Assembly (NCBI GenBank): GCA_028719205.1
Contig: JAQUKH010000022.1
Coordinates: forward strand, 1-47,700
Direction of reading: 5' to 3'
DNA: 47,700 nucleotides
Origin: a bacterium
Lineage (GTDB): Bacteria > JACRDZ01 > JAQUKH01
Shown here: positions 1 to 47,700 of the stretch, one piece after another
Layout: every line of letters begins with the position of its first letter
Position numbering within the stretch: the stretch's first letter is position 1
The notes under the pieces: generated by a model
What the model saw: the letters and a program-made list of their open reading frames with translations, nothing else
What the model was told of the DNA's origin: nothing
Database searches by the model: none
Program-made: the position numbers and the translations under genes

Positions 1-559
1 GATAAACTATGAATATTATTTTTCATCTATGACATCAAACGCTTTCAAATTACAGCCTGATATTATTGACCCGGCTGAAAAGGTCCTTATTTTAGGCGGC
101 CAGGCTGAATATCCTGTTTCAAAAAACCTGATGGTTTCCGCGGATTATAAAAATTATAATTATAAAATATCAGGCAGGGCTGATTATTACGGCGGGGAAG
201 GGAAATATTCGGTTTCCGATATTTGGGGGTTAGGTTCGGGTATACACCGTATGAACGGCAAAGATGACGAGTCAGGATATTATGAATCGAGAGTATATGT
301 TTACAGGAATTTCGCTAAGATAGATGCTGTTATTGACCTGTTCGATGTTGCTTATGACGAAAAGATCAATGATGTGAAAAATGCTTATTCCGGTACACTG
401 GCTATTGGTTATAAACCTAATAAAAAAATCCATTTAAGTTCTGATCTTTCGTATTTACACAACCCGGAATTCAACAACGATGTAAGGTTGTTTTTTAAGT
501 TTATCTATGGATTTGATATCAGCAAAGGAGATGAAAGCCGTGAAAAAGGTGTTGATTAA
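1..559 (+). CDS. Outer-membrane beta-barrel protein, 5'-truncated
   Basis: The reading frame is open from base 2, so the gene starts upstream of the window and only its last part is seen. The protein shows alternating polar and aromatic residues typical of amphipathic beta-strands (many Tyr, Phe and Asn, short turns such as DDES and PNKK), with no cytoplasmic domain, and ends shortly after a strand rich in Phe. The next two genes encode exported c-type cytochromes, the first overlapping this stop by 20 bases. By analogy with porin-cytochrome conduits (MtrB/OmbB type) I infer that it is the pore that lets haem proteins pass electrons through the outer membrane. The family is not certain because the N-terminal part is missing and sequence identity in such barrels is low. 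Confidence 0.6.
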   Translation, partial: INYEYYFSSMTSNAFKLQPDIIDPAEKVLILGGQAEYPVSKNLMVSADYKNYNYKISGRADYYGGEGKYSVSDIWGLGSGIHRMNGKDDESGYYESRVYVYRNFAKIDAVIDLFDVAYDEKINDVKNAYSGTLAIGYKPNKKIHLSSDLSYLHNPEFNNDVRLFFKFIYGFDISKGDESREKGVD

Positions 560-983
560 ACTTGTTCCTATAATAATTATTATGGCGGCTCTTTCAGGGA
601 TTTTCGCTTGTGCAGCAACAAGAGGGATAGAAAGAGAACATCCTGAAAAAGTTACCGGATTGCCTGTATGCGAAGATTGCCACGAAGATGAAAGAAAGGA
701 ATTAAACCATACACCTATTTTCAGCACCAGGCACAAAATTTATGCGAGACGGCAAATACGTATTTGTAATACATGCCACAAAGAATCTTTTTGCTCAGAT
801 TGCCACGCTCATAAAGATGAAATAAATGCCGCGGATAAATATAAAGATTCACCGGAAAGATTTTTCCAGCACAGGGGGGATTATATAACACAGCATAAAA
901 TAGACGGGCAAGTTAATCCCGCTTCTTGTGTAAAATGCCATGGCAGGCAGAATAATGAAAAATGCAGATTGTGCCACGGATAG
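540..983 (+). CDS. Exported pentahaem c-type cytochrome
   Basis: About 147 residues with a hydrophobic signal segment ending in a possible lipobox (IFAC, Cys24) and five CxxCH haem motifs (about residues 44, 76, 85, 130 and 142), the last one residue from the C-terminus. An ATG at 531 touches the Shine-Dalgarno run AAAGGAG (524-530), so it is unlikely; the GTG at 540 lies 9 bases downstream of that run and begins a normal signal peptide, so I chose it. The gene overlaps the beta-barrel gene before it and is followed 5 bases later by another cytochrome. Likely role: periplasmic or membrane-anchored electron carrier feeding an outer-membrane conduit. The exact family is unknown. Confidence 0.8.
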   Translation: MKKVLIKLVPIIIIMAALSGIFACAATRGIEREHPEKVTGLPVCEDCHEDERKELNHTPIFSTRHKIYARRQIRICNTCHKESFCSDCHAHKDEINAADKYKDSPERFFQHRGDYITQHKIDGQVNPASCVKCHGRQNNEKCRLCHG

Positions 984-988
984 CAAAT

Positions 989-1615
989 ATGAAAGTTGGC
1001 TTATCAATTATATTTATAGTTTTATTGTTGTTTGCATCCTGCAGTGACAGAAATCAGGGATCCGTTTTAGACCCTTCTACAGGAAGGCATTACGGAAACT
1101 GGATTTCTGACCACAGGGAAAATTATCTTGAAGGTAAAAACGATTGCACTGTGTGCCATGGGAATGACCTTAAAGGCGGAATATCAAATGTTAGTTGTTT
1201 TTCCTTAAATTTCGGGGATATGTCATGCCATCCTGAAGGCCCTCCTTCAATGCATCCGTCCGGATGGCGAAAGCCTTCAAATCACGGTGCATCTGCAAAG
1301 TCCGCTCCTGATTTTGATCCTGAGGCGAGAAAAGGATTTTCACGCTGTCAGAAATGCCATGGAAATGATTTTTCAGGCGGTATTGCGAATATTTCTTGTT
1401 TTGTCTGTCATGGTGTCAATGCGCCGCATCCTAAAAAACCATGGCGTAGTGACAAAATAACACATCAAACTACAAATATAGCTAACGTGCCTGTATGTTC
1501 CGAATGCCATACTAACGGAGCCAATTCTACTCATAAACCGGATATTATAGCACCTTCAGGGACTTTGCCAGGATGTTTTAATGGTACTCTTTGCCATTCA
1601 GGAGAAAATGAATAG
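989..1615 (+). CDS. Multihaem cytochrome lipoprotein, short paralogue of the 854-residue cytochrome
   Basis: About 208 residues. It has a lipoprotein signal (FASC), then four CxxCH motifs plus two stretched Cys...CH pairs (one C-x5-CH near the end, one with nine or more residues between). The whole protein aligns with the first ~205 residues of the large cytochrome at 27396-29960: shared SDRN after the lipid Cys, NWISDHR, GGISNVSCF, CQxCHG, PWRSD and CFNxTLCH. It stops where that protein enters its long repeats. The ATG at 962 lies inside the previous gene in another frame; the ATG at 989 precedes the signal peptide directly, so I chose it, though its ribosome-binding site is weak. Likely an outer-membrane or periplasmic electron carrier. 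Confidence 0.8.
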   Translation: MKVGLSIIFIVLLLFASCSDRNQGSVLDPSTGRHYGNWISDHRENYLEGKNDCTVCHGNDLKGGISNVSCFSLNFGDMSCHPEGPPSMHPSGWRKPSNHGASAKSAPDFDPEARKGFSRCQKCHGNDFSGGIANISCFVCHGVNAPHPKKPWRSDKITHQTTNIANVPVCSECHTNGANSTHKPDIIAPSGTLPGCFNGTLCHSGENE

Positions 1616-1640
1616 GGATGCCGGCAATAATCCTTATTAA

Positions 1641-1710
1641 AGAAGAAAAAAGTCAGAAAAAAACAGAACCACCACCTTTATCTTTTTTTGGAAAAGTGTA
1701 ATATAAAAAA
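1641..1710 (+). promoter_or_regulatory. GTCA-box promoter element, copy 1
   Basis: GTCA lies at 1652-1655 in an A-rich run, followed by ACAGAACC, a CTTTAT/TTTATC -35-like hexamer (1676-1682) and TAATAT at 1699-1704 (spacing 16-17). It resembles copy 2 almost throughout. It sits upstream of the His-rich lipoprotein and the five-gene ketosynthase/radical SAM unit and probably drives all of them. Confidence 0.7.
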
Positions 1711-1746
1711 GGAAATATGAAAATGGAATATAAAAAGGAGGAAAAA

Positions 1747-2121
1747 ATGAATCAAAAAAATTTATTAAAAATATTAAGCATTTTATTTATAGGAATATTT
1801 TTATGCCTGGAAGCAGGGTGCAAAAGCAGTTCAAATTCAACATCTTCCTCCGATACCAGTGGTTTTCAGGTAACATCTTCAGCGACTAACGGCCATACGC
1901 ATTCCGTTACAATATTATCTGCTGACCTTGCGAGTTTACCCGCCGCCGGTGCTACCTATACCAGTACTTCGTCCGGCGGTTCATATTACAGTTCCGGCCA
2001 TACGCATACCATTTTTTTGAGCCAGCAGCAGCTTACGGCAATTAATAGCGGTTCAACAGTTACTGTTACTTCTTCCGTCACTGAATCTCATACTCATGAT
2101 TGGGTGATTACCAAATCGTAA
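1747..2121 (+). CDS. Small lipoprotein with three HTH histidine motifs
   Basis: About 124 residues: a signal peptide with a clear lipobox (EAGC), a Ser/Thr-rich linker, then three spaced copies of a His-Thr-His motif (GHTHSVTI, GHTHTIFL, SHTHDWVI), each starting a predicted beta-strand. Spaced HxH motifs suggest metal binding, but no known family was recognised. The ATG at 1747 follows AAGGAGG (1736-1742) with good spacing; the in-frame ATG at 1717 lacks one. It is the first gene after regulatory copy 1 and is only 22 bases ahead of the adenylating enzyme, so it probably shares the transcript. Whether it is a partner or substrate of the pathway enzymes is unknown. Confidence 0.7.
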   Translation: MNQKNLLKILSILFIGIFLCLEAGCKSSSNSTSSSDTSGFQVTSSATNGHTHSVTILSADLASLPAAGATYTSTSSGGSYYSSGHTHTIFLSQQQLTAINSGSTVTVTSSVTESHTHDWVITKS

Positions 2122-2143
2122 CAAATAAATCAAAAAGGGATCT

Positions 2144-3457
2144 ATGATAGATTTCAGGAAGTATAAAAAAATAGAATTTCTAAAAACCGCGCAAGTTAAA
2201 AATATTCAAAATACTTTATTTAAACAACATTTGAACTATTTAACAAATAATTCACCATATTATTCTAAACTATTTAAAAAACAAAACATTAACATTAATA
2301 AATATTGCCTCGAAAATATAAGTGATTTACCTTTTACCGATAAATCCGATTTTGAAAAATATAACAGTGAATTCCTGGCAGTGCCTTACTCAAAAATATC
2401 TGATATTGTTTTATCCTCAGGAACAACCGGAAAGCCGACAAAAATAATGTATACTGAAAATGATCTTTTACGGCTTGCTTTCAATGAGGAAATTGCTTTG
2501 AAAAGATGCGGCATAAGCCGGGAGGATACGGTTTTATTAACCTGTACCATGGATCGTTGTTTTGTCGCGGGATTGGCTTATTATTCAGGAGCAAGAAAAA
2601 TCGGCGCGAAAACTTTAAGGAACGGCCTTAATAATTTTGAGAGCCACATGGATCTGATCAACAGAATGAAACCTACCGCTGTAATAGGTGTCCCGTCATT
2701 GATGTATAAATTAGGTTTATTTATAAAATCCAGAGGTATAGATCCAAAAGAAACATCAATACGAAAAATGATATGTATTGGAGAACCATTAAGGGACAGA
2801 GATCTTTCCTTGTTAAAAATCGGTGAATATCTTGAAAAAATGTGGAAGGCTGAAATATTTTCAACCTACGCGTCTTCTGAAACTATTACAACTTTTTGTG
2901 AATGTTCCGCTCAAAAAGGCGGGCATATGAATCCGGCCCTGGCCATTATGGAGATAGTAAATGATAAGGGAGAAACACTGCCACCCGGAGTGGCGGGAGA
3001 GATAGTTATGACGCCGCTTTTTATTGACGGAATGCCTTTATTGAGATTTAAAACCGGGGATATCAGTTTTTTTATAGATGCGCCTTGTCCCTGCGGGCGT
3101 TCTTCCGTCCGTATCGGGCCGGTCCTGGGAAGAAAAAAACAAATGATCAAATATTGCGGAACGACATTTTATCCTCAATCCATTAATTCTGTTTTAGACG
3201 GTATTCCGGCAGTTACTGAATATTATATGGTTGTTTCCAGTGATTTCGATCTTTCTGACAAGGTAAAGGTTTATGTTTCAACCAGTGATAAATCTTGTGA
3301 GGTAAATTATATTTCCGAGAAACTTAAGTCACATTTAAGAGTTAAACCTGAGGTTATTCTATCGGCTGAAGAAGACATAAAAAAGCAGGTTTATAACGGA
3401 AACTCAAGAAAACCCGTAAGATTCATAGACGAAAGGAAAACCGCCAATGAATTTTAA
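2144..3457 (+). CDS. PaaK-like AMP-forming acyl/aryl-CoA ligase
   Basis: 437 residues, the usual size for the phenylacetate-CoA ligase (PaaK) branch of the adenylate-forming family. The ATP-binding loop SSGTTGKPTK is clear, as are the later motifs STYASSE and FKTGD, and a CPCGR Cys pair typical of this branch. The C-terminal small domain is present (GRKKQMIKYCGTTFYP). These enzymes activate a carboxylic acid as an acyl-adenylate and pass it to CoA or a carrier thiol; the substrate here cannot be read. It begins 22 bases after the lipoprotein and overlaps the radical SAM gene by 11 bases. I infer that it supplies the starter unit for the ketosynthase pair downstream. Confidence 0.85.
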   Translation: MIDFRKYKKIEFLKTAQVKNIQNTLFKQHLNYLTNNSPYYSKLFKKQNININKYCLENISDLPFTDKSDFEKYNSEFLAVPYSKISDIVLSSGTTGKPTKIMYTENDLLRLAFNEEIALKRCGISREDTVLLTCTMDRCFVAGLAYYSGARKIGAKTLRNGLNNFESHMDLINRMKPTAVIGVPSLMYKLGLFIKSRGIDPKETSIRKMICIGEPLRDRDLSLLKIGEYLEKMWKAEIFSTYASSETITTFCECSAQKGGHMNPALAIMEIVNDKGETLPPGVAGEIVMTPLFIDGMPLLRFKTGDISFFIDAPCPCGRSSVRIGPVLGRKKQMIKYCGTTFYPQSINSVLDGIPAVTEYYMVVSSDFDLSDKVKVYVSTSDKSCEVNYISEKLKSHLRVKPEVILSAEEDIKKQVYNGNSRKPVRFIDERKTANEF

Positions 3458-4613
3458 TAATTGTGTAGTGCCTGAATTTCCAAAGGAAATGATAGAAAAT
3501 GCCATAATAGATAATAATCTTTTGACCATGGAGATTGAGTTTACAAGAGCGTGTAACCTCAATTGTGTGTATTGTTACATGGATAATAATTTGTTTTGTG
3601 AATCCCGCGAATGTGATTTGACAAGAGAGGAATTCCAAAATGTTATTATGCAGGCAAAAGACCTTGGGGTGAAAACTATTGTTGTTCTTGGCGGAGAGCC
3701 TATGTTATATCCATACATCTCTGATATGATAAAATTTATCAGGAAACAGGATTTGTATATAGAAATATTCAGCAATGGAATTAACGTAACCGAATTTAAC
3801 GCGCGATTTCTATTTGAGCATGATGTGACTTTTGTTCTTAAAATGAATACTTTTATTGAAAAACTACAGGATTTAATTTCAGGGAAGGAAGGTACTTACG
3901 CGCAGATCCAGGAAGCATTTAAAAATCTGGAAAATGCCGGGTATCTTAAGGAAAAAAATCTTTTAGGAATAAGTTCGGTTATTTGTAATCAGAATATTGA
4001 TGAAATAGTTAAATTATGGCAATGGGCGAGAGAGCGGAAGATCACTCCCTATTTTGAAATAATTACGCCGCAGGGCAGTGCCAGAGCAAATAATGGATTA
4101 TATATTAATTACAAAGAAATGAAGGACCTGTTTTATATTATTTCCAACATTGACCGTGGGACTTACGGGTATACCTGGGAACCGCAGCCTCCTTTAGTCG
4201 GAATGAAATGCCTCAGGCATCAATATTCGTGCCTGGTAACATCCTGTGGAAATGTGCAGCCGTGTGTGGGAGTAAATATAAAAGCCGGAAATGTAAAAGA
4301 GAAAAGCCTGCGGGAAATAATTAAAAATAGCGAGGTTATACAAAATCTAAGGAATTACCGTCAAACGATAAAGGGCCATTGCGGCCATTGCGTTAATTCG
4401 GATAATTGTTACGGCTGCCGGGGTACCGCTTACCAATTGACCGGAGATTATCTGGCATCAGATCCATTATGCTGGAAAAACGCGGAGAGAGAGAATTATA
4501 TCAAGTCTTATGTCGGAAGAATGCAGGCAAAAAACAGGAATAAATTTGCCGCTAAAAACTATTCAAATGAGGAATACCTTGTCAAAGCTAAACGCGGTAA
4601 TTACTTCTTGTGA
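3447..4613 (+). CDS. Radical SAM enzyme with SPASM domain
   Basis: 388 residues. The radical SAM cluster motif is Cys36-x3-Cys40-x2-Cys43 (CNLNCVYC), followed by the glycine motif GGEP. The C-terminal third carries many Cys (CLRHQYSC, CGNVQPC, CGHCVNSDNCYGC, then a final Cys), the pattern of a SPASM domain that binds extra iron-sulfur clusters. Such enzymes often modify peptides, but some act on small molecules or enzyme-bound groups. It overlaps the ligase before it by 11 bases and the ketosynthase after it by 35, so it is translationally coupled to both. No obvious ribosomal precursor peptide lies next to it, unless the small lipoprotein at 1747 is the substrate. Confidence 0.88.
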   Translation: MNFNNCVVPEFPKEMIENAIIDNNLLTMEIEFTRACNLNCVYCYMDNNLFCESRECDLTREEFQNVIMQAKDLGVKTIVVLGGEPMLYPYISDMIKFIRKQDLYIEIFSNGINVTEFNARFLFEHDVTFVLKMNTFIEKLQDLISGKEGTYAQIQEAFKNLENAGYLKEKNLLGISSVICNQNIDEIVKLWQWARERKITPYFEIITPQGSARANNGLYINYKEMKDLFYIISNIDRGTYGYTWEPQPPLVGMKCLRHQYSCLVTSCGNVQPCVGVNIKAGNVKEKSLREIIKNSEVIQNLRNYRQTIKGHCGHCVNSDNCYGCRGTAYQLTGDYLASDPLCWKNAERENYIKSYVGRMQAKNRNKFAAKNYSNEEYLVKAKRGNYFL

Positions 4614-5727
4614 TATGTTAACAGCATATGGCCTTGGAACAGAGCTGTGCTGGAATGGACTTCTTTCCAAAAAAACAGCAATATCAAAATTGAACAGGTT
4701 TGATACTTTTCCGTTTAAGACTGATTACGCCGCGATTGTTCCGGGGCTTGAGTATCTTAAAAATGATTCTTTGTCCGCGCAAATGTTCAAACTTTTGTTT
4801 CAAGGGAAGAAAGGCCTGATCCCTGAAGATTCTAAGCTTATTCTGGCTACGATCAAAGGAGAAATTGATCTTCTTGAAAAAAACATTCTTGAAAAAAAAG
4901 ATGAATATCCAAAATCCGGATTTAATTCCATGCTGGAAAAACTATCCGTTACCGCAAGAATAAAAGACGGGGGTATGATCATTTCATCCGCGTGCACTTC
5001 TTCTTCAGCCGCGATCGCGATAGCGGGAGCGATGATTCAAAACAGTGAATGTGACAGTATTCTGGTTGCAGCCTGTGATTGTGTTTCAGAATTTGTGTTT
5101 GCCGGGTTTTCATTATTAAACGCATTGGATAAATTCCCGGCTAAACCTTTTGACCGTAATAGAAACGGGCTGACTCTTGGTGAAGGCGCGGGTTTTATTT
5201 TAATAATGAGCGAGTCAAGAGCAAAAAAAGAAAAAAGAAAAATTCTTGGAGTAATTAAAGGTTTTGGATTAAGCAATGATGCCAGCCACATGTTAAGGCC
5301 ATCTCTGGATGGGAACGGTTTAATAATTGCTGTAAGAAAAGCGCTAAGGATGGCAGAAATTAATGAAGAAAATATAAACTTAATTTCTGCTCACGGCACA
5401 GGAACTATTTATAACGATAAAATGGAAATGAACGCTTTTAGCAAAATATTTGAAAACAAAAAACCTGTTTACTCGGTCAAAGGTGGAATTGGCCACACAA
5501 TGGGCGCGGCGGGATTGATAGAAACGATGATAGCGTTAAAATCCTTAAAAGAATCAATTATTCCGCCTACAGTTAACCTGGAAGACGTTGACGAAGAAGC
5601 GAAAGGCTGGGTTTCCGCTTGTGAACGCCCGCTTAACGGGGATAGAACAGTTTTATTAACAAATTCGGGATTTGGCGGAACAAATGCTGCATTGATCCTG
5701 TCCTTACACGATTTGGATAAAAAATGA
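4579..5727 (+). CDS. Beta-ketoacyl-ACP synthase (KAS II type)
   Basis: 382 residues from a TTG start. TTG at 4579 follows GAGGA (4569-4573) with 5-base spacing and places the N-terminus (SKLNAVITSCDMLTAYG) where FabF-type enzymes begin; longer starts would lie deep in the radical SAM gene. The catalytic set is complete: Cys139 (SACTSSSA), His272 (AHGTGT), Lys301 and His306 (KGGIGHTMGAAG). The enzyme should condense an acyl thioester with a malonyl-type extender. It sits between the SPASM enzyme and a ketosynthase-like partner without active-site Cys, the arrangement of a KS-alpha/KS-beta pair in type II polyketide or aryl-polyene-like pathways. No acyl carrier protein, ketoreductase or dehydratase is nearby, so these must come from elsewhere. 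Confidence 0.88.
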   Translation: MSKLNAVITSCDMLTAYGLGTELCWNGLLSKKTAISKLNRFDTFPFKTDYAAIVPGLEYLKNDSLSAQMFKLLFQGKKGLIPEDSKLILATIKGEIDLLEKNILEKKDEYPKSGFNSMLEKLSVTARIKDGGMIISSACTSSSAAIAIAGAMIQNSECDSILVAACDCVSEFVFAGFSLLNALDKFPAKPFDRNRNGLTLGEGAGFILIMSESRAKKEKRKILGVIKGFGLSNDASHMLRPSLDGNGLIIAVRKALRMAEINEENINLISAHGTGTIYNDKMEMNAFSKIFENKKPVYSVKGGIGHTMGAAGLIETMIALKSLKESIIPPTVNLEDVDEEAKGWVSACERPLNGDRTVLLTNSGFGGTNAALILSLHDLDKK

Positions 5728-5748
5728 AGGTTTTTCTGGAGCAGAATT

Positions 5749-6285
5749 ATGGTTTTTATCGGTGGGTTGGGTTTTTCCAAAATAACGTTTAACGCTATAG
5801 GCCTTGCGTTAAAAGATGCCGGGATGAATTGTCAATCAATACCCGGGCAGGATATCGGCATTATCGGTACAAATACCTCAGGATGCGTAAATTCAGATAT
5901 CGATTATTTAAATAATTATTTAAATGCTGGCCGGAATTCATACCAGAAAAAACTTTTTATTCATACCATGCCCTCCAGTTTCTTAAGTGAATCAGCGATT
6001 TATTACAAATTCCAGGGGCCTGTATTTTACATGACTATGTTAGACAGGTCATTAGCAGGGGCGGTAAAAATAGCATCCAATATGATTGAACTCGGAGAGG
6101 CATCTATTATGCTTGCGGGCTCATCAGAAGAAGAAAATTCATTGTATTTTGTTCTTGGCAGGGGAGCTTCTTTCCCCCGGGGAATCGTATGCGATATTGG
6201 TAAAGCTGAATTTATCTTTAACAGGAATCTGAATTTTCCTGAAATGGCAGAGGAGTTTCAAAAAATCAGGAAGGAGAAGAATTAG
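5749..6285 (+). CDS. Ketosynthase-like protein lacking the catalytic Cys (chain-length-factor-like)
   Basis: 178 residues, equal to only the N-terminal half of a ketosynthase. Recognisable pieces are VFIGGLGF at the start, DIGIIGTNTSG, MPSSFLSESAIYYKFQGP and the helix AGAVKIASNMIELGEA. Where an active enzyme has ACTSS, this one reads MTMLDRS, so the nucleophile is absent. The C-terminal half with the His residues is also missing. Most likely it is a non-catalytic partner of the full ketosynthase ending 21 bases upstream, similar in role to a chain-length factor, or a member of the short ketoacyl-synt_2 group. GGAG lies 8 bases before the ATG. The radical SAM gene begins on the base after its stop codon. 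Confidence 0.7.
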   Translation: MVFIGGLGFSKITFNAIGLALKDAGMNCQSIPGQDIGIIGTNTSGCVNSDIDYLNNYLNAGRNSYQKKLFIHTMPSSFLSESAIYYKFQGPVFYMTMLDRSLAGAVKIASNMIELGEASIMLAGSSEEENSLYFVLGRGASFPRGIVCDIGKAEFIFNRNLNFPEMAEEFQKIRKEKN

Positions 6286-7599
6286 ATGCGGGTTTTATTG
6301 ATCTCTTCAAATACCTCTAAGTCACCCTTTCCGGTTTATCCCATTGGCTGCAGTTTGATCTCAGCCGCGTTAACTTGCGCGGGCCATGAAACATCGATCT
6401 ATGATTTTTTAGAACGTAAACATTCATTTGATACGCTCGAGAAAGAAATAAAAAATGTTAATCCGGGGATAATAGGGATATCCATTCGAAATATTGACAA
6501 TACCAACATGCTTAATGAAAAATATTATATAGATGACATCAAAAATATCGTAAAAAAAATCAAAAATATTACAAATGTGCCGCTGGTTTTGGGAGGAGCG
6601 GGATTCTCGCTCATGCCTGATATTATTTTAAAAGAAACAGGGGCTGATTATGGAATAATCGGCGAGGGAGAATCCTTAATGGCTGATTTTGTCAATGACG
6701 CTGGCCGGGGAATTTTTCCCGGGGAGCGTATTATAAGAGGAAATAATAAAATTTCAGGGATAGAAATTCCACGGGCTGTATATGAGCCTGATTTGATGAA
6801 TTATTATTTGAGCAGGAAAAGTATTATCCCGATCCAGACTAAACGTGGATGTAACCACAGGTGTGTTTATTGCACTTATCCTTTTTTGGAAGGAACCAAA
6901 ATCCGTCCGAGAGATCCCGATTCAGTTATTGATGATATCGAAATGCTTGCTGAAAAATATAAAGTAAAATATATCTCTTTCAATGACGCGGTTTTTAATG
7001 ATGATGGAGGCCTTTATCTCGATCTTATGGAAAAAATGGAAAGGCGTAGCGTAAAAATATCATGGTTTAGTTTTTTTAAGCCGAAGGGCTTGACTAAAGA
7101 TATTATTGAATTGATGAAGCGGACCGGCCTTTCAGCCGCGGAGATCGGCTCGGACGCGGTTACAAACAGTACACTAAAGAAATTAGGGAAAGATTTTTCT
7201 TTTCAGAATATTTTAGATTGTAATAATTTGTTTAGTGGATCCGGGATCCCTGTCTCGCATTTTGTAATGTTTGGCGGGCCGGGTGAAACGAAGGAAACGG
7301 TACTGGAAGGGATTAAAAACATAAAAGCTTTAAAAAATTCTATCTTGTTTATTTTTATGGGGATAAGGATATTGCCAAATACTTCTCTTTCCAGTATCGC
7401 GATCGATGAAAAAATTATTGCGTCAAATACTGAATTACTCAAACCTGTTTATTATATTTCACCCGCGATTGATAAAGACTGGCTTAAGGAAACCCTGGCA
7501 AACGCTTTTTCTAATAATGAAAACTATATATTTCCTCCTGATGAAATTCAAATGGCAAAGGTATTTTTTAAATCCATAGAAAAAAATATTTCTCATTAA
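6286..7599 (+). CDS. B12-binding-type radical SAM enzyme
   Basis: 437 residues. The N-terminal ~170 residues form the Rossmann-like domain of cobalamin-binding radical SAM proteins (start MRVLLISSN, later VLGGAGFSLMPD and GIIGEGE). The radical SAM motif is Cys189-x3-Cys193-x2-Cys196 (CNHRCVYC), followed by PRDPDSVIDDI and a typical barrel to the C-terminus. The usual DxHxxG histidine motif of B12 ligands is not evident, so cobalamin may bind base-off or not at all. The family includes methyltransferases and ring-forming enzymes of lipid and pigment pathways. It is the last gene of the ketosynthase unit, and regulatory copy 2 starts right after its stop codon. Confidence 0.85.
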   Translation: MRVLLISSNTSKSPFPVYPIGCSLISAALTCAGHETSIYDFLERKHSFDTLEKEIKNVNPGIIGISIRNIDNTNMLNEKYYIDDIKNIVKKIKNITNVPLVLGGAGFSLMPDIILKETGADYGIIGEGESLMADFVNDAGRGIFPGERIIRGNNKISGIEIPRAVYEPDLMNYYLSRKSIIPIQTKRGCNHRCVYCTYPFLEGTKIRPRDPDSVIDDIEMLAEKYKVKYISFNDAVFNDDGGLYLDLMEKMERRSVKISWFSFFKPKGLTKDIIELMKRTGLSAAEIGSDAVTNSTLKKLGKDFSFQNILDCNNLFSGSGIPVSHFVMFGGPGETKETVLEGIKNIKALKNSILFIFMGIRILPNTSLSSIAIDEKIIASNTELLKPVYYISPAIDKDWLKETLANAFSNNENYIFPPDEIQMAKVFFKSIEKNISH

Positions 7600-7668
7600 A
7601 GTAGAAAAAAGTCAGAAAAAAGCAGAACCATCACCTTTATCTTTTCCCGGGAAAGTGTAATATAAAAA
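7600..7668 (+). promoter_or_regulatory. GTCA-box promoter element, copy 2
   Basis: GTCA at 7611-7614, AGCAGAACC, a CTTTAT/TTTATC hexamer (7635-7641) and TAATAT at 7658-7663. It begins directly after the TAA of the upstream radical SAM gene and precedes the b/c cytochrome fusion by about 25 bases. It is nearly identical to copy 1. Confidence 0.7.
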
Positions 7669-7689
7669 AATAAAGGAAAAGGCTGGTTT

Positions 7690-8457
7690 ATGTCAATATT
7701 TTATTTGAAATCTATCTTGTCAATTGTGCTTCTTGCGGTTGCCATGATTTCCATGTTTACCATGTTTGAAATATTCGGGAAAAGCGAGAAGAAATATAAT
7801 ATCGAAAAACTCAAAAAGTTCCATAGAATAAACGGCCGTATATATATTATAATATTTTTATTTATATCCTATTATTGTATTAACTCGATGATGGCTTCAA
7901 AGGCGGAACTTTCTTCCCGTGGGGCTTTTCATAGCGTGTTTTCTCTGGCTGTAATAGTTCTCTTTGCCCTTAAACTTTCCTATATCAGGATTTACAAGCA
8001 ATACTATGGAAGAGTGCAGATGATAGGCCTCTTAATTGCTTTGCTGACTTTTGGCATGATGGGGACTTCCGGGGCGTATTTTCTTCTCGTTACAAAATTT
8101 GGACAAGATAGAACGTTCGAAGAGATCATGGAATATAAAACTAAAAGCCCTCAGGCTGTCAAGGGAAAAGAAGAAAAAATAACAGCAATAAGGACGGATC
8201 CTGAAAGTATCGGCAAGGGGAAAAACCTTTTTGACGCAAAATGCAGTTTCTGTCATGATCCATATGATATAAAATTCATTGTCGGCCCCGGGCTTAAAGG
8301 TATATTGAAAAATCCTGAACTCCCCATAAGCAAAAAACAGGCAAATGCTGAGAATATAGTTCATCAATTAAGAGAGCCTTTAAGCCAAATGCCGTCCTTT
8401 AACTATCTTTTGAAAGAAGATATAGAGAATATAATCGCTTTTTTGAATACTCTTTAA
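7690..8457 (+). CDS. Membrane b-type domain fused to cytochrome c
   Basis: 255 residues. The first ~140 residues hold four hydrophobic segments with His residues near membrane edges (FHRINGR and FHSVFS), as in small di-haem quinone-reacting b-type proteins. A linker leads to a class I cytochrome c domain with Cys185-x2-Cys188-His189 (CSFCH), a GPGLKG loop and a probable Met ligand in SQMPSF. I infer that the membrane part takes electrons from quinol and passes them to its own c haem in the periplasm. Regulatory copy 2 lies just upstream. The glucoamylase gene starts 12 bases later, so both may be co-transcribed although their functions look unrelated. Confidence 0.72.
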   Translation: MSIFYLKSILSIVLLAVAMISMFTMFEIFGKSEKKYNIEKLKKFHRINGRIYIIIFLFISYYCINSMMASKAELSSRGAFHSVFSLAVIVLFALKLSYIRIYKQYYGRVQMIGLLIALLTFGMMGTSGAYFLLVTKFGQDRTFEEIMEYKTKSPQAVKGKEEKITAIRTDPESIGKGKNLFDAKCSFCHDPYDIKFIVGPGLKGILKNPELPISKKQANAENIVHQLREPLSQMPSFNYLLKEDIENIIAFLNTL

Positions 8458-8469
8458 GCTGGAGTAATT

Positions 8470-10446
8470 ATGCCTCGTGATATTCCTGTAGGAAACGGAA
8501 ATTTTCTTGTTAATTTTGACAATGATTATTGTATCAGAGATATTTATTTTCCGTCAGTCGGTAAAGAAAATCATACTGACGGCCGTAAATTCAGATTCGG
8601 TATTTTTACTGAAGGAAAATTCAAATGGGTGGATAAAAGCTGGGGACTTAAACTCTGCTATTCCCGAGAAAGCCTTATAACCCGGGTAGAAGCAAAGAAC
8701 ATTGAATTAGATATCGGGCTTGAATGCAGTGATTTCATTGATTATAAAGAAAATATTTATATTAAAAAGATATTGATCAAAAATCTTGCTGAAAGGGAAA
8801 GAGAATTCCGAATTTTTTTCAGCCATGACTTTAATATTCTTGAATATCCGGCAGGGGATACAAGTTATTACGACCCTGATGAAAGGGCCGTAATACATTA
8901 TAAAAGGAAACGTTATTTTTTAATGAGCGGTTTGAGAAATAATGTCCAGGGTATTGACCAATACGCGAATGGAAGAAAGGAATTCCAGGGGCTGGAAGGA
9001 ACCTGGCGTGACGCGGAAGACGGTATCCTTGAAGGAAGCCCGATATCGCAGGGGTCAGTGGATTCCGCGTTAGCTTTTACAGTTAAGGTTCCATCGAAGG
9101 GGGAAAACATCCTGTATTACTGGATTTGCGCGGGAAGAGATTACGCGGAAGTCAGCCGTTTGAATAAGATGATCATGGGGCACGGGGTTGATTATTTTAA
9201 TAAACGCACGGAAAATTACTGGAAAGCGTGGCTGAATAAAGACGAGCGCGGTTTCGGAGGAATACCGGAAGAGGTTATCGATCTTTATAAAAAGAGCCTT
9301 TTGATCCTTAAAACTAATATTAATTTTAACGGCGCGATAATCGCGGGAAATGATTCTGATATCCAGCATTTTGCGAGAGATACTTATAGTTATATGTGGC
9401 CCAGGGACGGGGCGCTTACCGCGTATGCTCTTGATATGGCAGGTTATCAGGGGGTTACACGGCAATTTTTTAATTTCTGCTTTGATATAATTTGCAAGGG
9501 CAAGGAATCGGTCGGGGGGTATTTTTTGCATAAATATAATCCGGATGGTTCCTTAGGAAGTTCCTGGCATCCCTGGATCAGCAGCGGCCAAAAAATCCTG
9601 CCTATCCAGGAGGACGGTACCGGGCTTATTTTATGGTCGCTGTGGTTTCATTTTAATAAATTCAGGGACATTGAATTTATTGCGAACCTTTATGAAAACC
9701 TTATAATCCGGTGCGGGGATTTTCTCGCGTCTTATAGAAACGATGAAACAGGGCTGCCGCTTTCATCTTATGACCTGTGGGAGGAAAAATGGGGGATACA
9801 CACCTTTACTCTGTCTGCCGTTTATGCCGGGCTTAAGGCTTCTGAAAATTTTGCGGATTTTTTTGGCAACAGGAAAAGAAAAAATATATACGGGAAAGCG
9901 GCGGAAGAAATAAAATCCGCCATGGGAAAATATCTTTACAGCAAAGAACATAACAGGTTTCTGAAAACAATAGTTCCCGATAAAAACGGTATATTTAAAA
10001 AAGATTTAACAATTGATTCGAGCCTCTACGCGCCCTTTTATTTCGGTATGTTCGGGGCAAAAGATGAATGGGTAATTAACACAATGAATGCTGTAAAAGA
10101 CCGGCTTTGGCTAAAAACACTAAGCGGCGGCCTTGCAAGGTATGAAGGGGACGGTTATTACAGGATCAGTGAAAATATTAAAGAAGTTCCGGGTAATCCA
10201 TGGTTTATATGCACACTCTGGCTTGCCCAGTGGTATATCGCGAAGGCTGAAAATTTAAAAGAACTTAGTGAGGCAATGGCCATTCTTAAATGGGTTCAGG
10301 CAAGGGCACTGTCTTCAGGTGTTTTGGCTGAACAAGCAGATCCTTATACAAATCAGTCTCATTCTGTTTCCCCGCTTACATGGAGCCACGCGGTTTTTAT
10401 TACAACCGTTCTGGAATATATAGAGAAGGCAAAGGTATTAAAATGA
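8470..10446 (+). CDS. GH15 family glucoamylase / glucan hydrolase
   Basis: 658 residues, full length for bacterial GH15 enzymes with an N-terminal beta-sandwich (about 1-260) and a C-terminal (alpha/alpha)6 barrel. Family motifs seen are RDTYSYMWPRDGALTAYALD (substrate-binding subsite), YDLWEEKWGIHTFT (catalytic acid region) and EQADPYTNQ (catalytic base region). It hydrolyses alpha-glucosidic bonds from the non-reducing end, releasing glucose. No signal peptide is seen, so it probably acts in the cytoplasm on glycogen-like stores or trehalose-like sugars. TGGAG precedes the ATG. A small Cys-rich gene follows 26 bases later. Confidence 0.9.
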   Translation: MPRDIPVGNGNFLVNFDNDYCIRDIYFPSVGKENHTDGRKFRFGIFTEGKFKWVDKSWGLKLCYSRESLITRVEAKNIELDIGLECSDFIDYKENIYIKKILIKNLAEREREFRIFFSHDFNILEYPAGDTSYYDPDERAVIHYKRKRYFLMSGLRNNVQGIDQYANGRKEFQGLEGTWRDAEDGILEGSPISQGSVDSALAFTVKVPSKGENILYYWICAGRDYAEVSRLNKMIMGHGVDYFNKRTENYWKAWLNKDERGFGGIPEEVIDLYKKSLLILKTNINFNGAIIAGNDSDIQHFARDTYSYMWPRDGALTAYALDMAGYQGVTRQFFNFCFDIICKGKESVGGYFLHKYNPDGSLGSSWHPWISSGQKILPIQEDGTGLILWSLWFHFNKFRDIEFIANLYENLIIRCGDFLASYRNDETGLPLSSYDLWEEKWGIHTFTLSAVYAGLKASENFADFFGNRKRKNIYGKAAEEIKSAMGKYLYSKEHNRFLKTIVPDKNGIFKKDLTIDSSLYAPFYFGMFGAKDEWVINTMNAVKDRLWLKTLSGGLARYEGDGYYRISENIKEVPGNPWFICTLWLAQWYIAKAENLKELSEAMAILKWVQARALSSGVLAEQADPYTNQSHSVSPLTWSHAVFITTVLEYIEKAKVLK

Positions 10447-10472
10447 TATATTAAATTTAAGGAGATAATCGC

Positions 10473-10700
10473 ATGCCGAAAGTAGAGGATAATTTTGATA
10501 ATGAAAATATATGCAATAAATTTTGCGGAGTATGCCCGACATATCCCGGAGTAAAGGGGGAGTTATTATTCTGCGCGAGAGGCGCGAGCCGCTTGCCAAA
10601 ACAAAAATCAGGGTGTAACTGTGGTTTATGTGATTTGTGGAACAAATACGACCTTTCGGATTTTTATTTTTGCATGAGGAAAAAAGAAGAAGGGGGGTAA
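10473..10700 (+). CDS. DUF2769-like small Cys-rich protein
   Basis: 75 residues with AAGGAG before the ATG. Eight or more Cys occur in a spaced pattern (CNKFCGVCPTYPG, LFCARG, GCNCGLCDLW, YFCM), which matches the DUF2769 family of small, presumably metal- or cluster-binding proteins of anaerobes. Its function is unknown. It is the last gene of the glucoamylase unit and converges on a histidine kinase gene 16 bases away. Confidence 0.7.
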   Translation: MPKVEDNFDNENICNKFCGVCPTYPGVKGELLFCARGASRLPKQKSGCNCGLCDLWNKYDLSDFYFCMRKKEEGG

Positions 10701-10716
10701 GTTAACTTTTTAAAAT

Positions 10717-12246
10717 TTATTGTTTCTTTTTTTTCGGCAGATTTACTGAAACTTCTGTTCCCCTGCCAGTTTCGCTTTCAATATTTATTGTGCCGGAATG
10801 GAGGCTTATTATCTGAAAGCAAACTGAAAGCCCAAGCCCGGTACCTTTGGATTTGGTTGAGAAAAACGGTTCAAATACTTTTCCCAGATTATCTTTGCTT
10901 ATTCCAACTCCGTTATCTTTGATGCAGACTTTAAGCAGATTGTCATTGTCATAAGCTTTTATTTCTATCAAGCCGTCAGGTTCTGAAACAGCGTCATGCG
11001 CGTTATTCAGCAGATTAATAAATACCTCTTTTATCTGGAAAGGGTCTGATTCAATAAAAATATTTTTTATCGGTTCGAGTTCTTTTTTTAATAAAACTTT
11101 TTTCTTGGATATTTTTTTTGAATCCTTAATACATTCGATAAGGATCTCGTAGAAATTAAAATTCTCATAATTCGGCATTCTGATCTTAGAGTAAAACAAA
11201 AGATTATTAATGATTTGTTCGCTTTCAACTATTTTATTTTCAATATTATTTAAGGAACGTTCCGCTGATGGGTCCAGAATTTTTCTTTTGAGATTGTAAA
11301 CTGCCATTAATATAGTATTCAAAGGATTTCTAAGTTCATGTGCCACGGTCGCGGCCAGGGTGCCTATGTCTGAAAGCCTCTTGGCTTTATCCAGTTCTAT
11401 CCGGGTTATCATTAATTCCTGAGACCTCTCTTTGACCATTCTTTCAAAAGTTTCTTTATCGCGTTTCAGGATCTCCTCGGCCTGTTTGCGTTCGGTAATA
11501 TCAACCGAAAAACTTATTACCCCTATAATATTGCCTTGAGAATCGCGGTAAGGAATCTTATCCGTCTGGATGAAACGCGTCTTATTATTAATTATCGCGG
11601 TTTCAGTAATATCCATCTTTGGTTTACCTGATCTTATTACTTCCAAGTCTTCCTTCCAGTAGGCTTCAGCCTGTTCCCTGGTATAAATTTCAAAGAGAGA
11701 TTTACCTTCCAATGCCTTTTTAGACATTCCCATCATTTTACTGAAAGCTTTATTTACCCGCAGTAAGCGGTTTTCTTTGTCCTTATAAAAAATCCAGGAA
11801 GGCACGGAATCAAGAATGATTTGCAGTTCCTCCTGCTGTTTGGCAAGCACTTCTTCGATGTGTTTCCGTTCAATCGCGTATTTTATGCAGCGTTTAAGAG
11901 CATCTGTATTTATTTTCCCCTTTACAAGATAGTCAGCCGCTTTGCATTGTAAAGATTCTATCGCCAGATTTTCATCGTCAGCTCCAGTCAGGATAATAAC
12001 CGGAATATCCGGCATCAGCTTGACAATCTCTGTAAGGCCCTCAAGGCTGCGGCTGTCCGGCAGGTTAATATCCAGTAATACAGTGTCGAAAACTTCTTTC
12101 TCCAATTTTAAAATGCCGCCGGCCAAATTGTCCGCGTGAGTAATTTTAAAATAAGGATTCACGCAGTGCCTGAGTAATTCCCTGACAATTCTAATGTCTG
12201 CCGGATTATCTTCGATAACAAGTAAATGAATTTCACTTTTTTCCAT
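10717..12246 (-). CDS. Receiver-PAS-histidine kinase
   Basis: 509 residues. A receiver domain comes first (acidic pocket EDN, phospho-acceptor Asp59 in LLDINLPD), then a PAS domain (about 140-255), a coiled stretch, the dimerisation helix with phospho-acceptor His303 (AHELRNP) and an ATPase domain (DNGVGI, GTGLGL). No membrane segment is present, so it is cytosolic. Having the receiver at the front suggests that another kinase phosphorylates it. It is the last of three minus-strand signalling genes and has a shorter paralogue without PAS at 37066-38244, with the same receiver and the same kinase core. Confidence 0.9.
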   Translation of the reverse strand: MEKSEIHLLVIEDNPADIRIVRELLRHCVNPYFKITHADNLAGGILKLEKEVFDTVLLDINLPDSRSLEGLTEIVKLMPDIPVIILTGADDENLAIESLQCKAADYLVKGKINTDALKRCIKYAIERKHIEEVLAKQQEELQIILDSVPSWIFYKDKENRLLRVNKAFSKMMGMSKKALEGKSLFEIYTREQAEAYWKEDLEVIRSGKPKMDITETAIINNKTRFIQTDKIPYRDSQGNIIGVISFSVDITERKQAEEILKRDKETFERMVKERSQELMITRIELDKAKRLSDIGTLAATVAHELRNPLNTILMAVYNLKRKILDPSAERSLNNIENKIVESEQIINNLLFYSKIRMPNYENFNFYEILIECIKDSKKISKKKVLLKKELEPIKNIFIESDPFQIKEVFINLLNNAHDAVSEPDGLIEIKAYDNDNLLKVCIKDNGVGISKDNLGKVFEPFFSTKSKGTGLGLSVCFQIISLHSGTINIESETGRGTEVSVNLPKKKKQ

Positions 12247-12253
12247 AAAAAAT

Positions 12254-12703
12254 CTATTCCTTTGGCGGAAGCTTTACTATTGTAAGCCAGAAATCCTGAA
12301 TAGCCCTTGCTACCCTGGCGAATTGTAAAAGGTCAATGGGTTTTGTGATAAAACAGTTAGCGTGAAGATTATATGATTTTATTATATCCTCTTCCGCCTT
12401 GGATACCGTGAGAACTACCACGGGGATCATTTTCAGTTTGTCGCTTTCTTTTATTTCCTTGAGGACTTCTCTCCCGTCAATTCTCGGCAGGTTCAGGTCC
12501 AGCAATATAAGGTCAGGCCTTACCGCGTTTGAATATTTTCCCCGCCTGTGAAGAAAATTGAGCGCTTCTTCACCGTCACTTACGACCTGAACATTGTTGC
12601 ATATTTTTTCTTGTTTCAAGGTTTCGATCGTAAGCCTCACATCAGCCGGGTTGTCTTCCACTAGAAGAATTTCTATGGAATTAACATGATTTCCGTTCTT
12701 CAT
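12254..12703 (-). CDS. Single-domain response regulator (Rcp1-like)
   Basis: 149 residues: a lone receiver with acidic pocket VEDNPAD, phospho-acceptor Asp69 (LLDLNLP), the switch Thr (VLTVS) and Lys (ITKP). The inserted loop [12 protein letters not shown] is typical of Rcp1-like regulators that work with PAS-rich kinases. ATG at 12703 (minus strand) follows AAAGGAGG, so I rejected the longer start 60 bases upstream. It overlaps the end of the 1261-residue kinase gene by 23 bases, so they are coupled, and this is likely that kinase's direct phosphate acceptor. The output is unknown, since no DNA-binding domain exists. Confidence 0.88.
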
Positions 12704-15700
12704 TTGCTGCCTCCTTTTGTATGTTTGCCGGTATCGTAAAATAAAAGGTTGAACCTTTTCCAACCTGCGATTCTACCCAGATCCGGCCGCCGTGCGTTTC
12801 TATAATTTTTTTGCATATTGAAAGGCCGATACCGGTTCCCGGGTATTTGTCCCTGCCGTGGAGCCGCTGGAATATTAAAAAGATCTTCTCCTTGTATTTT
12901 TCATCAATGCCTATGCCGTTATCGCTGACAGAGAACAGCCATTCATTTCCATTTTTTTTCGCGCTGATATGGATATGAGGAGCCTCTTTTCCGCGAAACT
13001 TTATGGCATTTGAAATAAGATTCTGGAAAAGCTGGAGAAAATTACTCTCATTGCATACCGAAACAGGAAGTGTGTCATGAGTTATAACAGCTCCTGTTCC
13101 CTCTATGACAGAGCTTAAAATCGTGACAACCTTTCCGAGAACTGAATTGCAGTCAACATCAGTTTTTTGCGTCTCAACCCTGCCAATACGGGAATAAGCG
13201 AGAAGGTCTATTATAAGTTTTTGCATGCGGTTCGCGGCATCCGTTATGAAATCAATGAAATCATCCGCGTCCGGATCAAGCCTGGCTTTATACCTGTGCG
13301 CTAATAATTGGGAAAAACTCGACATGGTCCGGAGCGGCTCCTGCAGGTCATGGGAGGCGACATAGGCAAATTGTTCAAGGTTTTCGTTCGCGCGTTTAAG
13401 GTTATCCTCAGCTTTCTTTCTCTCTGTAATATCGTGCACCATCCCTACGGACCTGATAATTTTTCCGGACGCGTCTCTGATGTGTTCACACTTTTCATGG
13501 ACGAAGCGAATTTCCCCGGTTGATCTTTTTACTATCCTGTGCTCGATTTCATATTTATCACTTCCTTCTCGAACGGAACCGGAATACGCGGAATCAACCG
13601 CGGCGCGGTCATCCGGGTGGATCGCATCGAGAAATGCCTCATATGTGGCCGTGAATTCCTGCGGTTCAAAGCCAAAGATCCTGTATACTTCATCCGACCA
13701 TGAAAGGCGGTTATTTATGAGGTTCAGTTCCCAGCCGCCGAGATGTGATATTTCCTGCGCCCTGTTTAACCTTTTTTCGCTTTCGAATAGTTCAAGTGAG
13801 CGTTCTTTCACGCGCTGTTCCAGAGTTTCGTTTATTTTTTCAAGGACTTCACGCGCTTTTTTGATATCAGTAACATCGCGCGCTGCAGCAAAAACGCCGG
13901 AGACATTGCCGCTGTTGTCTTTATAGACACTGGCATTATAGAGAACATCTATCAGCTTGCCGTCTTTACGTCGTATAGTCAGGGGATAGTCTGTAACAAA
14001 ACCTTTGGCAAATACCTGCAGGTAACCGGCCCGTGCTTTTTCAGGTTCCGTGAAATAGCCTGAGAAGTCAGTGCCTATAAGCTCTTCCCTGGTCTTTTCT
14101 GTTGCCCTGATAGTAGCTTCGTTAACGTCTGTAATTTTACCATCAGCTGATATAGTTACAAGCGGGTCAAGAGAGGCCTCGATGAGGCTTCTGGCGTATT
14201 GAGAGGCCTGTTTCAGCAACGTCACATCGCGCGCGGCAGCAAAGATGCCGGTAATATTTCCGCTGGTATCTTTGTAGACACTGGCGTTATATAGGACATC
14301 CGTAAGTTTGCCGTCCTTGCGGCGTATGGTCAGGGGGTAATCTGTAACAAAACCTTTTGAGAAAACCTGCAGGTAACCTGCCCGGGCTTTTTCAGGCTCA
14401 GTGAAGTAGCCGGAGAAGTCAGTGCCTATAAGCTCTTCCCTGGCCTTTCCTGTTGCCCTGATAGTAGCTTCGTTAACGTCTGTAATTTTACCATCAGCTG
14501 ATATAGTTACAAGCGGGTCAAGAGAGGCCTCGATAAGGCTTCTGGCGTATTGGGAGGCTTGTTTTGATTTTTCTTCTGCGCGTTTCTTTTCCGAAATATC
14601 GCTGCTTATCACCAAATATCCAATTGGTTTTCCAGAAGTATCATCACGCCTGGTAACGACAAGGTTAGCCGTAAAATTGGAGCCGTCCTTTCGGACACGT
14701 TGAAATTCTCCCTCCGCGATTCCCTTTTCATAAGCCTCCGTCAATAATTTTTCCACAGCTCCTGATCTTATATCTTCAGGCACATGAAGGATGTTTGAAT
14801 TTTTGCCTATAATCTCTTCCGCCTTATAACCGTAGTTGCGATAGGCTCCTTCATTCCAGGAAAGGATGCGTTGATTGATATCTTTTCCGATTATCGAGTA
14901 TTTTATTGAACTTTGCAGAATATTATCCAGGAAGTTTTTCGTTTTAACAAACTCGCTCATGATACGCTTTGATTCAGTCACATCGCGCGCGGCAGCAAAT
15001 ACGCCGGTGACATTGCCGTGGGTATCTTTGTAGACACTGGCGTTATAGAGGACATCCGTTAACTTACCGTCCTTATGGCGTATGGTCAGGGGATAATCAG
15101 TAACAAAGCCTTTAGAGAAAACCTGGAGATAACCTGCCCGGGCTTTTTCAGGCTCAGTGAAGTAGCCGGAGAAGTCTGTGCCTATCAGTTTTTCCCTGGA
15201 TTTTCCGGTTGCCCTGATAGTAGCCTCGTTAACATCTGTGATCTTACCGTCGGTTGAGATAGTAACAAGCGGGTCGAGAGAAGCCTCGATGAGGTTTCTG
15301 GCATATTGGGAATTTGCGAACAAATGTTCCTGGGCTAGTTTTAATTTACCGGTCATTTTATCAAATGATCTTGATAGCTGGCCGATTTCATCTCTTGAAT
15401 TGATTTCAACTTTGTGGTTTAAGTTTCCGCTCCCGATTATTTCAGCGCCATTTGACAATTTTTTTATAGGCTCAGAAATGGAATTGGCAATGGAAAACGC
15501 CATTATGCAGCTCAAAATAAGAATAATGGTAAGAATTAATATTGTAATATTCCGTAAATTAATCGCATCGGCAAAGGCTTCATCGCTATCGATTTTTGAT
15601 ACTATTCCCCAATCTAAAGAGGGAATATGCCTCCATGCCGCGATAACGTTTTTTCCCCGATAATCGATTAACTGCCCGGAACCGAACTTTCCCTTTACCG

Positions 15701-16466
15701 CTTCCTGGATCGGGCCGCCGAGTGATTTCCCTATTTCAACCTGCCTTTTGAGAACCGCCTGGGGATCATGCCTTAACGGATTTAAATATACTACTTGATT
15801 ATTTATTGCCCTGCCTAATAAAGTTTCGCCTGTGTTGCCCAACCCTGTCACATCACTGATAATTTCATACATGGGAGCCAGGTCTACTTCAAAAGCGATG
15901 ACTCCCGCAAAAGCGCCATTTAGATCCGAAGCCGGGGCGGTAATCAGCACTGCCGGTTTATCGCCTTCTGTTTTGTTTAAAAAGATTTCCGAAAAATAAA
16001 TTTTATTTTTTCCTTCCGAGAAAGCCTTTTCGTGATAGCTGAAAAAAGACTTTGAAATTTCCCTGGAATAATGTGGAATACTGCTTGTATATACGATTAT
16101 GCCTTTATTATCGATAAGCATAATGTCAAAAAGATGTAAAATTGATTGCATTCGCCTTAGTTGTTCATCCAGCGTTTTCTTCGCGGAAATAGACTCGGGA
16201 TTGGATGGGTCATTTAAAAACCGGGACAGGAGAGTAAGGTTCTTCCTGATATTGTAAAGGCCCTGGGTTATTTCCATTTCTGATTTTAACCTTCCAAAAT
16301 ATGTTTCAATTCTTTCCGTTTTGAACGCAACAGTATTTTCCAGCTGTATCAGCCTGTTAGCTTCTAATGAATTTCTGTAATTATTGAAAGTTAAAATGCT
16401 GATAATAAGAAGTGGAATGGAGGCAACAGCTAAAAAGGTAATAATAAGTTTTAATCTAATAGACAT
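12681..16466 (-). CDS. Membrane sensor histidine kinase with Cache, HAMP and five PAS domains
   Basis: 1261 residues. Order: membrane helix (7-29), periplasmic Cache-like sensor (about 35-290), second helix (about 300-322), HAMP (to about 380), five PAS domains, dimerisation helix with His1039 (SHDLQEP) and ATPase domain (GTGIGL). Three PAS domains (ending near residues 495, 747 and 864) are almost the same sequence, sharing [33 protein letters not shown] and AAARDVT. The second and third lie in direct tandem; a different PAS separates them from the first. The last PAS belongs to the PAS_3 group. It should sense an extracytoplasmic ligand and phosphorylate the coupled regulator. A divergent intergenic region separates it from the phosphoribosyltransferase gene. 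Confidence 0.92.
13862..14563 (-). repeat. Tandem 351-bp coding repeat (PAS duplication)
   Basis: Two direct copies with a period of 351 bases (117 codons), marked by ACATCGCGCG at 13873 and 14224. A third diverged copy has the same mark at 14980. The stretches at about 14109-14212 and 14459-14562 differ by only a few bases. This indicates recent duplication or gene conversion inside the kinase gene. Confidence 0.85.
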
Positions 16467-16578
16467 ATTTTCTTTTTCCGGGATATATTTTAGTTTTTAC
16501 TTACCTTAATTCTATTAAAATAATTTATTTTCTCAAAAGATTCTGCCGGTGTCAATTTAAATCTTATCTAAGAACCGG

Positions 16579-16643
16579 AGTGGTGAAAAGTCAATAAAAA
16601 ACAGATTCAGCCAATAGATATATTTTTCATAAAATATATAATT
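16579..16643 (+). promoter_or_regulatory. GTCA-box promoter element, copy 3 (diverged)
   Basis: GTCA at 16590-16593, ACAGATTCAGCCA, then TAGATA (16615-16620) and a perfect TATAAT at 16637-16642 with 16-base spacing. The -35 hexamer is less conserved than in other copies. It lies 21 bases ahead of the phosphoribosyltransferase start. The rest of the 16467-16663 gap is AT-rich and must also hold the minus-strand promoter of the kinase, which I could not pin down. Confidence 0.6.
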
Positions 16644-16663
16644 ATTCTAAAAGGTAAAATATC

Positions 16664-17290
16664 ATGTTTAACGATAGAAAAGACGCGGGAAAAAAATTGG
16701 CTAAAGCATTAGAAAAGTATAAAAATAAAAATGTTGTTGTGCTTGCCATACCGCGCGGCGGGGTGGAAGTCGGTTACGAGGTCGCGAAATACCTCAATGC
16801 TGAATTATCCGTAATAGTTTCACGAAAACTCCCTTCGCTGGAAAATCCTGAATCGGGGTTCGGAGCAATAGCGGAGGATGGCAGTCTTTTTATGTTTGAT
16901 TTCGCGAAAAGGATATATTCCACGGAAGTAATCAATAGAATTATTGAAGAACAAAAATCCGAGATAAAAAGAAGAATCCAATTATTCAGGAAAGGAAAGG
17001 CGCTTCCGGAGATTAAAGGAAAAACTGTTATACTTGTTGATGACGGGATCGCGATGGGTTCCACTATATACGCGTCAATACTTTTATGCAGAAATAAAAA
17101 AGCAGGGGAAATTATAGTCGCGGCTCCCGTATCAGGAATGGATACTAAAGAGATTATTAAAGAAGCGGCCGATGAAGTTATTATTCTGGAAACACCTGAT
17201 TCATTCCATGCCGTTGCTGAGTCTTATTTAAATTGGTATGATGTGCCGGATGAAGAGGTGATAAAGATATTGAACAAATTTGGTAATTAG
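16664..17290 (+). CDS. Phosphoribosyltransferase-fold protein (COG1926 type)
   Basis: 208 residues. The PRPP-binding motif VILVDDGIAMGST is clear, and the N-terminus has IPRGGVEVGYEVA, typical of the stand-alone PRTase group often annotated COG1926. Substrate and pathway are unknown for this group, which in other bacteria is often found near stress and dormancy genes. It has its own regulatory copy upstream, and copy 4 starts at its stop codon. The ribosome-binding site is modest (AAGGT). Confidence 0.82.
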   Translation: MFNDRKDAGKKLAKALEKYKNKNVVVLAIPRGGVEVGYEVAKYLNAELSVIVSRKLPSLENPESGFGAIAEDGSLFMFDFAKRIYSTEVINRIIEEQKSEIKRRIQLFRKGKALPEIKGKTVILVDDGIAMGSTIYASILLCRNKKAGEIIVAAPVSGMDTKEIIKEAADEVIILETPDSFHAVAESYLNWYDVPDEEVIKILNKFGN

Positions 17291-17353
17291 TGGAAATAAG
17301 TCATAAATAAGCAGACTCCGGCCATTTACATTATTTAAAAAAATAAATAATAT
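17290..17353 (+). promoter_or_regulatory. GTCA-box promoter element, copy 4
   Basis: GTCA at 17300-17303, AGCAGACTCCGGCCA, TTTACA at 17325-17330 and TAATAT at 17348-17353 (17-base spacing). It starts at the TAG of the phosphoribosyltransferase gene and serves the pentahaem cytochrome that begins 20 bases downstream. Confidence 0.75.
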
Positions 17354-17372
17354 TATGTGGGAGGATGTTATT

Positions 17373-18899
17373 ATGAAAAGTAATATTTTTTTGACCTTGA
17401 TAATCTTTAGTTTTATTATCTTATCATTTGTTTCTGCTATTGAAAAAAAAGTAATTAAACGGGAGGATAGAACAGAAACAGAAGATAATTTATTCAAATA
17501 TAAAGAAACAAGCGTGGATAAATTTGCTACACCGGAGAAATGCGGCGAGTGTCATGAGGATATATATAAGCAATGGAAAGGCTCAATGCACAGCAAGGCT
17601 TTTATTGACCCTGTCTGGAGGGCGGCAACTAAATTATTTTACAGTGAATCCAAAACACCCGGTGAAATTCTTGAAATGAAGACCTGTGTTAAGTGCCATA
17701 CCCCGCTTGGTTTCCGCTCTAATCTTATCCAATCCCCTGAAGATAATTATGATAAATTGACGGATTTACCCGCCCAGGGTATTTTCTGTAACTGGTGCCA
17801 TAATATAAATGAGGCAGTGCATATAGGCGATGCCGGGTATGAAATAGCAACCGGTGAGGGAGAAAATTTTACGTCAACTATTCTTGGCCCCCGCAATGAT
17901 CCCAGATTTGAATATCCTCCTGAACCTAAAGAAGTTTTGCATCCGTCGGAATATTCACAATTTTATACAAAATCCGAATTTTGCGGGATGTGCCATAATG
18001 TGTCCCATATAGAAAATAAACTTCCTTTAGAACAAACCTACAGCGAATGGGAAAATAGCCCGTATAATACTAAAGACCCGCAAACTACTGTAACCTGCCA
18101 GGATTGCCATATGAGGCAAAAAGCCGGAATTCCTTCCACCGGGAAAACAGAAAAAACAGACAGCCCCGGTATATCCGCGAAAAATGGCCCGCGCAGGGAA
18201 CATATATGGACACATTATTTCGCGGGTGGGAATTCTATTGTGCCAAAGCTTCTAGGAAGTGACCTTCATTCTTTTCTGGCTATCGAGAGGCTGACAAACG
18301 CGGCTGAACTGGAAATAATCAAGGATGATTCATATAAGAAGGGCGGGTTATCGAAGTTTAAAGTTAAAGTCACAAATTCCGGAGCAGGCCATTATCTTCC
18401 AACAGGTGTGACCGCGATAAGACAGATGTGGCTTGATGTTAAAATAACCAGCCGTGACGGAGTGGAGATCTTCAGATCCGGCGACATGGACAGGGCAGGA
18501 GATCTTGAGAAAAGTACTGTTATATATAACACTGTGCTGGGGGATAAAAATGGAAAACCGGTTACAAATGTCGCGCTTGCGGATAGGATACTTTATGATC
18601 ATAGAATACCCCCAAAAGGTTATGTTATTGAAGACTATAGTTTTATCATTCCTGAAAGTGCTTTTTCTCCGCTTAAGGTTGAAGTTGTTTTAAAATACCG
18701 GACTATTTCTCCGGGCCTTATGGAAAAACTTCTGGGCGATAAAGCCCCCAAGCCTATTTTAGCGGATCGTGACAAAGACGTTTTTCCTGATGATTCAGCT
18801 ATGGTAGATGATGTATATAAGGCGGATGATATTTCAGGCATACCGGTAAAGGTTCCTGTTATTGATATGGCCAGCTTGACTGAAAAAATAAATTTTTAA
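17373..18899 (+). CDS. Periplasmic pentahaem cytochrome (cytochrome c554-like)
   Basis: 508 residues. A signal peptide (about 1-22) is followed by five CxxCH motifs: CGECH near residue 57, then CVKCH, CNWCH, CGMCH and CQDCH. The segment after the first haem (YKQWKGSMHSKAF) matches the c554-like multihaem family. The last ~200 residues form a haem-free, probably beta-sandwich domain containing GAGHYLPTG. The ATG at 17373 follows GGGAGG; the upstream in-frame ATG at 17355 does not. A close paralogue lies at 35095-36573 with the same haem order. I infer a soluble or surface electron-transfer protein; whether it has a catalytic haem for nitrogen or sulfur oxides is unknown. Confidence 0.85.
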   Translation: MKSNIFLTLIIFSFIILSFVSAIEKKVIKREDRTETEDNLFKYKETSVDKFATPEKCGECHEDIYKQWKGSMHSKAFIDPVWRAATKLFYSESKTPGEILEMKTCVKCHTPLGFRSNLIQSPEDNYDKLTDLPAQGIFCNWCHNINEAVHIGDAGYEIATGEGENFTSTILGPRNDPRFEYPPEPKEVLHPSEYSQFYTKSEFCGMCHNVSHIENKLPLEQTYSEWENSPYNTKDPQTTVTCQDCHMRQKAGIPSTGKTEKTDSPGISAKNGPRREHIWTHYFAGGNSIVPKLLGSDLHSFLAIERLTNAAELEIIKDDSYKKGGLSKFKVKVTNSGAGHYLPTGVTAIRQMWLDVKITSRDGVEIFRSGDMDRAGDLEKSTVIYNTVLGDKNGKPVTNVALADRILYDHRIPPKGYVIEDYSFIIPESAFSPLKVEVVLKYRTISPGLMEKLLGDKAPKPILADRDKDVFPDDSAMVDDVYKADDISGIPVKVPVIDMASLTEKINF

Positions 18900-18914
18900 A
18901 TTTAAAAAAAGATA

Positions 18915-20687
18915 ATGCTTGATGTTAAACGAAATAATCTCGACAGATCATTGTCTCCATATCTCATACAGCATGTATCAAATCCTGTCTGGTGGCAGGA
19001 ATGGAGCACGGAGATAATAAATGAAGCGGTTCGGGAAAATAAACCGCTATTTGTTTCCGTGGGTTACGCTACTTGCCACTGGTGTCATGTCATGGCTGCC
19101 GGCGCCTTTTCAGATAAAGAAACTGCCGATTATCTTAACAAACATTTTATCTGTATCAAGGTGGATCGGGAACAAAGGCCGGACATCGATAAATTATTAA
19201 TGAATTTTTTAACCGTACAGAGCGGAAGCGGCGGCTGGCCGCTTAATGTATTCCTAACCCCGGAGGTTCATCCTATATTCGCGCTTACTTTTGCACCGGC
19301 AAGTTCCAGCGGTTCAATGAAATCTTTTTTAACTATTGCCGGAAAAGTTTATGAATATTATCAAAACAATGTGGATAAAATTCAGCAATTTGAAGAAAAT
19401 GAAGAACAGCCAGGGGTTGTTGCTGAAGAATCTATAGTAAAAAAAATATCAGCTTATTTTGACCATGATAACGGCGGTTTTGGGAACAGGCAAAAATTTC
19501 CTCCGCATTCAACTTTATTATATCTTTTGTATTTTATCTGTGTTGATAATAACGCGGATGCTGTAACTATTTGTGTAAAAACACTCGATGCCATGCGTTT
19601 GCGGGGATTGAATGACCACTTACAGGGTGGTATTTTCCGTTACTGCGTCGGCCCTGAGTGGTCTATTCCCCATTTTGAAAAAATGCTCTATGACCAGGCT
19701 ATGGCTTTATGGTGTTATTCTTTAGCCTATAAGGTAATTAAAAAAAAAGAGTATATGTTGATGGCTGATAATATTATAAGGTGCCTTGAGGAATGTTTTG
19801 AACAGAATGGATTATTTATATCGGCGCATGACGCGGATACAGGACACGTGGAGGGAGCGGCCTATACCTGGAGTTATGATGAGCTGAAAAAGGTCCTTTC
19901 ACCCGGTGAATTTAAAAAGTTTAGTGATTCCTATCAAATTGAAAGGAGCGGTAATTTCGAAGGTAAAATACATCTGATCAGAAAAAATGATAATGATCTA
20001 TCAGAGATAGAGAATAAATTGCTTCGCATTCGCAAGCTTAGAGCTCAGCCTGAAAGTGATAATAAAATTCTTTGCGGACTGAACGCTTTAACCGCGATAG
20101 CAATGATACAGGCGGGACGGTATCTGGAAAAACCGCTTTATGAGGAAAAAGCATCAAAGATCACACACAGCCTGATGGATTTATTCTGGGACGGAAAGAC
20201 ACTTGGCCACTCCTTTTATAATGGCGCAACGCAAAAACAAAGTTTTTTATTTGATGCCGCCGCGATGCTTACCCTGATCAGTATGCTTTATGAAAATGAT
20301 GGATTCTGGGGCGCCATGATGGACACAATGATTGCCTGTGTACTATCATTTAAAGACTCCGGGAAATGGATCGAATCAAGAGCGGAAGATTTTCAAACAG
20401 TGTACGCTTCGTGGTCTGATAATCCTATTCCTTCCAGTATAGGCCTGGCAGAAATGGGTTTAACTCGCGCGGCTATGCTCACAGGAAAACCGGCAGGATC
20501 GAAACAATACAGGCAGCCGCTTCAATGCGATTTTTTTAATATCACTGAGATGATAAACAACGGCCTTTTCCATATAATTACAGCTGAAAATATTATTCCA
20601 TGGAGTAAATTACAGCCGAATACGCTTCAGAAACGCGGGAAAACCGAAACTGACTGCTACAAGGGAACATGCAAGATGTTTGGGTAG
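18915..20687 (+). CDS. DUF255/YyaL-type thioredoxin-domain protein
   Basis: 590 residues. The N-terminal thioredoxin-like domain has the family signature SPYLIQHVSNPVWWQEW, the active-site-like CHWCHVM, VDREQRPDID and GGWPLNVFLTP. The remainder is the (alpha/alpha)6 barrel found in YyaL/SPATA20 proteins (FGNRQKFP, GGIFRYC, PHFEKMLYDQA). The length is somewhat shorter than usual at the C-terminus. The family is widespread but its reaction is unsettled; a role in redox or sugar metabolism has been guessed. It begins 15 bases after the pentahaem cytochrome with a poor ribosome-binding site, and regulatory copy 5 begins at its stop codon. Confidence 0.88.
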   Translation: MLDVKRNNLDRSLSPYLIQHVSNPVWWQEWSTEIINEAVRENKPLFVSVGYATCHWCHVMAAGAFSDKETADYLNKHFICIKVDREQRPDIDKLLMNFLTVQSGSGGWPLNVFLTPEVHPIFALTFAPASSSGSMKSFLTIAGKVYEYYQNNVDKIQQFEENEEQPGVVAEESIVKKISAYFDHDNGGFGNRQKFPPHSTLLYLLYFICVDNNADAVTICVKTLDAMRLRGLNDHLQGGIFRYCVGPEWSIPHFEKMLYDQAMALWCYSLAYKVIKKKEYMLMADNIIRCLEECFEQNGLFISAHDADTGHVEGAAYTWSYDELKKVLSPGEFKKFSDSYQIERSGNFEGKIHLIRKNDNDLSEIENKLLRIRKLRAQPESDNKILCGLNALTAIAMIQAGRYLEKPLYEEKASKITHSLMDLFWDGKTLGHSFYNGATQKQSFLFDAAAMLTLISMLYENDGFWGAMMDTMIACVLSFKDSGKWIESRAEDFQTVYASWSDNPIPSSIGLAEMGLTRAAMLTGKPAGSKQYRQPLQCDFFNITEMINNGLFHIITAENIIPWSKLQPNTLQKRGKTETDCYKGTCKMFG

Positions 20688-20747
20688 AAATAAGTCATAA
20701 AAAAGTAACTAGGTGCCATTTACACTTTAAGGGAATTATAATAATAT
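20684..20747 (+). promoter_or_regulatory. GTCA-box promoter element, copy 5
   Basis: The upstream stop codon TAG (20685-20687) is part of the element, GTCA lies at 20694-20697, TTTACA at 20719-20724 and TAATAT at 20742-20747 (17-base spacing). The next gene's ATG is at 20754, about where transcription should start, so the mRNA may be leaderless. Confidence 0.75.
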
Positions 20748-20753
20748 TATTGT

Positions 20754-20939
20754 ATGAAAAAATCTAAATCCTTAACTAAAGACCCCATCTGCGGAATGGG
20801 CGTGTATAAAAACACTGCCTTACACGCTGAACGAGATGGGAAGACGTTCTATTTTTGCAGCGACCAATGCCGGCAAAAATTTTTGTCTGTGCCTGCCGGT
20901 GCCAAGCCGCAGGATAAGTCTGGCTGTTGCTGTGGATAA
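20754..20939 (+). CDS. YHS/TRASH-type small metal-binding protein
   Basis: 61 residues. The YHS-type pattern is clear: DPICGMGV near the start, then FYFCSDQCRQKF, ending in a Cys-rich tail (SGCCCG). Such domains bind metal ions such as Cu or Zn and occur in metal handling and sensing. No Shine-Dalgarno is visible and the ATG lies only six bases past the -10 hexamer of copy 5. Its stop is 32 bases ahead of the Ku start, so it is probably the first gene of a YHS-Ku-LigD transcript. Confidence 0.8.
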   Translation: MKKSKSLTKDPICGMGVYKNTALHAERDGKTFYFCSDQCRQKFLSVPAGAKPQDKSGCCCG

Positions 20940-20971
20940 AAGTTGTTTCGACTGAAAGTGAAAAACTTATT

Positions 20972-21805
20972 ATGAGTGAAAAAACGAAATCTATATGGTC
21001 AGGATTAATATCATTTGGATTAGTGAATATTCCTGTTGAAATGTTTCCCGCGTCAAAAGACACGCCGATTAAACTTTCATATCTGCACAAAAAAGATTTG
21101 AGCCCCATACGTTACGCCCGTATATGTCTTTCTAACGGTGAGGAAGTTCCTTATGAGGAAATCGTGAGAGGCTACGAATTCCAGAAAGGCGATTATGTAA
21201 TTCTGGATGAAAAAGATTTCCAAAAAGCAAGGCCCTCGGGAGACCAGAATATTGAAGTTCTTCTGCTCGTGAATAATAATGAGGTCGATATTAAATTGTA
21301 CGATAAACCATATTATCTCGTGCCGGCGAAACAAGGCAGAAAAGCATATGTGTTATTGAGGGAAGCATTATCTAAAACCGGGAAGATCGCGGTTACAAGA
21401 TTCGTACTTAAAACAAGAGAGCATATGGGTGTGCTTAAAACTGAAGGAGATGTGATATTGCTGAACCGGATACGTTATTACAGCCAGATACGTGATTATT
21501 CAGAATTGGGCCTGCCCAAAAGAGAGGCCGTTACCGAAAAAGAGCTCAAACTTGCCGTTGAGCTCGTCGAAAAACTTTCAGGAAAATTTGTTCCCCGTGA
21601 TTATAAGGATACTTATAATGAAGTCCTTAACCAGGCGGTAAAAAATAAAATAAGCGGCAAAAAAGTCAGCCATATCGATAAAGAAATTCTATATCCAACC
21701 CGCGTGCCCGACTTGATGGCAAAATTACGAGCCAGCCTGGGAAGCCCCCGGCAGGAAGCCCTCCGCGGCGGGCAGGCCCTCCAGGGCGGGCAGGCCCGTC
21801 CATGA
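20972..21805 (+). CDS. ku: Ku, DNA end-binding protein of bacterial NHEJ
   Basis: 277 residues, typical for bacterial Ku. The N-terminus SIWSGLISFGLVNIPVEM is the family hallmark; YEIVRGYEFQKGDYV and LPKREAVTEKEL also match. It forms a ring on double-strand breaks and recruits LigD. The start at 20972 gives the expected N-terminus; the upstream in-frame ATG lies inside the YHS gene. The last ~24 codons are made of GC-rich repeat sequence (ending LRGGQALQGGQARP) unlike the rest of the gene, so the original C-terminus has been replaced or extended. The stop overlaps the LigD start (ATGA). Confidence 0.95.
   Translation: MSEKTKSIWSGLISFGLVNIPVEMFPASKDTPIKLSYLHKKDLSPIRYARICLSNGEEVPYEEIVRGYEFQKGDYVILDEKDFQKARPSGDQNIEVLLLVNNNEVDIKLYDKPYYLVPAKQGRKAYVLLREALSKTGKIAVTRFVLKTREHMGVLKTEGDVILLNRIRYYSQIRDYSELGLPKREAVTEKELKLAVELVEKLSGKFVPRDYKDTYNEVLNQAVKNKISGKKVSHIDKEILYPTRVPDLMAKLRASLGSPRQEALRGGQALQGGQARP
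21752..21797 (+). repeat. GC-rich palindromic repeats in the 3' end of ku
   Basis: Two adjacent imperfect units resembling CCCGCCGCGGCGGGCAGG: one around 21759-21776 (core CCGCGGCGGGCAGG) and one around 21777-21794 (CCAGGGCGGGCAGG). They encode the Gly/Gln/Ala/Arg-rich tail of Ku. Related units lie inside ligD at 22240 and 23150; none was seen elsewhere in the window. Confidence 0.75.
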
Positions 21806-24201
21806 GAAAAACATCTCTCGAAAAATATAGCCGGAAAAGAAAATTTGAGTTCACACCCGAACCCGCTGCCCTTAAGTTTGTGGTTCAAAAACACAACGCG
21901 AGAAGCCTGCATTATGATTTTCGCCTTGAGGCCGGCGGTGTGTTAAAAAGCTGGGCGGTTCCTAAAGGGATTTCTGATGATCCCGAAGTAAAAAGGTTGG
22001 CGGTCCAGGTTGAAGACCATCCCATCGAATACGCGGAATTTCACGGGGTAATTCCCGCGGGAAATTACGGGGCCGGTACCGTGGATATCTGGGATAAGGG
22101 AACGTATTTTGTTGATCCGGATTATGCGCGTTCTTCCAACGAACAAAGCATCCTTAATGGTTTAGAAAAGGGGCATATTAATTTTTTTTTGAAAGGTGAA
22201 AAACTTTCAGGGGAATATTCTCTGGTTCACATGAAAAACCCCGCCACGGCGGGCAGGCAGGATAAAGACAACAAGTGGCTGATTATAAAAAAAAAAGATT
22301 CGCACCTGATTGGGAAATCAGGTATAACCGATGATGAACTAAGATTATTAGGCGCGAATAAAGCTAAAATGCCGCTTTTTTTTAAACCTATGCTCGCGGA
22401 GGCGGCTGAAAAACCTTTTGACTCCGCGGATTGGTATTTTGAAATAAAGTGGGATGGTTACAGAGCCCTTGCATTTATCAAAAACGGCAAAGTGAAATTA
22501 TACTCACGCAACAAAAAATTATTTAACGCGTATTTCCCCGTGGTTATAGATTCTCTTTCAAGAATATCCGACGCTGTTATAGACGGTGAGATCGTTGTCC
22601 TTGACGAAACAGGAAGGCCTTCTTTCCAGTTACTGCAGGATTACATGAAATCCAGGGAGGGAATTCTGGTTTATTACATTTTTGATATCATTTATTACCG
22701 CGGTTTTGATTTAAGTAACCTTTCGTTGTCACAAAGATCCTTAGTTTTAAATAAAGTTTTTCCTGAATTGCCGCATCTTAAAATAAGCGGCCACGTTGAA
22801 AAAGACGGTATAAAGTTTTATGAATCCGCACGGACAAACGGCCTTGAAGGCATTATGGCTAAGCGCCTTGACAGCCTCTACCATCCGGGAGTCAGAAGCC
22901 GGGATTGGCTGAAACTAAAAATATTGAACAGGGAAGAGGCGGTAATATGCGGCTTTACCAAACCGCGTGGGTCGCGTGGTTTTTTCGGTTCATTAGTGCT
23001 TGGAATGTATAAAGATAAGAAGCTTGAGTTTATCGGCCAGGTGGGAACAGGTTTCGATGAATCAAGCCTTGAAGAGATTTACAAAAAGCTAAAACCTCTG
23101 GTAACAGGTATAAATCCTTTTGGGAAAGAGATAACCGGCCTGAGACAGGCCCGCCGCGGCGGGCAGGTCAGCCCGCCGTGGCGGGTTACCTGGGTAAGGC
23201 CTGAACTTTTATGTGAAATAAAATTTTCCGAGTGGACCAGGGAAGGGAAAATGCGCATGCCCGTTTTTCTCGGGCTCAGGCTTGATAAAAAAGCCCGGGA
23301 TGACCGTGTCCACCCAACCAATCTTCAAAAAATATTCTGGCCGGAAGAAAAATACACCAAGGGTATGCTTATTGAATATTATTACCGCGTCGCGCCATAT
23401 ATGCTAAAATATCTTAAAGACAGGCCGGAATCTATGAACCGTTTTCCGGATGGCATAGAAGGTGAAAGTTTTTATCAAAAGAATGCGGGAGAAATTGTGC
23501 CGGATTGGATACAAACAATTAAGATATTTTCTGAGAGTGAAAAAAAAGAAATAGATTATCTTGTTTGTAATGATGAAGTGTCGCTTATCTTTATGGTTAA
23601 CCTTGGATGCATAGAGATCAATCCCTGGAATTCGCGGATAAACAGCCTTTCAAATCCTGATTACGCGGTTTTTGATCTTGATCCTGAGGATATTCCTTTT
23701 ACAAAGGTGGTCGAAACAGCCCTTTTTATTCACAACCTGTTAGATGAAATAGGCGCGTCTAATTATTGTAAAACCTCAGGGGGAAGAGGCCTTCATATTT
23801 ATGTGCCCCTGAACGCGAGCTATTCATATGATCAGGCGCGCGAATTTGTTCATATTATAAGCCTGATAACAAATAAAAATATGCCCGGTATTACAAGCCT
23901 GGAACAGCCCCCTGAAAAAAGGGGAAAAAAGGTTTATCTGGATTTTCGACAAAACGCAAGGAGCAAAACCATGGCCGCGGTATACTCAATCCGGCCTCGT
24001 AAAGGTGCTCCTGTTTCGACGCCGCTTTTATGGAATGAACTTAAGCCGGATCTGTCTCCTCTTGATTTCACCATAAAAACAATTGATAAACGTATCAATG
24101 AAAAAGGAGATTTATGGGAAGGCCTGCTCAGGAAAAATATAGACATGAATAAATGCCTCGAAAACTTGTATAAGCTTTTTCCAGGCGAAAAAAGTCAATA
24201 A
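21802..24201 (+). CDS. ligD: LigD, ATP-dependent ligase with phosphoesterase and polymerase domains
   Basis: 799 residues with three domains. The phosphoesterase (about 10-150) has FVVQKHNARSLHYDFRLE. The ligase (about 190-500) has the nucleotidyl-acceptor lysine in EIKWDGYRA and DGEIVVLD, with WVRPELLCEIKFSEWT in its OB fold. The primase-like polymerase (about 515-790) has DLDPED and TSGGRGLHIYVPL. It processes, fills and seals double-strand breaks with Ku. GC-rich palindromic repeats are inserted in frame in two linkers: near residue 148, and near residues 449-463 just before WVRPEL. The stop codon TAA lies inside regulatory copy 6. Confidence 0.95.
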   Translation: MRKTSLEKYSRKRKFEFTPEPAALKFVVQKHNARSLHYDFRLEAGGVLKSWAVPKGISDDPEVKRLAVQVEDHPIEYAEFHGVIPAGNYGAGTVDIWDKGTYFVDPDYARSSNEQSILNGLEKGHINFFLKGEKLSGEYSLVHMKNPATAGRQDKDNKWLIIKKKDSHLIGKSGITDDELRLLGANKAKMPLFFKPMLAEAAEKPFDSADWYFEIKWDGYRALAFIKNGKVKLYSRNKKLFNAYFPVVIDSLSRISDAVIDGEIVVLDETGRPSFQLLQDYMKSREGILVYYIFDIIYYRGFDLSNLSLSQRSLVLNKVFPELPHLKISGHVEKDGIKFYESARTNGLEGIMAKRLDSLYHPGVRSRDWLKLKILNREEAVICGFTKPRGSRGFFGSLVLGMYKDKKLEFIGQVGTGFDESSLEEIYKKLKPLVTGINPFGKEITGLRQARRGGQVSPPWRVTWVRPELLCEIKFSEWTREGKMRMPVFLGLRLDKKARDDRVHPTNLQKIFWPEEKYTKGMLIEYYYRVAPYMLKYLKDRPESMNRFPDGIEGESFYQKNAGEIVPDWIQTIKIFSESEKKEIDYLVCNDEVSLIFMVNLGCIEINPWNSRINSLSNPDYAVFDLDPEDIPFTKVVETALFIHNLLDEIGASNYCKTSGGRGLHIYVPLNASYSYDQAREFVHIISLITNKNMPGITSLEQPPEKRGKKVYLDFRQNARSKTMAAVYSIRPRKGAPVSTPLLWNELKPDLSPLDFTIKTIDKRINEKGDLWEGLLRKNIDMNKCLENLYKLFPGEKSQ
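22240..22257 (+). repeat. GC-rich palindromic repeat inside ligD, unit 1
   Basis: CCCGCCACGGCGGGCAGG, a near-perfect inverted repeat (CCCGCC / GGCGGG), in frame in the linker after the phosphoesterase domain, where it encodes PATAGR. Confidence 0.8.
23144..23195 (+). repeat. GC-rich palindromic repeats inside ligD, units 2 and 3
   Basis: Two neighbouring palindromes: CCCGCCGCGGCGGGCAGG at 23150-23167, and CCCGCCGTGGCGGG at 23172-23185. Flanking AGG/ACCT bases extend the symmetry. They insert about 14 residues (ARRGGQVSPPWR and neighbours) before the conserved TWVRPEL of the ligase OB fold. Confidence 0.82.
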
Positions 24202-24250
24202 AAAGAGGATTCAGCCAATTTACATTTTTTTACTTTCTTTATAAGATAAC
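24187..24250 (+). promoter_or_regulatory. GTCA-box promoter element, copy 6
   Basis: The end of ligD, including its TAA (24199-24201), lies within the element. GTCA is at 24194-24197, TTTACA at 24219-24224 and TAAGAT at 24242-24247 (17-base spacing). It serves the superoxide reductase operon that starts at 24286. Confidence 0.72.
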
Positions 24251-24285
24251 AAAAAAGATATTGAACTAAAAAAAGGAGATTCAAC

Positions 24286-24678
24286 ATGGCAGATTTCAAA
24301 GAATTATTCCAGTCCGCTGATTTCAAGAAGGAAAAACATGTTCCTCTGATAGACGCGCCGGATAAATTTAAAAAGGGAGATCTTATTAAAGTTACGGTTA
24401 CTGTCGGCAAGGAAATAGCTCACCCGAATAAAACCGAACACCATATCCGGTGGATCGACGTTTATTTTCACCCGCAGGGAGAAAAATTCCCCTGCCATAT
24501 CGGCAGGTCGGAATTTAATGCCCATGGAGAATCCGCCCAGGGGCCTGATACAAGTTCAATATATACTCATCATGAAGTCACCTTAAGTTTTAAGACAGAA
24601 AAACCCGGGATCATTTACGCGTCCAGTTATTGCAATATTCATGGATTGTGGCAGAGTTCAAAAGAGTTATCTATGTAA
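24286..24678 (+). CDS. Superoxide reductase, neelaredoxin (one-iron) type
   Basis: 130 residues. The five iron ligands are in place: His18 (EKHVP), His46 (AHPN), His52 (HHIRW), Cys116 and His119 (CNIHGLW), with the active-site Glu16/Lys17 pair. There is no N-terminal desulforedoxin domain, so it is the class II type. It reduces superoxide to peroxide in the cytoplasm with electrons usually from rubredoxin; a membrane-anchored rubredoxin is encoded downstream in the same direction. AAAGGAG precedes the ATG. Regulatory copy 6 is upstream. A second, exported version fused to a cytochrome lies at 30896. Confidence 0.92.
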   Translation: MADFKELFQSADFKKEKHVPLIDAPDKFKKGDLIKVTVTVGKEIAHPNKTEHHIRWIDVYFHPQGEKFPCHIGRSEFNAHGESAQGPDTSSIYTHHEVTLSFKTEKPGIIYASSYCNIHGLWQSSKELSM

Positions 24679-24697
24679 ATTTAAAGGAGCCAGAACG

Positions 24698-25120
24698 ATG
24701 GAAACTTTCAAATTGGCAATTTTGTCTTTTTTGTTGGTTTTTTGTGCCGGATTTTTTTTATCCTGTAATAGTACAGGAACCACGAATCCAACATCTGTGG
24801 ATTCGACTTTTACATCTATCCAGGATAATATATTTACCCCAAAATGCGCTTTGAACGGCTGTCACGCGGGGACAAATCCTCAAAAGGGTTTAGATCTTTC
24901 CAGCGGGCGAGCATTCTCGCTTATTGTAAATATAATGAGTGTAGAAGATGATCTATTTCGGATTACTCCGGGTAACAGCATGAACTCCTATCTCTATAGA
25001 AAGATTACAAATGATCCCAGAATTGAGGGAAGCAGGATGCCCTTTGGCGGAATTGCACTCTCGATCCAGGAAATTAAGGCAATTGCGGATTGGATTCAAG
25101 CCGGAGCTTTGCAAAACTAA
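24698..25120 (+). CDS. Lipoprotein with a single expanded haem motif
   Basis: 140 residues. A lipoprotein signal (FLSC) precedes a small domain with CALNGCH, a C-x4-CH spacing instead of C-x2-CH. The pattern IFTPKCALNGCHAG...GLDLSSGRAF...RMPFGG...IADWIQAGA matches the small planctomycete-type cytochrome C domain, in which C-x4-CH is common. It is probably a membrane-anchored electron carrier or c-type haem sensor. ATG at 24698 follows AAAGGAG; an earlier in-frame ATG overlaps the superoxide reductase gene. It is second in the superoxide reductase operon. Confidence 0.78.
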   Translation: METFKLAILSFLLVFCAGFFLSCNSTGTTNPTSVDSTFTSIQDNIFTPKCALNGCHAGTNPQKGLDLSSGRAFSLIVNIMSVEDDLFRITPGNSMNSYLYRKITNDPRIEGSRMPFGGIALSIQEIKAIADWIQAGALQN

Positions 25121-25188
25121 TTATAGAAAACCGGCATTTTAAATAAGGAGTTGAACGCGGAATTGGAGTAAAAAAGGAGAATAGAAAA

Positions 25189-25803
25189 ATGAGTTATAAT
25201 GTTTTGCCTCCGAAAGAAATTATCGAAAAAACTATAAAGGCAGTGAAAGATCGAAATGTTACTGTTTATTTTGAAAATACCAAAGAGGAAGCCCTGAAAA
25301 AACTTAAGAATCTTATTCCCGCGGGAGCTGAAATAATGACAGGGGGGTCAACCACTCTCGAACAAATCGGATTTGCGGATTACCTGAAATCAGGCAGGCA
25401 TCCATGGAATAATCTTAAGGATAAAATTCTTGCTGAAAAGGACCCGGCAAAACAAAATGAGCTTCGGAAAATGAGTGTTTTATCGCAGTATTTTGCCGGT
25501 AGTGTTCATGCGGTAACGGAAACAGGAGTAATCATTATTGCTTCAGCTACCGGGAGCCAGCTTCCTTCTTACGCTTTTTCAAGCGATAACCTGATATGGG
25601 TCATTGGCTGTCACAAGATTGTGCCTACTTTTGAAGACGCACTGAAACGGATACGTGAATACACGTTTCCTCTTGAGGACAAGCGTATGAAAAGTGTTGG
25701 ATATTCCGGAAGCACCATAGGTAAAATGCTTATTTTTGAACGTGAAATAATGCCCAACCGCAAAATAAACCTGATATTTGTTAATGAAGTTTTAGGTTTT
25801 TAG
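25189..25803 (+). CDS. LUD-domain protein (LutC/YkgG-like)
   Basis: 204 residues, single LUD domain: GAEIMTGGSTTLEQIG, VTETGVIIIASATGSQLP and IWVIGCHKIVPTFEDAL are the family's core. Some LUD proteins work in lactate oxidation (LutB/LutC), but short stand-alone members have unknown substrates. No LutA or LutB is nearby, so I do not assign lactate use. AAAGGAG precedes the ATG. It lies in the superoxide reductase operon, 68 bases after the haem lipoprotein. Confidence 0.85.
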   Translation: MSYNVLPPKEIIEKTIKAVKDRNVTVYFENTKEEALKKLKNLIPAGAEIMTGGSTTLEQIGFADYLKSGRHPWNNLKDKILAEKDPAKQNELRKMSVLSQYFAGSVHAVTETGVIIIASATGSQLPSYAFSSDNLIWVIGCHKIVPTFEDALKRIREYTFPLEDKRMKSVGYSGSTIGKMLIFEREIMPNRKINLIFVNEVLGF

Positions 25804-25816
25804 ATAAGGGGGGGGA

Positions 25817-26563
25817 ATGTTAAAAGAACAAAACAATATTTTAATTTTTGTGTTAACAGGTTTTTATCTGGCAATTATTTTAGCCATAACAGCTATTTTA
25901 TCAGGTTTAGGCACAAGATGGTCTTTCTGGGATTTTCGCGCGGGCCTGAAAATTTTCAGGTGGGCGGTTTATGGAGAAATGGCGGTATTCGCGTTAACGC
26001 TGATCTCTGGTATCGTTGTGGAGTATAAACAATTTCAAAATATGTTCACTTTTTCCGTTATTGGTTTTTTAATAAGTGTTTCAGTTGCAGGTATGGGCTT
26101 GAAATGGATGTATATCGCTAAGCATGTTCCGGCCATCCACGACATTACTACCGATACTGAAAATCCTCCGAAATTTGACCTGATTCTTAATTTGCGTAAA
26201 GACGCGCTGAATTCTTCCGAATATGGAGGAATGGAAATCAGTTCGCAGCAGGAGAAAGCTTATCCTGACATTAAACCCGCTCTTCTTGAAGTTACACCGG
26301 AGAACGCGTACAAGCTTTGTTTGAAAACGGCTGGAGAAATGGGCTGGGATATTGTCAACGCGAACGCGGAGAAAGGATTTATTGAGGCGACTGACAGGAC
26401 CTTTTGGTTTGGCTTTAAGGATGATATTGTTATACGCGTTATGCCTGTTGATAAATCAAGCCGGATTGACCTACGTTCCGTCTCAAGAGTCGGGAGGAGT
26501 GATGTTGGAACGAACGCGAAAAGAATAAGAAATTTCTTTAAAAGATTGAATAAAAAAATATAA
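25817..26563 (+). CDS. Membrane protein with DUF1499 domain
   Basis: 248 residues. Three or four hydrophobic segments in the first ~105 residues are followed by a soluble DUF1499 domain: IHDITTDTENPPKF, IEATDRTFWFGFKDDIVIRV and RSVSRVGRSDVGTNAKRI are the family's signature. The function of DUF1499 is unknown. It lies 13 bases after the LUD gene with a G-rich ribosome-binding site (AAGGGGGGGG), and 10 bases before the rubredoxin gene, so it is surely co-transcribed. Confidence 0.88.
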   Translation: MLKEQNNILIFVLTGFYLAIILAITAILSGLGTRWSFWDFRAGLKIFRWAVYGEMAVFALTLISGIVVEYKQFQNMFTFSVIGFLISVSVAGMGLKWMYIAKHVPAIHDITTDTENPPKFDLILNLRKDALNSSEYGGMEISSQQEKAYPDIKPALLEVTPENAYKLCLKTAGEMGWDIVNANAEKGFIEATDRTFWFGFKDDIVIRVMPVDKSSRIDLRSVSRVGRSDVGTNAKRIRNFFKRLNKKI

Positions 26564-26573
26564 GGGAAAAAAT

Positions 26574-26822
26574 ATGACAAAATATCGCTGTAAAGTATGC
26601 GGATATATTTATGACAGCATAAATATAGACGGACGTGACCAGATACCTGAAAAATGTCCGGTATGCGGCGCTTTTCAGTCAGCATTTTTATTAATCCCGC
26701 CATCAGAGGTTAATCTGGGTATTTATTTTAATCTTTTTCAGCCCGGATGGTGGGCCTTGCATTTTACCGGGATAAGTTTAGTTTACATTATAGGCCGGTT
26801 GATCTGGCATGGAATGCCGTGA
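26574..26822 (+). CDS. Membrane-anchored rubredoxin-like protein
   Basis: 82 residues. The N-terminal half is a short rubredoxin-like domain with four Cys ligands (Cys6, Cys9, Cys28, Cys31 in CKVCGYIYD and CPVCGA). Its middle loop is short as in rubrerythrin tails rather than full rubredoxin. The C-terminal half is one hydrophobic helix that starts with GWWALHF. It probably presents an iron centre at the inner face of the membrane and could feed electrons to the superoxide reductase of the same operon. The GWWxLH start of the helix recurs in the 39-residue protein encoded next. Confidence 0.85.
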   Translation: MTKYRCKVCGYIYDSINIDGRDQIPEKCPVCGAFQSAFLLIPPSEVNLGIYFNLFQPGWWALHFTGISLVYIIGRLIWHGMP

Positions 26823-26831
26823 GGAGAAAAG

Positions 26832-26951
26832 ATGTTAAAGAATTTTTTACGGTTTAAATCAGGCTGGTGGATCCTGCATTTAATTGCGGTCAGTTTTACT
26901 CTATATCTTGCATATGTAATAGATTTTTCCGCCCGTTTTGTTAAGAAATAG
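26832..26951 (+). CDS. 39-residue single-helix membrane protein
   Basis: ATG at 26832 with GAGGAG five bases ahead, stop TAG at 26949-26951. The product is one hydrophobic helix preceded by FKSGWWILHLIAVSF, which parallels the rubredoxin protein's FQPGWWALHFTGISL. It therefore looks like a copy of the membrane anchor without the iron domain. It lies 9 bases after that gene and 32 before the next. Good spacing and the shared motif argue that it is real despite its size. Confidence 0.7.
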   Translation: MLKNFLRFKSGWWILHLIAVSFTLYLAYVIDFSARFVKK

Positions 26952-26983
26952 TCCGCCTGAAATCTTATTAAATGGAGGATATT

Positions 26984-27394
26984 ATGAATATTCGCCGATG
27001 TTTATGGATAGCTTTGGTATTGCTGGCAGGAGGAGGGCTGCTGCTGCATTTACGCGTGCACCCTTTATATTTGCCGTCTGATCTGGAGCATATTAATATG
27101 GCTAATCTTTTTGCCTTTATGTTCCCTCTGGTTGATTTGATAATAGTCAGTGTTTTATTTATGTCTCCGGCAACATCCGCTTATGGATATTTACTGAACG
27201 GTATGTTCGCTGTTTACGCGTCCGTGTTAATGGGGCATATGAGTATTTATGGATATTTTGTAAATCATCCTTCTTTAGGGGAATGGATTTTTACTTCTAC
27301 TTTGCCTGATATTTTGATTGCCTGGGCTGATTTTTTCACAGGATGCGCTTTGTTTTATGTTTTACAGTTACCAAAATTTGATAAAGCTAAATAG
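26984..27394 (+). CDS. Four-helix membrane protein of the superoxide reductase operon
   Basis: 136 residues with about four membrane segments and short loops. Several His lie near helix ends (LLLHLRVHP, EHINM, MGHMS, VNHP), so haem or metal binding is possible but unproven. No family was recognised. ATG at 26984 follows GGAGG. It ends one base before the stop of the convergent 854-residue cytochrome gene. As last gene of the operon it could form a membrane complex with the anchored rubredoxin and the 39-residue helix; this is inference. Confidence 0.7.
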   Translation: MNIRRCLWIALVLLAGGGLLLHLRVHPLYLPSDLEHINMANLFAFMFPLVDLIIVSVLFMSPATSAYGYLLNGMFAVYASVLMGHMSIYGYFVNHPSLGEWIFTSTLPDILIAWADFFTGCALFYVLQLPKFDKAK

Positions 27395-27395
27395 T

Positions 27396-29960
27396 TTACC
27401 ATGTTAAATTACTATGGTTTTTACTATGGCAGTTGATAGTGCATTTCCCGCCTGTATAATTTGCATTAGTAATAATTGTTAAATTAGCTCCGGTCATCGG
27501 GCTTGTATCTAAGTTTGTAAAATGATTAACAGGAAGTTTATTTATATCATGACATTCAACACAAGTGATACCCGCGCTTATATGAAAGCTATGCCTGCCG
27601 GAAGAATAGCTGTTAAATTCTGTTGTTCCTGAGATATGACATAAATTACATTGTGTGTTTATGTTAATACTTCCGTTTAACCAATTAGGTGTTGTTTGTC
27701 CTCCATGGCAGCTTACCTTCGCGCAAGTTACGTTCAGGCCGTTATACGCGAGATTTCCAGATTTTGCTTTATAAACATTATTAAAAATTACATCCGTGGT
27801 ATTATTAATATGTTTATTTGTATTAGCGCCCGCGCCTGTGTGACAGGATGAACAATTTACATTTATAAACGCGGTATGCACCGCGTGGCTGCCTGCTATA
27901 TTCGGATATGCTGAGCCTGACGGTGGTGTGGCATGGCATGTAACACAATTTGAAATTGTTAACGGCCATATATGACAACTTAAACAAGATGGCCCGCTTC
28001 CGGTAACACCTGTCAAACTTGCTCCGTGACAATTTATATTAGCGCATTTAGTTGTGCCATTGGTTTTTGCGTATGAACTGTGATTAAATCTTACGTCAGG
28101 GTACCATGCAGTCATATGCACCTTCGTCTGGTTCTCCATATGGCAAATATTACAAGCAACTTTAGACCCGCCGCCGAGATAGTTTGTTCCATGACATTTC
28201 TGGCAGGAAGTAATGTTTGCAACTGCGTTAGTTTTATGATTTGGAATAATCCATGCAGCGGCAGGGTGGTTAACTCCCGGCCCGTTATGACAGTTGAAAC
28301 AACTTATACCCGAAGTTCCGCCCTTGAAATCAGTCCCATGACAGGTTTGACATGCAGAGAAATCCACTTCGGCTGTAATACCGTGGTTAGCCGGTAAGTT
28401 CCAGTTTGAAGGATGTGTGCCCGTAAAAGGCCATGCATGACAGCTCGAACAAGAAGGCCCGCTCCCGGCGATACCTGTAAGATTAGCTCCGTGACAGTTT
28501 ACATTAGCGCATTTAACTGTGCCATTAGTTTTAGTATAAGCCCTGTGATTAAGCTGGACGTCAGGGTACCATGCAGCCATATGCACCTTCGTCTGGTTCT
28601 CCATATGGCAGATATTACAAGCAACTTTAGACCCGCCGCCAAGATAGTTTGTTCCGTGGCATTTTTGGCACTGTGAAATGTTTGCGACAGCGTTAGTTTT
28701 ATGATTAGGAATGATCCAGGCCGCGGCAGGGTGGTTAACCCCCGGACCGGTATGGCAGTTAAAACAACTTATATTTGCAGTGCCGCCCCTGAAATCAGTT
28801 CCGTGACAAGCCTGACAGGCCGAGAAATCCAATTCAGCGATAATCCCATGTTCAGCCGCCAATTTCCAATCCGAAGGATGGCGGACATAAGGCCATATAT
28901 GACAGCTCGAACAAGAAGGCCCGCTTCCTGTAACACCTGTCAAACTTGCTCCATGACAATTTACATTAGCGCATTTAGTTGTTCCGTTAGCTTTAGCATA
29001 AACCCTGTGATTAAGCTGAACATCCGGATACCATGCAACTATATGTACCTTAGCCTGGGTTTCCATATGGCAAATATTACAGGCTACTTTAGCCCCGCCG
29101 CCTGAATAATCAATTCCATGGCATTTTTGACACATTGTTAAACTCGAGAGAGCGTTATTCTTATGATCCGGAACAATCCAGGAAGCAGTGGAATGATTTA
29201 ACCCGGGGCCCTGGTGGCACTTGTAACAGCTTACTCCGCTTATTCCTCCTTTATAATCACTTCCGTGGCATGATGAACAAGCAGGAAAATCTTTTATGGC
29301 AGTTTCTCCGTGCTTCTCAGCTAAATCCCAGCCTGTTGAATGTTCTTTATTTGAATGGCATAGAGTATTATTAAAACATCCCGGCTGTGTTCCTTCAGGT
29401 GCTGAAGGATTTGGTTTGAGAACGGAATTCGCGCCGTTAGAATGACAATATACACAAATATTCGCGTTATTTATGTCGGTATTTGTATGGGTTGCTGATG
29501 TATCACTTCGCCAGGGAGCCTTAGAATGCGGCGCGTTGACAGAGTGGCAGGTAAAACAAGATTTATTTATGTTCCCGCCTGAAAAATCCTCGCCGTGACA
29601 GGACTGGCAGTTGGAAAAACCTTTTAATTTACCGGGAGCGGATTTAGCCGCGCTTCCATGTGCGGTTAACCATTCCGCGGTATGTTCAAAAGGCCCATCC
29701 GCATGGCACGATGTTCTGTTAAAATCAGCGGAAAAACAGCTTACATTTGAAATTCCGCCATTACGATCTGCTCCGTGGCATTCGGCGCAGTTGTTTTTAT
29801 TTGAAAGGAACGCGGCCCTATGATCTGAAATCCAGTTTTCAGCGTGCTCTCCGGTAGTCGGATTAATGATCGATTTTTTATTCCTGTCGCTGCAGCCCGC
29901 GTAATATAAAAATATAATGGAAAAGAGAACCGTTAAAATAAAATTTTTTAATTTTATCAC
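27396..29960 (-). CDS. Giant multihaem cytochrome lipoprotein with CxxCH and expanded haem motifs
   Basis: 854 residues. A lipobox (YAGC) is followed by about 23 CxxCH motifs plus four C-x4-CH (CANVNCH twice, CANINCH, CAKVSCH), one C-x5-CH (CFNNTLCH), one C-x3-CH at the C-terminus (CTINCH) and a very wide Cys...CH pair. Pairs of C-x4-CH and CxxCH match the repeat described for Geobacter as GSu_C4xC__C2xCH. Residues ~225-680 are three near-identical units of about 154 residues with six Cys...CH motifs each. Likely an outer-membrane wire for extracellular electron transfer. The first ~205 residues are paralogous to the product of 989-1615. The gene diverges from a LexA-like repressor. Confidence 0.92.
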   Translation of the reverse strand: MIKLKNFILTVLFSIIFLYYAGCSDRNKKSIINPTTGEHAENWISDHRAAFLSNKNNCAECHGADRNGGISNVSCFSADFNRTSCHADGPFEHTAEWLTAHGSAAKSAPGKLKGFSNCQSCHGEDFSGGNINKSCFTCHSVNAPHSKAPWRSDTSATHTNTDINNANICVYCHSNGANSVLKPNPSAPEGTQPGCFNNTLCHSNKEHSTGWDLAEKHGETAIKDFPACSSCHGSDYKGGISGVSCYKCHQGPGLNHSTASWIVPDHKNNALSSLTMCQKCHGIDYSGGGAKVACNICHMETQAKVHIVAWYPDVQLNHRVYAKANGTTKCANVNCHGASLTGVTGSGPSCSSCHIWPYVRHPSDWKLAAEHGIIAELDFSACQACHGTDFRGGTANISCFNCHTGPGVNHPAAAWIIPNHKTNAVANISQCQKCHGTNYLGGGSKVACNICHMENQTKVHMAAWYPDVQLNHRAYTKTNGTVKCANVNCHGANLTGIAGSGPSCSSCHAWPFTGTHPSNWNLPANHGITAEVDFSACQTCHGTDFKGGTSGISCFNCHNGPGVNHPAAAWIIPNHKTNAVANITSCQKCHGTNYLGGGSKVACNICHMENQTKVHMTAWYPDVRFNHSSYAKTNGTTKCANINCHGASLTGVTGSGPSCLSCHIWPLTISNCVTCHATPPSGSAYPNIAGSHAVHTAFINVNCSSCHTGAGANTNKHINNTTDVIFNNVYKAKSGNLAYNGLNVTCAKVSCHGGQTTPNWLNGSININTQCNLCHISGTTEFNSYSSGRHSFHISAGITCVECHDINKLPVNHFTNLDTSPMTGANLTIITNANYTGGKCTINCHSKNHSNLTW
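27955..29290 (-). repeat. Three tandem ~465-bp coding repeats
   Basis: Direct repeats inside the giant cytochrome gene. The same stretch (GTACCATGCA or a close variant) occurs near 28099, 28566 and 29028, giving periods of about 465 and 462 bases, or 155 and 154 codons. The two units nearest the gene's 3' end are the most alike, suggesting stepwise duplication. Confidence 0.85.
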
Positions 29961-30014
29961 TTTACTACCCTCTAATTTCCATCCCTCCTTAAAACAGATT
30001 GTTAAAGTATATTA

Positions 30015-30051
30015 AGTATATATATTAACTTGTCTTAACAATATATATACT
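30015..30051. promoter_or_regulatory. Palindromic operator in the divergent region
   Basis: Perfect 12-bp inverted repeat AGTATATATATT / AATATATATACT (30015-30026 and 30040-30051) with a 13-base spacer. It lies between the giant cytochrome gene (minus) and the LexA-like repressor (plus), so it may control both. The binding protein is inferred to be the repressor encoded next to it. The strong AT bias means part of the symmetry could be chance. Confidence 0.5.
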
Positions 30052-30129
30052 AAAATGTTAACTTTGTCAAGCATTATTTTCAAAGTATAAAATTAAAGAT
30101 TGAAAGATTTTAACCGAAAATTTAAAGAT

Positions 30130-30759
30130 ATGAAAAGAGGAATAGGGGAATATATATATAATATCAGGGAAAAAAACGGCGGTAAAGGTTTCTGGTCATT
30201 AAGATCGGTTGCTAAGCGCGCGAAAATTTCAGATGCTTATCTGTCTCAGCTTGAAAATGGAAAAGTAAAACATCCTCTGCCGGACATCTTAAGAAATATC
30301 TCGATAGCCTGCCGTCAGCCTTACGAAGATTTTCTTTGCGCGGCAGGATATCTTACACCTAAACAAAAAACACCGAAAATTTTGGAAATACCTGTATATA
30401 AAGACGTGCCGGACGATAAGACAGATTTAATTTACGATGAAATAATTTCTATTAATTATGAATTTATCGGGAATAATAACTGCTTCGCGCTTAAAATGAA
30501 AGGCGATTACCTTAATGATAATGGTATTTCCAAAGGGGATATAATCATTGTAAGCCGGGATGTTGAATGTAAAAATGGAGATCTGGTTATCGCGAGAATT
30601 ACGGATTTGTGTAAAATAAAGACATTTTATAAACTTCAGAGCAATCCTCACCCAAAAATAGTGCTTCAGCCATGCCGGGATAAATGTGAATCCGCCATTC
30701 TTTTGTCGGAAGAAATTGAAATTATAGGCAAAATTACCCAAACAATTAAAAGAATGTAA
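30130..30759 (+). CDS. XRE repressor with inactive LexA/S24-like C-terminal domain
   Basis: 209 residues from ATG 30130 (a TTG at 30100 in frame is possible; neither has a good ribosome-binding site). An XRE helix-turn-helix (LRSVAKRAKISDAYLSQLENGK) is followed by a LexA-type S24 domain with CFALKMKGDYLNDNGISKGD. In active members the sequence is G-(D/M)-S-M; here the nucleophilic Ser is Tyr127, while the Lys (Lys164, in KIKTF) is kept. Self-cleavage is therefore unlikely, so it may respond to a ligand or redox state rather than RecA. It diverges from the giant cytochrome gene and probably represses it. Regulatory copy 7 lies after it. Confidence 0.82.
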   Translation: MKRGIGEYIYNIREKNGGKGFWSLRSVAKRAKISDAYLSQLENGKVKHPLPDILRNISIACRQPYEDFLCAAGYLTPKQKTPKILEIPVYKDVPDDKTDLIYDEIISINYEFIGNNNCFALKMKGDYLNDNGISKGDIIIVSRDVECKNGDLVIARITDLCKIKTFYKLQSNPHPKIVLQPCRDKCESAILLSEEIEIIGKITQTIKRM

Positions 30760-30789
30760 AAGCCGCTTCTTAGCTGTATTCCTCATTAG

Positions 30790-30854
30790 GGTAGAAAAAA
30801 GTCAATAAAAAGCAGAATCAACACCTTTTTTTCTCAAAATAAAAAGTGTATCAT
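30790..30854 (+). promoter_or_regulatory. GTCA-box promoter element, copy 7
   Basis: TAG at 30792-30794, GTCA at 30801-30804, AGCAGAATCAACACC, a T-run in place of the -35 hexamer, and TATCAT at 30849-30854. It starts 31 bases after the repressor's stop and serves the cytochrome-superoxide reductase fusion at 30896. Confidence 0.65.
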
Positions 30855-30895
30855 GAAAAAAGTAAAAAATAAATTTCACTAAAAAGGAGAGTAAT

Positions 30896-31504
30896 ATGAA
30901 AAAAGTATTTAGTTTAAAGTTATTTATCGCCTTATTGTGCCTGTTTTATTCAAGTATTGCACATGCTGAATCTTTGGAAACATCAAAAGCGGATAAAAGT
31001 TTATTTGAAACGAAATGCTCTTATTGCCATGAGATCGAGAGGCCTCTTTCAAAAAGAAAAAACAAGGACGGATGGACGGCTACAGTAAAAAGAATGCAGT
31101 CTAAAAATCCTTCTCATATAAGTGATGCGGAGGCAGAAAGTATCATTGCTTATTTATCGTATGAAAGAGGAGAAGAAGCGCCTGTTAACAGGATCAAAGA
31201 CCCTTCTAACCTTTCAGAGCTTGAGAAAAAACATGTCCCGGTAATTCAAATCGGGTCTGGAGATGTTGAGAAAAAAATTGTAACAATTACCGTGAAAGTT
31301 GGAGAAGTACCGCACCCGATGGAGGCAACACATTATATAAAATATATTGAACTTTTTATTGATGGTAAATCAGCCGGGAAAGTTGACCTCAAACCGGGCG
31401 ATAAACCGGAAGCAAGTTTTAATGTGTCCGGAGCGGCGGGTAAACGCGTTACCGCGCGTGAGGAATGTAATCTTCACGGCCTGTGGGAAGGCGAAGCCAG
31501 ATAA
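30896..31504 (+). CDS. Exported cytochrome c-superoxide reductase fusion
   Basis: 202 residues. A signal peptide (to AHA, about 24) leads to a small cytochrome c domain with Cys41-x2-Cys44-His45 (CSYCH) and a probable Met67 ligand. From ~105 a full one-iron superoxide reductase domain follows: His113 (EKKHVP), His140 (PHPM), His146 (THYI), Cys191 and His194 (CNLHGLW). The spacing of the five ligands equals that in the cytoplasmic enzyme at 24286. The haem would pass electrons straight to the catalytic iron in the periplasm, replacing rubredoxin. AAGGAG precedes the ATG and regulatory copy 7 lies upstream. I recall haem-containing superoxide reductases in Geobacter-type bacteria but cannot verify this here. 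Confidence 0.9.
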
Positions 31505-31569
31505 ACAGGCCTATATAAATTACTGAAATATTAAACAAATATATTATTTCATATTAATTAATTTAATAA

Positions 31570-31597
31570 TTGAAATCTTAAAATGGGGGAGTATAAT
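31570..31597 (+). promoter_or_regulatory. Promoter of the REC-AraC cluster (no GTCA box)
   Basis: TTGAAA at 31570-31575, 16 bases, TATAAT at 31592-31597; the ATG lies 40 bases downstream. It lacks the GTCA box and A-rich upstream sequence of the ten-copy element. The rest of the 31505-31637 gap is AT-rich without recognisable features. Confidence 0.6.
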
Positions 31598-31637
31598 TAA
31601 ACTGTATTATTACTAACAATAAAAAATGGAGTAATAT

Positions 31638-32369
31638 ATGCCGGATAAAATATTAATTGTGGATGATGATGAAGCTTTCAGGTCGGAGTTTAAAGAATTA
31701 TTTGATTATTATGATGTAATAGAGGCTTCGGATGGACAATCCGCTTTGAAATTATTAAAGTCGGCAAATGATATCGGCCTTATTCTTCTGGATGTAATGA
31801 TGCCGGGAATAAGCGGTATCGAGGTTTTAAAAGAGATAAAAAAGACGGATCCGGATGTAGGAATTGTGATTTTAACAGGTTATAGTTCAAAAGACTTGGC
31901 GATCAAGGCATTAAAAGGGCATGCTGATGATTATATTGAAAAACCGATAGACCTCAATAAAACAAGAGAAATTATTGAAAAGGCGTTTGAAAATAAACGG
32001 GGAGAAGATAAGATAAATACAGGAGATATACCGGGCAAGATAGAAAAAGTAAAAAGTTTTATTAAAAGGAATTGTTATAAAAAAACATCTTTAACAGATG
32101 TGTCTAAAGCAGTTTGTCTCAGTCCGAAATATTTAAGCAGAATATTTAAAAACAGCACTGGTGTAAACTTTATCGAATATAAGTTGAGAATAAAAATGGA
32201 AAAGGCAAAGGAGCTTCTGGTTAAAACGGGTTACAACGTGAATCAGATCTCGGATAAATTAGGATATGAGAACGCTGAATCTTTTATCAGGCAATTCAAT
32301 AAACTTGCAGGTTCTACTCCCACGGAATACCGGAGGAAATATTTAAAAAAGAAAAATAAAAAGTTATGA
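31638..32369 (+). CDS. Response regulator with AraC-type DNA-binding domain
   Basis: 243 residues. The receiver (1-120) has the acidic pocket VDDD, phospho-acceptor Asp52 (LLDVMMPG), Thr (LTGYS) and Lys (EKP). The C-terminal ~100 residues are an AraC double helix-turn-helix: SLTDVSKAVCLSPKYLSRIF and NVNQISDKLGYENAESF followed by FNKLAGSTPTEYRR. It is the only receiver-coupled DNA-binding protein in the window and is coupled by a 4-base overlap to a sensor kinase. I suggest it as a candidate activator of the ten-copy GTCA element, because AraC-type proteins bind direct repeats about one helical turn apart; this is inference. Confidence 0.92.
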   Translation: MPDKILIVDDDEAFRSEFKELFDYYDVIEASDGQSALKLLKSANDIGLILLDVMMPGISGIEVLKEIKKTDPDVGIVILTGYSSKDLAIKALKGHADDYIEKPIDLNKTREIIEKAFENKRGEDKINTGDIPGKIEKVKSFIKRNCYKKTSLTDVSKAVCLSPKYLSRIFKNSTGVNFIEYKLRIKMEKAKELLVKTGYNVNQISDKLGYENAESFIRQFNKLAGSTPTEYRRKYLKKKNKKL

Positions 32370-34567
32370 AGAAAAGGTCAATAGAAACAAAAGATAAATT
32401 TATCAAAGAAAAAAAGCAAATCCAAAACGCGTTAAAGCAAGCTGAAGATAAATACCGTTCTATTGTTGAAACCGCCCAAGAGGGTGTATCGATTGTTAAT
32501 ATTGATGGAAAGGTCACATACGTGAATAAACGTATGGTAGAAATGTTAGGTTATACGGAACAGGAAGTGATCGGAGTATCTTTTTTAAAGTTTCTGGATG
32601 AGAAAGAGCAGACATATATTCAGGAAAATTTAGAACGAAGAAAAAGAGGAATCAGGGAGAGGCGTATTTTTAAAAAAGACGGTTCATCTCTCTGGGCGCT
32701 TGAATCTATCAGTCCTTTATTAGACGCGAATGGCAAAGTAAATGGACAGCTTATAATGATCACGGATATTACTGAGCGCAAAAAGGCGGAGGAAATACTT
32801 AGAAGAACAAACAATGAACTGGAATCCAAAACGAATCAGTATACGGCTGAATTGGAGGAAAAAAATAAACAACTGCAGAAGGAGGTCCAGGAGCGTTATT
32901 ATATGGAAAAACGCATTCTGGCGAGTAATACGATACTTAAATTATTGACTACATCATCCTCATATGGTAAATACCTGAATTCTGTAATTAAATATATACG
33001 TAACATAACTAATTGTAAATGTGTGGGTATAAGAATATTAAATGAGAAGGGGCAGATCCCATTTGAATCGTATATGGGTTTAAGCCAGGGATTTTGGGAA
33101 TCGGAAAACTTGCTTTCAATAAATAAAGACCAGTGTGTTTGTATCAGGGTAATTACAGGGAAGCCAAAAGTTCAAGATATTAAAGTGACGAGCCATGGCG
33201 GGTCATTTTATTGTAACCACCTAATAAAATTCATTAATGAACTTTCTGATGAAGAAAGAGCTGAATTCAGGAACGCGTGTGTCAAACATGGGTTTCATTC
33301 AATTGCCGTTATCCCGATCAACTACAAAAATAAAATATTAGGGGCAATACATATCGCGGATGAAAGAGCGGATATGGTACCTTTGAAGATAATAGAGATT
33401 ATTGAGCCATTAACACCTATGATCGGTGAAGGTGTTTACAGGTTCAGCCTGGATGGCAGGCGGGCTGAGGTTGAAAAAAAATTACGTGAGTCAAACGCGA
33501 TATTAGAAACAATATTCAGCAGCGCCAATTTTTTAATCGCTTATATGGACCAATATTTTAATTTTATCCGTGTTAACCAGATTTACGCGCAGTTACAGGG
33601 ATATACTCCTGAGTTCTTTACAGGGAAACATTACTTTGATCTGTACCCGGGTGAAAATGAAAGATCAATCTTTGAAAAAGTGGTTAAAACCGGCGAAGGA
33701 TATTCGACTTATTCCAAACCTTTGGGATCGGAAGGACAGCCCGGGCAGAAAATTACTTTTTGGGATTGGAGCATCCAGCCGGTAAAAGATTCCCATGGTA
33801 AAGTTAAAGGGCTTGTTTTCTGTTTGATAGATGTTACTGAACGGAAACGCGCTGAAGAAGAATTGATAAAGGCTCAAAAAAGAGAAATTGAATCAAAACG
33901 ACTTTCTGACATAGGCACTCTGGCCGCGATGGTTGCCCATGAATTACGTAATCCCCTGGGAGTAATTCAAATGGCCGCGTATAATATAGGTAAAAAATCC
34001 AAGGATGCATTTCTTAACAGCCATATAACAAATATAGAAAAAAAGGTATCAGAAAGCAATCAGATCATTAATAACCTTTTAAGCTATTCACGGATAAGAG
34101 TGCCGCACATTGAAAAAATAAATATTTTGAACTTGCTGGATGAATGCGTTAATTTAGCGGGGAAAAGATTTTTTAATTATGAAGTCACGGTTAACAGGAA
34201 TTTTAATTTGTTAAAAGAAGAATTTATTGAAGCGGATCCAATTCAGATGAGAGAGATTTTTATTAATATTTTAAATAACGCTTATCAATCCTTACCGGAA
34301 AAAAAAGGCAAAATAGAGGTAAATGCCGCGCGAAATGGTAATGACATTATTAATATAAACATTAAGGATAACGGGTGCGGGATAAACAAAGAAGATCTGC
34401 CAAAAGTTTTTGACACGTTTTTTACAAAAAAATCAAAAGGAACAGGTTTGGGACTTACTATTTGTAAAGAATTAGTGGCTATGCATGGCGGCGATATATA
34501 TATCGAAAGTGAACCCGGGGAAGGCACAAATATTAATATAAATCTGCCAATAAGAGGAAAGATATAA
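32366..34567 (+). CDS. Cytosolic PAS-GAF-PAS histidine kinase
   Basis: 733 residues and no membrane helix. Order: coiled start, PAS (about 28-150), coiled coil, GAF-like domain (about 185-365) with a Cys pair (CVCIRV), second PAS (about 375-500), dimerisation helix with His525 (AHELRNP) and ATPase domain (DNGCGI, GTGLGL). GAF and PAS domains suggest a soluble, perhaps redox or small-molecule signal. The start overlaps the REC-AraC stop (ATGA) and its end overlaps the next regulator by one base, so the three form a tight operon: kinase, transcription factor and accessory receiver. Confidence 0.92.
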   Translation: MKKRSIETKDKFIKEKKQIQNALKQAEDKYRSIVETAQEGVSIVNIDGKVTYVNKRMVEMLGYTEQEVIGVSFLKFLDEKEQTYIQENLERRKRGIRERRIFKKDGSSLWALESISPLLDANGKVNGQLIMITDITERKKAEEILRRTNNELESKTNQYTAELEEKNKQLQKEVQERYYMEKRILASNTILKLLTTSSSYGKYLNSVIKYIRNITNCKCVGIRILNEKGQIPFESYMGLSQGFWESENLLSINKDQCVCIRVITGKPKVQDIKVTSHGGSFYCNHLIKFINELSDEERAEFRNACVKHGFHSIAVIPINYKNKILGAIHIADERADMVPLKIIEIIEPLTPMIGEGVYRFSLDGRRAEVEKKLRESNAILETIFSSANFLIAYMDQYFNFIRVNQIYAQLQGYTPEFFTGKHYFDLYPGENERSIFEKVVKTGEGYSTYSKPLGSEGQPGQKITFWDWSIQPVKDSHGKVKGLVFCLIDVTERKRAEEELIKAQKREIESKRLSDIGTLAAMVAHELRNPLGVIQMAAYNIGKKSKDAFLNSHITNIEKKVSESNQIINNLLSYSRIRVPHIEKINILNLLDECVNLAGKRFFNYEVTVNRNFNLLKEEFIEADPIQMREIFINILNNAYQSLPEKKGKIEVNAARNGNDIININIKDNGCGINKEDLPKVFDTFFTKKSKGTGLGLTICKELVAMHGGDIYIESEPGEGTNININLPIRGKI

Positions 34568-34965
34568 TGCCTGCTAAAATATTTATAATTGATGATGATA
34601 AAGAATTATGTGAGGAAGTAATAGAGATCATGAGAGATGAGGGATATTTGATAAGCGCTGAATATGATGGTTTAAAGGGAAAAGAAGCGGTTGAAAAAGG
34701 TGGATATGATCTTTTGCTTTTAGATCTTAAACTTCCCGGGTTAAGCGGGTTTGACGTTCTTAAGCAGATAAGAGAAAAAAATATCAGGATAAAAGTTATC
34801 ATAGTAAGCGGAAGGCCTCAATATAACGGTTTATTTAACGAGAATGCAGTTTGTAAAAACAAGGATAAGGAAGAAGAAGAAATCCTGAAATTAGCAGACG
34901 GAATTATCAGCAAGCCTTTTGAGATAAAAATAATGTTGAATAAAATTAAAGAGCTTTTAACTTAA
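34567..34965 (+). CDS. Single-domain response regulator
   Basis: 132 residues, one receiver: acidic pocket IDDD, phospho-acceptor Asp53 (LLDLKLPG), Ser (VSGRP) and Lys (SKPF). An inserted loop (CKNKDKEEEEILK) before the Lys is unusual. The ATG shares one base with the stop of the kinase gene. It probably acts as a phosphate sink or relay for that kinase. Regulatory copy 8 follows about 40 bases later. Confidence 0.85.
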   Translation: MPAKIFIIDDDKELCEEVIEIMRDEGYLISAEYDGLKGKEAVEKGGYDLLLLDLKLPGLSGFDVLKQIREKNIRIKVIIVSGRPQYNGLFNENAVCKNKDKEEEEILKLADGIISKPFEIKIMLNKIKELLT

Positions 34966-35005
34966 AATTATTTGTTATCTGCCTTCCATCATCTCTCCTT
35001 CTATT

Positions 35006-35068
35006 GAGAAAAAAGTCAGAATAAAGTAGAACTATCATCTTCATTTTAATGTAAAAAAAGTTTATTAT
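35006..35068 (+). promoter_or_regulatory. GTCA-box promoter element, copy 8
   Basis: GTCA at 35015-35018, AGTAGAACTATCATC, TTCATT at 35040-35045 and TATTAT at 35063-35068 (17-base spacing). It lies 26 bases ahead of the second pentahaem cytochrome. Confidence 0.7.
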
Positions 35069-35094
35069 TAAAATCAAAAAGGAGATTAACTTTT

Positions 35095-36573
35095 ATGAGG
35101 AGAATTATATTTTTAACTTTAATAATATGTTTTATTATTTCATCCTTTATTTTTGCTGACGAAGAAGAAATAATAGTAGAAGAAACAACCGGACAGGAAT
35201 TAATAGAAATGCCGGTGAAAAATGAAATTAAAGAAAGTCCGGTGGAATACGAAAAAGATTTCTTGGATTTTATAAAATTAAGAACGGAAAAGTTTGCTGA
35301 GCAGGATATGTGCGGGGAATGCCATTCTGATATATTTAAGCAATGGAAAGGTTCAACACACAGCAAAGCGTTTATTGATCCAATTTGGCGCGCGGCGACA
35401 AAACTATTTTACAGTGAATCTAAAACGATAGGGCAGGTCCTTGAAATTAAACTCTGCGTAAATTGTCATATACCGCTTGGTTTCACTTCTAATATTATTA
35501 ATCTTCCTATTGATAATTATAATAGATTAATGGAACTTCCGGAACAGGGGGCTTTCTGTAACTGGTGTCATAATTTAAAGGAGGCAGTAAATATTGGCGG
35601 TGAAGGATATATGGACGCAGATACAACAGAAGCGTATTCATCAACAATGCTTGGTCCTCGTGATGACCCAAGGTGGGAAAATCCTTCAAAAGATAACAAA
35701 GCTTTTCATCCTTCAGAATATTCAGAGTTTTACTCAAAATCCGATTTTTGCGGATTATGCCATAATATGTATCAGCCGGATAATAAACTTCCTATAGTGC
35801 AAACTTATGATGAGTGGAAGAAAAGTCCATATAACACAAACGACCCTAAAACTACTGTAACCTGCCAGGATTGCCATATGAGGCAAAAACCGGGAATTCC
35901 TGCCACAGGAAGCACGTTAAGGCCTGATAATTCAGGACAAGCGGCAGACGGAGGCCCGTACAGGGATAACATTTGGACGCATTATTTCGCGGGAGGAAAT
36001 TCAATAATTCCAAAACTTTTAGGGAGCGAAATGCATTCTTATCTGGCTATCGAAAAGCTCACAAATTCGGCCGGATTAGAGATAATCAGGGATAGTTCTT
36101 ATGAAAAAGGTAAAGCATCACAGATAAAAGTCAAAGTTACTAATTCCGGCGCGGGACATTATTTGCCGACAGGTATGACCGCGATCAGGCAAATGTGGCT
36201 TGATATGAAAATTACAGACCGGGATGGAATTATGATCTTCAGGTCCGGCGCGATGGATAAAGAAGGGAATTTTGACAAAAATACAATTCTCTTTAACACT
36301 GTTTTTGGAAATAAAAACGGAGAACCTGTAATGAATTTCGCGCTTGCGGATAAAATTCTTTATGACCATAGAATTCCTCCTATGGAATCTGTTATTGAAA
36401 ATTACAGTTTTATTATTCCGGAAAATACAGTTTTCCCGCTTAAGGTTGAAGTTATTTTAAAGTATCGCACCGCGTCACCGGACTTTGTTAAAAAGCTTCA
36501 AGTTGATAAAGTCTCGAATACAGAAATTCCCGTTATTGATATGGTAAGTTTGACGGAAAAAATAGATTTATAG
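35095..36573 (+). CDS. Periplasmic pentahaem cytochrome, second paralogue
   Basis: 492 residues. A signal peptide (to about residue 20) precedes an acidic linker and five CxxCH motifs in the same order as in the protein at 17373: CGECH, CVNCH, CNWCH, CGLCH, CQDCH. The haem-free C-terminal beta domain is also kept (GAGHYLPTGMTAIRQMWLD), but a short stretch near the C-terminus of the other copy (after the FxKxL motif, about 30 residues) is missing here. Both copies sit behind a GTCA element, which argues for duplication together with the promoter or for shared control. Role: electron transfer in the periplasm; substrate unknown. Confidence 0.85.
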   Translation: MRRIIFLTLIICFIISSFIFADEEEIIVEETTGQELIEMPVKNEIKESPVEYEKDFLDFIKLRTEKFAEQDMCGECHSDIFKQWKGSTHSKAFIDPIWRAATKLFYSESKTIGQVLEIKLCVNCHIPLGFTSNIINLPIDNYNRLMELPEQGAFCNWCHNLKEAVNIGGEGYMDADTTEAYSSTMLGPRDDPRWENPSKDNKAFHPSEYSEFYSKSDFCGLCHNMYQPDNKLPIVQTYDEWKKSPYNTNDPKTTVTCQDCHMRQKPGIPATGSTLRPDNSGQAADGGPYRDNIWTHYFAGGNSIIPKLLGSEMHSYLAIEKLTNSAGLEIIRDSSYEKGKASQIKVKVTNSGAGHYLPTGMTAIRQMWLDMKITDRDGIMIFRSGAMDKEGNFDKNTILFNTVFGNKNGEPVMNFALADKILYDHRIPPMESVIENYSFIIPENTVFPLKVEVILKYRTASPDFVKKLQVDKVSNTEIPVIDMVSLTEKIDL

Positions 36574-36633
36574 TGAAAAAGTCAGAAAAAAGGGGAAGCA
36601 GCCAATTTACATTTTTTTTAAAAAGTATATTAT
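36571..36633 (+). promoter_or_regulatory. GTCA-box promoter element, copy 9
   Basis: The cytochrome's stop TAG (36571-36573) begins the element. GTCA is at 36581-36584, TTTACA at 36606-36611 and TATTAT at 36628-36633 (16-base spacing). It drives the receiver gene at 36673 and probably the coupled kinase. Confidence 0.72.
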
Positions 36634-36672
36634 ATTAAAAAAATCAGAATCAAAAAGGAGAAGAAAACTATT

Positions 36673-37038
36673 ATGAGAAAAAAAGTGATGATCATAGATG
36701 ATGACAAGGTATTTTTAGAGGAACTTAATGAGGTTCTAATTTCAGGCGGATATGATGTTGTTACTGTTAATGATCCGGTTTTAGCTTTTAATATGGTTGA
36801 TAAAACAAAACCGGATGTTATTCTGGTCGACATGAAAATGCCTTCGATGAGCGGGTTTGAAGTCGCGAATGAATTAAAAAATTTTTTAGGATATGATTTT
36901 ATCCCTATTATAGGGATGAGCGGATTTTATAGAGATAACGACATATCGTTAATGAATATGTGCGGTATTCAAAAGTGCCTTAATAAACCGTTTCGTCCGT
37001 TAGATGTAATTTATAATATTGAGAAAGTAATGGGATGA
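36673..37038 (+). CDS. Single-domain response regulator
   Basis: 121 residues, one receiver: IDDD, phospho-acceptor Asp53 (LVDMKMPS), Ser (GMSGF) and Lys (NKPF). It follows copy 9 with AAAGGAG ahead of the ATG. The receiver-kinase gene starts 27 bases after the stop, so the two probably form an operon and a phosphorelay. No output domain exists. Confidence 0.87.
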   Translation: MRKKVMIIDDDKVFLEELNEVLISGGYDVVTVNDPVLAFNMVDKTKPDVILVDMKMPSMSGFEVANELKNFLGYDFIPIIGMSGFYRDNDISLMNMCGIQKCLNKPFRPLDVIYNIEKVMG

Positions 37039-37065
37039 GATATTATCCCCGCCGGTGACAATCTT

Positions 37066-38244
37066 ATGAAAAAGGAAGATATTAACACTCTAGTCGTCGA
37101 GGATAATCCCGGGGATCTCAGGCTGGTCTCTGAGATGCTTCGGGAGAGCCGCATACCGGTCTTTCGCGTTACACATGCCGGTACATTAGAGGATACGCTG
37201 AAGATACTTGGCAAGGAGAAACCGGATATCATATTGCTCGATCTGGATCTTCCTGACAGCTGCGGACTTGAGAGCTTAAGGGAGATTGTTAAGCTGGCGC
37301 CGTGGATTCCTATTGTTGTATTGACCGGTGTGGATGATGAAAATTTGGGGATCGAGGCAATACAGAACCAGGCCTCCGATTATCTGGTAAAAGGGAAAAT
37401 AAATGTAGGCATGCTTGTGCGAAGTATAAGATACTCCATGGAACGGAAGGTAATGGAAGAAGTTTTAAGAAGAGACAGGGAGATGCTGGAAAAGCTTGTA
37501 AATGAAAAAGCCCGGGAGCTTTTAAACGTTCAGAAAGGGATGGAACAAGCTAAACGCCTTACCGATATAGGCACGCTCGCGGCAACAGTCGCCCACGAAT
37601 TGCGCAATCCCCTGGCGGTGATAAACGTTGTATCCTATAATCTGAAGCGGAAAATAAATGATCCCGATCTTAAAAAGCAAATTCATATTATTGAAAATAA
37701 AGTAATGGAGAGTGATCAGATCATAAATAATCTCTTATTTTACTCCCGGTTGAGAAAACCCTTCTTTGAAAATGTTAATATTCAAAAAATACTCAGCGAG
37801 GTTATCGAGTTAATTAAATTCGATACGAAAAATATTAAAAAAGCCAGGATAACCGCGAAATGTGATCCCATAATGAATACTGCGTTTGAGGCCGATCCTT
37901 TACAGCTGAAAGAGCTTTTTATCAATATTGTGAACAATTCTTTTGACGCGCTAGCCGATAAAAAAGGCGCGATTGAAATTATTGCCAAGCCTGATATTAA
38001 TAAGAACGGCGCTTTAATTTATATTAAGGATAACGGATCAGGGATAGACAGTGAAAATTTAAGTAAGATCTGGGAACCGTTTTTTTCCACAAAGTCCAAG
38101 GGAACAGGGCTGGGATTGAGTGTGTGCCGTCAGATCATCCTTCTTCACAACGGGACTATAGATATAAAAAGTGAAAAGGGAAAGGGTACAACCGTGATCG
38201 TTGGATTACCATGTAAACAGATTTTTTTCAGGAATTCATCATAA
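37066..38244 (+). CDS. Receiver-histidine kinase
   Basis: 392 residues: a receiver (Asp59 in LLDLDLPDS), a short coiled coil, dimerisation helix with His177 (AHELRNP) and ATPase domain (DNGSGI, GTGLGL). It is cytosolic and has no sensor domain of its own, so its input is likely phosphorylation of its receiver. It is a close paralogue of the kinase at 10717-12246 without that protein's PAS domain, with the same Asp position and matching segments such as DYLVKGKIN. It is more GC-rich near its start than its neighbours. Confidence 0.9.
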   Translation: MKKEDINTLVVEDNPGDLRLVSEMLRESRIPVFRVTHAGTLEDTLKILGKEKPDIILLDLDLPDSCGLESLREIVKLAPWIPIVVLTGVDDENLGIEAIQNQASDYLVKGKINVGMLVRSIRYSMERKVMEEVLRRDREMLEKLVNEKARELLNVQKGMEQAKRLTDIGTLAATVAHELRNPLAVINVVSYNLKRKINDPDLKKQIHIIENKVMESDQIINNLLFYSRLRKPFFENVNIQKILSEVIELIKFDTKNIKKARITAKCDPIMNTAFEADPLQLKELFINIVNNSFDALADKKGAIEIIAKPDINKNGALIYIKDNGSGIDSENLSKIWEPFFSTKSKGTGLGLSVCRQIILLHNGTIDIKSEKGKGTTVIVGLPCKQIFFRNSS

Positions 38245-38261
38245 TTTAAAGAAATAATAAA

Positions 38262-38325
38262 ACGGAAAAAAGTCAGAAGAAAGTGGCATTAGCCAATTCA
38301 CATTTTTCAGGAGAAAGCTTATTAT
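38262..38325 (+). promoter_or_regulatory. GTCA-box promoter element, copy 10
   Basis: GTCA at 38272-38275, TTCACA at 38297-38302 and TATTAT at 38320-38325 (17-base spacing), with AGCCA before the -35 hexamer as in copies 3, 6 and 9. It precedes the zinc-ribbon gene by 70 bases, a longer leader than in the other copies, and perhaps serves the cytochrome after it as well. Confidence 0.7.
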
Positions 38326-38395
38326 TAAACAATCTTAAACTTTGATCTTAAGCGGGGATCCTTAATTGTAATGTAAGTTCTGAAAGGAGGCAGTT

Positions 38396-38590
38396 ATGAG
38401 ATGTCCAGTTTGTAGAAACATGATTATTTCCACTGACGGCAATAAACAGAAATTAAGAAGTAGAATAATCATTTTCAGCCATCATAAAGCTATGGCTAAA
38501 TGCCAGACATGTAAGACGGATGTCGAGGTTCCTATTAGATTCAATCGTAGTTATGAATTAACAAATAATAATATTCTAAGGGCCAGCTAG
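38396..38590 (+). CDS. Small zinc-ribbon protein
   Basis: 64 residues with two CxxC pairs (CPVCRN near the start and CQTCKT in the middle) that can hold one zinc ion. GAAAGGAGG precedes the ATG, so translation should be strong. It recalls the Com-like zinc ribbons of phages, but that similarity is weak. The function is unknown. It lies between regulatory copy 10 and a small cytochrome gene. Confidence 0.65.
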   Translation: MRCPVCRNMIISTDGNKQKLRSRIIIFSHHKAMAKCQTCKTDVEVPIRFNRSYELTNNNILRAS

Positions 38591-38647
38591 ATATAGATTA
38601 AATAGCTTTGTTATTTTTATGAACAATTAAATTAAAGGAGAAAAAGT

Positions 38648-39070
38648 ATGTGCGAAAGTTTAAAAAGGGTCAGTTGTGCTTTGGTTTTGTTGTTGTTAAC
38701 AGGTATAGCTTTTGCTGAAGTGAAAGAAGTGAAAATAGCCGGAGATGTTAAAAAAGGAAAAGCGTTATTTAATGATACCAAACTTGGTGGCGGCACGGCC
38801 GGTAAATCCTGCAATTCCTGCCATCCGGATGGCAAAGGCCTTGAGAATTTCATTGAACAGAAAGTAAGCGATTCTACTGGCAGCAAATTAAAAAGCGAAG
38901 AAGAAGCAGTTAACATGTGTGTTAAAAGCCCTATGAAAGGTGTAGGAATGGATATTAAAGGGGCTGATATGGCTAACGTTATTGCCTATATCAAGTCTTT
39001 AAAAAAGCCGGTAGAAAAATCTGGAAAAACCGAGGGTAAAAAGATAGATAAGTCTCAAAAGGCAAAATAA
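38648..39070 (+). CDS. Exported monohaem cytochrome c
   Basis: 140 residues. A signal peptide (to AFA, about 23) precedes one haem motif Cys55-x2-Cys58-His59 (CNSCH) and a class I cytochrome fold. A Met in VGMDIKGADM is the likely sixth ligand, and the DMANVIAYIKSL helix is typical. The tail is Lys-rich (KKIDKSQKAK). AAAGGAG precedes the ATG. It may be co-transcribed with the zinc-ribbon gene, 57 bases before it, and is followed by a strong terminator. A general periplasmic electron carrier. Confidence 0.85.
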   Translation: MCESLKRVSCALVLLLLTGIAFAEVKEVKIAGDVKKGKALFNDTKLGGGTAGKSCNSCHPDGKGLENFIEQKVSDSTGSKLKSEEEAVNMCVKSPMKGVGMDIKGADMANVIAYIKSLKKPVEKSGKTEGKKIDKSQKAK

Positions 39071-39123
39071 GCAGAAATATAAGGGAATAATAATCAGTAA
39101 CGAACCTGTAAAAAAACTTTAAT

Positions 39124-39165
39124 AAAACACAAGGCCGGGCTTAAATGCCCGGCCTTGTGTTTTTT
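39124..39165. terminator. Rho-independent terminator
   Basis: Perfect 17-bp stem (39124-39140 with 39147-39163) containing AAGGCCGGGC / GCCCGGCCTT, a 6-base loop TTAAAT and a following T-run. The A-run on the left makes it usable from both strands. It ends the cytochrome transcript. Confidence 0.92.
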
Positions 39166-39203
39166 CACTGCAAGTCTAATACCAACCAATTTTAGAAAAA
39201 CTC

Positions 39204-39233
39204 TTGACTCTCATAATTATCAGTAGCTATAAT
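39204..39233 (+). promoter_or_regulatory. Promoter of ppnP
   Basis: TTGACT at 39204-39209, 18 bases, TATAAT at 39228-39233, 54 bases ahead of the ATG at 39288. No GTCA box is present. Confidence 0.75.
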
Positions 39234-39287
39234 AAACATGAATTTTACAATTTTTAAAATAACTCAAAACAAAAGAAAGGAAAACGT

Positions 39288-39605
39288 ATGTCCGAATTTA
39301 ATAATGTAACAATAGTTAAAAAAGCCAATGTTTATTTTGATGGCAAGGTTACAAGCCACACTGTTATTTTCCCTGATGGCAGTAAAAAGACATTGGGTGT
39401 AATGCTTCCGGGCGATTATACATTCAATACGGCGGATAAGGAAATAATGGAAATTTTTTCAGGTGACCTTCAAGTTTCCGCACCCGGAATTAGCGGTTGG
39501 AAAACGGTAAAAGGCGGAGAAGCTTTTGAAGTGCCGGCAAAATCCAAATTCAGCATGAAGGTAAAAAACCTTACAGACTATTGCTGCTCTTTTGTAAAAT
39601 CGTAA
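39288..39605 (+). CDS. ppnP: Pyrimidine/purine nucleoside phosphorylase PpnP
   Basis: 105 residues, about ten longer than the E. coli protein. The single-cupin family is clear from [34 protein letters not shown] and [14 protein letters not shown]. Known members split nucleosides with phosphate to give a base and ribose 1-phosphate, in the cytoplasm. It is an isolated gene with its own sigma70-like promoter, a good ribosome-binding site (GAAAGGA) and a terminator before its promoter, followed by the Fur-controlled iron operon. Confidence 0.9.
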
Positions 39606-39614
39606 TTTAACCTC

Positions 39615-39643
39615 TTGACATTAATGGTGTAAGGTGATACCAT
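39615..39643 (+). promoter_or_regulatory. Promoter of the fur-feo operon
   Basis: TTGACA at 39615-39620, 17 bases, TACCAT at 39638-39643. The predicted start of transcription lies at the left edge of the Fur box, so Fur would block RNA polymerase there. Confidence 0.75.
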
Positions 39644-39649
39644 AAGTTT

Positions 39650-39672
39650 TAATTGAGAATCATTCTCAATTA
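39650..39672. promoter_or_regulatory. Fur box
   Basis: Perfect 11-1-11 palindrome with core TGAGAATCATTCTCA, a 7-1-7 Fur-type site. It sits between the -10 hexamer and the fur start codon, so the operon for iron uptake is probably repressed by iron and fur is autoregulated. Confidence 0.9.
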
Positions 39673-39684
39673 GAAAAAAAGAAA

Positions 39685-40113
39685 ATGATCTCATATCTTG
39701 AAAAATTTAAGGAATATTTAAAGTCAAAAGGGTTGAAATTTACTCCTGAAAGAAAAATAATTCTGGAAGAAGTATTTTTAATACATACGCATTTTGACAG
39801 CGAAATACTTTATAAAAAGATATGCGGACGGACAAAAAAAATATCAAGGGCCACAATATACAGGACTTTACCGCTGCTGACAGATTCGGAACTTATTAAA
39901 GAGGTCTTGCAGCAGAATGGCAGGGCGTATTACGAACACATATTCGGGCATGGGCATCATGACCATTTACTTTGCGTTAAATGCGGAAGGGTGATCGAAT
40001 TTTATAATAAGAATATTGAAAAATTGCAGGAAAGGATCTGCAATGAATATGATTTCAGTCCCACGGACCATAAACTTGGGATCAGGGGATATTGCAAAAA
40101 GTGCAAAAAATGA
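39685..40113 (+). CDS. fur: Fur-family metalloregulator
   Basis: 142 residues, usual length. The winged-helix N-terminus has KFTPERKIIL and RATIYRTLPLL. The metal sites are seen as YEHIFGHGHHDHLLC and two CxxC pairs (CVKC and CKKC) for structural zinc. Its own promoter carries a perfect Fur box, and ferrous iron transport genes follow, so an iron-sensing role is better supported than PerR or Zur. Its last four bases overlap the ATG of the FeoB GTPase gene. The ribosome-binding site is only an A-rich run. Confidence 0.9.
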   Translation: MISYLEKFKEYLKSKGLKFTPERKIILEEVFLIHTHFDSEILYKKICGRTKKISRATIYRTLPLLTDSELIKEVLQQNGRAYYEHIFGHGHHDHLLCVKCGRVIEFYNKNIEKLQERICNEYDFSPTDHKLGIRGYCKKCKK

Positions 40114-40724
40114 ATATTTTAGAAAAATTAATTAATATCTTAAAACCGGATAAAGCTTGCTCCTCATGTCCTCAGGCCAAATTTGGGGCTTGTCAAAAAT
40201 TAGCGGCTTCCCTGGAAGGGATAAAAAAAATCGCGGTTGTGGGAAGCCCTAATGTCGGGAAATCAATGACTTTTAATTGTTTAACGGGCGCTTATGCCAA
40301 TGTCTCGAATTATCCGGGGACCACGGTTGAGGTTTTCAGGGGAAAGACAATATTGAACGGAGAGGAATTTGAGATCATCGATACGCCCGGAATGTACTCT
40401 CTTATGCCGATAAGCGAAGAGGAACGGGTAGCGAGAAATATTTTATTGAATGAAAAACCTATCATTGTCCTTCATGTGGTCGACGCTAAAAATCTGGAAA
40501 GGATGCTTCCTTTTACTTTGCAATTGATCGAGGCAGGTCTTCCGGTAATTTTGGTTTTAAATATTATGGATGAGGCTGAACGGCTTGGAATAAAGATTAA
40601 TATTGAAGCCATGCAGCATGAATTAAAGGTTCCTGTGGTTGCTACCGTATCTGCCAGGGGAGAGGGAATAGATATTTTAAAAGGAAAGATGGAAGAATAT
40701 GTCAGAACAAAAATATGCGGATGA
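40110..40724 (+). CDS. feoB: FeoB GTPase domain, separate gene
   Basis: 204 residues. Classic G motifs are seen: G1 GSPNVGKS (45-52), G2 YPGTTVE, G3 DTPGMYSL, G4 NIMDE and G5 SARGEG. Before them lies a Cys cluster (Cys17, Cys20 and Cys28 in CSSCPQAKFGAC) not found in most FeoB proteins, which may bind metal or an iron-sulfur centre. The membrane part is encoded by the next gene, whose ATG lies 26 bases before this stop in the +1 frame. Its ATG overlaps the fur stop. It powers or gates Fe(II) uptake. Confidence 0.9.
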   Translation: MNILEKLINILKPDKACSSCPQAKFGACQKLAASLEGIKKIAVVGSPNVGKSMTFNCLTGAYANVSNYPGTTVEVFRGKTILNGEEFEIIDTPGMYSLMPISEEERVARNILLNEKPIIVLHVVDAKNLERMLPFTLQLIEAGLPVILVLNIMDEAERLGIKINIEAMQHELKVPVVATVSARGEGIDILKGKMEEYVRTKICG

Positions 40725-42144
40725 TGTGTTAGGATCATCGTTTAAAAAAATAGAGCTAATGCTTCAAGCTGATTATGGTATATCCAAACACTCTATCGGA
40801 TCGTTACTGCTTCAGGGCGATGATGAGATAATTTCGCTTGTAAAATTGAAAGATCCTGAAAATTTTTCCAAAATCATGGAAGCGGTTAATTTTGCCAAAT
40901 CAAGTTATAATGACCCGCTTTCTTATATTATCGCGATACAGAACCAGGGGAAGGCAAATTATATTATTGAAAGAGCTATGGAATACGGGCCTTCAAAAGG
41001 TATTTCTTACAGGGAGAAAATAAGCAAAGTAATGATCGATCCGTTGACAGGAATACCTATCATGCTTTTAGTTCTTTATTACGGTATATATAAATTTGTA
41101 GGAGATTTTGGCGCGGGTGTGCTTGTGAATTTTATAGAGAATGGAATATTTATAAAATATATTAATCCTCTGGTAATAAAAATATTTATTAAAATTATTC
41201 CGTGGGAAGTTTTAAGGAGCCTGTTCACGGGAGAATATGGGATCATTACCTTAGGTGTAAGATACGCGGTTGCCTTGATTTTCCCGATTGTGACAACGTT
41301 TTTTATCGCTTTCGCTGTTATAGAAGATTCAGGGTATCTTCCACGCCTTGCGTTGTTGATAGACAGGTTATTTAAAAAAATAGGCCTTAGCGGAAGAGCG
41401 GTGATACCGATGGTTTTAGGACTTGGATGTGATACGATGGCTACAATGGTTACGCGCACTCTTCCAACGAAAAGGGAGAGGCTTATCGCGACAATTTTGC
41501 TGGCATTGGCAGTTCCATGTTCAGCACAGTTGGGTGTTATCTTATCTTTGCTTGAAGGAAATCCAAAAGGTTTATGGGTCTGGGTTGGTGTTATAACTTT
41601 AGTATTTGTTTTTGTAGGATTTGTTTCTTCGAAAATTCTGCCCGGAGAAGGGCCCTCTTTTTATATGGAGGTGCCGCCGCTCAGGCTTCCAAAGTTGTCG
41701 AATGTTTTTTTAAAAACATGGACCAGGGTTAAATGGTATTTTATAGAGATATTGCCTGTGTTCATTCTGGTAAGTGTTTTTATATGGATAGGCCAATTGA
41801 CCGGTATATTTAATTTTTTAACCATGCTCTTAACTTACCCGATCCGCTGGATAGGACTGCCTGATAAAACCGCTGTCGCGTTTTTGTTTGGATTTTTCAG
41901 AAGGGATTACGGCGCGGGCGGGCTTTATGATATTAAAAAGGCGGGATTATTTACAGGGAATCAGCTGGTAGTCGCGTGCATAACTTTGACACTGTTTTTG
42001 CCCTGTGTCGCGCAATTTTTAATGAACATAAAAGAAAGAGGCTGGCGCGCGGCGGTTGGAATATCGGTTTTTGTGCTTTTCTTTTCTTTTTCAGTCGGAT
42101 ATTTGGTGAATTTAGCATTTAATACTTTCGGGATTAATTTATAA
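40699..42144 (+). CDS. feoB: FeoB membrane permease domain, separate gene
   Basis: 481 residues. The N-terminal ~100 residues match the helical GDI-like domain (YGISKHSIGSLLLQGDDEI), followed by two gate domains with about 8-10 helices. The signature GLGCDTMATMVTR and the later CSAQLG and CVAQF carry the conserved Cys and polar residues of the iron path. Together with the GTPase gene it rebuilds a complete FeoB of usual size. The split falls between the G domain and the GDI domain. Either the genes are naturally split and coupled, or one base was lost or gained; the ATG has GGAAG just upstream, which favours a real start. Confidence 0.9.
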   Translation: MSEQKYADDVLGSSFKKIELMLQADYGISKHSIGSLLLQGDDEIISLVKLKDPENFSKIMEAVNFAKSSYNDPLSYIIAIQNQGKANYIIERAMEYGPSKGISYREKISKVMIDPLTGIPIMLLVLYYGIYKFVGDFGAGVLVNFIENGIFIKYINPLVIKIFIKIIPWEVLRSLFTGEYGIITLGVRYAVALIFPIVTTFFIAFAVIEDSGYLPRLALLIDRLFKKIGLSGRAVIPMVLGLGCDTMATMVTRTLPTKRERLIATILLALAVPCSAQLGVILSLLEGNPKGLWVWVGVITLVFVFVGFVSSKILPGEGPSFYMEVPPLRLPKLSNVFLKTWTRVKWYFIEILPVFILVSVFIWIGQLTGIFNFLTMLLTYPIRWIGLPDKTAVAFLFGFFRRDYGAGGLYDIKKAGLFTGNQLVVACITLTLFLPCVAQFLMNIKERGWRAAVGISVFVLFFSFSVGYLVNLAFNTFGINL

Positions 42145-42157
42145 AGGGAGATTAGAG

Positions 42158-42799
42158 ATGAAATTAAATGAGAGGGCCGAAGAGATACTTGAAACATTAT
42201 GGGTTAATAATGAAAAAAGCCCCGGGGAATGGATGGATCTGGGATTAGCAAAGGATAATCCTGAAATTGATGAACTTTTAAAACTTGGTTACATTAAATT
42301 GATAAATAACAGGCTGAGTTTATCAGATAAAGGTATGATTGAAGGACGGAAGATCATTCGCAGGCACAGGCTCGCGGAACGGTTATTTACGGATGTTTTG
42401 GATATAAAGGAAAAACTTGTTCATCCTGTAAGCTGTCAATTTGAACACCTGCTCCAGGAGGGCATAGAAGATGATATTTGTGTACTTCTCGGGCATCCTA
42501 AAACCTGCCCTCATGGCAAATCCATTCCTCCGGGTGAATGCTGCCGGAAATCTCAAAAAGATATAAAAAAGATAATTTCCGTGCTTTCAGAGATGGACGT
42601 AAACCAGAAAGGCAAGGTGGCGTATATTTATACAAAAGATAATCCTACCCTCCAAAAGGTTATGGCTATGGGGGTTTTGCCGGGGATGGCAATAAATTTA
42701 GTCCAGAAATATCCTTCCTATGTTTTTCAGGTCGGCCAGTCCCAGTTCGCGGTTGATAAAGAAATCGCGTCGGTAATTTATGTAAGGATAACAAAATAG
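42158..42799 (+). CDS. DtxR-type regulator fused to FeoA
   Basis: 213 residues. The N-terminal ~65 residues are a winged helix (KLNERAEEILETLW... LSDKGMIEGRKIIRRHRLAERLF). The middle is the DtxR dimerisation and metal domain (HPVSCQFEHLL, GHPKTCPHG, PGECCRK), and residues ~145-213 form a FeoA-type SH3 domain (LQKVMAMGVLPGMAINLVQ). It follows FeoB by 13 bases. It could sense iron, bind DNA and interact with FeoB as FeoA does, since no separate FeoA gene is present here. This fusion is known in other bacteria. Confidence 0.88.
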   Translation: MKLNERAEEILETLWVNNEKSPGEWMDLGLAKDNPEIDELLKLGYIKLINNRLSLSDKGMIEGRKIIRRHRLAERLFTDVLDIKEKLVHPVSCQFEHLLQEGIEDDICVLLGHPKTCPHGKSIPPGECCRKSQKDIKKIISVLSEMDVNQKGKVAYIYTKDNPTLQKVMAMGVLPGMAINLVQKYPSYVFQVGQSQFAVDKEIASVIYVRITK

Positions 42800-42825
42800 A
42801 ACGCCCCATACAATAAAATTAAATT

Positions 42826-43608
42826 ATGTTAAAAAAATATCTGTATCTTATTTGCCTTTCTTTTCTAATTTTCACCTTACCCCAATGCAGTCAAAAAGAA
42901 TATCCGGTTAAAAACATAATAGACGGCGATACGATTGAACTTGAAAATGGTGAAAAAATAAGATATATCGGTTTGGATACACCGGAGACGCGAATTAAAC
43001 AAAAGGATGGAACATGGCTTTACCAGCCGCAGGCTTATGCTGAGAAGGCAAAGGAATTTAATCGAAAACTCGTTGAAGGAAAAAGGATCAGATTAGAATA
43101 TGATATGGTTCAAAAAGATAAATATAACAGGTCGTTAGCTTATGTATTTGCCGGAGATACCTTTGTAAATGCTGAATTGATCAGGCAGGGATACGCGTTG
43201 CTGTTTACGATGCCGCCTAATGTAAAATATATCGATCATTTTATTAAATTGCAGAAAGAGGCGCGGGAGAATAAAAGAGGCTTGTGGAGCGAAATTAATG
43301 ATGAACCTGTTTTTCCTGAAAATGCTCATAATTATGCTGGCAAAGTAATATACATTAAAGGTAAAGTTCTAGATGTATATGAAGGCAGGAATATAGTTAT
43401 ATTAAATTTCGGAAAAAATAAAAAGGATTTCAAGGCGGTTATTTTTAAAAATAACTTGACGCTTTTCATAAATAGGGATATATACCCCGTTAAGGGTTAT
43501 CTTTCAAAACAAGTCAGGATCTATGGTAAAATTAAAATGTATAAAGACGCGCCTGAAATAATTCTCGATGTTCCTGATCAGATCGAGATAATGCCGGATT
43601 TAGATTGA
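42826..43608 (+). CDS. Thermonuclease-like lipoprotein
   Basis: 260 residues. A lipoprotein signal (LPQC, about residue 22) is followed by a staphylococcal-nuclease domain: IIDGDTIELENGEKIRYIGLDTPET, then DKYNRSLAYVF and ENKRGLW, with the catalytic Asp, Arg and Glu positions present. The last ~90 residues form an OB-like domain (YAGKVIYIKGKVLDVYEGRN). It likely degrades DNA or RNA outside the inner membrane. It lies 26 bases after the DtxR-FeoA gene with no good ribosome-binding site; whether it belongs to the iron operon is uncertain. Confidence 0.85.
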   Translation: MLKKYLYLICLSFLIFTLPQCSQKEYPVKNIIDGDTIELENGEKIRYIGLDTPETRIKQKDGTWLYQPQAYAEKAKEFNRKLVEGKRIRLEYDMVQKDKYNRSLAYVFAGDTFVNAELIRQGYALLFTMPPNVKYIDHFIKLQKEARENKRGLWSEINDEPVFPENAHNYAGKVIYIKGKVLDVYEGRNIVILNFGKNKKDFKAVIFKNNLTLFINRDIYPVKGYLSKQVRIYGKIKMYKDAPEIILDVPDQIEIMPDLD

Positions 43609-43633
43609 TTTTAATTAAAAAAATTGTTATTAT
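43605..43633 (+). promoter_or_regulatory. Promoter of the lipoprotein/beta-barrel pair
   Basis: TTGATT at 43605-43610, 17 bases, TATTAT at 43628-43633. The -35 hexamer overlaps the stop codon of the nuclease gene. The ATG of the next gene is 58 bases further on. Confidence 0.5.
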
Positions 43634-43691
43634 AATTAAGTTTAATTAAGCCGATATATTCTCTTATTCGTTAAAAAAAGAAGGAGGAGTT

Positions 43692-44558
43692 ATGAAAAAT
43701 AGTTTTAAAAAGTATTTGGTTGGTTTGAGTGTTTTTGTTTTGATGATCGGCTTGAGTTGCAGTAAGAGGGAAAGTGATACTGTAAATGCGAATCCGGCGG
43801 CGAATAGTTCATACACTAACGCGCAATCCACTCTTACGGCTTTGGGCTTGGCAATAAGTATTCCCACAATAGGAGATTTTGCGGATACTACAGGCACGAA
43901 TACTGCGGCATTGACATCAGTATTTAGCGGTAATGATAGTAAAACAGCAAATTTTGATTCGACCAAATTTTCAGGTTTGGAATCAGCTATCTCTGAGCTG
44001 GAAAATTCATTAGCTTCATATACAGCCGCGCCAAAAAGCAATTTGTCTCTTTCTCCAAGTTTGGTAACGCAATCATGGCAGAATTCGGATCTTGCTTATG
44101 TCCATTTCATATTAGGCTATTATTATACAGTGCACGCGGTTTTAAAATTGCGGGTTTTTATCGGGAATGTAATTCGAATTGTGGGATCACGATATGAGTT
44201 AGATTGGGATGCTGCCACGTTAAATGGTATAGGGGATAGTGGAAGACAGGCTGTTCTTGATGCCTACTTTATGTTAAATGGAGTAAGATATCAAGTTAGT
44301 AATAGTGCGGGAACAGGGAAGATTTATGCTAACAAAAGTTTACCGGCGGGTGCAGTAAAACTTGATTTACTGACAGGAACAAATGGTAATGAAAGCGCTT
44401 CATATCATTTAGATATGGCTATATATTATGGCGGGCAGGTATTCCCTCAGCTAAAAACTGCTTTAGAAAAACTTAAAAGTGATAGTTTTAAGACGTTTTT
44501 TGATGAGATAGCTTCTAAAATGACAGCTCTTGGGATAACTGAACTTGCAACTAATTAA
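43692..44558 (+). CDS. Lipoprotein of unknown function
   Basis: 288 residues. A strong ribosome-binding site (AAGGAGGAG) and lipoprotein signal (LSC, about residue 24) are present. The mature part is rich in Ser, Thr and Asn at first, then mostly helical (LESAISELENSLASY, LAYVHFILGYYYTVHAVLKL, FPQLKTALEKLKSDSF). No family was recognised. It lies 57 bases before a beta-barrel gene, so the two products may work together at the outer membrane; helical lipoproteins paired with FadL/PorV-like barrels are a known theme, but this case is inference. Confidence 0.72.
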   Translation: MKNSFKKYLVGLSVFVLMIGLSCSKRESDTVNANPAANSSYTNAQSTLTALGLAISIPTIGDFADTTGTNTAALTSVFSGNDSKTANFDSTKFSGLESAISELENSLASYTAAPKSNLSLSPSLVTQSWQNSDLAYVHFILGYYYTVHAVLKLRVFIGNVIRIVGSRYELDWDAATLNGIGDSGRQAVLDAYFMLNGVRYQVSNSAGTGKIYANKSLPAGAVKLDLLTGTNGNESASYHLDMAIYYGGQVFPQLKTALEKLKSDSFKTFFDEIASKMTALGITELATN

Positions 44559-44615
44559 ATAGCGTCTTCAGTATAGGCGGCCCTTTGGTCCGGCCAAAAA
44601 GGAGGATACATACTA

Positions 44616-45860
44616 ATGTTTAATAAACGCCTGTTGTTTTTTGTTTTAGCCTCAATTAGTTTTATATTTACTTTATCCGCTTACGCGACTGAAAATCTTT
44701 TTTATCGCGGTATGCGCCCGATGAGTATGGGCGGCGCGTTTACAGCGATAGCTGATGATGAATATGGAAGAAATTGGAACCCCGCGGGAATGATGTTTTT
44801 GCCGGGGATGAATCTTTCATTTCAACTTTATGGCAGGGGGACGCAGGATACCATTAATATGGTTACAGATTCAATTGATCTCGCGAAAGAGATTCAAAAA
44901 CCTGCTAACAAAGGTAAAGAATTAACGCTTCCTGAAACCCAGACACTTTTGAATAATTTCGCGGGGAACAAAATCGGGCTTCGTATAGGCGCGGATCTGG
45001 ATATGGTCCTGCCTAAGATAAGAAAGAAGAAAATGACTTTTGGTTTTGGAGCGTATGCTGATGCAAAAAGCAATCTCTGGATCAGAGAACAAGGTTTGCC
45101 GATCGGGTTTCCTTTGGGCTTAGTTAATGACCAGGTGTTATATGAAATAACAGCGGATATTGTGCCGTCTTTTTCAGGCGCGTATAGGTTCGAAAATGTT
45201 GTGCCGACATTTGACAAAGGTGGTAAAAGGGATTTATCCGTTGGTTTGACGGTAAAATATGTCAACAGGATCAAGGCGTCAAATGAAAAAAATCCATATA
45301 CTTTTCAGGAATTGTTTAATGGATACCGCGGTAATGATTCTACCCAAACAATAGATTTCGCGAAGGACATTGATCTGGATACCAGAGGAAGTTCTATAGG
45401 GTTTGATATTGGCGCCTTAACCAGTTTAACTGATTATTTGCGTCTTGGTATGACCATTCATGATATCGGCGGGACAAATATTTCATATAATACGACAAGC
45501 ATAACAAACGATAAAATTCCCATGAATGTGCGTATCGGTACTGCTTTATATCCTCTAAAATATTTGCGCCCCGATTCACAGAATAAATTTTTTAATGTAA
45601 TACTTTCAGCGGATCTGGATAATTTAAACGGCGATTCAGGGAGGAGCTCCAGTTTATCGGATAAGCTTCATCTGGGCGCGGAAATGCAATTCTCTTTGTT
45701 TAAAAATTTCTTGTTTGTTCAGCTTAGAGGAGGCAGTAACCAGGGGTTTCCGACTTATGGTGTTACTCTTCATGGCCTTTGGATATTCCAGCTTGATTAT
45801 ACCGTTTATGGTGATGAATTTGCCGATTATCAGAACGCCGCATTCTCAATTGTATTCTAA
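44616..45860 (+). CDS. Outer-membrane beta-barrel protein (PorV/TraF-like)
   Basis: 414 residues. A signal peptide (to AYA, about 24) precedes YRGMRPMSMGGAFTAIADDEYGRNWNPAGM, the N-terminal motif of the PorV/UPF0164 and TraF_2 group of FadL-like barrels. Alternating strands follow, and the protein ends in a Phe (AFSIVF), a proper barrel terminus. Role: transport of hydrophobic compounds or a secretion accessory; unknown here. AAAGGAGG precedes the ATG. The gene converges on lptG with a palindrome between them. Confidence 0.82.
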   Translation: MFNKRLLFFVLASISFIFTLSAYATENLFYRGMRPMSMGGAFTAIADDEYGRNWNPAGMMFLPGMNLSFQLYGRGTQDTINMVTDSIDLAKEIQKPANKGKELTLPETQTLLNNFAGNKIGLRIGADLDMVLPKIRKKKMTFGFGAYADAKSNLWIREQGLPIGFPLGLVNDQVLYEITADIVPSFSGAYRFENVVPTFDKGGKRDLSVGLTVKYVNRIKASNEKNPYTFQELFNGYRGNDSTQTIDFAKDIDLDTRGSSIGFDIGALTSLTDYLRLGMTIHDIGGTNISYNTTSITNDKIPMNVRIGTALYPLKYLRPDSQNKFFNVILSADLDNLNGDSGRSSSLSDKLHLGAEMQFSLFKNFLFVQLRGGSNQGFPTYGVTLHGLWIFQLDYTVYGDEFADYQNAAFSIVF

Positions 45861-45876
45861 TACACCACCCCTTAAT

Positions 45877-45897
45877 CCCCTCCTTATGAAGGAGGGG
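45877..45897. terminator. Convergent-gene hairpin
   Basis: CCCCTCCTT / AAGGAGGGG (45877-45885 and 45889-45897) with a 3-base loop, between the barrel gene and lptG. There is no T-run, so its role in termination is less certain; it also resembles short dispersed intergenic palindromes seen in many genomes. Confidence 0.55.
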
Positions 45898-45907
45898 AGA
45901 GGGGAGG

Positions 45908-46984
45908 TTATTTGTCCGTCCATTTCAACATTATTAAGCTTAATGAGCCGAATAATATATTTGCGCCCCACGCGGAAACCATGGGATCAAGTACATCACT
46001 TCTTCCTAACGCCTTAAACAGGGCGATAACCCCCCAATAGATGAATCCGAAAAGAAGGCTTAATCCAACGGACAGGATAAATGTCCCTTTCCTGCCGGTT
46101 TTTAAGGCGAATGGTATTCCCAAAAGGACAATAAAAAAACTTGTAAAGGGATATGAAATTTTTGTGTATAATTCTATTATTTCTTTTTTGAATGCCAGGC
46201 CGCTGTTTTTCATTTTACGGACATATTCCCTAAGGTCAAAAAAAGACATTTCCATAGGATCTTTCTGTTTTCTGACAAAGTCTGAAGGGGTTTCCTTGAC
46301 TGGTACTTTTGCCGCCTTAAAAGATTCCGCTTTTTCTTTTTCATCAAATGTCCTTAAAAATCCATTTTCAAGTATCCAGTACTTTCCAAGCCATTTTGCG
46401 GAAGGCGCGTCATATCGTTTTATTAATTCAAAATTTTGATCAAATTCATATATGGTAAAACCATTAATTACACCCCGGTTTGGATCTATTTGTTTAATAA
46501 AATACATTTTTCCTGATTCATCATAATAGGAAACATTTTGTTTTATTTCGTCAGACATAAAAGTTCTTTTATAGATTTTCTGATTTTTTATTTCTTTAAA
46601 ATTCGCGTTGGAAATCGGAACCACTGTTTCATTAAAGATAAGCGCGCCGATACTAATGAAAAAACTAAAAAATAAAATAGGGGCGATCGTGCGGACAGTA
46701 TTCATACCGCTTACTTTGAATATTACCAATTCATTTTGGCGGCTTAGCCTGGAAAATGTGAGTTGAGTTGCGATCAGGCAAATGATCGGCAGTATTTCTA
46801 TAATGATCATCGGGAGTTCATAAATAAAAAAACTTATTGCGGTACTTAGCGGGACTTTGTTATCTATTAAAATATCAATATTCTCGAAAAGTTCAGCGGT
46901 TAAAAAGATAAGTATACCTGCCAGAAATGTATAACCTAACGGTTTAATATATTCACGGATTAAATACCGGTCTAATACAGTCAT
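45908..46984 (-). CDS. lptG: LptG, lipopolysaccharide export permease
   Basis: 358 residues, usual length. It starts with MTVLDRYLIREYIKPLGYTF, with three membrane helices, a periplasmic beta-jellyroll (about 110-255) and three C-terminal helices (FTSFFIVLLGIPFALKTGRKG). With LptF and LptB it pulls lipopolysaccharide from the inner membrane to the Lpt bridge. Its ATG overlaps the stop of lptF (ATGA), as is common. Assignment as LptG rather than LptF rests on gene order and the start motif. Confidence 0.9.
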   Translation of the reverse strand: MTVLDRYLIREYIKPLGYTFLAGILIFLTAELFENIDILIDNKVPLSTAISFFIYELPMIIIEILPIICLIATQLTFSRLSRQNELVIFKVSGMNTVRTIAPILFFSFFISIGALIFNETVVPISNANFKEIKNQKIYKRTFMSDEIKQNVSYYDESGKMYFIKQIDPNRGVINGFTIYEFDQNFELIKRYDAPSAKWLGKYWILENGFLRTFDEKEKAESFKAAKVPVKETPSDFVRKQKDPMEMSFFDLREYVRKMKNSGLAFKKEIIELYTKISYPFTSFFIVLLGIPFALKTGRKGTFILSVGLSLLFGFIYWGVIALFKALGRSDVLDPMVSAWGANILFGSLSLIMLKWTDK

Positions 46985-47700
46985 TTTTTATCCTTTAAAA
47001 AAAACAATGGATTTTTCTCATAAATCGCTATAAAAAGCAAAATAAGCGCAATTATTCCCATAATAAGATTGGCAGACCACATGGACAAAAACGGGCTGAT
47101 TTTTTCTCTGTCGCCTAAGGTTTCGCCGCCTATTAAAAAAAGATAATAAACAAAACTTAAAAATATGCTTAAAAAAATTCCTATTGCCCGTCCGCTTTTT
47201 TTTGCCATTGCCCCTATGGGAAGGCCGATTATCGTGAAAATTGTGCAGGCAAACGCTATGGCTGATTTTTTATAATATTCTACCCACAGATATCCGGTTT
47301 TTAAATTTAGAGTTTTAGCTCTTTTGGCTTCTTCTTTTAATTCGCGCATACTCATTTCCCTGTCGCCTTTTCGAATATCGGCGGTTTGTCCCAGCATTTG
47401 GTTAATATCAATATTGATATTATAAACTTCAAAATCAATTTTATGATATATGGCCATATTTTTTTCATCACATTCGTGCGCGGTTCCGTTATAAAGTTTC
47501 ATCATTACCTTCCGTTCAGCGGAATTGGATATTAATTCAGCCTCTTTCGCGATAATAGTCTGGCGGGGTTTATTTGGTTCGAATTTTTGGATAAAAACAT
47601 TATATAATCTGGATTTATTTTCATCCATACTACCGATATAAATAAGCAACCCGTCAAAGTCGTCAATAAAAACCTTTTCTTTCATAACTACTTCCGCCTT
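46981..47700 (-). CDS. lptF: LptF, lipopolysaccharide export permease, N-terminus cut by window end
   Basis: The frame stays open to the last base (five codons beyond the Met at 47685, no stop), so the start is outside the window; the first membrane helices are missing. What is seen is the periplasmic jellyroll (IGSMDENKSRLYNVFIQKF, AKEAELISN) and three C-terminal helices with IGLPIGAMAKKSGRAIGIFLS, typical of LptF. It partners LptG in lipopolysaccharide export. Its stop overlaps the lptG start. Confidence 0.88.
   Translation of the reverse strand, partial: KAEVVMKEKVFIDDFDGLLIYIGSMDENKSRLYNVFIQKFEPNKPRQTIIAKEAELISNSAERKVMMKLYNGTAHECDEKNMAIYHKIDFEVYNINIDINQMLGQTADIRKGDREMSMRELKEEAKRAKTLNLKTGYLWVEYYKKSAIAFACTIFTIIGLPIGAMAKKSGRAIGIFLSIFLSFVYYLFLIGGETLGDREKISPFLSMWSANLIMGIIALILLFIAIYEKNPLFFLKDKK

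Follow-up and report, generated by a model that had tools for sequence, protein, structure and literature searches.

The ten copies of a promoter element spread along the window (the whole stretch of 47,700 nucleotides that was analysed) are very probably the operators and promoters of a two-component stress regulon run by an AraC-type response regulator. Computation establishes the element itself, where its copies are placed, that it is conserved and built as a 21-bp tandem, and that it is associated with this regulator. Each copy would comprise two tandem 15-bp sites, the second of which abuts a weak -35 hexamer that is followed by a TATAAT-like -10 hexamer.

The first-pass annotation had described ten shared promoter/operator copies, and all of these were confirmed at their places in the window, together forming one element. 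All lie on the plus strand (the G of GTCA is given after each range). Copy 1 (1642-1705; G at 1652), with tandem operator and -35/-10, precedes a lipoprotein-like gene and an AMP-binding/radical SAM/ketosynthase operon. Copy 2 (7601-7664; G at 7611) stands before a DUF6529/cytochrome c gene (7690-8457), copy 3 (16580-16643; G at 16590) before a phosphoribosyltransferase gene (16664-17290) and copy 4 (17290-17353; G at 17300) before a multihaem cytochrome gene (17355-18899). Copy 5 (20684-20747; G at 20694) is followed by a small ORF and then by Ku and LigD. The last bases of ligD are overlapped by copy 6 (24184-24247; G at 24194), which precedes a desulfoferrodoxin/superoxide reductase gene (24286-24678). 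Copy 7 (30791-30854; G at 30801) lies upstream of a cytochrome-superoxide reductase fusion gene (30896-31504), after which the candidate regulator is encoded. Another multihaem cytochrome gene (35095-36573) follows copy 8 (35005-35068; G at 35015). Copy 9 (36571-36634; G at 36581) precedes the genes for a receiver-only protein (36673-37038) and a REC-kinase (37066-38244), and copy 10 (38262-38325; G at 38272) a small cytochrome c gene (38648-39070). Copies 7, 9 and 10 are kept in the same-genus genome G001.

A matrix of 41 columns (-8 to +32 relative to the G of GTCA, position 0) was built from these ten copies and holds 38 bits of information. When each copy was left out in turn, it still scored between 19.6 and 51.4 bits, against at most 4.4 bits for the best non-member on either strand of the window and at most 10.5 bits in first-order Markov random sequence. 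The -35-like hexamer lies exactly 25 bp from the G of GTCA in 10 of 10 copies, as the first-pass annotation had it, and the predicted TATAAT-like hexamer mostly follows after the proposed 16-17 bp in the sites examined. The strict pattern AAGTCA-N20-24-TTKACA-N15-18-TATAAT has zero matches because the -35 and -10 hexamers vary. All ten copies are upstream of plus-strand genes, in a window with few minus-strand genes. An Rfam search of the window gave no RNA family match.

The 2.59-Mb genome was then searched with a sequence-only covariance model made from the ten window copies alone. This search yielded 23 further sites, and refinement brought the total to 33. Outside the window, a second cluster occupies the initial 24 kb of contig C8 (eight C8 sites after refinement); C14 has three sites, C3 and C24 have two each, and C1, C6, C7, C9, C11, C18, C29 and C43 one each. 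Rather than falling mostly inside genes, 19 of the 23 outside sites are non-coding and lie within 250 bp upstream of a gene on the same strand (p about 1e-23, against a background in which 4% of positions qualify by a crude gene call). The enrichment upstream of starts that a regulon calls for is thus present. The nearest downstream genes encode two superoxide reductases, ferritin, Hsp20, cyclopropane fatty-acid (CFA) synthase, Ku-LigD, the phosphoribosyltransferase and several cytochromes. Further ones code for glyoxalase-like, PhnB-like, Bax-inhibitor-like and pyruvate-ferredoxin-oxidoreductase-like proteins, a dienelactone hydrolase, and TTHB210-like, PEP-CTERM and outer-membrane proteins. 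Judged by these gene assignments, the predicted target set is one of general-stress and oxygen-defence genes with respiratory members. As in a general stress regulon, many dispersed operons with stress functions stand under one box (about 33 sites).

Conservation was followed in the four genomes of the phylum, a small size that indicates a candidate lineage. The refined model R2 has 34 matches in the own genome (G000), 14 in G001 and 13 in G003, which belongs to another family. No match was found in the fourth genome, G002, and the genomes of other phyla included in that search gave short partial matches at most. The sites of G001 and G003 stand before orthologues of the same genes as in the own genome. 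Additional targets in these two genomes encode flavodiiron and CoA-disulfide-reductase-like proteins (named by NCBIfam matches) and rubredoxin-like, OsmC-like and AhpD-like proteins (named by sequence reading). Between orthologous promoters (ten pairs), identity is 64-83% within the box, compared to 16-51% for the 43 bp above it. For the cytochromes, the relatives from named genomes have no motif copy and hence give no conservation information; the own cytochrome has its nearest relatives among Nitrospirota and Desulfobacterota sequences.

Ten alike copies on one contig and a second cluster in C8 might also be expected of a dispersed repeat, from mobile or recently duplicated DNA. This origin is extremely unlikely, as the flanks are unrelated, the copies vary outside the constrained columns while holding fixed positions relative to the promoter, and the box stays with orthologous genes from one family to another. 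Agreement among the genome search, the placement before genes, the footprint-like conservation and the stress/oxygen gene set gives strong support to a regulon that is marked by an operator linked to the promoter. The stress or respiratory-switch regulon that had been proposed from the window is borne out by the genome-wide placement, the conservation in two relatives and the stress/oxygen-defence gene set.

The genome-wide consensus reads G(-10)[TC][GA]GAAAAAA G(0)TCA[AG]WAAAAA G(11)[TC][GA]GAWTCA GCCAA(20/21), with the -35 at 25 and then a TATAAT-like hexamer, mostly at a spacing of 16-17 bp. Of the extent originally described, the GTCA box and the -35/-10 part stand, whereas the upstream start does not: the element begins about 10 bp further up, at a G[TC][GA]GA word. 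The box is best read as two tandem 15-bp units, apparently GTGGA-N5-GTCAA and GTGGA-N4/5-GCCAA, 21 bp apart. In the own-genome sites the second unit runs up to the predicted -35 hexamer or overlaps it by one base. With a transcription start about 7 bp beyond the -10, the two units would occupy roughly -70/-56 and -49/-35. In two genomes of the second phylum discussed below (G201 and G202), the downstream half is literally GTCA, exactly 20 bp past the first GTCA. In window copies of a CA[CT]CTTTATC subclass, box B of the second unit is poor.

The autocorrelation of the column profile (58 sites) is best at a lag of 21 bp (z 2.7, p 0.006; with 25 lags examined, this p value alone is modest), and lesser peaks occur at 20 and 10 bp. 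Lag 11 is low (z 1.3, p 0.10), so that the 11-bp direct repeat of AAGTCA and AAGCAGA, noted earlier in the best copies, is a minor periodicity and not the main symmetry. The class I activator position suggested along with it gives way to a tandem 21-bp repeat abutting the -35. The 11-bp step does remain visible in GTCA-N7-GTGGA, and GTCATAAA resembles a PhoB half-site; both would fit another, winged-helix response regulator (PhoB/OmpR/ArcA type) binding the box on direct repeats of about 11 bp. Such a protein is nevertheless an improbable binder: the repeat analysis prefers 21 over 11 bp and does not recover the 11-bp periodicity of PhoB/OmpR, and the motif follows the AraC-type regulator in two phyla and sits on the latter's own promoter. 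MraZ-like repeats were also considered, and dropped once the AraC link emerged.

Likewise, the -35/-10-like hexamers always occur at a fixed distance and the A-tracts look like UP elements, which would suit either the common housekeeping promoter carrying an A-rich UP element or one read by an alternative sigma factor, with no separate activator at work. We consider this quite unlikely, since strong copies number only about 33 in 2.59 Mb, constraint is strongest at G and C positions within the boxes, ahead of the -35, and the box both stays with orthologous genes and is linked to a regulator that binds DNA.

By analogy, the geometry is the one used by AraC/XylS-family activators (class-II-like), the second site lying directly at the -35, because the unit layout matches the 15-bp repeats of XylS and the block positions of MtlR. 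At the Pm promoter, XylS binds two repeats of 15 bp, in each of which box A and box B are 6 bp apart (PMC5481539). Like the present element, both XylS/Pm and the araI1-I2 region of AraC have two asymmetric 15-bp sites in tandem, composed of box A and box B, spaced 21 bp apart and set upstream of and against the -35. In contrast to XylS and AraC, the candidate regulator has a receiver domain in place of the ligand-binding domain, the box words are GTGGA/GTCAA instead of TGCA/GGTA, and about 30 promoters would be served rather than one pathway. For MtlR of Pseudomonas fluorescens, direct-repeat blocks of 15 bp were located at -72/-58 and -50/-36 of PmtlE, beside a poly-A tract (PMC4514859). These positions are close to those of the present units, but MtlR is sugar-responsive and acts on one operon, unlike the present candidate.

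The box-binding protein, unnamed in the first reading, now has a strong candidate inside the window. Given the co-occurrence of box and regulator in two phyla and their gene linkage, the response regulator encoded at 31638-32369 (plus strand), with a receiver (PF00072) and an AraC-type HTH_18 domain (PF12833), is likely the protein that binds the box. Its PF12833 match covers positions 2-80 of 80 (E 2e-23), as in an AraC-type double HTH, and the solved-structure matches of the DNA-binding half include YesN and another two-component response regulator (6swi). The REC domain gene at 31638 and the kinase gene at 32366 are linked as in a two-component system, in the same order in G001. The probable partner histidine kinase (32366-34567, plus strand) contains PAS domains, a Cys-rich GAF-like segment and HisKA/HATPase domains, and is followed by a gene for a receiver-domain protein (34567-34965, plus strand), in G001 as well. 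The regulator is the second gene after the copy with its G at 30801; the 134-bp gap before its gene may hold a promoter of its own, and no motif copy stands immediately before the regulator gene in G000, G001 or G003.

In the four genomes of the phylum, HTH_18 proteins show the same pattern as the motif, with two each in G000, G001 and G003 and zero in G002. One of each pair is the REC-HTH_18 response regulator, which is encoded on motif-bearing contigs in all three genomes. In G001 it lies between two motif sites, among superoxide dismutase, rubredoxin-like, flavodiiron and WrbA genes, and in G003 it is flanked by a flavodiiron gene and a rubredoxin-like gene that bears the motif. The other is an AraC-family protein of about 316 amino acids encoded near gyrA, and since it too is found in G000, G001 and G003 and not in G002, it might equally be thought to bind the box. 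This is very unlikely: no motif copy is found around its gene (best 6.6 bits), and the second-phylum genomes tested gave HTH-level partial matches only, with none in G206, G234, G235 and G236.

The REC-HTH_18 regulator itself does extend to a different phylum, where G067 encodes a full-length relative with 52% identity. Four of the six genome-wide pattern matches in G067 lie within about 25 kb of the regulator, a partly circular result as the pattern was written from the diverged copies beside the gene. Among the 45 genomes of that phylum, eight have the regulator. The R2 motif was detected in 6 of these 8 genomes and in 3 of the 37 without it (p 2.5e-4, with genomes treated as independent though related). 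The three motif-positive genomes without regulator show partial matches that miss the first box; leaving these out, an exclusion made post hoc after the data were seen, gives p 3e-6. In 5 of 11 cases the regulator gene has a box in the 220 bp upstream of it, where 1.6% each is expected (p about 5e-7, relatedness ignored); the scoring used a matrix from own-genome sites alone and a cut-off of 12.5 bits picked after the sites had been seen. The regulator genes of G233, G235 and G206 have no box upstream, one of these contigs being short. The predicted recognition helices KYLSR.F and ESFIR.F are common to the motif-linked regulators, and two paralogues without box are altered in them.

The kinases beside the regulator in G000, G001, G201 and G202 have the GAF-like segment with its cysteines kept (C.C, SFYCN and a later C); the Cys-rich segment is absent from the G067 and G234 kinases that were examined. 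From its composition, such a segment would suit a redox or metal sensor, and we infer oxygen or redox as the signal. Gene order suggests that the neighbouring PAS/Cys-rich-GAF kinase phosphorylates the regulator. The latter would then bind as two subunits in tandem, each contacting box A with one helix-turn-helix and box B with the other, and recruit RNA polymerase as XylS and AraC do. Direct binding and activation, rather than repression, would raise the expression of oxygen- and general-stress genes, probably including the regulator's own operon through the copy at 30801.

Among characterized regulators, XydR of Clostridium cellulolyticum, for which binding and activation were tested experimentally (PMC3572039), and YesN resemble the candidate in combining a receiver with a C-terminal AraC-type HTH and an adjoining kinase. 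XydR differs in that its targets serve polysaccharide degradation and do not include its own gene. A limited literature search found no multi-promoter stress regulon under an AraC-type response regulator. The regulons of PerR, OxyR and RpoS/SigB have overlapping targets, such as superoxide reductase, flavodiiron protein, ferritin, Hsp20, CFA synthase, WrbA and OsmC. These regulators, however, belong to other classes and use other operators than the present AraC-type two-component candidate.

With the circuit proposed here, a sparsely sequenced lineage gains a complete testable system of operator, promoter layout, regulator, kinase and about 30 target operons. We put forward tentatively, at slightly less than even confidence, that in uncultured candidate phyla one AraC-type two-component system, whose Cys-rich GAF kinase senses redox state or metal, takes the place that RpoS, SigB or PerR has elsewhere and runs a general oxygen/stress regulon, its regulator, kinase and operator code having been kept together across phyla or moved between them. 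As the operator code can be read across two phyla, stress regulons there become predictable from sequence. The finding suggests that anaerobes can place global oxygen/stress control under an AraC-type response regulator, a class of protein most familiar from sugar use.

The promoter-proximal half of the box, the operator/promoter element of the regulon, also occurs in a second form, CA[CT]CTTTATC, which replaces GCCAATTTACA and is seen repeatedly in three genomes. This form is found at window positions 1652, 7611, 30801 and 35015, on another contig of the same genome (C8:6820), and at L165:3933, L174:1845 and L172:6712 in the stretches analysed around sites and regulators. It may constitute a separate affinity class. 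The genes behind it are mostly involved in electron transfer (cytochromes, a cytochrome-superoxide reductase operon, pyruvate-ferredoxin oxidoreductase-like and flavodiiron genes). The operon behind the window copy at 1652 also contains parts of a ketosynthase domain on two adjacent ORFs (4510-5727 and 5749-6285), alongside AMP-binding and radical SAM genes.

Boxes are also paired on opposite strands with a separation of 21-40 bp (L044:12433/12454 on C8, L168:8146/8180, L176:6873/6894 and L048:9989/10029), and divergent genes lie behind some of these pairs. At 21-bp separation, the two boxes may form a single shared larger operator.

Within the window, no box is present at the Fur-family, FeoB-like and iron-dependent repressor/FeoA genes adjoining the regulon cluster (39685-42799). 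The same holds for two mid-cluster kinases encoded on the opposite (minus) strand, a REC-PAS kinase (10717-12246) and a 1261-aa multi-PAS dCache kinase (12681-16466).

Four kinases linked to the candidate regulator, from two phyla (window 32366-34567, L165:4380-6188, L260:10817-14440 and L259:10103-13726), have in common a GAF-like segment rich in cysteines, with the pattern C.C ... SFYCN ... C, which may sense redox state or metals. In the second phylum, genomes G202 (L259:14131) and G201 (L260:14848) each carry a further box upstream of a gene for a CRP-like regulator, followed in G202 by a receiver-only protein similar to that at window 36673-37038. This arrangement suggests a regulatory cascade.
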